A DNA stretch of 64,000 nucleotides, taken from NCBI GenBank assembly GCA_033439295.1, contig JAVTLE010000019.1, positions 62,001 through 126,000 on the forward strand, read 5' to 3'. The position numbers and the translations under genes are program-made. The notes below the pieces were generated by a model, which ran no database searches, was not told the DNA's origin, and saw only the letters and a program-made list of their open reading frames with translations. The DNA is from Deuterostichococcus epilithicus (Eukaryota; Chlorophyta; Trebouxiophyceae; Prasiolales; Stichococcaceae). Each line of letters starts with the position of its first letter. Position 1 is the first letter of the stretch. Below are positions 1-64,000 of this stretch, piece by piece.

Positions 1-15
1 CCCTCCTGCCCGCAG

Positions 16-639
16 CTGCGGCATTCCCTCAAAACCGCCGGTCGCGGCGCGCCCGCTGACGCAGCTCGCAGAGTACTCGGTCAACGCCCACAAGTCGGGC
101 ACCCTGCAGCACACCGACTTCCTCAAGGTGGGGCGCCAGAGCTCGATCTTCATGAAGTGGCTGGGGGGAAACAGAGCGAACAGAGGCTTCGGGCTCCTGG
201 ATGTCCCTCGCTGTTCCTCCCAGCTGTCCCGGTGCAAGAAGTGCAAATGTCACGCTGGGCTTTGCCAACGAGCGCATGTGGATGCGCCCAAGCAGTCTCA
301 AACAGCGGCGGCGGCGGTGGCTTTGGCGGCGATGGCAGGGAGAGCATTGGAAGGGGCCGACCCGGAATGGGAGTGAGCAGCTGACGGGCCTGCCCCTGGT
401 GCAAGCCGCTGTCAACTCACCGCATCACGAACGCGTGCCCCTGTCCGCAGGAGTGGGAGAACCACCCGGACGTGCTGTACGCGCACCCGCTGGTGGCGGC
501 CGGCAAGAAGGTGGTCGGCGGCGGCGACGGCCTGCCCACCTGGGTGTGCGAGATGATGGTCACCAAGCCCACGGTGGAGGAGGCCATCGAGTTCGTGACG
601 CACATCGAGCAGAGCCTGCAGGTGGGCTTTGCTTGCTAG
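16..639 (+). CDS. 3' end of an unrecognised gene (partial)
   Basis: Two exons are supported. Exon 16-127 follows a CCCGCAG acceptor and ends AAG|GTGGGG in phase 0. Exon 451 onward follows TGTCCGCAG and stays in frame to a stop at 637-639, although CAG|GTGGGC at 621/622 could instead be a donor. The joined peptide is soluble and mixed in charge, with motifs such as EYSVNAHKSGTLQHTDF and TWVCEMMVTKPTVEEAIEF. I do not recognise the family. The start lies left of the window. Third codon positions are strongly G/C, as in the confirmed genes nearby, which supports real coding. It is co-oriented with UPF1 about 0.8 kb downstream. Confidence 0.5.
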
Positions 640-648
640 GGTTTAGGG
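638..648. repeat. Telomere-like micro-tract (GGGTTTAGGG)
   Basis: AGGGTTTAGGG lies at or just after the end of the left-edge gene. One of several short TTTAGGG-type tracts in non-coding parts of the window. Confidence 0.6.
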
Positions 649-1423
649 TGTGTGCCCTTCACTTGTTGCAAGCTCTCGAGGTGTGCCTTTTCGCCAAGGG
701 CTGCAACCTTACCGCAGTGGAAGAGAAATCTGCCGCACAACGTCACGCAGATGCGTGGCAGAGTGGCGCTGTGATACCCCATGCTTGGTTGCCTCCTGAC
801 AGATGTGTGATTGATGCAGTTGCCGATCGCATGATGCACCACGGGGAGCGCACATGAACTGCCGCTGGGACAGGCGGGCCGGCGTGGGGTGACATGCGGC
901 AGCCTTCACGGCCTGGAGCAGCAATCGGCAGCCGAGGTGCAGCAGAATTGACGCAGCAGGGGCTTGCGCCGCCAAAACATTGGGTGTCCTCCTCGAAGGC
1001 GCTTGTCGGCGCAGCTCTCCCCTTGAAGTAGGACATCGCTTGCATACCAGCGTGTCATTTGTCTATTCGGCGGCTCGGTCTTCAGGCTCCATTCAGTGAT
1101 TTACCTAGCGGCTGCATGCGCTTCGCCGACGGCCCCTAGAGTCTAGATGGCGCCGCGTAGAGGGGCGACTGGCTGATATGCAAATTTAATTGCGACCGAC
1201 TCTGTGTGCTGCTTTGAAAGGCTGATTTATACATGGCTATGCTACCATCTCTGAGCAAACGTCACACACTCGTGTGCAGCAGGCCATCCCAGTGTTGGAG
1301 TCGTGCTCTTAGCTCATCTCTGGGGTTTTAGGTAGCGCGCCATGGTCGCAGCATGCTGCAGCCAGCAGCTCAGACTGGACAGTTCCGAGCCTGCGATCGT
1401 ACTGACGCCGGGAGCCGCTGTTG
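649..1423. other. Spacer before UPF1
   Basis: No convincing exon was found. GC is lower than in the genes and all frames are broken. It should hold the 3' UTR of the left-edge gene and the promoter and 5' UTR of UPF1. I saw no clear TATA box. Confidence 0.5.
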
Positions 1424-4400
1424 ATGACGAGCCACACGTATGGAGGTGGCCTTGGCACGCAGACGGGGACAGTCGAAAACTCACAGTATGGAGACACTGG
1501 CGCCTCTCAGCTGGACCCGACAGCACATGGGGCAGACTACGGGTTCTTGGACTTCACCCAGCAGGATCCCGTCGGCGCGTCAGATGGCGCGAACGGCGGC
1601 TCGTACCAGTTCACATCCTTCAGCCAGGCATTGACCTGCGCATTCTCAATTTGCCCTCGGAAGCGCTGCGCGGTGTTGTGAAATCCTTCCAAACTCCCAT
1701 GCTGCAGTTCAATGATGCACGTAACGCTGGAGATGAACGCTGCGTGACCTGCCCAAGGAGTGCGATACATCGATGGCCGCTCAGCGCCCGCACCACCGAG
1801 GCTGGCTGCCATGCGTGCAGGATGTCGGCGACTGGGGAGACGGCGGGTCGCAAGCCGCGGCAGTGGTGAGCCTCCGATTTTGATGGAGTCTGGCCGACAA
1901 CATGCATGCATTGTGGCATGCATGTTTCAGTGCCGCCCAGCAGGCCGCCCATCTCTGAAGCCAGCTGCGTCTTTGCCACTTCGCCGAGAAACATCACGTC
2001 GCTTCTCAATGACACTGCCAAATCCTCCTGTACAGGCCAATGCGGCACTGGACCCGATTGGCGGCGCGGCGGACGGCTTGAGCCAGCTGCGTTTTGAGGA
2101 TGGCGGCTTTGAGCCGGAGGACCGCAGCGGCGCCGCCTCGGAGCGGGAGCTGCCGCCCTGGGCCTGCGTGTGCGCAGAATGACTCTAACTATCATTCAAA
2201 CACCAATCAAACTATATGACGTCATGTCGCATCTGTCGCAATGCCACCGCAGAGGTGCCGTTGCACGGCAGGAGCTCCATGTGCAGCGCAGTCTGCCGCC
2301 CTGGGCCAGTGCCTGTGCGTGCATCACCAGCCTTGTCGCTTTTCGGGAACATTGCATCGCAGCACACGGCGTTGTGAAGGTGCAGCAAAGGCGCAAACTG
2401 ACTTCAGTGTCGAATCACTTCCGCCGCACCAACGGCAGACGGCGCCGCCTTTGGGCAGACGGTGGCTGACGTGGGCATGCGTTTGTGTGCGTGCGCAGGT
2501 ACTGCGGCATCCACTCGCCAGCGAGCGTGGTCCGGTGCCTGACCAGCGGCAAGTGGTTTTGCAATGCGCGCATCCAGGCCTCCGCCTCCTGCATCGTCAC
2601 GCATCTGGTGCGCTGAGTTTCCTGCTACCGTGCGATGCTCTGGCTCCGTCCACCAGCACCTACATCCGTGCTCTGTTGCGTCTCTAACAGGAGGCGGATT
2701 GCTGCAGTGAAGCCACTTGGTGCTGCATAAATCATCTGACGCGAGCCGGCATCATGCATCTCCAGACCCTCAGATGATCCCTGCATCAACCATCGTCGCA
2801 TGCAGGTCAAGGCGCGGTGCCGGGAGGTGGCACTGCACAAGGACAGCCCGCTTGGCGATGCGGTGCTGGAGTGCTACGCCAGCGGCAACCGCAACGTGTT
2901 TGCGCTGGGCTTCGTGCCTGTCAAGTCTGAAAATACGGTGTGCCTCTGGCCAGTGAAGTCGGACTCGCACTGCGGCAGATGCATGCGAGCTGCCTGGTGG
3001 ACCCTGCATGCAGAGCCAACATCCAACCGGATTGAGTTGCCCGGTCGATTGTCTGCATGTACCCCTTGGTATTGTTTCCTGCGGTGGGTCTCAGGAACAG
3101 CATTGGGGCTTGCTTGAGGCCACAAGCTCAAGCAGCACGAAACCGAATCTTTCGGTCATTTACAACTAGGCAAAGCAACAACATCCGCGTGGCGCCGCCG
3201 GCACGGGATGTGCCACTAGGGGCTCCACCAGGCGAGGAGGAGCCGGAGCCGGCTTTGGAACTCCTGTCAGTGTCAGACCGTGACGCCCAACACCGCCTTG
3301 TGCGTTGCCAGGTGGTGCTGCTGGCGCGGGATACGCCGGCGGGGGCACCCGCCGTCAAGGAGCTGGGCCTGGACCTGGCGCTGTGGCAGCCGCTCATCGC
3401 AGACCGCCAGTTCGTGGACTGGCTGGTCAAGCACCCCTCGGACCAGGTGCGCGCCGCTGGAAGGCGGCTGCGCGCAGCTTTTGGCGGAGGAGGAAGGAGG
3501 AGGCGCTGCGATGTGTCAGGCTCACAGCACAGGAGGCGACCGTGAGGCAGCTGACTGATGCGCAACACACGGCCGTCTGAAATGTGAGCCAAACAGTTCT
3601 AAGCAATGGTGAACAACAGTCTGGCATGGACATCCAAAAATTGACATAGTCTGGTTGCGCAGCTGTGCCTTAGGCGCGGCTGCGGGCGCAGCACCCGGCT
3701 CCGCCGAAGCCGTGCAAAAACGGAAGCCAGCGCGATCGATTGGATGGAGACACGTAACATGCCTCCCCATCAGCGCCTGGTGTCAGCTCCTGACCTCCAC
3801 CCGCTGCACGCCGCAGGAGCGGCTGCGGGCGCGGCACCTGACCCCCGCGCAGATCACGCGGCTGGAGGAGGCGTGGAAGGCGCGGCCCGATGCGAAAGTG
3901 GAGGACCTGGACGCGCCAGGGGAGAACGAGGAGGCCGCCCCGGTGGCGCTGCGCTACGAGGTGCGATCCAGAGTCCATTTCTCACATGTTCCGTTGCCTG
4001 TTCCATGTAGTGTGCCAGGTGGGTCGACTGGTCCAGAGGGGCGCTGCCTCGTTTCTGCGGTCCCGACGTCGCAAAGAAGAAGGTGCGGCAGCAGAGGAGG
4101 ACGAGCGTGCCCCGCCCGCGGTGCTGCTGCGCTACGGGGTGGAAGTGCGCTTGCCGAACGCCGCGGCTCAGGTGACCCTGCCTGCGTCTGGAACGCGCGG
4201 GGTTCGCATGCGGATTGCTGGGCACGGCGCGCAGGCGGATGGGAAAGAACTGGAGCTCATGGCTGCCAGCTGGAGGTGCAGGGTGGCTCTGCTGATGTTC
4301 CTCTCCAGTACCTTGCGGCAGGCGGCGTGCGGCAGCGGGCTCCCGCCGAGGCTGCGTAGCGCTGACGGGCTGCTTTTGGACCTGTTCAGACGAGGTCCTC

Positions 4401-5004
4401 TACGCGGCGCCGCAGCACGCGCACGAGGCAGGCCGCCACCGTCCTGCCGCAAGGCTTGCAGATCCGCCACAGTCCTTCCAGCAGGCCTGCCAACTTCCGC
4501 TGCCCGCACACAGGACGCGTACCAGTACCAAAACACCTTTGGGCCGCTGGTGAAGACGGAGGCGGACCACGACAAGGCAGTGCGGGAGGGGCAGAGCCGC
4601 GAGGGCGTGTCCGTGCGCTGGGACATGGGGCTCAACCGCAAGCGGCTGGCTTTCTTTTCCTTTCCCCGTGACGAGGCGCAGCTGCGGCTGGCGCCCGGTG
4701 CGCGGCGCTGCATCACTGCTGCACTGACGCGGCGGACTTGTGCATGTTCCGTACTCTTTGCCGCCCCTGCTGCTTGGCAGGGCCGCCTGCTTCCTCTTGG
4801 CTGGGGCTGTGTTATCCCAAGCGCTGGGGCCACAGGGCATGACATGCTGGAATTCAGGAGACTTGGGCGACTTCGGCTCCATGGCTGACTTGTGGCTGCT
4901 TGCTCTTGGAGCGGCAGCGATGGTGCGCGCAAGCTGACGGAACGTGTCAATCGGCCCGCCATCATGGCGTGCGCTTCGCTGTCGCACCCAGTTGCAGCAT
5001 GGCC

Positions 5005-5060
<56 letters not shown>

Positions 5061-8000
5061 TGCAGCGTGACTGCGGGCTGAGGCAGCATCGGCGCCGCAT
5101 GATGCACAACAGGCAGGACTCAGGCAGGTCTGACATGAGCCAGCGAGCCATTCCATCATTTGCAACCTCAGGTGACGAGATGCGGCTGCGACACCCGGCG
5201 CCCAACATCGGCGTCCCACCCTGGACGGGCACCGGCACCATCGTCCGCGCCGGCGGCGCGGTATGCAATTCTTCCTCCAGCTGAGCCCTCTAGGCACAAT
5301 CACAAAGGGTGCCTGCACCAGCACAAGCTCGCTGGGCTCTCTTGGCCGGCGTGAAAGCCTCTGCCGGCCTCTGAAGCTTTGGCCGGACAGCCAGGCTCAT
5401 GATTGCGATTGCACGAACAGCGCAGTAGCGCCGCAGGGCTCGGAGGAGGTGGCGCAGCATTGGTGGGAGGAGAACCGTGCTGCCGGCGCCCGTATGCACC
5501 CACTCCGAGAGCTCACCGGCCGCCAATTTTCTGTCCAGAGCACAGCCGGGTTCACTGCTGGGTTGCCGTTTCGATGCCAAGCAGGGCTCGGAAGAAGTGG
5601 CGCTGGAGCTGCGCGAGGGGAAGGGCGCGCCGCCGGCACCGACGGACGTCATCACCGGCTGGGCGGTGGAGTTCGTGTGGAAGGGCACCACCTTCGAGCG
5701 CATGCAGCGCGCCATGCGCGTGCTGGCAGTCGAGGAGACCTCCGTTTCGGGGTACCTGTACCACCGGTGCGCCATTTCTGTTTCCGTCCGGTTTTCTGTT
5801 TGTGAGCTTCGATCCAAGACTCCGAATCTCGAAGATCTACAAATTTACTTGGGGCATGCTGGCCGTGGACGGACAACTGTGTCGAACCACGCGCACCGTC
5901 AAAGCGCCTGGGTTCTGTCGGGGGTGTTTGACATCGTGATCGTGACGTCACTTGGGATGCGCTGCTTGGCAGCTGAGTTGCATGTCGTGGATCACTCGAC
6001 AGGGATCGGATTCGCAAATGCGTGCTCTGCTTGCAGCCTGCTGCAGTCCTCGAACAGACTGTGGTCTCTCCGCAGTTCTCAGGGTTGTGTGGGGGCATCT
6101 CCGCCTGCCACGACCACTGCCTGTATGGCACCCGCGACTCTCAGACACCTGGCCCAGTCGCCAAGCAACACAGACCCTGCACAGGACTTGCATGCTCAGC
6201 CGGCCGCTCCGCTTGCCCCGCAGGCTGCTGGGGCACGACATCGAGGCGGCGGCGCTGCGGGCGGAGCTGCCGGCTCGGCTGTCGGCGCCCGGCCTGCCGG
6301 AGCTCAACCACTCGCAGGCGGCCGCCGTGCGGGCAGTGCTCCAATCGCCGCTGTCCCTCATTCAGGGTGGGCGCACGTGCAAGGCTGCGAAACCCAGGAC
6401 ATCACGCGGCGCAGTGTGGGGCCTCTGGGCCGTCTGCGGCTGCAGCAGCAGCTGAAAGTGCCGTCTCTCTCGTCCTTTGCTGGTCAGCTGTCAGCATTTG
6501 TTTTTTCGTTTTGGAGAACCGCCAGTCCGGGGTTGCTCAGGCTGTGCGTGCTACATCGCTGCAGGGCCGCCTGGCACGGGCAAGACGGTGACATCCGCCT
6601 CCATCGTGTACCAGCTCGTCAAATCCGGCACCGGCCAGGTGGGCCAATTCCTCCTCACCAGCGCTGTCCTCTGGGGGGGACACGTGCTGCAGGGCGGGGC
6701 CTGGGCCTGAGCCCCACCCAGTGCCCAGCACCAAGATGACTGCAGGGATGGCTGCCTGTTTCCCGAGGAACAACTCCAGCAGGCTCGTTTTGCCGGCCGG
6801 TGGTCACTTTGCTGCTTCAATAACCCCGATCGAAGGAAAGTGCTGTCGGCGGCATTGTCTCATGTGGCGGGAGACGGGCTGCCTGGAAGACAGTGGCTTG
6901 GAAACCATCAGGCTTGTAAAAATGTGTCCCTTGTTAAACACCCCCTCCAATGCCTGCGCGCAGGTGCTGGTGGCGGCGCCGTCCAATGTGGCGGTGGACC
7001 AGCTAAGCGAGAAGCTGGACTTTGCGGGGCTCAAGGTGGTGCGCCTGGCGGCGCGCTCCCGCGAGGAGGTCGCCTCCCCGGTGGAGCACCTCACGCTGCA
7101 CTACCAGGTGCCCGCCACCTCGGTCATGCCCACCAGCTTCTCTGCTAAGTGTATGTGGATTCTGCTCCTGCAGCTGCTGCGCCCTCGCCTGGACTGCCTG
7201 GCAGCGCCGCTTTTTCCCCACCCGCGCTTCCGGTGCCACCTCTCTGGATGCGGCTCTGGTCTCCGCTGCAGCAGCGTGCAGTCGGCGGCAGTGTCACGCT
7301 GCTGCAGATGCCTGGCGTTGCCGCTGCCGCCGCTGCTGTGTGCATGTGACTGGCAAAACCGCATGTCTAAGCATCACGACCCCTGCTCCGACCACACCCC
7401 CAGGTGCGGCACCTGGAGCTGCCGGGCCGCGAGGACCTGCGCAAGCTGCAGCAGCTGCGGGAGGAGCAGGGCGAGCTGAGCGCCGGTGACGAGGCGCGGC
7501 TGCGCCGCCTGCAGCGGGGGCTTGAGAAGGACCTGCTCGCGTCGGCGGACGTGGTGTGCACCACCTGCGTCGGCGCGGGCGACCCGCGGCTGTCCAACTT
7601 CCGCTTCCGCAAGGTGCGGGCTGGTCGGCATGCATGCACGGGCGGGTCTCGTTTTTCGAAGTCTAAGGGGGCAGCGACACTCGGGAGAAGGCGCCGGGGT
7701 AGGACTTTCGTGCCACGCGGCCTGAACTGCTTTGGGCGCGGGCGGCCTGACGGTCAGGATGTCATCTTGGTCACGCGTCAGGCCTGAGATTCCGAAGCGG
7801 CACGCTGCCCCTTGGTCCAAGTTCTGTCTAGACGACGGAGCAGCAGGGTCGGAGCGTCTGGCAACACTGCAGCTTCCTTTTCCCAGCTTGCTTGCTCCAC
7901 ACAGGCGCTGCAAAAGGGGGGATGAAGCGACGTGCGGGCAGGCGGACGATGCTGCACCAGAGCGTGATCCAGTTCATGAACATACTCGGTTCCCCATTGA

Positions 8001-11000
8001 ACCACAGGTGCTGGTGGACGAGTCGACGCAGGCAACAGAGCCGGAGGCGCTCATCCCCCTGGTCATGGGCGCCAAGCAGGTGCCATGTCAGTCTCGAGAT
8101 CGTCGCTCTCAGTGCACATATCGACGGGCGCATCGCTCGGTCGAGAAAACTCGGGCGTGGACGAGCCCGGGTGCCTTGTGAGTGCCTGGACACGAAACAG
8201 CGCTCTCCCACCTGGGGCACTGTCAAGTATGCCAATGCGGAATTCATGCCCGCGCAGACCCGCCTGCACGCTGCTGGTCGCTGCCGCCGCACGCACCGAC
8301 GTCCACGCTGGCGCTTGTCGCTGCCCGCAGGTGGTGCTGGTGGGCGACCACTGCCAGCTGGGACCGGTGGTCATGGACAAGGCTGCGGCGCGCGCCGGGC
8401 TGGGGCAGAGCCTCTTCGAGCGCCTGGTGCTGCTCGGCGCCAAGCCCCACCGCCTGCAGGTGGGCGCCCAGCTGCAGCCTGCTGCTCCCCTTCGTACCAT
8501 TGTAGCCTGCTGCTCTCCTCCATGCCATTGCAGCCTGCTGCACTCCTCCATGGTCTTGATGTGTGCGGCCAATAATGCAGCAGAAGCTGCGGTCTCGCCC
8601 TGCACCGCGCCTCCGCTACCGGGCGGTGGCGACTGCCCGGTCCGGCAGCACCTGCACTACTTCGCACCGTAAATGCACGGTCCCAGCAGGGTGACAGCTG
8701 CACAGCTCAGCAGCGACCCACCAACAGAGCTTTGCAGCACCATCACGGACGAGCACCGACCTGGTCACGCGGCTTGACCATCTGCGTTCGTCGCCCTGCC
8801 GCAGGTGCAGTACCGCATGCACCCGGCGCTGTCCGAGTTCCCGTCCGACGCCTTTTACGAGGGCAGCCTGCAGAACGGCGTCGGCGCCGCGGAGCGCTCC
8901 GCGCCGGGCGTCGCCTTCCCCTGGCCGGCGCCCGACCACCCACTCATGTTCTACGCGCAGCTGGGGCAGGAGGAGATCTCCCCCTCCGGCACCTCCTACC
9001 TCAATCGCACAGGTGCGACAAACCGCCCACCACCGCACCCACCGTCAACTGATCTCGAGACTGAAGTCGACTGCGACATGGTCCGATCCGATCAAGGGAT
9101 CCATACTCTGCGGTCAAAATTCAGACAACCCTCCTGTCACATCCACCTGGTGTGACCTGGGAAGGGTGTGCGGTTCCACTTGCGCAGCACGCAAAAGCGC
9201 AGCCACCTGAAAGCAAGCTTCGCTGCATTTCATTCAGCTGGCAATCCAAGCCTCTGATGTCAGGAAGACGCGGCGTCTGCCCAAACCCAGGCCAGCGCTG
9301 ACGCACTGGCTCTCGCCCCGCCAATGCCGTGCAGAGGCAGCCACTGTGGAGAAGGTGGTGACGGCGCTGATGCGCGGCGGCGTGACGCCGGACCAGATCG
9401 GCGTCATCACGCCATATGAGGGGCAGCGCGCCCACACCGTCACCACCATGCTGCGGGTGCGCGCCTGCTGCACTAGCTGCTGGAGGTGGCCGTGCTGCAT
9501 GCATGGCCAAATGATGGCTTTGCGCTGAGCTTAGTCGCACCTCCGGCGCTGGCAGAGATGTGGCTCGCGCTCTGGGGGCCCAGGTAGAGTCCTGCAGTAT
9601 CTGATAAATGGCCTGATGTCGTGGGGCTGTGTTCCCACAAGCCGTTTTTCTACTCCGCTTCCTGACGTTATCCCAGGTCTGCGCCTCAGACGCTTTACTA
9701 GCCCTCCGCAGGTGGGGCCGCTGCGACAGGCGCTGTACGGCGAGATCGAGGTCGCCAGCGTGGACAGCTTCCAGGGTCGGGAGAAGGACTACATCATCCT
9801 GTCGTGCGTCCGCTCCAACGAGCACCAGGCGCGCTCTCTTGTGTGCACAGCGGTCACAGCCGATCACCGGACTCCTGCGCCACAGGTCACCACCACATTT
9901 GGCCTCGACGCCTGCTTTGGCTGCGCCAGGCCGCACGAGGGTGCCTGGCCAGCACGGGGCGCCGCCGCCGGCGCCCTGGCGCTGCTGGCGGTCTGGCACG
10001 TTGAGTGGGCCGTGAGCCTGGCAGCGATGGCACCAGCGTCAGCAGAGCCGCGAGCCTGGCAGCAACGGCTGAGCCTCTGCAGGGCCGTCGCTGCCACCCA
10101 CACCCACACTCAGCTTGCTGTCCACTAGGCTGCGCCGGCACCAACTCGGCATTGGGTAGCCTGAAAGGTCCCCCGACCCGACTAGCTTGAAGCTTGATGC
10201 CATACCCCCGCTTTCCTCCTCAATCCTTGCGCAAGCTGCCTCTGTTCGCAACACCTGCAACACCTGAGCAGGGGGTGGCCGAGCCTTTCAGGGTTTGGGG
10301 CGCATCATAATGCGGTGCCTCCAGGTCACTGAGAACGCGTATCTGGCTCCGCTGCACAGGGCATCGGCTGCCCGTCAGACCTGACAGGCACCTCGACGCG
10401 GCGCTCACGCTGGCGGCAGCACCGTCTCACCTCCCCAAGGCCACTTGCCCGGTTTCCGTGAGCACTGCTGACGTCCTCCCTAACATGATCCAATATGATA
10501 TCGCCGCGCAGGGCATCGGCTTCTTGTCGGACCCTCGGCGCCTCAACGTGGCGCTCACGCGCGCGCGGCTGGGCGTCGTGGTTCTGGGAAACCCGCGGGT
10601 GCTGTCCAAGAGCGGGCTGTGGAACGCGCTGCTGTGCCACTTCCGGGAGGCGGGCGCCCTCGTGGAGGGCCCCCTGTCCAACCTCAAGCAGAGCCTCGTG
10701 CAACTGTCGCGGCCCATCCGGGTGCGGCGCCCCTGATGTTGCTTGCCACCAGTCACTCACGGGCTCGGCGATGTTTTCAGGCTCAGGAACGGCGCACTTG
10801 GTGCCGTCAGTTCTGTTTGACTTCAAGCAGAGCCGCGTCCATCGGGCGGCGCTGCACCTGCCGGCGCTGCACCTTCCCTCGAGCCGCGCTGCATCGCGAC
10901 TCGTGCTGGCTGTCATGCACCTCCCGACCGATGCTGATGTCGTTCGGAGTTCTTTCGCCTGTGCAGCGCTGGGTGCCATGCATCCTGGCAGTCCTGCATC

Positions 11001-12597
11001 AAAACGTGCCTGTGTCTCAAGCAGGCGGTGACACTTGCAGTCACCCACTATGAGGGTTGGGACCACGCGTGGCATGCCTGCCATCGAAATCTGGAGGGGC
11101 TTCAAGGCCTCGGTCCCAATGCCCGCAGGCATTTGACAGCCGTGCCTTTGCGCTGGGCGGCAGCAATTCGGCACGCTTCGTGCCGCGTGCCGCCGCGGAC
11201 GCCGCCGCCGGCCCGCCTGGCTCCAAGCCTGTGCGCACACCCTGCATCCAAGTGTGGCCTGCCATGGCTCGGAAGCAGCTCGCCTTGCACAGGGCAGTGC
11301 TCCTCCGTCTGTGCACACGCCCGCCCCGCAACTCGAAGACTCGCTTTACTCTGCTTGTGCCTCTCCCGCAGTGAACCGAAACGATAAGCGGTTGTCTCTG
11401 CTGCAGAACGGCGCGGCTGCACGGGATTCTAACGCTGGCGCCCGCACCGCTGGTGCCGGCATGCGCTCTGACCGTGTCGGTGCCGACTCTGGAGGCGGTG
11501 AGCATCTTGGCTGCGTAGCGGTTTCGTCAGTGAATGCCTGGGGTTTCGTGCAAGTCGTTTCACTGTCCACAGCACCACACCAGGCGAGCTGAACGTGTGA
11601 GATCGAGGTTCAGCATGCCGCAGCATGCCCGATATTCAACCCATGCCATGGGTGTCTCCGCGCCGCACGCCATTGCGTGCCCTCACTTCCGCCTGGTATC
11701 GACAGCCTTCTCTCTGTGCTTGCAGGCTATGGCGATGGCGACATGGCGATGGGCCATGCGCTGCCGCCGCAGCCGCTGCCGTATGCAATTCCGCCCGCGC
11801 GGCAGCCCTCAGGTGGGCGACCAACTTCGCATCATCGTGAAACCCAATCGAACGTGTTGTCAGGCCTGCAGTTGACGTCTCCGCACGAGCAGCAGGTGTG
11901 GACTGCCTGCAAAAGCTGCAATTCTGCTACACGAGCACGGTGCTTGCCGGCGATGCCGCTCCCGCCGATGCCGCGCAGTGCCCAACGGCTCGGGCGGCTT
12001 TGGGCGGCGCAGCGGCGGCACCCGCTCGGCGGCCGCCCCCGCGACGCAGGGGGACGGCGTTGCCGGGGGCCCGGCGACGCAGGCTACGCAGTCCGTGGGA
12101 CCCTCCTCGCAGACCACCTTTGGCGCCCCTTACTCCCAGGTGGGTTCCTCGTCCAGGCTCAACGGTTTGTCTCCCTTTTGGACTGGCAGACATCTTTGGC
12201 CTTTTGGAGGGCAACCGTGACACCTGCCCGAGACAGTGGAGGAGCCTGGCGGGCGTGTGTCTCTCCACCGAGCAGCGCCGAGCCTGGCTCGATGCAAGCT
12301 TTAATTACGACGCCTGGAGATTCTTCCGACCCGGCCTAGACTGAAAATCCGCAAATGCACAAGCAATTCTGTCCAAATTCATGTGCCAAACCCTGTCTAT
12401 GGTCAATTGTAAATGCGAGGGCACCTTCCTGATTTTCGCAGGACGGCTTCAGCCTCGGCGGCGACTTCGGTGGCATTGGCTCGGAAGGAGCTGCCTACTC
12501 CTCGCAGCTGCCGCGCTTCGAAGGCCTGTCCACTTCGCCGACGCAGGGAACCTCCTTCAGCACCTCGTTCAGCGCCGGTGCGGTCCCTGGGTTTTGA
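1424..12597 (+). CDS. UPF1: UPF1 RNA helicase (regulator of nonsense transcripts 1)
   Basis: ATP-dependent SF1 RNA helicase, central to nonsense-mediated mRNA decay in the cytoplasm. Exons read as 1424-1627, 2036-2169, 2499-2607, 2806-2937, 3312-3446, 3817-3960, 4514-4697, 5172-5260, 5585-5766, 6224-6366, 6565-6638, 6964-7107, 7404-7613, 8008-8079, 8331-8459, 8805-9012, 9335-9456, 9712-9828, 10512-10721, then tail exons near 11129-11230, 11372-11497, 11726-11812, 11979-12139 and 12442-12597; about 1,120 aa. Order: acidic N-terminus, Cys/His domain (exons 2-5), 1B region, RecA1 with GPPGTGKT and DESTQ, then VGDHCQLGP, RecA2 with [11 protein letters not shown] and LNVALTRAR, and a C-terminal SQ-rich tail as in plants. 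ATG 1424 gives the acidic start. The exon 20/21 junction is uncertain. Odd points: one zinc site of the Cys/His domain looks lost, two introns appear GC-AG (after exons 1 and 18), and four introns hold exon copies. Confidence 0.95.
2293..2307 (+). repeat. Exon-edge echo in UPF1 intron 2
   Basis: The 15 bases CTGCCGCCCTGGGCC repeat those at 2150-2164, close to the 3' end of exon 2. Weaker similarity continues into the donor region (TGTGCG), and another GTGGGC..TGCG..GTGCGCAG-like string lies at the intron's acceptor. Confidence 0.7.
4094..4141 (+). repeat. Exon-edge echo in UPF1 intron 6
   Basis: The stretch ending GCTGCGCTACGGGGTG is a diverged copy of the end of exon 6 (about 3919-3962, ending GCGCTGCGCTACGAG|GTG). 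In frame the copy reads [15 protein letters not shown] against exon 6 [14 protein letters not shown]. Confidence 0.75.
5006..5059 (+). repeat. (CAG)18 microsatellite in UPF1 intron 7
   Basis: Eighteen uninterrupted CAG units lie in the intron between exons 4514-4697 and 5172-5260. Not translated in the spliced product. On the opposite strand it creates artefactual poly-Cys, poly-Leu and poly-Ala ORFs. Confidence 0.95.
5434..5455 (+). repeat. Exon-edge echo in UPF1 intron 8
   Basis: A copy of the acceptor AG and the first bases of exon 9 (5582-5603): CAGGGCTCGGAGGAGGTGGCG here against CAGGGCTCGGAAGAAGTGGCG in the real exon, two differences. It sits about 148 bases upstream of the true acceptor. 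Confidence 0.85.
8474..8557 (+). repeat. Three 28-bp tandem repeats in UPF1 intron 15
   Basis: Units 8474-8501, 8502-8529 and 8530-8557, each starting GCAGCCTGCTG or GTAGCCTGCTG, begin a few bases inside the intron. Non-coding minisatellite. Confidence 0.85.
10357..10415 (+). repeat. Exon-edge echo in UPF1 intron 18
   Basis: A diverged copy of the acceptor and the first ~55 bases of exon 19 (10509-10565). Both start CAGGGCATCGGCT and share GGCGCTCACGC further on. Offset 152 bases. The copy's frame is damaged, so it looks like a dead exon. Confidence 0.85.
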
Positions 12598-13772
12598 TGA
12601 TTTCTGAGTATACAAACTAGTCCTTGATTTCATATGTGGTTGGCGCCTCCCAGAACCAACCTCTTGTTGGCAGACTGCCTGGCACTGTTTCAGCCTTTAC
12701 AGCACGCCGACTGCGTACGCTGCTGCTCAGCAAGCGGAAACCCATGTCGACCGCGCAGCGCGTGCGTGCTGCCATGGAAAGCTGCGACTCTTGTGGTTCT
12801 GATCAGCGACCTTGCGGGTTGGAACCTGCCTCGAGTGTGAAATTCCCCACGTGCCACCTGCGCAGACATGAGCGGCAGCCAGGCGCACGGCAGCCGTGGC
12901 TGATGGAACGCGGCAGCCAGCGTACACGAAACCTCGTTGCCGGCACACCGCAGCACCAGGCGCCTCTGGGTTTGCCGCCCACCGTGCCGGCAGCGTCGGC
13001 TGGCGGCAGCAGGGGCCGAGTGGTCTGTGCACAGCAGCAACTCCCGCCAAACGGCATGGGGCAGATGCCCTCCGCACGCTCATCAACACCTCGGCCTTCG
13101 GCAACCGGCCATTCCGGCGGCGCCTCGGCGGTCGGAGATGCGACCTGCATCTGGCGTCAGCGCCAGCATGGCCGCCGGTCACGCCCCGGCGATGGGTGGC
13201 AGCGGGGCCTTGCTTCGACATTGTCGGGGAAACCTACCGCGCGCACATCCACCACACCAAGCACACCTCGCCTCCACAGAACGTCCCGGCAGTGCTGGCG
13301 CTGGCGGCGGCGACCTCCAGGGAGCGAGGCCACTTCCGCATGCCTAGCAGCCGCAGTTCCGAGGGAGCAGTCACCAAGACGACGGTTGTGAAGACAGCAG
13401 CGTCTGGCGGCGGCGTGTGTCAGCGTGCTGGCTGGCGCCACAGTCAGAGGCAGCCGCAGCTGGGTGGGGGTGGCAGGAACCTTTGGATTTGGATTTGGCA
13501 GGCTCGCGGCATGCAGCACCTTTGCCTATGCTTCTACATGTTGTGCCGGGCGCAGAACCACTGGGCTTTCCCAGCAGTGAGGGGCGTGACGCAAGCGCTG
13601 TTCCTTATGCTGGACGTCTGCAAGGTCTCACCAGTGGTGGGATCCCTCGCATGATTGAGCTTTGCAACTTTGCCAGTGCTTTTCCATCTGATGAATTGGT
13701 TCTGTGGCACGTGGGCTCTCCTACAACAAGTGCACGTGCAACTCCCCACAGTGCAACTCCCCACGGCAGATG

Positions 13773-13961
13773 TCACCGTTTCCGACACTTCATACTTGTA
13801 TCAGGCTTAAAGTTAAGTAATGCCAAACGCCCAGATGGAGCGCCGGACCGTTCGGCCCTGTCACCGTGCGACAACAAGTCATCCAGCTTTCCGTCTTCGA
13901 TAATGTCCTTGTTTGCCATCTCCCTCTGGTTCTTTTCATTGTCGGCGGCAGGTGTCGCCAC
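13773..13961 (-). CDS. Small hypothetical ORF
   Basis: An open minus-strand frame of about 60 codons. It has a charged, Asp/Glu/Lys-rich composition (NEKNQREMANKDIIEDGKL) unlike the Arg/Ala/Pro-rich shadow frames of this GC-rich window. It begins at GTG; an internal ATG (MANKDI..) could be the real start. The local sequence is less GC-rich than the flanking genes. No family recognised. It could be a terminal exon of a short minus-strand gene that also includes the ORF at 14227-14463, or chance. Confidence 0.25.
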   Translation of the reverse strand: MATPAADNEKNQREMANKDIIEDGKLDDLLSHGDRAERSGAPSGRLALLNFKPDTSMKCRKR

Positions 13962-14226
13962 AGCGGAGCATCGAGCAGCTAACGTTGTAAATCTACTTCT
14001 TCGAAAGACATGCTAGATGCTTTGAGTGCTGCACTTGTTTTGCGGTGATTTTAGGAGGGATGTTCGTGTGACACCGATCCTGGTAATCTGTGTCTGCTGC
14101 CCGCTTGAGTGCATAATTTTATCCGCTGGCTTCGTTGGAGACACTCCCCGTCGTTGTGAGGACACTGTCTTGAGTACATCCTACCCGCTAGCGCTTCGGT
14201 ACATACTTTCCGAGGCTGCTGGGAAC

Positions 14227-14463
14227 TTAGAGGACATTGTCTGTGCCTTCTGCCGCTGCTAAAATGCTTGGCGGTCGATGCCCTGGTGACTCCACACGTG
14301 GTGGTTCGTCAACAAACCGCGTCAGATCGATCTGCGATTGGCCTACAATGATGGAGAACTCATCCGAGCATAGACCTCGCAGGCAGGCCGGCGCAGCATC
14401 AGACAGCGACATTTGATGGCCCTGGTCGTGTGTGTTGTGTTGCCACCCTCCAGCCTCCACCAC
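14227..14463 (-). CDS. Small hypothetical ORF
   Basis: A 78-codon minus-strand frame with protein-like composition, including FSIIVGQSQIDLTRFVDEPP. It lies upstream, in minus sense, of the ORF at 13773-13961. A two-exon gene is conceivable, but no confident donor and acceptor pair was found. No family recognised. Could be non-coding. Confidence 0.25.
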   Translation of the reverse strand: MVEAGGWQHNTHDQGHQMSLSDAAPACLRGLCSDEFSIIVGQSQIDLTRFVDEPPRVESPGHRPPSILAAAEGTDNVL

Positions 14464-14764
14464 TCGCCTCCCGTAGAAATCCTTATCGGCGCAATCCCTC
14501 GGGCTGAAGCGTGTGAGCGTTACCCGGGCGCTCTTCTGAAATGACCCGACTGCAGGAGTTCGCTTTCGATCTCGAACCCTGGCCAGGATGAGGTCTAAAA
14601 CCTTGACGCCGCAGCTGGGCAGTCTACATCTGTTTCGAGGGGTTCCAAATCAAGCGCGTATCTCATACCCCACCAGCTTGCAAAGAGCTCTGACATCATG
14701 TCGGCGTTCAGCACGCATCCTGAGGTGCCTGCTCGCACCAAACAACCGCACACGAGGGTTGCAG

Positions 14765-17599
14765 ACGATCAAACAACGCCTGCGACTTCGCCTTCTCGAA
14801 ACAGCGCTATGGCGGCGGCGCCCCCCGGCAGGCTGCCAGCGGCAGTTCCTGCAACAGCGACGCCAGCGACGACGATATGGGCCTGGCGACACCGCCGCAG
14901 AGCCGTTCCCGTATCACGACGACCCGCACCCGGTCTGCTGAAAGCTTGGACTACTGCAGCGGCGTGGGGTCGGAGTTGATGGCAGCCGCACCGGCCGCCA
15001 GCAGTCACAGCAGACTGGATCCCTGTCAGGCACTACCTGTGGTTGCCGACTGACGGCCTGCTGTTCTACTGTTAAGCGAAGGGAAGGTGTGCCTGGCTCT
15101 CGTGAGGCTTTTGAACATGTTGTTGCAGCGGAGACCTCATGTTCGGCTGCCCGTCGGCGCAGGTGTTGTTTCAGGTGTGGCAGAAGGGAACGCGGCTGCG
15201 CTTCCCGCCGCCCGGGCATGGCAATGAGGCCTTCACGGTGCACGGGACTTCCCTTCGGGCATTTCGGATCAGCACTCGACAGCACCAACAAGGGAACTGA
15301 TCGTCACCTGTTTATGAGCCGCACATCCAGGCGCCTCACTGCTGGGGGTGGTGGCGCAGCGCACGCGACACATGACCCCAATCGATTCAACACTGCCTGT
15401 GTGCATGCGCATGGACATATGCGCATGGTTGAATTTCATGGCATTTCGGGGTATCCTACTGCCCTTCTCCTCAAATCCTCAAATCCTCAAAACCTAATGC
15501 TGCCGCAGGAGCTGGCGGAACGGTGCATGGACTCGTGCCCAGACGTCCGACCCACAATTGCGGAGCTGCTGCCTCAGCTGCAAAACATTCAGCGACAGGC
15601 AACGCCACAGGCGGCGGCGGTGCATTATTCTTCGCCTATTGCTGGCCTCCGCCAGGTGAGCGCTCCAGGAGATGCTGGTCCAGCAAACTGAAGGCTCATG
15701 TTCTGCTGCCCAGAGCTGGGGCTCATCCATACAGCTGCCTGTGATCCTGTGCCATGCTGCAAGCTGGTGGATCACAATGTTCACCGGCATCATCCCGAGC
15801 TTGCCTGACGTCTTCATTGGTGTGGCGCGTAGTGAGCAGCTCCGCGGCGCCCGCAACCACCTGCAGCGGCAGCCGCTGCAGCTCCGACATCAACTGCGAG
15901 CCCCAGCCGCTCGCCGGATGAGCGCGGCACCGGCCTTGACGAGGTACACAAGCGGCGGGTCCCAATCTTTGGTGTAGCCACCGCCACGGCAGCGTCCAAT
16001 TTGAAAAAAGGTGCTTTCAATGCCGCATGGTTGTGGGGCTTTTGGGGGCCATAAGATCAGGCAAGCATTCTTGCTAGTGTGTAGCGGCCGGCCGGTGAAG
16101 CTGGAGTCGGCAGGTGCTGCTGGCGGGGTAGGACGCACAAGAAACTTATGGGCCAGCCGCAGACACCTGCCAGGGACGGCTTCTACACGATGTGCCTTAC
16201 ATCCAAGCGGATGAGCGCTACGTTCTGGAAGTTGTATTTTCCAGATGTGTTTGTGAGATCTGAGTGTGATTTATGAGTTCACAAACGGATTCCTGAAAAA
16301 TCATGCTGCATTTTTTAAAGGAGTGTGTTCGGCTACAGCAACAGTTGGTGCAGGTTGCAGGCTGACTTGTTGGTAGGACTTACAGCCCTGGTGGCAACAC
16401 CAGGACAACAACTACGGGTACATGTACACCGCCAACGAAAACAAGCCTTCTTGGAAGTTTTGGCGAGGCCCCATGCAAGCCATCTAGAAGCTAGTCCCTG
16501 GTGACATCCAGAGCGGTGCCCAAGTCGAAGCTCACATGCCCGGAAGTGGTTGCAAACTTTGGAAGCCGAAATCTGAGCACCAGTTGTAAGTACAGCGCTG
16601 GCTGCTGAGCTGTGTGCCGCAGCCAGGGTGGACAGGCGCCGTGAATCGCGATGGTATCTCCAACTGCCGCATCACCCCCATGCCGCATGCATAGACGATG
16701 TACACTGCCAGCTGCAAACCGCGCTCGACGTCAAACACGCCTGAAAAATAGGGCCTTGCAAACCAAACAAACCACCCACAGCCCAACAAGGGAACTGGCT
16801 GCAGTACAACAGCACTGGCACCCCACAGCAGCGGGGCCCGCAGCAGCGGCTCGTAAACCCGTCGTTTCGCCACCGCTGTGCGCTGCCGACCGGCGTAACC
16901 CCCCTGCCGCGGGGACTCAGGCATGGCCTCCGCCGTGCGGCAGCTGCCCAGTTGCCTATGAGTGGGTCACCGACTGCCGTCACAGCTGCTCGTCCTGCTG
17001 CAGCGATGCCATGGTGTCCGCAGCCGCCACCGCCGTGAAAGCAGCGCCTGTATTGTCCAGCGACATGCGCGACGCCGACGGCATCTCCTCGTGCAGACCC
17101 TGTCGGAAACGATGATTGCCAGATCGCAACCGCAATCGCGATGGAGAGCTGCCGCTGTGGCAAGCATCCTGCTGAAACACATGACAGCAATCCAAATCCA
17201 GACTGTGTGCACACTAAGAGTCAGAGCCAGAACAGGTTGAAGCTAGCTTGGCAGTCAACGCTCTGCCAGGACGCAATGTAGAACCACCCGCATGCAATGA
17301 CGCCACCAGCGGCCCCTGCAAGGCGCTTGAACCCTGGACCCTAGGGCGCCACCGGGGCGCCCTACCCCGACTCCAGCGCTTCGGGGGAGGAGTTGCGCTG
17401 GCAGCGGCGGGCGCCCACCTGCGATGGCTGCTGGGACGGCGGCAGCGGCGGCCGCACCGAGACGCCGCGTGAGGAGTGTGCCTCGGATCGCGCAGAGGTG
17501 TTGTGCCCGTGGCCGCCGGAGACCGCGCAGCCGGAGTTGGCGGAGTGGCTCGGGTGCGGCTGGCTCGCGCTCAGGCTGCGGCAGGGTGTCACAATTTAA
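14765..17599 (+). CDS. Protein-kinase-like gene, fragmentary model
   Basis: Two adjoining exons give a recognisable kinase C-lobe. Exon 15129-15237 carries GDLMFGC at the position of the subdomain IX Asp-x-x-x-Phe-Gly motif. Exon 15509-15655 carries ELAERCMDSCPDVRPT, the CW..P..RPT signature of subdomain XI; their phases match. Upstream, a frame from about 14765 reads CDFAFSKQRYGGG where DFG would be expected, then a Ser/Asp-rich insertion and no clear APE. Downstream + frames at 15.83-15.95, 16.79-17.03 and about 17.36-17.60 kb (stop 17597-17599) have coding composition and may be later exons. N-lobe, Lys, HRD and start were not found. With DFA replacing DFG it may be a pseudokinase, or the gene may be broken or misassembled. 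Confidence 0.4.
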
Positions 17600-17884
17600 T
17601 GTAGACATAGGATACATATAGTATGCTTCTAGATGAGGCTGTGTACAACGAGGACAACCAGATGATGCGGTCAAGACGTTGGATGAGAGACCTCAGGCTC
17701 CCGGCAGGAATGCATACGGCACTGCCAGCAGCATCTGAACAAAGCATAGAGCGCCGCTCTGCTGCTGCTGGCGCGCGAGGGCACACACAAAGCACCAGCG
17801 CCAGGCAGCCAGAGGCCGGGGCGACGGCGCAGCGATGAGGGAGCTGACAACGTTGCGACAACATGCGGCGTGGGACCCTAAACA

Positions 17885-20800
17885 TCACACAGCGCACTTG
17901 GGGGTGCCGCCGCCGCTGCTGGCCCGGCGGAACTCCTCCTCCGAATTCTCCCTTGCCACCCGCTCCGCTGCACGCAGGGAAAGGGTGAGGCTGAGCACTC
18001 TCGCCTTGGTTGCAGACGCGTCCTGTGTTGCAGTCTGTTTGCTAAAGCAAAGAGACCTGCCGGCCGTCGCGGCCGCAACCTTGCCCTTGGGTGCCGAGAA
18101 GGAGGGGTTTTGAGGTAGAGTCGAGTGCCAGAGGGGTCTTGAGGCGTCGCCCATGGCAGCGCCAGCATATCGGTCGGAGCTCATCGCACCAGAGGCTCTG
18201 AAGCTGGAAGCTGAGTTGGCTCGGCCGCCTGTGCCGCCATTGTCGACGGGCGGCCCCAGCTGCATATCTTGCGGCTGCTGAGCTGGGTCTTGCTGCATGT
18301 CTTGCGGCTGCTGCATGGCCTGCCCATCACCTTGCGAAGGGCAGCGCGGAAAGAGGAGGTGGCGGCACGGCACGGCGGCCGCAATGCTGAAGGGAGTGGC
18401 GCTGCTGCGCGGGACTGCTGGGCAACAACAGCTGCCGCTTGCCCGGATGCAGGGCCCTGCAGCGGAGGGTGATGCTGCGGCAGAAGAGGGCGGGTAGACG
18501 GCATCGGCAATTACTGGAACCTAGGGGTGGGTGTGAGAAGGGGTTTGAGGGACGGTTTTGCAGGGCGCATTCACGGAAGGTAGGGGGCCTCACTTGCGAG
18601 CTGGCGGGTGAGCTCCAGGATCTGCTCCTGCAGCTTGACGTTGTGCGACGCCTGCTGCGCCGCCTGCCGCTCCTACAGAAACCGGAGGCGGGGCAGTCAG
18701 CACGCCAGGCTGACGCCTGGGCAGGCAGCGCGATGCTGAGTGCCATGCACAGGCAGCACTTGAGTGCACAGCACTGTTGCAGGCCATTGCGCACACCGCA
18801 GCTGCCCGCTCAGGGGCGCAAGCGCAGCCTGACTAGGGGGTCACTTCCCGGCAAGCACCCCGGACGCTGCCAGCACATCTGGGTCTGGCCCTTGCGGTGG
18901 TCGCTCCGGCTGTCTGCAGGGCGCACCTGCATCATGAGGCGAGCCTCGAACTGCGCGTCCCGCTGCGCGTCGTGCTCGTTCTTGAAGCGCTGCTCCAGGA
19001 AGCGGGAAGCAATCTCCCGCGCGGCCTCCACCTGCTGCTTCCCCGCCACCTCGCTGGCGAGCATGCGCGCCTCCATGGCCTCGCCCTGTGTAGTCGTCAC
19101 GCTCCTCAGCGCGGAGTTGGGGTGCATGAAAAGGCACTCAGTTGGGAAGGAGGGGGGGGGCGAGAGGCAGCTGTGAACGGCGCACACGTGCACAGCTCGT
19201 GTAGTGACAGGGGTCCACAGCCCAGCGGGCCGGGGTGCAGGCCGCGGAGAAGTGAAAGGAGAGCAAGAAGGGAACTTGCTCGATCCCTGTGAAGGCGTCA
19301 TGACACCTCGCTGCATCGGTCCTGCATCGGTGCTGACTGGGTTCAGGGGTTGGGACGCAGGAATGCAGGGGAGAGCCCTGCGAGGGCTCCGACCTGCTGC
19401 CCCAGGGCGTAGATCTCAGCCCGGCGCTCCTCGTCCTGCGCCGAGCTGGGCGCCGAACCCGAGCGGTCCGCCGACAGCTGCTCTGAGGCCACACCCTGTT
19501 TGCCCCCGCGCTGCTGCTGAAGCGGCAGGGAGGAGCCACGTTGCGGGGATGACGCAGGTGCCATAAGCCATAAGCCCTATATCCTAAAGCGGCACATGGG
19601 ATGAAGCGTACGACATGGTGTTGCGGGGCCGCTGGGAGGCGAAGGACACACAGGACCAGAGCGGAGGTCAGCGGTGCACGGGCCGCCAACCACCCGGCAC
19701 AAGCTCTCAGTCTGCCACTCTGCCTTCCTGGTCGCCCTGCCGGCTGCTGGACATTGCTTCGGGGTCGGCGAAGATCCCCACCTGCTGGAGTAGTCGCTGG
19801 AGGTGGGCTGCCCGTTCCGCTTCATGAGCCGCCGAGGAGGCCCCGGAGCGGTCGCCCGACAGCGGCGCCTGCCAATGGGGCTGCAGCCCCATGCCCGCGC
19901 TGCCGACGGCGCCGGCGCCGCTGCCCATCCTGCCGCCGCCGCCGCTGCTCTGGGTGTCAGCAGATGCCGCCGCGCCCGCGGAGTGCGTGTTGGACCTCGC
20001 CGGCGCTGCGGGGTGGCCGCGCTCATTGGAACGGTCCTCGCTGCCCGCCGCGTCCTGCTTCGAGTCCTGCTCCAGGGCAGGCAAGCACGTCAGTGCAGGA
20101 CCGGTCAGTCAGCAAGCGCAGGGGCGGCCGGCAAGGGACCGTGCGGCAGGGCCGCCGGTGACGGCCGTTGCCGGCTGATGCCGCATGCCGCGACAGGGAG
20201 GTGGCAGCAGGCGGTTGCCGGACGCTCGCCTCTCACGCGCCTGCGCTGTGGCCCGTGCACATGCAGCGCCAGCGCCAGCTGCAGCTGAACCATGTGAGCG
20301 GGCAGCGACGCAACGGTCGGTCGACGGGTTGCTCGTGGAGTCGAGCGCATTGCCCTGCAGCGTTTCAGGGAGACGCACCTTGCTGCTGCCGCTGCGTCGC
20401 TCGCGCTCCCTCACCTCCTCGCGCTGGTCGCTGGCAACCTGCGGAACGGACGACAGCGCAGCTGGGGTCAGGCTCCAGCCAAACCCAAGCAACCTCGCAA
20501 TTAGCTGTGAAGGAGACTTCAGCGGACGAAGTCTGAGCAGCAGGCCGGCTGCAGACCAGATGTGCCAGCAGGTTTGCCAAGGTACAGAATACGCACTGGA
20601 GCCCAGCAGCCTGCAACGTGGCTGTGCAGGTACAAGGTTGCGCACTGCTGTCCATGTTGCTGGCAGCAGACAAGCGCTGTCTATCGTGCAGGCACCATTG
20701 TAGATTATGAGTCGGCAGTCCCTTGGTTGGGCGCTCAGTTCTTGATCTCAAGAGACAGCCGCAGCGCTTTGGCTAAGATTCCCCTGACCATTCACCCCAG

Positions 20801-23800
20801 ATCACCACCCCAGCTGCAGAGATGATGGGGACATACAGGAATGCCCTCGTGCAGAGGAAGACACCATGGCCTTGACCCAGATATAACCACCTGGCCTTCT
20901 GCAGCGCTGTAGCGCGACCGCGAGCCGCTTCTCGCCTGCAGGGCGTATGGCAGCTTGGGGGGGAGCGGGCGCGTCACAAGGGCAGGATGTGTATGAGCGG
21001 CGACCAGCCCAGGCGGGACTGACGCACGGTTGCCACTGTTGCATACTTGGGAGCCTGGTGCACTGTGTCACCTCACGATCGGCAAAGGCCCGCTCAGCGG
21101 AGGCCTGCCGCTCATCCCCCGCTTGCTGCAAGGGGGGTGCAGGCATGGTTGCAGGGCTCGCGCATCAAGACTTTGAGTCTGGGGGAATGGCCCGCGAATA
21201 TGCGCGGGAAGGGTGCGAGCAGCCCGCAGCCGGGGCATTGGCAGCCGGCCGCGCCTCTGGGGACGTGCGCCGTGAGGCGGTGCTCCGGGAGTGTGCACAG
21301 CCCCCCGGCTCACAGCCTTGCTGGCGAACTTCTTCCCTTTCTGTCCTTGGGAGCTGGGTCATGGGATCACTCGAGGGGAGGGTGAGCACAGGTGGGGATG
21401 GAGGATATCCTCACCTGCCAGTCTTCGCCGGCCTTCAAGCGCGCCTCTGACTGCAGCTTCCAGGCGTCTTCAGCGCTGTGCCGCGCATTCTGGTGCTGCA
21501 CCAGCGCCGCGAAGCGCTCGTTGGCCATCTGCTTCCACATGCCCTCCGCCTGCGCGGCACGCCAGGACCAGACTCAGGGCTCAAGATGAGGCTCAGGGAA
21601 GGGCCGGGTTGTTTCAGCCCCCAGGTGCCAGACCAGGGCAGAGCAGGGCTGTGGCCGGCGGCGCAGCACGTCCGCGGCATGATGCAGTCCAGTTTGAGAT
21701 GAAGCGAGGCGATGACCAGTTCTTGATAAGCTGATGCTTGGGCGCAGCCAGGTGTCCTGGGCTTTGGCACCGACGACAGCGCAAGCAAATACTGCAAAGG
21801 GCATGTGGAGAGGTGGGAAGAGTCGTCAACATGACTCTTAGCAGGCCGCAAAGCAGCGCACACAGGCGGCGCAGGAGAGGAGGCAGCACAGGGTTTAGAG
21901 TTTCGAGGCAGCCGCACCCGCGCGCTGGCCTGCTGCTCGGCGCGCCAGCGGAACATCGCCGCCTCCTGCCCCGCCTTCCAGGTGTCCTCCAGCCTGCTTC
22001 TTGCTTCCTGCTGCGCGCGGTACTCCTCATTGGCCGCCATGCGCCCCTCCATGCAGGACCGCTCCTGCCAATCCGACTGGGGATTGTGAAAGGAAAGGCA
22101 AAGAAATCAAGGTGCCAGGGGCCAGGGGGTGAGGCACACAGCAGGGTTTAAACTTTTGAGCGGGCATCTGCCACCGTGCAGAGGCCGGCGGGCAACACCC
22201 TGGGATGCAGCGAAACAGTGGAGCTGAGACCTCACAAGCTGCGGATGCAGCGATCGAGCAGATGTTGTTACAAGACAATGATGACGGCCTGGCCACCGCG
22301 GTGCCCTGTTTGCAGCAGCCGCTTGCGACTTGACCAGCCTGAGCAGACACCTGGCTGTCTCGGCAGCTGCGAGCCAGGGCATCTGCTGCATGGGAGGCCT
22401 CGGCGGCGCCTGCAGCATCGCTTGTGTCAAGCTCATCTGCCTGCGGTGGCAGTGCATCGGGGATCCCCGAGTGGCGGGCCGCGCCTCCTGACTGGCCCGT
22501 ATCTGTAAGGGGTTTGCTGACACACAGCAGTAGTGGTGCGCATTCCCAGAGGCCCTTCGAGCCCGTGGAGGGGCTCTGTCTGTTCCCGCGCTGTGCGAGA
22601 TCCCGCACAGGGTGACCCCTGCTGCTGTCTCGACCCTCCAGCCGGAAGCAAGCAGGACCCGCAGCGCCGACACGAGGCCATGCCCGCCAGGTCGCGGGCA
22701 GAGCCGCAGCGGGCGGGGGCTGACGGCTTTTCAACAGGGAATTTTCATCTCACACACCTGCCGCGCCTTGTACAGTTCGGCCTCCAGCATCGCGTTGCGC
22801 GACTTCAAGTCCTCGACGTCGATCGCCAGCTGGCTCATGCGCGCGAGCTGCGCCGACATCTCCGCAAGGTTGACGGGCAGCGGCCGCGCCACCTCGCCGC
22901 TGCCGGCGCCGCTGGCCTGGTTGCCGTTGCTGCCGTGGCGCTCTGTGGCGCCGCTGCCGGAGCCGCCTGGTGCGATCGCAGTCGTGCACGATGTTAGGTG
23001 TTAGGTTCACGGGGAGGGCAGGNCGGTTGGGCATCCGCTGGGGGGGAGTGCATGGCCATGTCCCAGCGGCGGCTTGTGCGACAGCTGCCGCTACCGCAAG
23101 CTGGCAGGGACTTTGGGTTTGCCGAGGAGCAGCAATTTAGGGTTGAGGGCAATCATGGACTGCAAGACCAGCGGCGGACGGCTGGCGACTCACCCGCCAG
23201 CTCGACGTGGGAGACGGTGCGGTTGCGGTTGGCGGCGCGAAACTTGCGCTTCTTGGCTGCCGCCTGTGCGACAGGGGCCACACTGTCAGAAGGCACCAGG
23301 CGCATGGGAGAGCGCGAGCAGGATGACGGCAGGATAGGACGATGGCGCAACCTCACAGGCTTGCCCACGCAGCCAAAGCCGCATCACAGCCGACGGAAAT
23401 TGAACGCACAAGTATAGAAACATTCAGCCTGCAGGTCTTGGAGCAGACGGCCGAGAGTTGCAGCACCGCAGTCGGGGAGGGCACCTGCTCGCCGGGAAGG
23501 CCGCCTTCGCCGCTGCCGGCGCGCAGCATCGGGTCGCCGGATGGCATCGTCCCGCCGCTGTCGTTGGTGGACCGCAGCGAGTCGCTGTTGTGGCTGCTGC
23601 CCAGGTTGCGCAGTTCGCCGGGACCGCCGCCGGGCCCCATGCCGAACCCAGTATCTGACGGCTGCGGCGCGTGGGTCATGCCCTTCATGCCCTCTGGGCC
23701 AGTCCCCTGTGAAGGGTGCTGCTGCTGCTGCGCCTGGTGCTGCCCCTGCTGGCTGGAAAAGCCGCTATACTGCTGGCCCTGCCCTTGCTGCTGCTGCTGC

Positions 23801-25166
23801 TGCTGCTGCACCAGTTGCAGCTGCTGCAGCTGCGCCTGCTGCTGCTGGCCGCCAAAGCTGCTAAACTGCTGCTGGCCGCCGTAGCCGGCGCCCCTGGGCT
23901 CGGGCGGCGGCGGCGAGGGGTCGCCGCTGCCCGACCGTGCCAGTTGCGCCTGCGGCCGATGGAAAGCCGAGCGCCGGCTCGGGTCCGTTTCGAGCGAGGA
24001 CCCACGCTGGGCGGGCGCGTCCGCCATGGTAGCACGGCCCAGGTCCCTCCCAGAGCCCTGCCGCATGTGCTGCGGCATGTGGCCGCCGCCGGCGCCGACG
24101 CGCGGGGAGACAAAGCCGCTGCGCGGCGAGCTGAAGCCGGCGGCCGGCGGCGGCAACTCGCCGCTNCCATCGCCGCGGGGGCGAGGCCGGACGGCGGCGG
24201 CTGGGCGGNCGCCCANGGCGGCCGCGCGTCGATAAACGAGGGCACTGGGCCGCCACCGCCACCGCCGCTGCCGCCACGCATGTGGTGCAACTCCTGGTGC
24301 CCGCCGCCGCTGCTGCCGCCGGGAAATGCCGACTTTATGTCGCCGCCGAAGGAGGGCACGTCGGGAGCCTGCAGGTCCAGCTCCGCAGGCTCGCCATGGC
24401 TGGCACGGCCGGCGCCGCCGGCGGAGGCCGGCTTACGGCGCACGATGTTGCCCAGCAGCTCGCGCCGGCCGCGCATGAAGCCCTCGTTGCTGAACTCCCA
24501 GCGGTCGGGGTCGACCTTGCGGAAGCCCTGGGGAACAGGGCGGAAGCAGTGGGGTAAGGTTTTGGCAGATGCGATAAGTTCTGGAAGCCCTGGAAGCCCG
24601 GAAGCTTTTACGAGGATAGATGGCTGGGGCAAGCCGGACGGGAGGCGAGCGGCGGGGCACGGCTGATCAAACAGGCACTGGCAGGATCTGCAATGCAGGC
24701 GCAAGCTGCCACGCGGTCGCGGCCGCAAGCCCGGAGGTTCCAAAAGCACCTCGACAACGCGCCAAGGGTGTTCAGGGACAGTACAGCGACGGCAGCCGCG
24801 GGCAAGAGACCTGCGCGGAGCAAGTGGCAGGAGCAGGGCCTCACATATGTGTTGAGCTGCCGCACGAAGCTGGAGAAGTTGTTGTGCTTGAAGTACCGCG
24901 GCAGGATGTTTGTTGCGAGCTCCGCCGGCCGCTGCACCACGAACGAGCTACCTTCTTTGGTCCAGCGGACTATTTCATCGCACTCCGGATCCTCCACGAG
25001 GTCCCACCTGCAAGGCAGCACGACGTGAGCAAGCTGAGCCACGGACCGTAGGGGCGAATTCCGCGTGCGGTCCACTGCACGATTTGCAGCAGGCAGGAAG
25101 CAAGATTGCCCAGGAACGCAAGACGCACGTCTTGCGCAGGAACGGGGCGATCGAGTGCGACCCCAT
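17885..25166 (-). CDS. HSF: Heat shock transcription factor with extended coiled coil
   Basis: Nuclear activator that binds heat-shock elements. ATG at 25166 begins [13 protein letters not shown]. Exons 25166-25129, 25007-24845 and 24527-23485 give the full winged-helix domain, with [20 protein letters not shown] in register across the usual intron site. A Gly/Gln-rich region follows with a Q8 run, then a basic KKRKFR segment (23263-23194) and HR-A-like coiled coil (22966-22758). Further coiled-coil exons follow: 22076-21918, 21549-21415, 21125-21072, 20438-20379, 20066-19782, one ending 19394, 19085-18927 and 18672-18594; a Gln-rich last exon ends at 17885. Nearly all junctions are phase 0. 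Exons 20066-19782 and the one ending 19394 share an LSxDRSG..QQ unit. Three N (24166, 24209, 24216) coincide with a frame slip. The last exon's start is uncertain. About 1,000 aa, long for an HSF. Confidence 0.88.
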
Positions 25167-25691
25167 GCCCGCGGCGCGCCGTGCCGGCGCCCGGGCCAAA
25201 AAGCGCAAGCTGTGAGACGCTGACGCGGCTTTTCGCCGCACGCCAACGAGCGGCACTTCCGGCACAGGTCGCCGACACCTGCTGCCGAGGATTGTTTTGA
25301 CTCTGCCGAGCTCGGTGTGCAAGATAAGAAACCGTCGAGGTTCCAGAAGGTGAGCCTTCCAATTTCCAAAGCTTGGCTTTGGAAGGTTTCTGTACGAGGG
25401 CGCGTGCGGTCTGCCCCCTGTTTGCGACGTGGCGGTCCTTCGGCGGCACCTCGGGTCGGACGCTCGTCCATTGCGGATGTCGCGTTGACCAAGTCGCATT
25501 GACAATGCCGTTCTGACGTTATCACCGCCTGTGCGAGACGCTGAGCTTGGCGGCTGATGCGCACTGCAAATCGCGCAGACGGTCCGCACATGTGGGCGGA
25601 CACGTCAGCATTACTTATAGGGAACGCCTTCTGATCTGGCGCTGCGTGTGCCAGACCTTGCTGTAGACTGTTGCAGAGCGCAGTTGGAGCG
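25167..25691. other. Divergent promoter between HSF and the SLC43-like gene
   Basis: A 525-base spacer between opposed start codons. It holds a heat-shock-element-like cluster at 25341-25390 and a TTATAGGG string near 25616. No coding exon recognised. Confidence 0.6.
25341..25390. promoter_or_regulatory. Heat-shock-element-like cluster
   Basis: TTCCAGAA at 25341-25348 is a perfect inverted HSE pair (TTCnnGAA). Further TTC and GAA units follow at 25357, 25364 and 25382, including an 8-bp inverted repeat TTCCAAAG/CTTTGGAA. It lies about 175 bases upstream of the HSF start codon. Confidence 0.5.
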
Positions 25692-28600
25692 ATGGAGACG
25701 TACAGGAACGCTCGATACGTGCCCCTTGTGGTGGGCGTCGTCGGGGAGCTGCTGCAAGGTGAGGCATCACTGCTTGCCCTGCACAGCAGCTCCAGCATGC
25801 GCGCCGTGATCGAGGCCGCAAGAATCGACGGCATCACTAATACGTTCAATCTGCATGTATCTGAGGTGTGGCGTACATCCTGCCTCTGCCTTTAGTGGCA
25901 AACGGATGCGGCGGCAGCCCCAGTGCTGATTGTTGCCTGTTCAGCCGTGGCATGGTTGCTTCCACAGTGTAAGCCGAACACTTTATGGTGTGCTTATATC
26001 ACTGCCGTGGGGGCTGCTATCAAAAGTACAGCTGCTGCTGCAGCTGCTTCTGACTCCATTGCCGCTTTGGCGCCGTCAGCCCTCCTGCCATTTACTGGCT
26101 ACATAATCCTTCGCTTGCAACTCAACGACATGCACTTGTGACATCTACCGCGTCCTGGTAGCGTATCAAGCTACATCGTATTCCCTCAGTTTTCGCAGCC
26201 ACACACCGCAGACCAACCGCCCGGAGTTTGCCGCTGCCAACATGACCCTGCACCGGCAATGCTGCCAAGAATCTCGCTTTGGGTGTTGTCTGCTTGAAAG
26301 CAAAGCTCTGATGGCGGGATTGGACCTGCAGGCGGGCTCATATTCGGCTGGAACTCGCTTGCGCTCATCATTAAGCAGCAAGGCAATTACCAATGCGTGC
26401 CGGCCCCACCGCCAGGTACTTCTCCAGTCCTTCCAGAAGCATTTCTTTTTGCCAGGTGACGCAACTTTGTTCGCTTGTGGCATCGACCCTGTCGCAGCGA
26501 CCCCACAACCTGGTGTCTCTGAATCAACGCATGGTGCAGTCGACTGTCACCTGATGGCGCTGCGGCCTCGCAGGCGGAGCGTGCAGCCACCAGGAGTCGA
26601 AACTGACGCTGATCTACACGGTGCGCTCGCTGTTGATCTGCAATGCTGCACTGTGGCGCGGTGGCTGCCATGCAAGAATCTGTCTGCGCTAGCTCGCTGC
26701 GGAGCCTCGGATGCCAATCAAGGCGCTGGTGCGGTGTCGTCTGCAGCCTCAGGATTGCTGTGTCGCCCCGCAGGTTGGCGTGTTCGCCGTCAACTTCGCC
26801 CCGGCGGTGTGCGGGCCGCTGCTGGACTGGCTCGGCCCCTGCGCGCTCGCGGTCAGCGGCTCTGCCGTGACCACCCTCGGCATGGCGCTGCTGGCGGTGT
26901 CGCGCTCGGGCGGCCCTGACGCCTTTGCCGGCGCCGCATTCTGCATAGGTGCCATGCTTTGGCACCGGCTGGAGCTGCATGTTCCATGCTCCAGCCTTCA
27001 TGCTGCGGACAGCAAGCACTGTGCGACACATCGCGAGGCAGCGTGCCGCTGCAAGGTGCTTGAATACGTACCCCACCACCGCCGCCCCGCGCCTCGCCGG
27101 CTGTGCTGTGCGCCGCTGCTGCTCATGGTCCCGGTGGCGCTGCAGGGCTGGGCGGCGTGATGTACCACCTGGCGCAGTTCCAGACGTCGTCGTTATTTCC
27201 AACGGCGCGCGGCCTGGTGTCTGGCGCTTTTGTGGCGGGCTTCGTCGGCAGCGGCATCTCGTTCTTCCTGCTGCGGGCGATAGTCAACGCGCTCGGCGGC
27301 AGCCATACGGCGTACAGGTCAGTTCTGCAGTCTGTACTCCCCACAGAGTGTGCTGGCGAGCACGACGTGCTTAAGGGTGTACGGGGCGGATGGCGGCCTA
27401 AACCCTGGACCCAGCGGCGCCGCATGTGGCAGGCGTTGCACAAGTGTGCAGCTCCCAAGTGGTTTCCACCAACTCGAACCGAACGGCCTGCTGGCAACAC
27501 TGTCAATTGCCCAGGCGGAGCCCGTCGTTGTGTTTGCTTGTGCGCAGAGGCAGCTTGAGCATGCGACAACGCGATACGACAGGACAATCGAGGCTGATGC
27601 TGCCCGGGCGCTCCTTGCAGGGGTGCGCTGCTGGTCTACGCGGCGTTGTGCGCTCTGTGGGTGCCGCTCGGCTGGTGGGCCTTTCCGCAGCGCCCGCTGC
27701 AGCTCGGCCAGGTGAGCCACATACAATGCATCGGCAAACATGCATTTTGGCGACAGGTACCACCCTTGTTGTGTGACTGCCACGACTTTCGGCAAGGTCC
27801 GGCACTCGGCTACATGGTTTCCAAGAATTGCGCTCACTGCCAGCCTCGCATCGCCGCTCTCGAGATCGCAGCTTCATGATGCAGGTTCTGCGGCCCCGGC
27901 TTGAGGATCTTGAGGGTGCATCCGCCCATGGTCATGCAGGTGTACGTCATCACGAGGTCGTGGCGTCTCAAGGCGCTCACCCTGGCGCAGTACTCCGAGT
28001 CGCAGCGCGGCGCCGCCACCGAGCGCCGGCGTGCGGCGCGGCGACGGCGCACGGCAGCGGCTGCCGTCGCAGCCTCGAGCGGCACCGCGGCGCCACCTGA
28101 GCCGACACGTGACATCGAGGCAGCGACGCCCCTGCGCTGCAGCAAGACGGCGGCCGATGCGGCAGATGGGATGCCTGCAGAGCCACCGGCTGCAGAGGCG
28201 TCACGGCAGGCTGGCCTGCAGGAGGTGGCAGCGGCGACAGGACCCAGCGCCGGCGATGATGCCAAGGCCGGAACCCGCAGCGTCCACGTCTCCGCCCGCA
28301 GCCTGGAGTCCTGTGGCAGCGGCGGCTCGGCGAGCGGCAGCAGCAAGGTCGCGGTGGTGATTCCCGAGGCGGCGCGCTTTGCGGCGCTGAAAAGCGCCAG
28401 CCTCATGCGGCAGCTGGCCTCGCCCGAGGCGCTGGGCATGGCGGCTTTCTTCACCGTCTCCGTCCTTGTGCTGCAGCTGTACCTCGGTGAGGCTGCGGCT
28501 GCTGCTTGCTTGGGAGCGCTCTGTGTGCATTGAGGGCTGGTCTTGGCGCAGCGACTGCTGCCAGCTTCCGTCACCAAAAGGAGCGTTGCACAGACAGCTT

Positions 28601-30160
28601 GCGCAGTTCCGTTTTGGGACAGCTCAAGACAGGGTGGTGGCAACTGGGTCGAATACCTTCTAGTGAAACGAGAAGAAACCCCACAGTCCATCCCAAATGC
28701 AGCTCAACTGCATCACCCCCAAAACTACGACAGCGAAGTGACGTCGCGATGTTTGCAGGCATGTCGCGGCTCCAGCTCAAGGCCAAGGGCGACGACGGAA
28801 CCTATGCCAACATCACCAGCGTGGTGCTGGCCGCGGGCGGCCTGTTCATCCCCGCCACGCACTGGCTGGTCGACCGCCGCGGCTACGCCATCACTCTGGC
28901 CACCGTCAACGTGCTGGGCATATTGTGCTGCATGTTCCAGGTGCGCTCAGCCTCCCCGGACCCAACCAGCCGTGTGAGCTGTTTGGTGGGCCGCCGCACC
29001 CCGCATGCAGCCGCTGCGGATACAGGCATCGTCGCACTGACCTCAGCGGCCGCCTGCTACATGTTCATGGCAGCAGCGGCTCATGTTGTGTCAGCCATCT
29101 TGCATTCATATTCAGTCTATGAGAAGGTTGATCTACTTTGAATTGTGTCTGCGCTTTTCGTCACTCCAAGGGGATGCCCAGCCCACCAGCGCGGGCCCCT
29201 GACCCCTCCTCCACCCTCCACTGCCCCTGTGTAGGCGCATCCCCCCGCTGATTAAAGCTCCCGCCCTGGTGCAGGCGCTGCCGAGCCTGCCGGCACAGGC
29301 GCTCACGCTCGCCTCCTGGTGCGCCAGCCGCGTCATCCTGTACAGCAGCTTCTATGCCATCGTGGGCGCAATCTTCGGCTTCCGCACCTTTGGCACCATC
29401 ATCGGCGCCATCTCGACCGTCACGGTGTGCTCGATCTCCTGCTCATCATCGGTGCCATCTTGGCCGTCACGGCGTGCACAATCCCCAAGTCGGCCAGGCA
29501 CATCGCATTTGGACGTGATGTGGTGTGGGCACCATCATCGGCGCCCGCTCTCGACTGCCGTGGTGAAGGTCATCAGGGCCCGACATGGGTCCCACCCTGT
29601 AATGGTGCATGCAATGTCAAGTCGACAGCCTGCAGCAGCGCCTTGTGCGGCTCCTCAGTGAGCCATGCACTGGTCTGCACCAGCAGCAGACTGGCACACT
29701 CAAACGCTGCTGGGGCTGCACTGCCACGGCGGCAAGCGCTCAACTCGCTGCACCCCCCACCCGCTGACGCCGGGGTCGCAGTTGTTTCAGTGCAAGTCCC
29801 CCAGGCTCGGGCACACACCGGTGGGCTGTCCTCAACCCTGTCTTGACCCTGTCTGAGCCCCTTATTCCAAACGCCCTGCAGGGCCTCGTGACGCTACTCA
29901 TCCTGCCCATCTCGGACGCCGCCAACGCGCACCTTCAGGCCGGCGACGCCTACTGGAAGCTCAACGTGACGCAGGCCGCGGCGCTGCTGCCGCTCTTTGC
30001 CTTCTGCGCCGCCATGTGGCGCTGGGAGCGGGCCTGCGTGGTGGACAGCCGCTTCACCGGCGCCGCCGACAGCCGGCCGGAGGCGGNGNCGCCTGCGGCG
30101 ACGGCGGAAGTGCGGCGGCCCAGTTTAGGGGCTCAGGGGGCCGCAGCAGCATTGCCGTGA
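25692..30160 (+). CDS. MFS transporter, SLC43/FMP42-like
   Basis: Predicted membrane transporter of the major facilitator superfamily. SLC43 members carry large neutral amino acids or nucleobases; the substrate here is unknown. Nine exons: 25692-25758, 26574-26620, 26774-26948, 27146-27317, 27621-27711, 27940-28486, 28759-28940, 29275-29424, 29882-30160; 569 aa with all phases consistent. Exon 1 gives TM1 ([14 protein letters not shown]). Exon 2 gives [12 protein letters not shown] and leads into TM2, typical of the family. Exon 6 begins with a short cytosolic helix and a long Ser/Ala-rich central loop before the second six-helix half. Exon 8 has [14 protein letters not shown], matching the SLC43/FMP42 pattern. 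Two N (30087, 30089) fall in the polar tail. Divergent from HSF. Intron 8 carries copies of the end of exon 8. Confidence 0.8.
29445..29477 (+). repeat. Exon-edge echo in transporter intron 8
   Basis: An ungapped 33-base copy of the end of exon 8 with its donor (29398-29430), four differences, offset 47. Both read ATCATCGGyGCCATCT and end in a CACGGyGTGC donor-like string. A weaker third copy starts near 29530 (ACCATCATCGGCGCC). Confidence 0.9.
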
Positions 30161-32195
30161 CGGCCCGCCCGCAAGACAGCGCGAACCGACGAAGGCGGTG
30201 GCCGGCCGCGCACGGCGGCGGCGGCAACTGCGCTGCCGACACACGGGAAGCAAACCCGCTGGCATTGCTGCAGCGGCGCCCATTACTCCAGCAAAGCGCC
30301 GCTGATGGTGGCAGTGTGCCGATATTACCACGATGTGGCCACCGCTGTAGCATGGCTTGCAGCACATTGCCGCCCTGAGCAGCAGGCCGCCCGGTTCGGC
30401 GGCACGCCGACAGGCGCTTATCAGCAAGCTGCGGCCGCGGCGCCTACGGCAGTTGCGGTGTGCGCCGGGATGCTGACCCCGCCTTTCGGCTGCCATCCCG
30501 TGTGTATCACGGCCCAGACTCGTCAGTCCTGGTCTCCGGCCGACCCAAAAATGCAGCCAGGCAAGCCTCCCAGTTCCGTCTGCTGCAGGATCTGGCTTGG
30601 AAAATGAATCTGAACCATTTCGAACCCAGCCACCAACACACCAGAGCTGCGAACACCTCAGTGGCGCCTCTGGCAGGACCGTCCTGGTTGCCAGCTCGCC
30701 GCACTGCCGCAGCCTTAGCAAGCCGCAGCTCTCTCCCGAAGCTGCCCCGTCTGGCTGGTTGCGGCCCTCGAGACATTCTGCTTCTCCTGAATTTTAAACG
30801 CGTAGGAACTCTTATTTGAGGAAGAGCCCGAGACGAGGTGACATCGTGGGGGCGCATGCTGTGCGCAGGTTGATGCCAGAACACACGTGCGCGGCAGCAG
30901 CGGCAGCACCGCCAAGGGGCTACAATTTGAGGTAGATGAGCGTCCGCCAGACCATGCACCGAGTGCCAGCCCTCTCGATGCAGTGCAGGCGCGCCAGCGG
31001 CGGGATGCTGACACCGAACCATAAGGCAGCGCGCTCCAGACCCGGCGACATTGCTGCTGGAGGCTCGCTGCGGCTTGAACGCGTGTCGCCAAGCTCTCCA
31101 GGCTTGTGCACACCAAGGCAGCTCGTCTGCATCCCGACGGCAGCAGTTGTCAGACGACCAAGTGTGTTCTGATATGGTGGTCGCGCCGAAAGGCTCGCTG
31201 TCGGATGCTCTGGGGAGCGGTGATGGTGAGGGCCGGCAGCGGCGGCCTCTCAAGACAGGGAGGGGGCGAGCCAGCCGCCAGATCAAGACGCCAACGTGGC
31301 GGCAAAAGAGACAGGCAGCGTGCCGTGAGCGAGAACAGATCAGACAGCTGGTTGTGACCACGCAACGACTCAGTTCGGACTGGAATTAATTTGCTTGACG
31401 TAGCATGACGACCCTGCGAAAGTTGTGCCACCCAGCCATGTGTAGTTGTGATGGCACTGCTGGCTTGGTACTCGGTGCTCCTCTCGACAACACTGTCGTG
31501 TATCTCAGCAAGTACCTATAGGTAGGTACTTGAGTCAGAATTTGGCTTTTCACGCGATACTTTGAACAGCAGTGAAAGATGGAGAGCGTCCCCGAAGCGC
31601 GAGCGGGTGTCACATGCCCTTTTACACAAGCGGAGGTGTGGAAACGGCAGGTCTTACAGTGCGCAATCTGAAACTCGTCCCGCTTGCGGCCGCGTCTCAC
31701 CGCGCACATCAGCACCGAGCCCACTGCCCATGATGCCCCCCGCACGTTCAATGAACAAGTTCATGGTTGTTCTGTGCTGCAACGCAGATGTGCAAGACAC
31801 CAGGTGCCGCGTCTCGTCATGCTAATATTTCGTGTCGCCCCAAAAGCGGCAGCAGCCGGCCGCGGCAAAACAGCCAGGATGCGACTTCCACACGCCCGCA
31901 GCTGCCGGTCTTGCCTCTGTGGTGACGCTGTAAAATGCCGTGCTGCCAGGCGCGAGCTCCGCACCAAGGCGCCGCGCCGGCACTCGTTGCCCACGGACCG
32001 CGGCTGCAACTGGATGCCCAGCGCCGTGCCATGCCCAGCGCTGCACATCGACGTCCGCAGGAGGCGCCGCCAGGATGGAATGAGTTCTGCTGCGGCGCAT
32101 GGCGTTACTACCCCAATAACGCAACATGGACGAATATCAACGTCGGCGGGCTGTCGCTGCCGGCCCTCGAGCCTCAAGGGTTTAGGGTTGCAACC
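30161..32195. other. Convergent intergenic region
   Basis: About 2 kb between the 3' ends of the transporter and the CLMP1-like gene. Only overlapping frames without supporting motifs or intron signals were seen. Near 31510 a small palindrome reads AAGTACCTATAGGTAGGTAC. A telomere-like tract lies at 32178-32190, just before the CLMP1-like stop. Confidence 0.5.
32178..32190. repeat. Telomere-like micro-tract
   Basis: AAGGGTTTAGGGTT lies next to the stop codon of the CLMP1-like gene, in its 3' UTR. Confidence 0.6.
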
Positions 32196-35100
32196 TCAGT
32201 TGGCGGCCGCAGCCTCCTTGTTCTTGGCGGCCGACCCCTTGGGCTTGGGCCCCAGCGACGGCAACCCCTTGACTGTCGTGGTCTCGGCCGCGGTGCCGTT
32301 GGCAGTCGCCGCCGGCGCCGCCTTCTCAGGCTGCAAGATCGTACACGCAAAACTCAGGCAGGCGTGAGCCACAGGCATGGGCCAGAGCACAGGACAGGCC
32401 GCGTTCTGTTCCGGCGTGCGCCGCGCGCTGACGTGGCAAGTATCAACCATAAACTTTTCACTTGTTCAGCTTCCTACAGGAACAGCGGCTTACAGCACGC
32501 ACAGCGCAGCACCGCGCTGGGACTGCCCATGCATGCCCTGGCATCGACGAGACGGGCCCAGATGCAAGGCCTGGGCCAGCGCGCATGGTTGCTCAGCGAG
32601 AAGGGTTTGGGCCTTAGGGTTTAGGGCGCGGCGCACCTCCTCGGGCTGGGGGTCGGGCCCCAGGTCCAGCTGGCCGCTGCAGTAGTGGTTCTTGAGCGCG
32701 CCGCGGATGTCAGACTCCGCACAGCCGGCTCCCCGGAAGTGCTCCACCGCCTCGTCCAGCAGCGGCCGCCACTCCTGCAGGGGGAATCAGGAGCAGGGGA
32801 TGAGATGACAGCAGCGTCGTGGGGTGGACAAGCTTGAGGTGCCCAGGAGGATTTCTGCCGCCCCGCCCACCAGCGACCGACGGCCCTGCAAGGAGGGTCT
32901 AGGGGAGTGGTTCAAGATGCAGAGGCGGGGTGGGGGCTTGCAGGCTGTGCCGCCGGGCGGAGGGAGGCATCGGCAGAAATGTGCCGAGGCGCCAGGCCCA
33001 GGACGCCAGGCGATGGGCGACAGAGCCTGACGCCGCGTCTCAGGCAGGTAGCCGGGCAGCCAGAGGCTGCAGGAAAGAGGAGAAAAAGGAGGAGAGAGTA
33101 GAGGCACCTGGCCAGCGCGGGCGGCGAGCTGCGAGCGCTCATACAGGAAGTTGCCCCAGTTGAGCAGCACCTGCGGGACACGGCAGGTCTGTCAGGTTTT
33201 GGCAAGTTGGGGATCGGGGGCACGATGCACGCATCTGAGGTCGCGACCGAGTCCCAAGCTGAAACGGTGTGACATTGATGTGCATCGGATTGGCGGCTGC
33301 TGCATGCGCCGTGGGCCAACCAGGCCACAGTGGCTTTGGGCGCAGGCAGGGGTGACAGAGCATCTCAGCAGTGCGAGGGCAGAGGGGGGGAATGAACAGG
33401 GCGCACGTTTGCGTAGGCAAAGAACTCCTCCTCGGGCGCCTGCGGCTCTGCCTGCACTGCCGACTCGCCCTGCACAGCAGGCATGGCTCCCTTGAAAACA
33501 AAACTCAAGTTTCCTGTGGGTCTCCAATGCTGTGTTTGTTCTTTGGGTTCAGCAAAACACGCATGGCACAGTTGATGAGACCCTGTTGCTGCACTCAGCT
33601 GCTGGCGGCTCCTTGGGAGGACGAACCACAGCCGTAAGCAGCAAATACCTTGTCGGCAGGCGCTGTCGCCGCGTCAGCATCGGCCGCCGGCTTGGCCTCG
33701 TCGTCGCCGTCAGCGGCGGCCGGCTCCTGCGCCGCCGCCTCCTTGTCAGCTGACTCCTTCCCGGCGGCTGCGGCCTTGTCAGCTGCGGCCTTGTCCTGCT
33801 GCGGCCGCGTCTTGCGCTGCTCCTCGGGCACGGCAGCCACCATGCGCTTGACGTAGTCGAAGCACTTTTCCCAGTGCGCGTCGCCGGCCGCTGCCTGCGT
33901 GGTAGGTGCGACGGCTCGATGCGCTACGACAGGCGCTGCTGCCGCTGCTAATGTCCGGGTCTCGAAACCAGCAGGAGGAGCGGACAACTGGCAGCTGCGG
34001 AGCCATGCGCCAGGCAATGGTTAAAAGGGCTATCGGCAAGCAGATGCTCAGTGGAACCCTTCCCTCTGCACCTTGCGGGAGCTCAGTGAAGCAAGCCCAG
34101 GCATCCGGCGCGGTTGGCACATCATGGCAACAGCCGACCTCCCATCCCAGATATCGGGATCCACCCCCCCCCCCCACNCTTTCTCAGAAGAAGCATCAGC
34201 ACCAGAACGCAGGTGTGCGCCACAGCACCTGCTGTGGGGACAGGGCGTCGATGGCGGCGCACTGGGCGCGCGCCGACCACTCCTGCAGTTCCCGCTGTGC
34301 GTCTGCCTGCTCCTTCGCCAGGTCAGACTCCTGAAAACGGGAAACCGCTGGTTGGGTTTGGGGTCAAGGGGCTGCAAACATTACCGCCAGGGAGAGATTG
34401 CTGTAACAGCTTGAGAGAATCGGAAATGAGGTGCACAGCCGATGCATACGATGCGGCTGGCGGCTCACGAGGCAGCAGCACTGGCACGACAGGCTACGGC
34501 ATGCTGAAAACGAGCAGCGGAGACACAGCTGATATGATCAAAATTGCAAGAAAGATTGCGAGGCAGAGGACAGTGCGAAGTTAAAACAAAGGTGCACACC
34601 GTTTTCTGCTTCGACGCGGCAGGCGCCTTGTCGGCTGTCCCCTCGCCCTCCTCCGCGGGCTTGTCCTCTGACTTCCTGCTTCCACATGACACACAGCACT
34701 CCCAGTCGGCAAGTGAGAAAAACGCAGCGGATGTGCTCGCACTCTGCGAGGCTGTGTGAAGGAGCCTGTGCATGCAGCTGGCGCGCGGGGCTCGGGAGCG
34801 GTCCCAGCGGGGGCTCCTCCAGCTGGCCTGGACCTGCCGGGCTGGCTGCAGCATGCGCCGCGGGCGGGGGGATGCCAGGGGAAGGACCCCATGAAAGCCT
34901 CACCGGTTGCCGACGTTGATGCCGGCGGCCAGCTTGGCGCGCTCCATCTCCAAGCTGGCCAGGTACTGAAGCGCGTCCACGTGCTCGCCCTTGACGCCCA
35001 GGGCCTCATTGTATTTGGCCTCCGCCTGCAGGGGGGGCCAGCAGCACTTGAAACATTGTTCTCAGTGCGGTGCGCTGGTGCAGTTTTGGGGCCATGTGAT

Positions 35101-38100
35101 GCGACAACAGGCAGGCAGGTGGATGAGGGGCTGAGGCCTGGCGGCTGGTGGCCACGGCTGCATCCAGGCTTCAGACCGGCAGTTGGGAGGCGGCTGTTGC
35201 AACCGTGCAGGCCCTGCCGCAGGATCGATTGGGTCCGGCCTCACCTTGGCCCACTGCTCGTCGACCTGCGCGCGCACGTCGGCGACGTCGCGGCCGTCGC
35301 CGGCGGCGTCGTCCAGGTGCTTACGCGCCACCATGGTGAAGGTGTGCCCCCACTGCACCAGGCCTGCAGCACACAGTATTGCCTTTCAACGAAGTGATCT
35401 CTGTGTTGCATTGTGAGCATGCGCCACCGTGGTGAAGGTGTGCCCGCACTGCACCAGGCCTGCGGCGCAGCAGGTTGCTTTTTCCATCGGCTAGATTTCC
35501 GCTTGTTGGTGTATGTGGGCGGGCTCCGCCCCTTGGTGTGGGTGTAACCCCACTGCGCCATGAGGCCGATGCTGCATGGAGCGACACCGTGACCACACCA
35601 TCGTGTCTGAGCGCCTGTCCAGGCATCTCAATCCACAGGCGGCGCAGCGGGAGGCATGCGAGGAGAGAGTCCGCACGGCGCGCAGCACTAGCCCCCTGCA
35701 TCATGAGGCGTGCTTCTGACAACGCCTCATGAATTGGAGGCGCAGTGCTGCGTGCTGCAATACTGAGCAGCTGCAGTGGGCTGCGAAGTAGGGTTTAGGG
35801 TGTCAGAAGCCGCCTGTGCTGCAGCCGGCGGGGCTCACCGGAGATGGTGACCTCGGCAAACTTGTCGGCGGCAGCATCCAACAGCGGCAGCGCCTTGTCG
35901 GCTCGCAGCGTCGCGTCCATCGCCTCCTGTGGCGGTCCGGAGCTCAGGGTTTAGCACATTGCGGGGTTGCCAGGCAGCGGGGTGCGGTCTCAGGGGCTGG
36001 ACGACTGGTTCTGTGACGCTGCAGACGCTGGTCGTCCTCAGCGCTTGTGCGGGCACTGGTGGGATGACGGTGCGGGCACTGGTGACTCTGTTGGCAGGAC
36101 ACTGCTGTGGAAGGTGGCGTGCACTGCCGTCGTCTCTGTCCGAAGGCTGTTTGGGTCCGCGGCGCTGTGACACTGCTGTACTGATAGTGTGGAGCAGCAG
36201 CACTGTTCAACGGCGCTGCGCCGCCGCCGGGCAGACAGTGGGCGGCCGTGCTAAACCCTAGCCCCCAGACCTGAACCCGCACCTGGATCTTGTCCCAGCC
36301 CAGGTTGTGGAGCTCCACGTGGCGGTCGAAGTCGATGCCCGTGGAGTCGCGGAACAGGTGCGCAAAGTCCACGATCCACTGGTCGATCTCCACCACCTCC
36401 GGCCCCGCCGGCTGCTGCTCCTGTGCGCGGGGGCGGCAAAGGCCGACTCAGTGCTCTGCTCGTGGCAGGGGGTTCAGGCGGGCCAGGGCGCACTGGGGCG
36501 GTGAACGGCGTGTCCTGCGGGTGACTCCTTGGGATCACGCGTGTCTGCAGGCAGCCACCCTCCCTGGGACCAGGGCGCCAGGGGCGCAGCACAGCGCGGC
36601 CTGCACGGCAGCGCGGCCTGGCAGCGCAGGTGCGGCGGCGGCAGAGCTCCGGAGCGAGGGGAGGAGCCCGACAGCAGCACAGAGGGCCGCACCTTTGCCG
36701 CGGCGGCGGTGCGCTGCGCCTCCAGCGCGCGGGCCTGCTCCAGCAGCTTCGCCTGGCCCTGGATGAGCCGCATCAGCTGCTGCTGCTCCTCCAGTGGCGG
36801 CGCCGGCACGTCCGCCTGTGAGAGGCGCAGGGGACCTTCGGGCATCACGCATTCGCAAACTCACAGCAGCTGCTCTGAGGGTGACTCGCAGGAAGGGCCC
36901 CCGCCAGGCACCCGGCCTCAGGCGTGGGCTCACCACAGCAGCAGCGTCCCGCGATGGCCGAGGCAACCGGCGCGCATCATGCCTGGCCGTGGCCCTGCAG
37001 CCGGCTGTGCCGCCATGCACGCTCAGCCAGACGTGCTCGGAATTTCAGCCCTGTCTGGGGGTTCAGGGCTCCAGGAAGGACTGCACTGCCCCACCTCGGA
37101 GGCGACGGGCACCAGCTGCAGGCGGATGGGCGGCAGCGCGCCGGACAGGCGCGGGCCATGTGGCCCCGCTGACGACGCCTCCTGCATCGCCTCCTGCATC
37201 GCGCGCTGCAGGTCCGGGCGGCTGGTCACCGTCACCAGGTCGCCCTCCCTGTAGCATGAAAATACGAGCGGGAATGAGGCGCCATTCAAGCACAGTATCG
37301 ACTGGGTGTCGTGCAGAATGCCGGCCGCTGCTGTGTCACAACACCGGCTTGAGAGAGGGCGGACTCAACGCAGCTGCACGCTGCCCTGCTGCATCGTGAT
37401 CTCTGTTCGTTCCTAAGCAGCCTGCTGCAGGACTGAAGCCAGGCCTTGCAGTTGCACCCACCCCCGCCGCCCGCGTCCCTAGACCCCCTGCATGTTGTGC
37501 CTGCCTTTGCGTAGCACGGTCGGAACTTTTGATTACAAGGCGCCACCACCGGCTGCCCTCACCGGTCGAGATATTTGAGGGCGAAGGGCGGCGCGTCAGG
37601 GAACTTGCTGCGGACGCCCTCCAGCATCTCGGCGTACGTCACGTTCGGCCCGATGTGCAGCAACCGCGTCTCGTCGCCCAGCGTGCACTTCGCCTGCGAG
37701 TTTGCGGAAACATGCGGGCTCGGCACCAGGGCGCAGCGTGCCACGACCGCACCGCAAGGCCGTGTGGAGCAGCACCCCTGGTTGCTGCCTGTCACAGTGG
37801 ATGCAAATGCAGTGCGGGTAGCAAGACCCTGTGACAAGAACCTTGTGCCTCTGGTGCTTGTCGGGCCCGCAGCCGCCCAACTGGCGGTGCTTTTGCAGGG
37901 AGGAGGCAGTCTGCAGGCAGACAGTCGGGGGCACCTGGAAGACGGAGATCTGCTGCCGCGGCGTGCTGTTGGCAGCGGTCTTCCTGCGGCCGGCCAGCGC
38001 GCCCGAGGAGCCCGCCGGCTTCTTGCCTGCCAGGATGTCCTTTAGCCGCTTCTCCGTCGCCTGCAGGAATAGAAAACAACAATGATCCGCCTGCTTGTGC

Positions 38101-39895
38101 AAACAGCAATGATTCGTCTGCTTGTTCAGCGCTCCATGCACGGCTCCGGTTCCCTCTGCCAGAACAGTTTATTGGGTGGCCACTCGCATCGTCTCCTGCC
38201 CTGCATGTGACGGTCGACACTCCAGGCCACGTGCGGGCAGCCTGCCTGTCGCCCCGCATGCTGCACAGCTTCCGGGCCCTTTTTATTTGGTTGCTGAAGC
38301 CTAGTCCTGACCCCACCTGGTTCTCAGGCGGCGCATCGTCCAGCTTGTTGACTTTCTGCACGTCCGACAGCGCCTGCTTGTACAGACCCATTGCCTCCAG
38401 CGCCTTAGCGCGCCGAAGCAGCGCCTTCTGGTTGTTGGGCGCCGCCTCCAGCGCGGCGGTGCACTCGTTGACTGCCTCCTTGTACCTGCGCGGCCGCCGG
38501 CGGCAGGGACTGAGCGAGGCCGTGCCCACAGGGCCGGGGCTGCTGACTGCAGCGAGCGCATGCGGGCCGTTCCGCGGTTGTGCTGCGTGTTTCACCTCAG
38601 GCGCCCACTCGGGAGGCATGGCAAAGGACTACAGCAGAGTGCGCTGCATGCATGTGCGCTACTTAAGAAGTGACATACCCAGGGGAGGACAGGCACTGAA
38701 TAAGTAGCGCAGGTTCCATATCGGCGAAAACTAAATACCGGCAGCTCATGGCGGAGCGCTAGCTGCCAGGGAGTGTGTGCGCCGGACGTATCAAGTCGCA
38801 TGAGAGCCTGCATGCATGGGGAGCCGGCAGCAAGCAGAAGGGACGCACTTCTTCAGCATCATGCTGCAGGCAGCTTTGTTGCTGTGCAGCAGCACCGCCT
38901 CCGAGTGGCCCTCCGGCAGCATCTTGAGCGCGCGCTCGTAGGCGTCGAAGGCTTTAGAGTACTCCTTGCGCCCAAACAGCTTGTTGCCCTCATCCTTAAG
39001 GCCCGCCACCTGCGCCGTGTCCGCCTGGAAGCACCACAGGGGGGTTTTTTGGGCCGCAGGCAGTGCTCACTGCAGATGATGTCATCGTGACTGCCTGCTT
39101 CTGGTGACACCTCTGTAGGCTGCCTGAGGTCGGGCGTCCTGGCCGCCGTGCCCCTCGGTACGCCAGCGCCGCGCCTGCCTGCATGTATGGGTGGGGCATG
39201 CAACAGTGCAACTGCAACAGTGCAGCAAAGGAGAAAGCCAGCTGCGAATCCCAGTCTTGTGCAAGGGCTCTCGATCGCACAAGCCGGCGATGAGACCAAA
39301 ACGTCGACATCGACATCTGCATCTGCGCCGCCACAGCGCAGTAGCCGCTCTGCAAAAGTACTGAATGATCGGTATACGTGGGTGCGTTGCAGCAGCCGTC
39401 TTACTTCACAGGATGCGAGCTTCATGCACCGCAAAGGGCGCTCGGCGCGCAGCCAGCGATCATTGCCAGCCCAGGGATATTGAGGGTGCAACTGTGCCCC
39501 CCGGAAATGATGCCTTGTGGGTGCCGTGAGGTATATGCTGCTGTTGACGGAAGTGTGAAATACATTTGCCTGTTGTAGAAGCGACGGTGGCATGATGATG
39601 CGCCTTGCGCCAGGGCAAAGGCTGGCGATAAGACAGGCGTGCATGCCATGCTGGTGGCTGTCTGCTCGACAGTGCATGCGTCTCCGAGTGCTCCGACACG
39701 CATATCTAGAGGATTCTGATCGATCTGGACTCACTCTAATAACCTATGGGTCAACACTATAATGTTAAGACTTTCGATGCAGCTGACATGGGCGAGGGTT
39801 GCGGCGGACTCGCCACGGCTACCTTGCTGATCCATCGCCCTCACCTCGCTGATGTCGCGTGGCGCAGACGACGGTCTCCGTGCTGCCTTTCCCAT
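32196..39895 (-). CDS. TPR-PB1 protein, CLMP1/PHOX-like
   Basis: Plant-type TPR plus PB1 protein. The Arabidopsis relatives are CLMP1 (needed for chloroplast separation) and the PHOX proteins; the UNC-45-like features suggest a link to myosin or actin. Eighteen exons: 39895-39845, 39024-38849, 38485-38317, 38060-37935, 37693-37563, 37248-37095, 36815-36693, 36420-36283, 35926-35839, 35363-35245, 35025-34904, 34675-34600, 34330-34229, 33894-33649, 33469-33407, 33170-33108, 32774-32637, 32330-32196; 739 aa, close to the ~750 aa of CLMP1. It starts MGKAARR, like the plant MGK start. Exons 2-3 carry TPRs (LKDEGNKLFGRKEYSKA), exons 5-6 the PB1 domain, exon 8 the family block EIDQWIVDFAHLFR, and exons 10 and 16 repeat units QWGHTF and NWGNFL. 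The exon 1 choice is inferred from phase and the MGK start. Confidence 0.85.
32614..32626. repeat. Telomere-like micro-tract in CLMP1-like intron 17
   Basis: TTAGGGTTTAGGG about ten bases inside the intron, with a related AGGGTTTGGG just before it. Confidence 0.6.
35421..35472 (-). repeat. Exon-edge echo 1 upstream of CLMP1-like exon 10
   Basis: A 52-base copy of 35325-35376, which covers the acceptor and first codons of exon 10 (minus strand), with about four differences and offset 96. In minus sense it reads GLVQCGHTFTTVAH against GLVQWGHTFTMVAR in the true exon. It lies in intron 9. Confidence 0.9.
35529..35577 (-). repeat. Exon-edge echo 2 upstream of CLMP1-like exon 10
   Basis: A third, more diverged copy about 100 bases further upstream in minus sense, reading LMAQWGYTHTKGR. 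Three near-equally spaced copies of one exon start show repeated tandem duplication. Confidence 0.75.
35789..35800. repeat. Telomere-like micro-tract in CLMP1-like intron 9
   Basis: TAGGGTTTAGGG, in the same intron as the two exon-10 copies. Confidence 0.6.
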
Positions 39896-40131
39896 GGCGC
39901 GACCGGAGCGAAACGACACGTCGCTGGCAGGCCTGACTGCTGTTGCCGTGTTTGCACCCCGACGGCGGTGCCTTCCCTCGCTCCGGCTGTCGCGTCAGCC
40001 ACAACTTCAGGCCAAGGCTGTTTTCTGGTGTAAAACTTGTCAAAGTCGCAGGTGCAATGCACTCGTTACGGAGGCAGCCGCAACCCGCTTTCCCAGCACT
40101 TCTCGGCCACTTGGATAGGTGGCGTTCGTCA

Positions 40132-40410
40132 TCAGGCGCCGCCAAAACCCTTGACACGTCGCCAACTTGGCGGTCGCTCTGGCGGATAATTGAGATGCGG
40201 AGGCCCTTTCAGCAGCCTTGCACCGCTCGCACGAGCGGCATGAGAATTGCAAAACTCGTTGAAATCTGGAGTGTGCGACGCTGCCAGCACACCCGCGCGC
40301 GATGGCTGTGCGGCGCACTGCAGGCGCTCGCTGCGCTTACTGCTGGAGCTACTGCAACTGCACAGACCCCCAGGGTCCTCGTCCAATCCATTCAAGTGTT
40401 CTGACTCCAC
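40132..40410 (-). CDS. Small hypothetical ORF
   Basis: A 92-codon minus-strand ATG frame with a plausible acidic then Ser-rich start (MESEHLNGLDEDPGG) and an Arg/Pro-rich tail. It lies between two divergent starts. No family recognised, and it may be chance. Confidence 0.2.
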   Translation of the reverse strand: MESEHLNGLDEDPGGLCSCSSSSSKRSERLQCAAQPSRAGVLAASHTPDFNEFCNSHAARASGARLLKGPPHLNYPPERPPSWRRVKGFGGA

Positions 40411-40801
40411 GGCATGTCGGGTTGTTCAAGGACGAGGCTCTGCAACCAAAGCTAGTGAGATTGTGTTCATCTTAGCTCTGGCAGTTAGGTACGAAGCTGG
40501 CCGGAGACAGCGAGCCGAGCTCAATCAATATGCACAGCGAATCCTGCAACCAAGGCATGCGCTTGTAGTCGGTTAGAAAATATCCCGTCCCACTTTGCTC
40601 TTCGCGTCTGTCAACACACGCGGTGCCCAGACTTTGCAGAGACTCGCGTGCAGAAAAGCAAGCTGATCGACGCGCGTGCGAAAGACCCACACACTGAACC
40701 TTCGACCCGTTTGCCTCACCTTCATACAACCATCACTTGCTGCTACATAAATCCTGCTCCCGAAATCGGACATGCTGTCGGGATGTCTCGACATGCAAAT
40801 A

Positions 40802-40821
40802 GGGTGCCTCGTGAGGCACCC
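40802..40821. repeat. Perfect 9-bp hairpin
   Basis: GGGTGCCTC and GAGGCACCC face each other across a two-base GT centre. Candidate symmetric protein site or transcript hairpin in a divergent promoter. Confidence 0.7.
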
Positions 40822-41032
40822 CAGGACCACCGTGCCGCTAGGTATGCTTTCTCACCTGAATTTCCAGTATACACTGACTGGCGGACCTTGATCCTTCCAG
40901 TTCTTCTGATCATGTGTCGTCTGTACATTAGGTGGTTCGTGCCAGCAGCGGCGCACCGCTGCACATGCATCGCCGCTGCGGCCCACGCGGTGGTGCCGCG
41001 TGACGCCCAAGCACGGCGCGTCCTCTGCAAAT

Positions 41033-44000
41033 ATGCGGCACCCGGACGGCAGCCAGCAGCCCGCTGCACTCGCCACGGCGGCGCTGCGTCTCGAGGCGCA
41101 TGCATGCGAGGCGCTGCGCAGATGCGCAGACCGGCGTGCATCAGCGAGGCATGGCGGCAGGCGGCTTGTCACCTGCGCTGCCAGCAGGCAGGAGGAACCG
41201 CAGCGCCAGCAGGAGTCGCTGGACCTGCCTTCGGAGCGCGATGCCTCGTCAGGTCCGCCCTCACTCATCGAATCCCGTGCATGGATTGGCGCAGGGCTGT
41301 GCGTTCAACTTTGCTGCGGTGCCGGCTGCCGTCTGACACCCCATGCAACAGCTGTTCGACAGGGCGTCAATAGGGCAAGAGTGTTCCTCGCGTTCCCTAT
41401 ATCGCCACTCCTCACTAGCAGGAGTCTGATCCTCGCCGCGCCACGTCCATGCAAGCAGGCCCGTCCTGGAGCGGCGACTTCAGGCCGGGTGACGTGCTTG
41501 GCGGCCGCTACAGGGTGCTCGAGGTGCTCGGCCGCGGCAGCAACGGCGTCACCTACAAGGTGGGAACTGCCTTGACCGTGCAGCTGCCGCCACAGCCAAC
41601 GCGCTGCGGCGCCGCAGCCTTGTATCGTCCATCTCGGTTCTGGGCCCACACAGCGGCACACACTGCACGGACCCCTTTTTCAACCCCTGCTGCAAACCCA
41701 GCTCACGCACACAGGTCCTTTTAAACCCTCGTGTCCCGCTCAGAGCGGATTTAGACATCCCTCCACATGCGGGCAGGGAGCCACTCGGAGGCAGCTCGCA
41801 GCCGTTGCGCCCGGTGGCAGCCGAGGAGGCGCTGTCGCAGCAGCGGCTGCGGCGGTCAGAAGGCGCTCGACCTGCTCCCGCTCCCTCGCAGCCAACATGC
41901 ACAGCTCCCTGGCACGGTCATATTCCCGACGGCTGTTCTCCTGCAGGCCGAGCTGCTCCATGGCGATGGCGGCGGCGTGCCGTCGCTCCCGGTCGCAGTC
42001 AAGGCGCTGTCGCTGCGGCGGCTGCGCGGCGACTGGAAGCAGCTAGACCTGTTCCAGCGAGAAGCCAAAACTCTGGAGGCACTCGACCACCCGGGCATCC
42101 CGCGCTACCTGGACTACTTTGAGGAGGACACCCCCCAGGACAAGGGCTTCTTCCTTGTGCAGGCGAGATTTCGGATTCAGGGTTTTCACATGTTGAAATT
42201 GGGTGTGACACTTTGGATGGTTTTCCGCAAAGAGAGGGGGCGACAGAGAAGTTGTGACCTACACCGTCACGTCGTTGCACGCGCTGCAGCTTGCGCTGCT
42301 GCTGCGCCCAGCCGGGCAGCAGCGGGCACGCCGCAGAGGCAGGCGCTCGCAGGCGGGACGTGCACGCCCCCCTGCTTCCTGCTGCTGCGCGTCAGTCGCG
42401 GAGGCGCTGGATGGGTGGCCGGCGCACACCCCGCTGCAGATGTCGTTGAGCCACGTCTCGCGCTGCTGCGCGGTGGTCCGGTCTGCCAGGTTTCAGCCCG
42501 AAGGCGACCACGAAAGTGCTCGACCACAGATCGCTTCAGCACAGGACCCTGTTGAGACCGGACCACGTAGAAGAAGTGCACAGGAGCTTGCGGATGGGCG
42601 GTCCCCTGGCGCAGCTGGACCATGCCAAGCGAAATGGAGTGGATATCAAAAGGCGTCCAGTGGCGTTGCTCCTTCGCATGCAGGAGCTGGCGCAGGGGCA
42701 GTCCCTGGCTCAGCTGGTCGCCGGCGGCTGGCGCGGCAGCGAGGCTGACGTCAAGGCCCTCGCGGCGCAGCTGCTGGACATCCTGCAGTACCTGGCGGCA
42801 CGCCGGCCGCCTGTCACCCACAGGTGGGCGCAACCTGCGACACGCCTGCAGACGACTGGATCCTGTTGAATGTGTCGCGGTGCCTGACAGCCCGTCAGCC
42901 TGTCGCCCACCGATGCGGCCTGTGGCGGGCTTGCTGCCGCCGGACCCGGGGGTCCAGCTGCCGCGCCGCGGCCGTGCTATCCCCCTTGCCCATTTCCTCT
43001 GCATGGCGTCACTGGCATGGGGTTCACTTTGGGATATCATCCAGATCGCCTCTTGGAACGACGCTACCGGAAGCCGCAGACGCACGTGAGGCACGCCGCA
43101 ATGCCGCCCTATGCATAAGATTGTGGCATTCAGGTGGGCATCTAGATCTTTGGCCTTGCAAGCGCAGGGACGTGAAGCCGGACGACAACATCCTGGAGGG
43201 CGACAGACCCTTTAGGGTTCGTGTTTTAGGGTTTTAGATATATTTAAAAAATGTGACATTCGAGTGGGCAATCACTGCTCTGACCCTACAAGCGCAGGGA
43301 CGTGAAGCCGGACAACATCATCCTGGAGGGCGATAGACCCGGCGGCCGCGTCTTCCTGGTGGACTTTGGCGGCGTCCAGGTTTGCCGCTTGACAAGAGCG
43401 CCAGGACCACCCTGCACCTTTGCTGCTGGCGGCATGCCCTGCAGACACCGTACCTGGCTTCTTTGCCTGTGTCCGTGCATGGCTCCGGTGCTGAAGTGCT
43501 GCACCTGAGCAGGGACAGCAGGAGGCATGACCCGTGAAGGCGCCACTGTTGCTGCGCAGGCGGCAGCCAGCGGCGCGAGCGGCATCGGCACCACCGTCGT
43601 TGGCACCTACGGTGTGCCGCCACGCCCCTGTCAGTGCTCTCGACGCGTCCTGTTTGCAACAGCGATGCCGAGGCTTCACCCTGCAGTCTGTCGTCTGAAA
43701 CGAGGTTCAATGTGTGCCTCTCCCTGAGGGGTTCCCAACAAGAACTGGTTCAAAACCCTGAATCCTACATCGGACAGGGTACATGGCCCCGGAGAGCTTC
43801 CGTGGCGCCGCGGTGCCGTCGTCCGACCTGTACGGCCTCGGCGGCACGCTGCTGTTCCTGCTGTCAGGCGCGCGCACCTGCTCACTCCCGCCTTTGCGCC
43901 AGCGCCCTCCTGGCGGCCGCGCCAGAGCAGACCGCTGAACAGCGCTGGTCCGGCCCCCATGTCGGCACCCGCTGATGGCCAGCCATGCACGCCATGGGTG

Positions 44001-46937
44001 CCGCCACATGTGAATTGTACTGCAAGGCCGAGCTGGGAGCCCCATCTAAAACCCTAAGCCCTTCCGCATCACGCGCCGCAGGCAAGCCGCCCAGCGCGTT
44101 CCCGGAGCGGGGCCTGCGTCTGGACTACGGGGAGGACCTGGTGGCCGACCCCAACCTGGACGCAGTGCTGGAGGGTTTACTGGAGCCGCTGACGGCGGAC
44201 CGGCTGTCTGCAACGGAGGCGCTGGAGCTTTTGCGGGCGTCACCGGACGAGGCCAGGTGTGTGGTGCAAGGATGAATCCTGTTGCAGCTCCAGTGCTGCC
44301 TGGAACCAGTGCAGATTGAGGGCTGGCGAGGCGGAAGGGGTACTGCGGAGCTCCAACGCTGCCCGGGCGATGCCGCTATCACAGGCAGGCACGGTCAGTG
44401 TTCTACCTGCCAGCCTTGTGAGGGTCATCGAGCTGGAAGTCGATCTGGCTGATGCATGCGCTGCGCATGCGGCAGGGGCCGCCAGAGTGCTCACCGGCGC
44501 GGCGGTGGCCGCGAGAATCTGGCGCCAGGGCAGCCGGCGGGCAGCCGCGTCGTGCTCAAGCGCCGCGGCCGGACGCTGGAAGTGGACATCCCTCCGGCAG
44601 GCCTGACAGGTGCGGTCTAGGGTCCCGGAGTCGTCCAATGATCGCTGAAGATCCGTGTTGCTTCTCTCGGCCCCAGGCTATCAGTCTAAATGCTGCGGCC
44701 TGAGTGGATGCTCTTCCCACAGGACGCTGCGCTGCTGAGCATGTGTTCCAGAAGTGTCATAGCACCGCCCAGACGCTGCAGGTGTTCCGTGGCTCTTGTG
44801 GCTCAAGCACACCGGGCTCCGATGTCTGCCTCGTAACTGAGCTTCGATAAACCCTAAACAGCACCTCGTGGCTGCAGACCACATTTACCTGTGGCCCCGT
44901 TCCCGCAGGCGAGTCCGTGTTCACAGGGGGGTTCGCCGTTGCCTGGAATGCATTTGTGGCGGTGTGGACGGTTGGCGCGCTGGCCGGCGGCGGGGTGCTC
45001 ATGGCACTGTTCTCGCTGCCCTTTTGGGGAGCGGGGTTTGCGCTCGGCAGGTGATCCGATCGATTTTCACCGCTGCCCTCGCTCGCGCAGGCGAGACCGT
45101 GTTCACAGGGGTGATGGGTTCTATCAACCTTGTGCTGGCCTTCAGCGGTGTGCGCGAGGCGCTGGTCTCGGTGCTCGTTATCGGCGCTGCATTTGCGCTC
45201 GACAGGTGATCTGTCGAGTGTGTGTTTGACACCCAGCGCAAAGAGTTTCAAGGCGCTCTCCTCGCTGCCCTGACAGCCAGCTTGAATTCGAATCCGCCAA
45301 CCCAACTCGATCCTCCTCTCGCAGGACGGCACTCGGCAAGGCGCTGCTGCGGGAGCGCCTCGAGCTGGGCGGCAAGCGGTGGGCGCTGCGGCGGAAGCTG
45401 GCGTCCCTGCGCGGCGGCGAGCCGGACTGGGGCCGCGGCCGCCAGCGCGGCACGGCAGGACGCACCCAGGTGCTGCATCCGCCCATCCCGGCAAGGGCAC
45501 TACAGGCCCGCCAGTCTTCCTGCCTCCTAGGCTGGAATGCGGGCTCGGGTGGTCTCTGCTGCGGCGGGAGCGCCGTTCGTACATGTGGCATGCATTGCGC
45601 CGGCAAGGGTGCGCTTTGGTGTCTGTGAGGTCGTGGAGAGTACGTGTTTCAGACCAGACACCAGGCATGCGGCTCACCCTCCGTTTCCCACGAGCCCAAA
45701 AGCAGTGTTCATACTTTCCACGACTGGGCACGGGACGCTGTGTGGCACAGTGCCTTCGTCTCGCTTGCTGCACGTCTTTGACTCGACAAATTGCGTGCTG
45801 CAGGACCTGTCGGGGGCACGGGTAGTGACGGTGGCGTACGTCAATGGCGCCCCGCAGACGCAGGTGTGATGCGATTTGCCGCCGTTGAGTCTCACTGCCA
45901 GCGCCTGGCTCAGGCACTGTGCAGAGCAGACGATGCCGTTTGAGGCACCCGGCAGCGGCACACTGTTGCTAACAGGGGCGCTGCCGCGTGTCACGCCGCG
46001 AGGGCGATCCGCCGGCACCATTTGGCACCGTTTGACCCCATCTCGCTTCCCCTGCTCGCGGTGAGGCGCCCCTTGCCGAGCGCGCGCCGCTGTGCACGCC
46101 GCGGCACCTGCTTCCTGCTTCCTGATTCCTGCCGCATGCCTCTTCAAACCAGATCGAGCTGGTGGAGGGCGTCACGAAGCACGTCTTCGGCGAGGGGCTG
46201 GACATCGTGGAGCAGCAGTGGCTGGTAACAGAAATCAATCAGGCGCTCGAAGCGGCGCGTGGGCGGCCTGTGGACATCGCGCCTACGGAAGATCGCGCGG
46301 TGGTACGAATCTGCATTTGAAAGCTGAGATATCTTATATCGTGAGTCGCACAAGTGATTTCATGGAGAGCATATTTGACGAAAGCAGGCGTTTTCCCCAT
46401 CGGTGGAAGTCGCGCTTGCATTTGCTTGCGGAGGGCTGCGCGGTGGTGTGAAGTTCATACCCTGAGTCTTGTGTCTCCCTGATGCACTGGCTTACCAGAA
46501 AAATGTTCTGCATGCCAGCGAGACGACTCTCCGCAGCACCAAACCCGCATTAGTCTGCCGGCATTGGAGGGCTTGCCGGGCGACGGCGGAAAGAGGAGGA
46601 ACCAAAGACAATGATGGCGAGTCTGTTGGACGTCAGCACTCGGATGAGCTCGCTGGGCCACCCCAGCAAAGCAGCTGAGTTGGGTGGTCGGCGGCCCTGC
46701 CATGGCCTGCCTGCGCTAGTTTGAATTCGACCACACGGGCTCCGGCGCCGCTGCTGACCCATCCGCGACGTGCTGTCCGTGCAGAACGACCCGGACGCCA
46801 GCGACGACGACATGCCGTGGGGCGACGACTTCGGCTCATCCCGCTCCTCCATCGCTAGCCGGCGGCTGCACGGCGGCGGCAAGTGGGGCACCGGCCGCAT
46901 GGGCGGCGGGTTCGACTCGTTCGACGATGAGTTCTGA
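41033..46937 (+). CDS. Putative plastid Ser/Thr kinase with C-terminal membrane region
   Basis: Active-looking protein kinase. Exons: 41033-41276, 41456-41559, 41947-42162, 42684-42823, 43298-43379, 43560-43611, 43778-43867, 44082-44256, one ending 44609, 44909-45050, 45325-45469, 45804-45863, 46153-about 46299, 46785-46937. The first exon is Arg/Ala/Ser-rich and ends in a transit-peptide-like RRLVTCAA. Kinase motifs: GRGSNGVTYK, PVAVKALSL, HRDVKPDN (formed across an intron), VDFGG, GTYGYMAPE. After the kinase comes a VVLKRRGRTLEVDIPPAG segment, a hydrophobic hairpin ending LFSLPFWGAGFALG, an IELVEG..FGEGL segment and an acidic GDDFGSS..FDSFDDEF tail. This order resembles cyanobacterial and plant kinases of unknown role. 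Introns after exons 3 and 7 appear GC-AG. The catalytic-loop and membrane exons are duplicated. Start of exon 9 unresolved. Confidence 0.82.
43161..43210 (+). repeat. Dead copy of the kinase catalytic-loop exon
   Basis: A 50-base copy of 43291-43340 at an offset of exactly 130. It repeats the acceptor GCGCAG and exon 5 start. It reads DVKPDDNILEGDRP instead of DVKPDNIILEGDRP, then runs into TTTAGGG repeats with no donor. The flanking similarity starts before the acceptor, so the duplicated unit is about 130 bp. Confidence 0.92.
43211..43236. repeat. Telomere-like tract between the duplicated copies
   Basis: TTTAGGGTTC then GTTTTAGGGTTTT, directly at the end of the dead exon copy and before the next copy of the flank. 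Confidence 0.75.
44849..44858. repeat. Telomere-like micro-tract (telo-box sense)
   Basis: AAACCCTAAA in the intron before the membrane-hairpin exon of the kinase gene. A similar TAAAACCCTAAG lies at 44046-44057. Confidence 0.6.
45091..45205 (+). other. Duplicated, possibly mutually exclusive exon
   Basis: A 115-base stretch between GCGCAG and GACAG|GTGATC. Both ends are near copies of exon 44909-45050 (GCGAGwCCGTGTTCACAGG at the start, TTTGCGCTCGrCAGGTGATC at the end). Both exons enter in phase 1 and leave in phase 2, so either can join exon 45325 but the two together would shift the frame. This one encodes 38 intact codons with one shorter hydrophobic segment, where the main exon encodes a longer hairpin. 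Confidence 0.6.
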
Positions 46938-48170
46938 TCGGCGAACTGGCTGGACGGTGTCGGGACGGCAGTTTCGACAGCCGAATCAATGGGCAAGACC
47001 GGGTAACCTTTTCCTGGCCGCCGCCGCCACGGCGTGCGGGCAGCAAACGACTCCTCGGGTTGTGCTGGACCCATAATCTGAATTATTGATTTGTCAAGGC
47101 TCGGCGGCTGCAGCGGCCTTATTTTGTGGTTTGAACTCTTCGAATTGACAACCCTGTTGCAGGAGCTTAGTAGAGTTGTGGCAATTCAGCAGCGCTGATC
47201 CTCCTTCGCGCGCAGTTCGTCTTGTTGTACCTCTGCTACCCGCTGGCCATCCCTTGAAGCTGGTCACTTTGTTGCCTCGCTTTGACAGCTTCAGTACAAA
47301 TGGCAACCCTCCAGCCCTCTGGGTCTCTTGTAGGTAATGCTTTCACGGCGTCACTCTCTGGCAGTGGAAGGGTAGGTGACGGTAGAACGTGGACACGGAT
47401 ACCCGATGCAGCAGCCATTAAACGGTGTTTCGCTCCCAGGACCGACAATCCAATGCGAAACCACTACAGGAACCAGACAGGAAATATCAGGTCACCTTTT
47501 CACCTACAGCACGACAATGCGCCCCTGACACCGCCAGACTTCTGGCTACACCCACCTTTGAAAAGGATGCACTGGCTGCCAGCAAGGAGTCGACCCAGCT
47601 CCTACGCCAGCAGCATGTGTTTCAGCGGCCGGTGCCGCTGCCAACAAACCAGAACCACAGTCATCGAGAGGTATCTACCTACCTACTTGTTCACGGACCC
47701 GCCCATGCGGCATGGTCAACAGTCAGTTCACTGTCCGCTGCCTGGAAACACTGCACGTCCATGCAGCAGGCAACAGCGTGACCCGCAATTTGCTGACTGG
47801 GCCCATCACATCGCAGGCCCGGCACCAGCGACTCTGGCGCCGCAGACCAGCGCTGTGCAGGCGCTTGCGGCACTGCGGCCGGGCGCCTCCCCCCAATCCC
47901 ACAGCGCTGGGCTGTCAAGCAGGCTGCGGCGCCGGTGCCGGCGCCGCTGCGCGCGCCGCAGCGTCTCCGCCGTGGGGCGCATGCTCGCTCGAGCCAGAAG
48001 CCACAGGACCACTCTCCCAGGGCCAAGCCGGCCTGACCTGCCGGCTGCCGGAAGTGCCGGGCGGCCAGCGAACTGCCCGTGCGGCGGCCGCTGCGCCGAG
48101 CCGCCCTGCCATGCCGGCGCCGCGATGCGGGCATAGTGCGCCGCAGCCGTCGCCGCTGCAGTGCTGCCGC
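46938..48170. other. Convergent intergenic region
   Basis: Between the kinase and ADF stop codons. It contains long + frames (see 47300-47781), but no recognised domain. From about 47.8 kb the sequence is very GC-rich with frames open on both strands, so length alone is not evidence. Confidence 0.45.
47300..47781 (+). CDS. Possible small gene, unrecognised
   Basis: An ATG at 47300 opens MATLQPSGSLVGNAFTAS, followed by a possible donor at GGAAGG|GTAGGT. Another frame to 47781 contains FEKDALAASKESTQLLRQQ and PLPTNQNHSHREV, which looks helical and protein-like; CTCCCAG before 47443 could be its acceptor. GC is lower than in neighbouring genes. Transcription in the + sense would run toward the ADF 3' end. 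Could be spurious. Confidence 0.25.
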
Positions 48171-51014
48171 TCACTTGCGCGTGAGCACCGAGATCACGTG
48201 GTCGTGGATGTCCTTCTCCGTGATCTCGTCCCGGTCGGACACCTGCAGCTCCACCGATAGGCCCTGCGAGCGATGGATGGAGCCAGCATTACATGCGGGG
48301 GTTGGCTGGCGCTGTAGCAGCAACATCGATGACAGCGGCAATCTGGCCGGCGACGGCAGCGGGCTTCAACAACTGCTGGTCCGCAGGCTCCAGGCTGGCC
48401 CCTCGTCGGCAGCCGCTGGGGAGGGCAGTGGCGCCTGGCCGCTCCCGATGCGACAGGGCCCGAGGCACAGCACTGCGGCACAGCACCCGGTCACAGGGAT
48501 GTTACAGCTATTACAGGGGGGAGCGCACCTCCAGGTAGGACTTGAAAAAGTCCTTCGTGCTGGCGTACCTGCAGCACATTGACACCAGTCACATCAGGGA
48601 AGATCATTCGAATTGGATTCTGATCAAAATTGATTGAAGATCGGGCCGTGAGAAGCAGGCAAGCAATTGCGAGTGAGCTGGCTGTATTTGATAGAGTTAT
48701 CGTGCCCAGCTCATGTAGAGCACGGGAAACTCATTCAGGTTCAACACAGTGCCGGGGGAAGGGGGAAGAGTTCCAGGCTCACATCATCTTGTTTTTTATC
48801 CTTGCGGTGTCCGGCGACCTGCAGGGAATGCCATTGGCATGGTGAAGAAGATGTTCATTTCTGAGTAGCAAAAACCGCAGGTTCAGACACAGCTCGCCCT
48901 GGACATGCCTTGCAGCAGCAGAACAGGATGCAGATTGTTCACTTTCCAAACAAAATGTTTCAACGAAGGAACAGAATGAACCCAATAGAGTGCCTGGGGG
49001 AGGCGGGAGCACGGCGGGCGCACCAGCTGAAGAAGACCAGCTTGTCGAAGACTCGGCCTTCGCTGTTGGTGATGCAATAATCGTACACTGCAATTGACAC
49101 AGTGAACCGTCAAACTCGGGTGGACAGATGAGTACAGATCGGTTCACGCCCTTACCCAGGCTGCAGAGGCTGTTGGCGGGCATTGGCGGACATTCCACTT
49201 GGCTAAGCATGCTTTCCATCCCCATCGCCGGTGACGCACTGCAGAGACCGCCAGGGTGCAGAGGTGCCGCAGCACTGGCAGGCAGCATGCAGGTCGCATG
49301 TGTTTTAGTGCTTAGGGTTTCCTCGCACCGGCAAAGCGGCAGTCGTTCTCTGGCAGCTTGTCCACGAATTCCTGGTAAGTGGAGTCCTTCTTGCCGACAT
49401 CCACGATCACGATCTGCGTGCGGCGACAGGCAGGGGTGTCATGTGCCGGGCACATGGGAATGCAAGCGGCGTGGGCGAGGGTTTGCTGTTGCTGTTGCTG
49501 GGCATGCCGCCCAGGGCGGCAGGCATCCCAAGGGAGGGAGACTGGGGCGACGTTTCGAGGTTGCGCAGAGAGTCCAGCGCTCTGCGCCAGCACTGCTGCT
49601 GCAGCTGGCTTTGAGCAGGCGCAGGGCTTTGTGCGAGGCTCAACCAGGAGCAACATCATCCTCAGAAGGTGTCGGAAGCTGCATCAGGAGCGAGGGCAGG
49701 GCACGGGGCGGAGGCCCACCTCGCTGCCATTGCCGTTGATACCCCACATCGCCCAGCGGTATGTCGACTTGGCCTTCATGTAGTAGAACAGGTTGACCGC
49801 ATCGTCGCTGACCGCAATTCCGCTCATCGAGGTCTGTGGGGGGCACACATCAGCGTCAATGCCTGGGGCGCGCAGATGGTTCAACAATAGGGTCAGCTCC
49901 TGTCATGCCCTGCGAGTACTTGCAGCCTGCATGGAAGATGCGCGGCCGGCAGCATGCTGCGCAGCGCTGCGATGGCTCAGCCTGCTTGATGATGCGCGGC
50001 CGGCATCACGCTCCGCAGCGCAAGCCGAGTATCAGCTGAGCAGCGACTACCTCCCGCGCCGCCCGCAGTGCACGACCAGGACACGTGTAGCACTCCTTGG
50101 CGAAGCAGGCGTCACAACCTCACTCCCCCCCAGTACCGGCTGCTGATATGCAGGCAGCCCAATGAAGCGGCAGCGCCCCCCGCCCCGAAATGGCTGCTGA
50201 TCTGCCGGCGCCCGCAACCGCTACAGTGGAACAGCAGCAGGCTGTGCAGCCTCATTGCATGACCATCGAGCGTCTCACCTGCGGACCGGCAGCCTTCTTT
50301 CGCAATGCGCCGCCGACGCTGGGGATGTTGCTGGGCAGGGGCTCGCCGCTGTCGCTGCCCCGCGCCGACACCGGCGGCGATGGCTGCGGCGGCGCTGGCG
50401 CCGCTGCGCCGGGGGGGCCTGCTGTGTGGCCGCCGCGGCGGGCGGCGGCCCCGAAGAGGGTGCCGGCAGCCCTGGCGACGATATCTGCGCGGGACCTGCT
50501 GCGCAACAGGGCGTCCACGCTGGCAGAAGCCTCTCATGCATGTGGAGAGCCTTGGCCACGCTCAAGCGGCGACTCCCCCAGGTCATGCATCCCAAGCAAA
50601 CGCAGCAGAGTGCCGCCAGTGCAGGCAGGCGAAGGTGCTTCTGCCAGCCTGTCAGTTTCAGGCCAACAACAGGGCAAGTCCCCTGTCGAACTCTGGCCGC
50701 GAGGACAACCAAGTTTTGCGCAGTGACTCACCTGCCGCAGGCGGGTGACCCAATGCCGGGGAGGCCGGGTGCGTGGAGACGCCGGCGCCGCTGCCACCGT
50801 CGCTGGACACGTTCAGGCCGTAGAACGCGTCCAGGAAGCGGGCCTTGACCTCCGCATAGTCGGCCTCGGTGATGAACCCGGCATCCAGGCCCGCCTTGAA
50901 CTGCTGTGCCTTCAAGAACGCCCCTTTCACGGCATCGTAGTCCGCATCCGTGATCAGGCCTTCCTCAAGCGCGCTCCGCGCCGTGCGCAGCGTGGACGCT
51001 GCCGCGTCAGCCAT
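48171..51014 (-). CDS. ADF: ADF/cofilin with SHOCT-like N-terminal extension
   Basis: Actin-depolymerising factor that binds and severs actin filaments. Eight exons: 51014-50732, 50532-50279, 49833-49720, 49413-49329, 49087-49024, 48818-48783, 48568-48529, 48263-48171; 322 aa, all phases consistent. Exons 3-8 give a complete ADF-H domain of about 143 aa: SGIAVSDDAVNLFYYMKAK, KLPENDCRF, FFSWSPDTARIKNKMMYAST and FFKSYLEGLSVELQVSD. Exon 1 encodes two helical units of SHOCT type (LEEGLITDADYDAVK, LDAGFITEADYAEVK). Exon 2 is a Pro/Ala-rich linker. Plain ADFs are about 140 aa, so the 180-aa extension is unusual. Exon 2 starts at GAG|AGGCTTC, chosen because it alone restores phase. Divergent from the LSm10-like gene. 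Confidence 0.92.
49923..50032. repeat. Two 55-bp tandem units in ADF intron 2
   Basis: Units start at 49923 and 49978 with CAGCCTGC and share GATGCGCGGCCGGC and CGCAGCG. Another pair (GGCTGCTGATmTGC..GGC) lies near 50128-50211 in the same intron. Confidence 0.8.
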
Positions 51015-51596
51015 CCGCTGACAAAGCGGGCGACTTCCGTGAGACCGACTCCTTCTGCAGCCAAGGGAGAGGCAATTTAGCTAGGACTGCCCTGTTGACA
51101 GCAGGAAGGCCGACGACGGCCGATCAACGCCGCTCGCCGAGCAGGCCTGGCTGGCAAAGCGATCTCAGCTGTCACGGGTCAGACTCGCAAATTTGTCGGA
51201 ACGAGGAGCAGGTCCACTGCTTGACTGCAGCTTGTGGGCCTGCTCAATCTTCATTTGAACGCATATGGTGGGGTCTGCACGCGCCTGGCTGCGTTGACAA
51301 AACGCTGTGGGTTGCTGACCACGGATGACTTTCGCGTGAAGCAGCAAGGACAGCAGACCCGAGGAGCGTGTGTCAAGCTGAGTTGGGGGCAGAGGCACGC
51401 ACTGAGGCAGCAGCAGGCGCTGCAAGCTGCAGTTACGTCTGAGCGGGCAGAAAATCCTGAACATCGTGCAGCTTTTACGCTGCTGCATCCACAGCTTCCT
51501 GTAACCACGTCCGTTCGACTTGGCAACAAAGAACAAATGCACAAGCTCACCTGGTCCTGAAGCATCCACGCTCCATGCCCACGGCTGCTGAACACT
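51015..51596. other. Divergent promoter between ADF and the LSm10-like gene
   Basis: About 580 bases between start codons. No recognised exon or clear motif. A long minus-strand frame here lacks protein-like composition. Confidence 0.5.
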
Positions 51597-52465
51597 ATGC
51601 CGCGGCGATCGCGCGACGACCAGACTCTGACATGCTTCCTCCAGGCGCTGCAGGGCTCGAAGTGAGAGCCATTATGGCCATTGATGACCACTCCTCCGTC
51701 AACGATCGTCACCCAAAACACATCTCGGCTGCATTCGTGCTAGTCGCTGCGGCGGGAGCGAACAACGCGGCCTACCTGACGCACCGTCAGCTCCAGTTTG
51801 CAGCGTCTGCAATGATCCCTGCATGTCCACCTGCCGAACCCTCGTGACGACTCCAATTGACACTGCACTGCCGTCAGGCTTGTCGTGGAGCTGAAGCGGG
51901 ACATGATCGTGCGCGGCACGCTGGAGAGCGTGGACGCTGGCATGGGCCTCACACTCACCGGCGTCGTGTTTGAAAACCTGGAGGTGCGGCATTGTTCATG
52001 CGGTACAGGTACTCAGGGACGCATCTGGGAGCCATCTGGCTTCTTGAGGGACCCGATGTGCCATGTCCCTGTGCACCTGTGTCTGGATGGCGATGTCACG
52101 ACGCCAACTGCGCAGCACTGGTTCAGCTGGAGGCTGTTTCTTGCGGCGCTGGGTGTTCGATTTTGGGCGCCAGAATGTTGCAGGACAACGCTCGTCCTGC
52201 CGCAAAGGCAAAACCGCCTTCCTGCCCAGGCTGAGTGAACCCTGGGGTTGCGAATGCCTCGCAGAAGGAGAAGCAGGAGCTGGAGCAGCTGCATGTGCGC
52301 GGTGGCGCGATCCGCTATGTGCATGTCCCGGGGCGGCTGGACCCAAATGCGGCCATTCTGGCGCACCGGCGGCGCCTCGCAGAGGCCGCCGCGCTGCAGC
52401 GGCGGCAGCACGACGCGGCACAGGCGGCCGCCGCATCGCTCGCCATGACTGTGACGAGCGCCTGA
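51597..52465 (+). CDS. Sm-like protein, LSm10-like
   Basis: Small RNA-binding Sm-fold protein. Three exons, 51597-51661, 51878-51983 and 52265-52465, give 123 aa. Exon 1 (MPRRSRDDQTLTCFLQAL) is the N-terminal helix. Sm1 follows: LVVELKRDMIVRGTLESVDAGMGLTLTG. Sm2 is VRGGAIRYVHVPG with a basic, Gln/Ala-rich tail. The IRYVHVP form matches LSm10 of the U7 snRNP (VRYVHIP) better than SmD or LSm2 (YVQLP). If so it would serve histone pre-mRNA 3' processing in the nucleus. A divergent LSm2- or SmD-type protein remains possible. Exon 1 was chosen because ATG, helix and donor phase (AA|GTGAGA) all fit. Confidence 0.75.
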
Positions 52466-54011
52466 GCCTTGCCAGCGGCGCAAGAGAAAGTAGCGATTGG
52501 CGGCCTGCCGTTGCTGGAGGCGGCAGGCTCGGCGGCCGAGGCGTCTATGCAGCCGCTGCTGCGCTTGCGGCGAGTGTGCGACCCTGGGAAGCTGGCTACC
52601 GCTTGCTGCAGCCTCTTAACTGCCTCAACACACGGGGTGCCAGCAGCCTGTCAGCAGCAAGCCAACATATGTCGCCGTCCGACCGCGGCGGCGCGACACA
52701 TCACATTCGCTGCCTCAACGCCACAGTTGTGAGCGTGAGCTGGGCGGCGGCGGCGGCGGCACACCATACCCCTTTGCTTGCCAAGGCGTGACACAGAAGG
52801 TGCCACTCGCACGGTGACCGGAGGATGAACACGCTCTGGCACCCTGCAACCCGGGCTCGGCTCTAAGCGCCTGCAGCATTAGCAGGCAGCAGCTCCTGTG
52901 CAGTGCGGATGCAGCGTCAATGCCTTGGCGAACTGCTCCGCCGCCTCTGCGGGCATCGCCGCCGCATCAGCGGCTCTGGCGGCGCAGCGCGGCGGCGACC
53001 AGTGCTGCATGGGACAGGCGGCGGGGGCGGCAGAGAGGAGTCGAGGTCATTGCGGCAGAGGGCGCAGCTCAGCACATGGCATTGTCAGGTGGGCGAACAT
53101 ATGAGCCCGCCTACCTTCCCGAGGCCAAATCCGAGGTGACTGCCGAGTGGCCTGCCTGCATGTTCGCCACTAGGTACTACCGTTGATCCAATAATCTGTG
53201 ATGCGGGTGCGATGTTTTTGCTCCAAGCTGCATCACAGCAGCTTCAGTAAACAATCACTATCATAGGCGCCATCTTGCGTCATTTACTTGATGTGCCACC
53301 CAACCATAGTAGTGCTGCTGCAATGACATTTTCATCTGCGGGTTCCAATTCAGGTCGGCTATGGCACAGCAACCGCCTCAGTCGTGTCCCTGTAGCGGCA
53401 GAGGAACATCAAAGCTGCCCCGGTGGTGGCGGGAAGAGGGAAGGTGCAAGACCCGCAGGAGAGTGTGGCTCATCACGCCAGGAGTCAACTGATGCAGCGC
53501 AGTTGCTCATAACGGTTGTCGATTTTCGAGCATTTGCTGGTCAGCATCTGGCGCTGGTCAGCATCTGGCCCCGATGCAAAGGAGGCTATAGATTGCTTGT
53601 AGATTCATTAATAACTTGCGGTACACGTCCACCTATATGCAAGTCTTCCTTAGACATTACCGTCCGCCCGGCAGGCACAGACCTTCCACTGATTGCAACG
53701 GCACTGATCTTCTGCTCTTGCGAGGCTGATCAATCCGTTTCACGTGATCAATACACTTATATGCGTAAGGTTACTCCTCATTATGGTGTACAGCCTCCGA
53801 GTCAGAAGTGCCACAAGCATTGCTGCTGCAAGGCGGCCTTTCTTGCTGAACGACTGCCCACGACATTTGCTTTGCGCCATGCCGCTCCTGTGTCTATTAC
53901 ATAGCACAGCCAACAGCGACCAAGAGCAATTGGATCAAGACATGCCGGCCTATTATAACGCTCAAACCCGGCATGTGTCGTAGCGTATGCACTTTTTCGC
54001 ATCTTCCCTCG
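52466..54011. other. Convergent intergenic region
   Basis: Between the LSm10-like and IFT144-like stops. At 52.9-53.1 kb there is an Ala/Arg-rich GC-rich patch open in all three + frames. A 209-codon + frame (53275-53904) lies in less GC-rich DNA but has no recognisable motif and mixed composition. No gene is called. Confidence 0.4.
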
Positions 54012-57000
54012 TCAGTACATGGACAGCAGCGGCGCGGACGGCACCTCGGGCCGCGTCTCCGCGCCTGCCGACGCGGCCGCCAGGCAGGTGAAGGCACCGA
54101 TATCGTGCAGCAACAGCGCCGCTTGGGCTGCCACGTCCGCCTGGCCGAGCCGCGCTGCCTGCGCCAGGCGCAATTGCAGCGCCTTGCGCCCGTCCGCCGC
54201 CACCGGGTCCCGAACCTGCGACCGACCAGGACGATGACATCAGAATGCTCTCGATGATGCTTCACTGTTGCAGACCTGCTGTAGCGTGTGTGCCAGACAA
54301 CTTCCCAAAAGAGACCCTGATGCTGGCACTCGGTGCACATACGGAAGGGCTCGCATGCCTCTGCATGCGCATCTGCGGAGCCGCAGCTCTGGCAGGGCAT
54401 AGGTCAAACGTCGCCTGTGTCACTCTGCCATGTGCGGCAAGACTTGGTCAGTGCCAGCTGCCGCATCTCGCAGCCCCAAGCCCAACTGACCGTGCAAGGC
54501 GTCATGGCCCCTGTCACAGCACAAGCGCCTGGCGCACCTGCAGCGCTGTGTGCGTCTCTAGCACCGTCAGCTCCAGGCCGCCGGCCGCCGCCTGCCGCAG
54601 CAGCACGCCGTTGCGCAGGCACAGCCACAAGCCACCGCCTTCCGGCCGCTGCGCTGCCAGGTGCTGTACCCCCAGCCCGCCGCTGCTGCTGCCGCCAGTG
54701 CACCTGCGCCAACCCATAAGACAGCACACAGCTCGGGGCACTGACATGCACCAGGATCTGAGCATGGCTTTGTGTGCTGTGGCTGCTGAGTCCCTGGCCC
54801 CCAGATTCCCCTGGGCACACTGCTGCTCATGTTACACCCAGAAAAGTCAAAGATGCAACAGCTGTGGGAATCCATTGGCGTGGCCACGCAGAGATGCAAA
54901 AGATTCCTGCAGGCCTCAGGGAGCCGGTGCTGGTCACAGAAACTCACGCAGCGCACAGGCAGAGCACCTGAACACGTGGATGGCTGCAGTGCCTGCCACC
55001 ACAAACGTTGCTGTGCTGGCTTTGTCCCACAGTAGCGACAGCTTTGAGCTGTCGGAAACATCTGCGCCGGAGCCGCCGCCAGCGGTGCCGCCAATGCTGT
55101 CGCCGCCCCAGCTGTGCACGCTGCTACTCGGCAGCGGTATGCGCACGGCAGTTTCGGTCGCAGCATCGTACAGGTGCATGCCGCCTGCAGCATCCTCAGC
55201 CAGCACGCTGCAGAGAGCATTTTCGAGGGGCTGTCAGCCGCGAGAGTAGCAGCTCTGTCCAGGAATGGCCCTGGTTCTCAGCCACATGGAGAGGTTCGTG
55301 TCTGCAGCACGGAGCATCGGTCTGCAAACATGCGTTGCAGATGCAAAACTCTGGGTCTTAAGTCATCCTGAGGAGGTTCGTTAGCAGTTGGCGCCCTGAC
55401 ATGCACATCTGGACAGATGCAGCGGCGACTGCCGCACGTCACCTTGGCAGTGCTCCGACAACGTCGTCCCCTCGGGCTCGTCGACAGATGCGCTTGGTTC
55501 CAGGCAGGCATCAGCACGTCAACCCATCCTAAAAGAGAGAGTCGGTTCACCGAGTGCTGTCGTCCTGCGGCGCCAGCTGCACAAATGGCGGCCCGCCGTG
55601 GTCCCATGTAGCCAGCGGCGCCGGCATCGCGCCGCATGCGCTGCTGCAGCCGTACACCGCCAGCTGCCGGTCGAGTGTCTCGCAGAACAGAATGTCGCCT
55701 GCAGCGGTTCGCCGATCGTGCTTCAGCAAAATCGTTCAGTCTCGTATCGGCCCGTATGTCTCGCATCCTCAGTCTCGTCCGGACGCTGTGTCAGAAATTG
55801 CAATTGGTGAGCAGATGTGTGCACTGGCTGCACAACTGACGGGTTGCGCTGCCCATCCGCTGTGTGCTCCATGCGAAGGTCGGTGTAGCATCCACGCTGT
55901 ACAGCATCCACACTTTCAAATGCCGGATTTCAACTCACCACTGAGACACGCTGTCTGCACGAGACCGAACAAAGGGGTCGGCCGCCAGGCAACACCCGCG
56001 CAGCACAGTCCAGCCAGCGGCTGGACGTACAGCTGGCCTGCAGGGCACACCACGGTCCAGCTGACGACTGACGGTAGGAGATGATCAGCGCTATTTGCGG
56101 CGCTCATCCACAGGCGTTGAGCACAAGTCGGTGCAGTCTCCAGCAAGCCTCCACAGCACATCCTGCATCGACGTCAACCCGTGCATCTCCCATCACATGT
56201 CACAGGTCTGCACTGCAAAAGAAACATGACATGCAGCCGCTGGCGCTGCAGGGTACAGCATTTACCACAGCGCTGCGCAGCATGAGCAATCGCGCAGAGA
56301 ACTGCTGCTGTGGCAACAGGTGTCATCACCATTGATGCAGCCACCTGAACACATGGCGGCGAGGTAGTCATCGGTCAGCTGCACTTCGGAGACCCCGGCA
56401 GCGAAGCGCAGCCTCGCAAGCGGCGCCGCGGCAGGACCCGCCCACCGGTACAGGGACACCTGCGAGCGGAGCGGCAGCAGCAATGTTGCGGGTCGTTCCC
56501 AATTCTGCAGGTCCGATCCTGGAGCACCATGGCGCCCACACACAATCTGCCAGGCAAGAGGAGCGTCTGCTTGGCACGGCCACCAAGTCCTCGGGTTGCG
56601 CAACATCACGGAGGCACGGCGGGCACTCCGCGGCTCTGAGCTCCACAGGATGAGGCCGGAGCCTGACCTTGATGTGGCCCCTAGGATCCCCCAAGCTTCC
56701 TCGGGCCAGCAGCCTGGAGACCCGCCCATCCTCACCTGTGCGCCATGGCCCGCCGCAAGGTGGGAGTCGCTCAGCGCCAGCGCCGCGACGGCATGCCTGA
56801 GCCGCAGCCGCGCCNCCGGCGCCGCCGCGCGCCCCCCTGCCGCCCCCGCAGGCCGCCGGCGCCCCCGAGCGGCGCCGCAAGGGCGCAGGCATTGAACAGC
56901 GACACCTCCTGCAGGGAGGAGAGCACCGCAACGTGCGCGCCGCTGGCGGCGCCGACGAGGGGCGCGGCCACAAGCAGTGTGTGCACGGCGCCGTCCTGCA

Positions 57001-60000
57001 GGCGTCATGAAGGCCGTCACGCAGCGTGACGCACAAACCATCAAGTTGGAAGGCGTCTGGAGACCTTGCAGGCAGCAGCAAGCACCACGTTAGATGTGCG
57101 CCGATGCTGCAGCTGCGAAAGAGGTATCGTCATCGCAGGCAGTCGGGCTGCAGTTGACCTAGAGTTAAATCCTAGGCCCTAGGGTTTGACTCACCTCAGT
57201 CGACACCGTCAGCATGCCACCGTCCTGTGACCAAGCCATGCGCTGCAGCGCCAGGCCGCCTGTCAGCGCAAAGGTGCGGCTGCCGCTGTCTGCGGCCCTG
57301 CCTCCATCCGAGCCCGTGCTGCACAATTCGATTTCTGCCACTCAAGGACACAGCAAAGTCACAAGAGCAAGAGATGAACAGGAGTGCGCTGTAAGGACAC
57401 CACCGCCGCAGATAAGCCGTGCATGGACCGAGCTCCTGGCCGGTCAGAGGTGGCTGTAGCAGCGCAGCGGTCCAGTGTTGACGGTGGCACCTCTGCACAG
57501 GACCGCGGCGCAGCCGCGGGCCCAGGCAGGCCACTCAGGCTGGTAGGGACCATGTGGGAGCGCACGGCAGGGCGGCAAGTGCAGATACCTAAGCGTGTGC
57601 GGCGGCTGGAAGGTGTGGACCGCGTCTGCTGTCAGCGCAGCGGCGACACCACTGGCGGCGCACAGGGCCACCGCGAGGACACCGCCCTGGGCCTCGCTGC
57701 CAGCTGGTGCGACATACGCCTGGCAGGTGCGGCAGCGCAGGGCGCCACCGCTAAGCTGCACGCTCACCTGGGTGACCGTGCCTGCACAGATTCATTGCGT
57801 TTCTGATCAAGACCTGGTAGATCAAACAGGAAGGGGTCAGTCACGGGCGCCCTTTGCTCAGTTTTGCCGCACGGGTCAGGCTGGCAGGTTGCAGGTAGGG
57901 GCCGGCATGCTGCATCAGCCACAACACCCTCAATTCGGCATTCGAAGACACGCAGTTGAACTCGTCCCCTGCACTGACTCCAACACCTGCCGTGAAGGTG
58001 AGCAGCAGGTCGCCGCTGGGCATTGCGGTGTGCGCCGCCATGCGGCCGTGGTCCGGCCCAAACAGCACGTCCACTGGAGTCACCGATGCACCGTGCGCCG
58101 CCAGGCTGCACACGTGCGCCGCCCGATCAAAGAGGACCGCCAGCCCACGGAATCCACCCCCGCCAACGCCATGCATGGCGGCTTTGCTGCCCTGCGCCTG
58201 ACCGCGTCCCCCCGTGTCCGGTGCCGCAAGTGGCGGCGCAATGTCGCCAGCCGGCGCTGCGGTGTCCAGATCACAGCTGCCCCGCTGGCTGCCGAGTGGC
58301 GATGTCTCCATCTGTCCGCGCATCGTGCTTGCTGGGCCTGCAGCACCGGGTTCCCACGCAGATGGAGCAGCCGCCACATCAAGGTCATCAGGCTGATGCT
58401 GTCCTTCGTTTCCAGCTGCTGCGTCGACTCCGCCCCGACCCAGCTGCCCTTGCCCTCCGCAGATGCTGAGCCGCAGCAGATGCAGCCCCAGCGGCGGCTG
58501 CCCGAAGGGCAGCACCCCTGTCACCTGTTCGGGCAGGCCTGTCACCGGCGACAGTGAGAACAACGTCACCTGCGGGCAAGAGAATGCTCCAACTCACCGA
58601 GATCCATCAGTACCCAACCTCAGGAAGACTCCTGCACACCTCTGGCTGCAAGGCGGCTGCCGACGCGTCTGCGGGGCTCGCTCCTGGTCTGGTGCACCTC
58701 ATTGCACAATCGAGAACGGAGATGGACGTTATGTCTCAAAGCAGTGGGGGTGGCAGCTGCCGCTATTGCAGACACAGATGCTGAAAAAATCTTGGTCAAT
58801 GGAAGTGGCGCACCCGGCTACAGGCATCGCCTATGGCGAAGGTCTCCTCTCCAAATGCTAGGCATGTCACGGCGGCTTTATGTCCCAGGTTGGTCACTGC
58901 CTGAAGCATGGATGCCACAACCGTGGCAGCATTGCGTTCCGCACATCATGATCAACGACCATCACCGCGCCTCGTGTAGACATCTGAGCACAAGTACACA
59001 CGCAGTGCAATAAGGCATGAGCATGGTCCAAACTGGAAGGGCTTTCTGTCGACGGAGGGTGACATGATGCCACAGGTTGGTGGCTGCAGCTGACGTGCCT
59101 GGAGGGAGTGCAGGTTCGTGTCAAAGCACAGCAAGCCGCCGCGGCTGGTGCCGGCGGCCAGCAGGTGGGCATGTCGCACCGGCGCCCACGCAAAGCAGGT
59201 AACCTCCTCGGCCTGCGCATGTCACACGTTGATTGCTCTGGCTCAGGTCCATCAGGGCTGACATTTCTGCTGTGCGACATGCAGACGCTGCTGCCGCACC
59301 GCGATCGGCTGCCTTCAGAGTTCTGTACTGCAGTGTGCGCCGCACAATCGAACCTTGTGTCGCCAGAAGTAGCAGGAGTGCATGATGACGTCATCGCCCT
59401 TACACACTGCTGAGTTTCAGCTGTGCAGCGTGACCGGTGATGACACTGGCTGCTTGACTGACAGCTGGATCGCCGGTCACCTTGCGCGCAATCTCAAAAG
59501 CCTGCGACTCCAGGGTGACGGTGCGCCACAGCACGAGCGAGCGGCAGCGGTGCGGCAACGCTGCCAGCATCTCCCCGCCAGCGGACCAGCCCAGCTGCGC
59601 GGCGCAGCTGCGGGACTCCTGGCGAAACGGAAAGTCCTCCCGCGGCAGCAGCACCGTATCATGCGGCGCGCCGTGGCGGTCCAAGATGGTGGCCTGCCTC
59701 TGTGCGGCATGCAACGTGTCTCATCAACAGGGCAGGTAGAGCTAGTTGCACCAGAGGTTCAGAACGAGGTCTCCGATAGAGCGACATGCAGCAGGGTGAC
59801 AAGGTAGAGGGATGAGGCGCCTGCCAGCAGTAGGGTGGCCCGCTGGCGTACATACAGGTCGTATCGATGGCATGTCATCAGCTTCGGATGCACCTCGATG
59901 CCTACAACAGCGATGAAGCTGCTGAGCGGGTCCCAGGCCACCAGCGTCTCGCCTGCCTGTCCATCGGCCGCTGCCGCGGTGAAGCTCCATGCATGCCGCT

Positions 60001-60019
60001 GGATGCAGTGCACAATCAT
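54012..60019 (-). CDS. IFT144: IFT144/WDR19-like double-propeller protein, lacking the TPR half
   Basis: IFT144 is an IFT-A subunit for retrograde transport in cilia. ATG 60019 opens exon 60019-59894 (ETLVAWDPLSSFIAVVGIE). Exons 59693-59481 (ATILDRHG), 59203-59095, 58896-58814 (LGHKAAVTCLAFGEETFAIG) and 58569 onward follow WDR19 order. An exon near 57300-57191 gives MAWSQDGGMLTVSTE, and the next gives DGAVHTLLVAAPLVG..SLQEVSLFN, both at the WDR19 propeller-2 positions. An N at 56815 marks a frame slip there. Later exons include GVSEVQLTDDYLAAMCSGG (near 56350), 55.6-55.7, 54.93-55.2 and 54.53-54.71 kb. The last exon (HDIGAFTCLA) stops at 54012, where the long TPR region should begin. Only 1.5 kb separates it from the next gene, too little for about 600 aa. 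Several middle junctions are unresolved. Confidence 0.75.
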
Positions 60020-60268
60020 AGTCAGCGCTTATTTAGTGCACATGCCCAGATCGCTCCCCTACCATTCCTTTCTCAAGCAATGCTAGACCATGTGGCGTTC
60101 GGGAGTCTCACCATGTCAAACGTCACAGCCTTGGGTGCTGTCGGCGTTCTGCGTGCTCATGGTTCTTGCCGCTGATGTCGCACCGGACGTCACATCAAAA
60201 AGTCGCAAGACGAATTTACTCAGCATCCTTCGGCTGTATCGGGGCGTGATCTGATCGCGCGACGCTCG

Positions 60269-60294
60269 CCCTTCTCGGGTCAAATCGAGAAGGG
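60269..60294. repeat. 9-bp inverted repeat
   Basis: CCCTTCTCG (60269-60277) and CGAGAAGGG (60286-60294) with an eight-base loop. Confidence 0.75.
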
Positions 60295-60430
60295 GATCAT
60301 AGCGGGGGGCGGAATGCTAGGCAGGCCGCCCTGTGGACAATCGCGCATTTTCAAACATGTCACAGCCGAGTGCAGCGCCGCACCCACAATATGCACGGTC
60401 AATACCAGCTTATCCTATCGGAGTAGGGTA

Positions 60431-60460
60431 TCGGCCGAAGAAACATCGGCCGAAGAAACA
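60431..60460. repeat. Exact 15-bp tandem direct repeat
   Basis: TCGGCCGAAGAAACA occurs twice in a row, about 75-105 bases upstream of the TTLL12-like start codon. Possible paired factor site or 5' UTR element. Confidence 0.8.
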
Positions 60461-60536
60461 TCCGGGCCTTCCAAGAACAATTTCTGTAACTGTCTGACAT
60501 TGGAACAATCAATTCTGACATTCAAGTTCAAGTAGC

Positions 60537-63500
60537 ATGAAGGACAACGACGACAACGCTGGCGCAGTATTCGTGAAAGTTCTGCAGGATGCAGGGCTGC
60601 CCGAGAGGCTGTGGGATGTGCTGCTCGCCAAAATTACCGCCGGCGACGTCGGCACCGATGGCGCGCTCCAGGTACAGAACACATGCTCTGCAGACTGTGC
60701 GAGTGGCGGCGCATCTGCAGCATCATGACATTTGCAAGCTGTCGTGACGCGTTCCGAGATGCCGTCCGACAGGCTTGCGAACGTTCCTTGTACCACAGGA
60801 CACGGCGGACAGCGGCAGTGCACGCGTCATCGCCGGCCGACGTCTGTCGCCGGCGACGGATGTGTTTCTCTTGCCGCACGCTGTCAGTGCGACACGGCCG
60901 GAGCTGCACAGACGGCTAGCGGCAGACGCTGAGTTTGCAGCACAATGCACCGCGCTGCTGCAGCTGCCTGCTGGCGCCTCAGGTCAGGCTGCCATCCGGT
61001 CATGCTCGTGGCGCATGATTTTGGACGACTCACCTCCCGCCTGCAGCAGCAGTTGTTCGGGGTCGGCGCAGAAGTTGTGTTGGCCTGCATAATGGCGGCT
61101 CGGACCTCTGCTATTGTTGGCAACCACAGCCCGCAATACCCAGTCGGATGCACAGCTGCATGTGGAGCGGGTTCAGGGCACAGTGCGTTCGTCGATAGTG
61201 GTGCAAAGGGCAGCTCGTGCAGCCAGTGCGACTTCCTGACACGCGACCGCGGTGTCGGCCTGTGCAGCGGGCAGGACCTTCTCCGAGTTCTTCGCCTGGG
61301 CCAAGGCGTCACCGCCGGCAGCCGGCGCGTCCTTTCGGGCCCTGACGGCGTGGCATCTGCTGCCGGCTGAGGCGCTTTGGGCGCGCCACTCGGAGACCGC
61401 ACCCAATCTGAACGGTGCGCTGAGATTGTTCACTTCGACCAGCTCACTACCCCGGGCAGACTGCGTCTGCAGCCCTGCAGTGATGGTCCGGAACCGCGGT
61501 CGCCGCCAAAGCTGGCACCTGCATGCCCACATGGCAGGGTAGCTATGTCTGGGCCGCCCGGCTGCCATGCAGCGGCGGCGCTGCTGGCAGGCCACTAAGG
61601 CTGCGCACGGCGGTGCTGGCAGCACTGGCACGTCAGGCTCTGCGCATGCGCAGGTGTGGGGTGCAGCGTTCCGTCCAAGCGGCATGCGTTTCGGCGTTCT
61701 CCAACTCATTGAAGCCTGCTCTGCAATTGGCCACAGTGGTGGCTCTGCCGGACTTCATCGTGCAGCGCATTGGCAGCGGCGCGGGCTCAAACCCGCTGCC
61801 CGGCGCATCCCTCGTCTGGCCCGCGTCTCCCGTTCAGGTGCAAAATATATGTGGTTCAGGGTTTAGGGTCGGCGGATTCGTTCCAATGACACTCTGGGCC
61901 TCGCGCTGTCCGCTTCTGCATCACGACACAGGGCAACAGGACAGTCTGCTGTGCCGGTGCTGCTGACACAAAGGAGGCGCTGCCTATCATTCATCTGCTT
62001 CATCCCGAGATCTTTCTGCAGGCGGGCGGGGAGCTGACACGCGATTGGCTGCCGGGCGGCACCAAGTCGCTGCAGCGCGCGGCGGTGCTGCTGGCGCTGC
62101 TGCGGCCGCCGCTGTCGTCCCCTGCACCGACGGTGCAGCCTTCCTGTGGTCTTCAGCCCGGACATCTCATCTCCTGCCTCTCGCCTCGTCCTCGTGGAAC
62201 AGCGGCTGTATATGGAGGGGTGTGGCACTCCGGCTGTGTTCGAGCTGGCCTCCTGTCGTCGTACATCCTAAGCCCATAAGGGTTTATGCCCTCATGGGCA
62301 GGCAACATGCGGTCTGGTGCGCCTGTGCCGACAGCCGATCAGCTGTCAGTCACGAACAAGGCTTTGACGCCTCGTGCCGCAGGCTGCACGGTGGGCGGAG
62401 CCTCAGGAGCACGCCGCGCTGGCGGCGGCGGTCGCCGGCGCGACGGCTGGGGTGCTGCCGCCGGGGCTGGGGGCCGCTGCCGGGAAGCCGCGCTCCGACG
62501 CACGGCGGCGGGTGGAGCCGCCCCAGGTCTGCAGGCCACGAGGCTGTGTAGACACGGCTCTCGTTGGCGCGGTCCTGCACCCCAGCTGCAAATTGCGGCA
62601 GCGTGAGGGTGCTGTCCTGAGGTGTTGGCAGTTTCGTTGACAGGCGCGCCTTCAGGGTTCGGGGTGTGCGTACTGGGCCAGTGACCGTCAGTGGCAAGCG
62701 CTGCTCTGTGTGACACCTGTCCAGGCGGCGCCCAGCGCGAGGCTGCGTGTGCACTTCGCCTACCCTGGCGCGGAGGCGCTGCTGAGCCACAGCGCCTTCG
62801 AAGCCGTAGACACGCCGGCGGATGCGGACATCCTGTGGTACTCGTCACCCGTGCGTGACTTCCTCGCCATTCCCCCGTGAGCGCACGCCTCAGTCGCCTG
62901 GGTTCTGCACCTCCTCTTCTCTGGAGCCTGTGACAGGCATTGCGGCCGCTGCAGTGCCGCCAGACTGGAGGCTGATGTCGACAGCCTGCGGTGCCGGCCG
63001 TCAGTGTGCCAGCATGCAAGCCTGCACCAGCTGCTGGATTAGCTCGTCTGGGCGCCGCCCGTGCAGCAAAGGGTGTGCCTGGCTGCGCATTGGGTGGCGT
63101 GCCGGGCTGCGCGGTGTCAACGAGCATCCATGATCTGGGACTGCCATGCCAGCAGCGGCTTGTAAGTAGAAAGTTTTCCTTTAGGCCTTGAGCAGCCCGA
63201 TGGGCCTTGTCCCGCTACCTAGCTGCCGAGATCAGGCCTGCTGCACATCTTCTGTTGGCAGCGGCAGCGGAGGCGTCATTGCCACGACCGAGGAACTGAG
63301 CTGGTCTGCCTGCAGGCGGCAGCGCGTGAGCCAGTTCCCGTTCGAGGGCGCGCTCGTGCGCAAGGACCTGCTTCCGGCAACGCTGCGGCGGCTGGTGGCT
63401 GCTGGCGCATCGTCTGAACAGGACGGCAGTGTGGTACTCTTGGCGTCGCCTCAGAATTGGCACCCAGAGCTGCTGCCGGCAGCATATGACCTGGCGACCG

Positions 63501-64000
63501 AGCCGCACTTCTTCCTGGCCGACTTCCAACAGGTATGCAGTTGCGGCAGGCCTGCTGTGGTGTCTGTCCTCACCCCTGCCTCCTCGTGAACAGTCTTCAC
63601 GTGTGTTACTGTCTGCGTCTGCCCGTCTGGCGCTTGGATGCGGGATCCTTGGCGCATGGGACTCAGGTTTGATGCCGCGCTGGATGCGACACACTCGGGT
63701 GCATGTGCTCTCGACAGCTGGTACCGTGCTGGGAGCTCGCAGCTGCTATCCTGCTGCCACATGCTTCATTCCCGCTGTAGCACTGCGCTGTTTTTGGGGT
63801 GGTGCTCCCCACTTTGACCAGTCCATTGCACCAGGCCAGCGCTGCTGCTCAGTGCAGAGCAGTGCGGCCACAGAGCATGCACTAAATAGACCCGGCCGCC
63901 GCGCTCTCGTCCCCACTTGCGTCGACCCAGTGCTCCGGAAAGAAGGGCGCAGCTGCCGGCACACGCAAGGCTGTCGCAGGTTGGCGCAGACGGTTGGAAT
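60537..64000 (+). CDS. TTLL12: TTLL12-like protein (partial at right edge)
   Basis: TTLL12 combines a SET-like domain with a tubulin-tyrosine-ligase domain and is linked to tubulin and histone modification, without proven ligase activity. Exon 60537-60671 (VLQDAGLPERLWDVLLAKI) and 60799-60982 (DVFLLPHAVS) match the N-terminal block. An exon ending 61837 (ASLVWPASPVQ) joins 62022 onward (ELTRDWLPGG), as in the SET-like part. Then come 62383-62526, 62725-62876 (VHFAYPGAEALL, PADADILWYSSP) and 63316-63532 (RVSQFPFEGALVRKDLL, LLPAAYDLATE), the TTL-like start. Phases agree across 62876/63316. The KPWNLARS-type ATP-site exon is not in the window, so the gene continues right. Exons between 60983 and about 61740 are unresolved. 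Confidence 0.75.
61858..61869. repeat. Telomere-like micro-tract in a TTLL12-like intron
   Basis: CAGGGTTTAGGGTC, about 20 bases after the donor at 61837. Confidence 0.6.

Follow-up and report, generated by a model that had tools for sequence, protein, structure and literature searches.

Fifteen of the 104 introns (about one in seven) in the 64,000-nucleotide stretch of Deuterostichococcus epilithicus DNA analysed here, which we call the window, carry a same-strand copy of the border of an adjoining exon. Ten of these events are acceptor-side, four are donor-side and one doubles a whole exon; eight lie in UPF1, one in an SLC43-like gene, two in a CLMP1-like gene and four in a kinase gene, and the copy (the echo) is offset from its genuine counterpart by 96-182 bp in all events but one (47 bp). 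We regard it as probable that each echo is what remains of a small local duplication that spanned an exon-intron border and arose via break repair. An initial annotation of this DNA had described exon-edge copies of both types in the introns of these four genes, and our analysis supports it on both counts, with the 15 events restricted to those genes. The span of 1424-46937 that it had given narrows to events between 2113 and 45217 (outermost supported coordinates), as neither outer end yields a supported event: for the exon after 1424 the best score was 9-10, nothing above background, and the sole match of exon 46785-46937 scores 14 and sits 57 bp off the edge. Its offsets of "tens to a few hundred" bases were rightly short, and prove tighter.

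Gene models were produced with a self-training gene finder, with N bases read as T. The window has a GC content of 61-66% per 4 kb, and the gene finder returned nine gene models with a median intron of about 300 bp, a donor consensus near CAG/GTGCG and an acceptor consensus near GCAG/G. No tRNA was found in the window, and Rfam gave zero matches at the gathering threshold. Pfam assigned an HSF, an MFS carrier, a protein with TPR and PB1 domains, a kinase, an ADF/cofilin, an LSM protein and a WDR19-like protein, and left one protein without a match among the eight submitted; the labels "SLC43-like" and "CLMP1-like" are taken over from the earlier reading of the sequence. The set of 104 introns was obtained after removing two HMM exons (4019-4171 and 9886-10011) that are superfluous to the UPF1 alignment. 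Without them, the UPF1 model aligned with human UPF1 over residues 166-971 of the 987 submitted, and because this alignment covers them, the UPF1 exon edges are well founded over those residues; elsewhere the exon edges are those given by the gene finder alone. As a separate observation, the ADF/cofilin gene model (48171-51014, minus strand) resembles SHOCT at its N-terminus (SHOCT_2 at 26.7 bits against a cut-off of 24), possibly an unusual fusion.

The events and their copies are as follows, beginning with UPF1.

2113-2174, plus strand: E8, genuine copy, 3' end of exon 2036-2169 with its donor; weak alone (score 17-22)
2257-2319, plus strand: E8 echo, exon end with donor, in intron 2170-2498, offset 144
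2432-2482, plus strand: E8, second weak match
3189-3280, plus strand: E1 echo, start of exon 3312-3446, offset 123, AG lost
3667-3709, plus strand: E2 echo, acceptor and start of exon 3817-3960, offset 143
4092-4141, plus strand: E3 echo, 3' end of exon 3817-3960 with GT, offset 175-178
5433-5490, plus strand: E4 echo, acceptor and start of exon 5585-5766, offset 148
6840-6880, plus strand: E5 echo, start of exon 6964-7107, offset 124, AG lost
10350-10415, plus strand: E6 echo, acceptor and start of exon 10512-10721 (GIGFLSDP), offset 150-152
10813-10873, plus strand: E7 echo (weak), 3' end of exon 10512-10721 without the donor GT, offset 139-142
29444-29486, plus strand: E9 echo (E9a), SLC43-like gene, end of exon 29275-29424 with donor, offset 47
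29528-29565, plus strand: E9, further echo in the SLC43-like gene, offset 136
32842-32935, minus strand: E11 echo, CLMP1-like gene, acceptor and start of exon 32774-32637, offset 111
35421-35482, minus strand: E10 echo, CLMP1-like gene, acceptor and start of exon 35363-35245, offset 96
35531-35560, minus strand: E10, older third copy
41801-41881, plus strand: E13 echo, kinase gene, exon 41947-42162, starting 32 bp inside the exon, offset 178
42581-42618, plus strand: E14 echo, kinase gene, acceptor and start of exon 42684-42823, offset 100
43117-43210, plus strand: E15, kinase gene, first copy, 51 bp of intron with the acceptor, then the first 43 bp of exon 43298-43379
43211-43246, plus strand: telomere-like filler with two TTTAGGG, exactly between the E15 copies
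43247-43340, plus strand: E15, kinase gene, second copy, offset 130
44884-45063, plus strand: E16, kinase gene, first copy, exon 44909-45050 with 25 bp of upstream and 13 bp of downstream intron
45066-45217, plus strand: E16, kinase gene, second copy of the whole exon, exon part 45091-45205

The strong events, with a gapped score of at least 22, are E15, E10, E16, E13, E6, E2, E4 and E14, and the weakest are E7 and E8. A second echo was found at three edges, beginning at 2432 (weak), 29528 and 35531. The E13 copy meets the exon edge only with gaps placed by eye.

That repeats in this window are concentrated at short offsets is evident from an ungapped same-strand diagonal scan over offsets of 20-3000 bp, with expectations taken from far diagonals. 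At offsets of 90-199 bp and a score of at least 18 there were 17 segments against about 0.18 expected; these represent 13 events once two segments from a coding poly-Q repeat (23719, 23725) and the double counting of two events are allowed for. The corresponding numbers were 7 against 0.12 at 20-89 bp and 2 against 0.65 at 200-599 bp, followed by a mild excess at 600-3000 bp (16 against about 3.8, of which 9 against 1.6 at 2000-3000 bp), and all nine segments scoring at least 24 lay at offsets below 200 bp. With gaps allowed there were 25 direct and no inverted pairs at 20-500 bp (score at least 17), 15 of the direct pairs lying at 90-200 bp. Merging left 19 pairs at 60-250 bp; 14 of them come within 3 bp of an exon edge, compared with a mean of 6.8 for randomly shifted edge maps (p=0.0002, 5000 shifts); the 14 include a pair outside the event list (50311-50501), two from E16 and one that is the second echo of E10, and the five that do not touch an edge are E13, E7, two purely exonic pairs and one purely intronic pair. 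The initial annotation had proposed aligning introns with their adjacent exons, using non-adjacent exons as a control, and within the window this does reveal an excess: 15 of 206 comparisons reached a score of 18 or more, against 18 of 1248 for non-adjacent exons (about 3 per 206) and 1 of 206 for the reverse complement. Score thresholds were picked after viewing the data, and the diagonal, gapped-pair, edge-touch and adjacent-exon tests overlap. When the 30-60 bases at each of 203 exon edges were used as queries, 13 matched their own intron at a score of at least 18 and none matched the reversed or the reverse-complemented intron; at 16 or more the counts were 15, 1 and 1, respectively. Edge-rank p-values were no greater than 0.02 for 12 of 203 edges, against 4.1 expected, a modest excess beyond the strong events that we do not claim as a hidden reservoir of further echoes.

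Several candidates were set aside. One of the 15 matches among the 206 comparisons, in gene 8 (offset 600, 95 bp off the edge), is not an echo; the poly-Q pairs near 23700 and the Lys/Ala-rich pairs at 33700-34670 were dropped as coding low-complexity sequence, and the exon-edge pair at 50311-50501 (61% identity) was dropped from the event list. Introns with an echo have a median length of 387 bp (15 introns) against 276 bp for the 89 without, a comparison biased by the greater room for a match that longer introns offer. Purely intronic short tandem repeats also occur in the window, at 8473-8569, 38074-38128, 49923-50021 and 50125-50209 with periods of 27-55 bp, and at 36480-36604 with a period of 87 bp; these periods are shorter than most of the border-echo offsets.

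The copies have decayed to different degrees. Over 15 aligned pieces (E13 left out, E16 at both ends) the exon parts diverge by 5-34%, and the mismatches fall 54, 58 and 48 on the three codon positions, of 235 sites each, which agrees with an even pattern (p=0.40) and departs from a 1:1:2 pattern (p=4.5e-7), although chance matches among the weak events would likewise yield an even pattern. These counts suggest that the copies evolve free of coding constraint, and the lack of a third-position excess suggests that the genuine exons have changed very little, even at silent sites (GC3 0.87). With their direct orientation, short offsets, graded divergence and no sign of coding constraint, the echoes bear out the earlier proposal that borders were duplicated locally and left as dead edges that vary in age. 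E15 is among the least decayed, and the exon part of E10 is identical at 37 of 39 positions. In the four least diverged pieces (E15, E10, E9a and the left side of E16), mismatches affect 34 of 114 intron positions, compared with 9 of 131 exon positions. The resulting ratio of about 4 is higher than the roughly 2 expected under neutral drift, with two intron copies set against one exon copy. This speaks against plain border duplication, and could reflect selection of the best-preserved exon matches, faster change in introns, conversion between copies or templated copying.

The anatomy of the junctions is mixed. A copied unit with both intron and exon is seen in E15 (51 and 43 bp), E10 (about 24 and 39 bp, with a spacer of 34 bp), E9a (28 and 15 bp) and E16 (25, 142 and 13 bp), which places these four among border-spanning duplications; in nine events (E1-E8 and E14) little or no intron part is seen, the visible extension being 0-10 bp. 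Intron-flank homology (p no greater than 0.05) was detected at 6 of 15 edges (E10, E11, E15, both sides of E16, and E9a) and not detected at the other 9 (E13 left out, E16 counted at both ends); a plain tandem duplication would be expected to show it through the whole unit, so this counts against that model. The copies are separated by 2 bp in E16, 4 bp in E9a, 17 bp in E11 and 31-128 bp in the other 12 events. The strict tandem duplication that had been proposed finds direct support in only a few cases, by the abutting copies at the kinase exon and the SLC43-like donor. In most other events, E13 excluded, the bases between the copies show no homology, and in E15 they are telomere-like filler. 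Simple head-to-tail duplication fits some cases; the spacers of 31-128 bp in 12 of 15 events speak against it. Of 10 acceptor echoes (counting E16 but not E13) 8 retain the AG, and of 5 donor echoes (not counting the further E9 echo) 3 retain the GT. The second copy of E16, whose exon part is 27 bp shorter than that of the first, keeps both splice sites and remains open in the same phase.

It is extremely improbable that the echoes as a whole are products of chance, low-complexity repeats or assembly error. The sequence is GC-rich and codon-biased, and the non-adjacent exons show that some three matches per 206 are to be expected, so that the weak E7 and E8 may be due to chance; both own-intron controls, however, were empty at the higher threshold, inverted pairs were absent where direct pairs were frequent, and for the strong events listed above chance is unlikely. 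A misassembly would be expected to leave near-identical copies, not copies that differ to the extent seen here. We also think it very unlikely that the echoes are functional, retained as alternative splice sites of either type or as alternative exons whose splicing is regulated or mutually exclusive. The copied exon of E16 has an acceptor score of 9.8 and a donor score of 9.7 (real medians 8.6 and 8.6), E3 lies within an in-frame exon-like stretch, and the acceptors of E4, E6, E10, E11, E15 and E16 rank in the top 10% of 1864 intronic AGs. Against this, the mismatches are even across codon positions, including those of E16 (7/7/6 over the last 72 bp, albeit small numbers from one exon pair), and reading through from an echo acceptor would lead to an in-frame stop or a frameshift in 8 of 9 cases, the ninth, E1, being without an AG. 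Nor is any copy required by the UPF1 alignment, to which even the HMM exon 4019-4171, which contains the E3 echo, is unneeded. Individual exceptions may exist: the UPF1 intron 3961-4513 (plus strand) holds a 75-bp exon-like in-frame stretch at 4097-4171, with acceptor and donor and containing the E3 echo, that is a possible cassette exon, and the E16 copy at 45091-45205 could be a mutually exclusive exon, though coding constraint is not seen. These two are possible candidates for the new exons that the initial annotation supposed to arise at times.

A more serious rival, which we nevertheless judge unlikely, is templated insertion, in which an intronic break is mended by copying a nearby exon edge that is pasted 30-130 bp away, so that the copy is not half of a tandem pair. 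The longer spacers speak for it, as do the E15 filler and the intron flanks without homology, which include those of E14 and E3, where the exon part is merely 15-16% diverged. It leaves unexplained, however, the abutting copies at E16 and E9a, and also why copies in nine events start at or just across the exon edge, unless their intron parts have decayed. An origin from spliced cDNA is not supported, as 0 of 15 echo edges run on into the spliced neighbour exon (lowest p 0.11), and the intron carried on both sides by the E16 copies means that DNA or pre-mRNA was copied. The idea that whole introns are created by duplication of an AGGT-containing segment (the Rogers model) is not clearly borne out: none of 102 introns reached a score of 14, one reached at least 12 (0.12 expected), three at least 10 (1.05) and 12 at least 8 (6.45), in a test of 40 bp on each side with shifts up to 3 that old cases could escape. 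Introner-like elements, in which one repeat family recurs in many introns, would have come into view at short range only, through a repeat search for copies up to 1000 bp apart and the diagonals up to 3000 bp.

In the border-spanning duplication that we favor, a staggered double-strand break would arise near an exon-intron border, the overhangs would be filled in on both sides and the ends re-joined, sometimes with added filler. The segment between the two nicks (about 40-180 bp) would then be present twice, mostly at an offset of 96-182 bp, and if a splice site lay inside it the gene would acquire a second acceptor or donor. Splicing at the copy beside the intact exon would leave the mRNA and the protein unchanged and turn the other copy into surplus intron, free to decay and presumably silent today, with the intron gaining roughly 100-180 bp per event. 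Border duplications could survive because one intact border is enough, while duplications inside exons would alter the protein and those inside introns would fade beyond recognition sooner. Such a sieve may account for most of the edge enrichment without a hotspot, although a hotspot is still possible. Break repair by fill-in and end joining is consistent with the direct orientation, which places the events among small tandem duplications in the sense of nearby same-strand repeats, with the size band, with the abutment of copies at E16 and E9a, and with the filler at E15.

The E15 spacer is 36 bp long, the first TTTAGGG begins at the base right after the left copy, and the flanks of the telomere repeat at 43211-43234 score 58 (null fraction 0.001). 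E15 alone has a telomeric repeat exactly at the junction, as in a telomeric insertion at a break; at the other 27 of 28 telomere-like clusters the flanks are without clear duplication (smallest null fraction 0.06). Telomere-like motifs as a general cause of the echoes were therefore rejected, with clear flanking duplication at just 1 of 28 clusters. The G-strand of the filler runs away from the 3' end of the left copy, the orientation in which telomerase would be expected to add it. A bolder reading, in which introns of this lineage are repair scar tissue, breaks near their borders are mended time and again by telomerase and CST-Pol alpha fill-in that duplicates the border and sometimes leaves filler, and this is a main engine of intron growth with occasional new exons and introns, seems to us distinctly improbable.

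Tandem exon duplication with alternative splicing is a known phenomenon, and E16 resembles it in doubling a whole exon with both splice sites; the other events differ from it in copying a single edge, and no coding constraint is seen. The closest published case among the matches listed is the potato RdRp gene, in which a tandem duplication across an intron-exon border copied the intron end and the exon start (PMC4974935). There too the duplication spans the acceptor border. However, the potato gene gained a new intron and exon segment, both spliced, whereas here the extra border apparently stays within a larger intron, and 15 introns of one window are affected, with differing ages (PMC4974935). 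CST-Pol alpha fill-in at breaks with 3' overhangs is an established mechanism for small tandem duplications (PMC8355091), and it leaves a short direct-orientation duplicate at the repaired break like those seen here; that system concerns Cas9-made breaks in mammalian cells and insertions below 100 bp, compared with offsets of 96-182 bp in the window. Similar enzymes may act here. Intron gain in Drosophila through duplicated exonic proto-splice sites (PMC2891723) likewise doubles splice sites by tandem duplication, but there the duplication sets the length of the new intron, and no clear case of this kind was found in the window. In mammals, telomeric repeats are inserted at double-strand breaks, with duplication reported at a minority, namely 6 of 130 rodent and 4 of 25 primate loci (PMC2246262). 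E15 shares with these insertions a telomere-like sequence at a presumed break site, and differs from them in that a 94-bp exon-border segment is duplicated around the TTTAGGG repeat (PMC2246262).

No account of a single genome with numerous dead borders of this sort appeared among the open-licence literature matches listed, a result that speaks only weakly for the absence of one. The process itself is of a known kind, and what is new is its density, its range of ages and its outcome of intron growth and silent second borders. The lengthening of introns and the origins of exons and introns are often argued from single cases, and a set of fifteen border duplications, graded in age and lying within about 43 kb, would form a readable record of one process, whose size band and junctions point to break repair. 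If the same is true genome-wide, the rates, survival and splicing outcome of border duplications would be measurable in one organism.

A search of genome contigs for UPF1 relatives returned 27 loci, one at 65% identity (L001), one at 55% (L002) and the other 25 at 25-34%; none was found in the viral contigs searched. No direct repeat offset by less than 300 bp occurs in L001 and two occur in L002, at 90-120 bp (score at least 17), but both loci lie in MAGs labelled bacterial and are too short, and too uncertain in kind, to act as controls. The UPF1-like helicase encoded on L001 (JAIYDP010000129.1, from a MAG with the label Verrucomicrobiaceae) has frame breaks resembling introns, and the contig is probably a eukaryotic contamination of the bin.

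Short rotations of TTTAGGG/CCCTAAA form 2 clusters in exons, against 1.1 in shuffles, and 23 in introns, against 4.6 in 200 shuffles (sd 2.2, maximum 11), although by raw count the telomere family comes third when 20 heptamer families with this composition are compared. Examples are found at 637-649, 32602-32626, 35789-35801, 43211-43234, 44848-44859 and 61858-61869. The intronic motifs could be repair scars or telo-box regulatory motifs.
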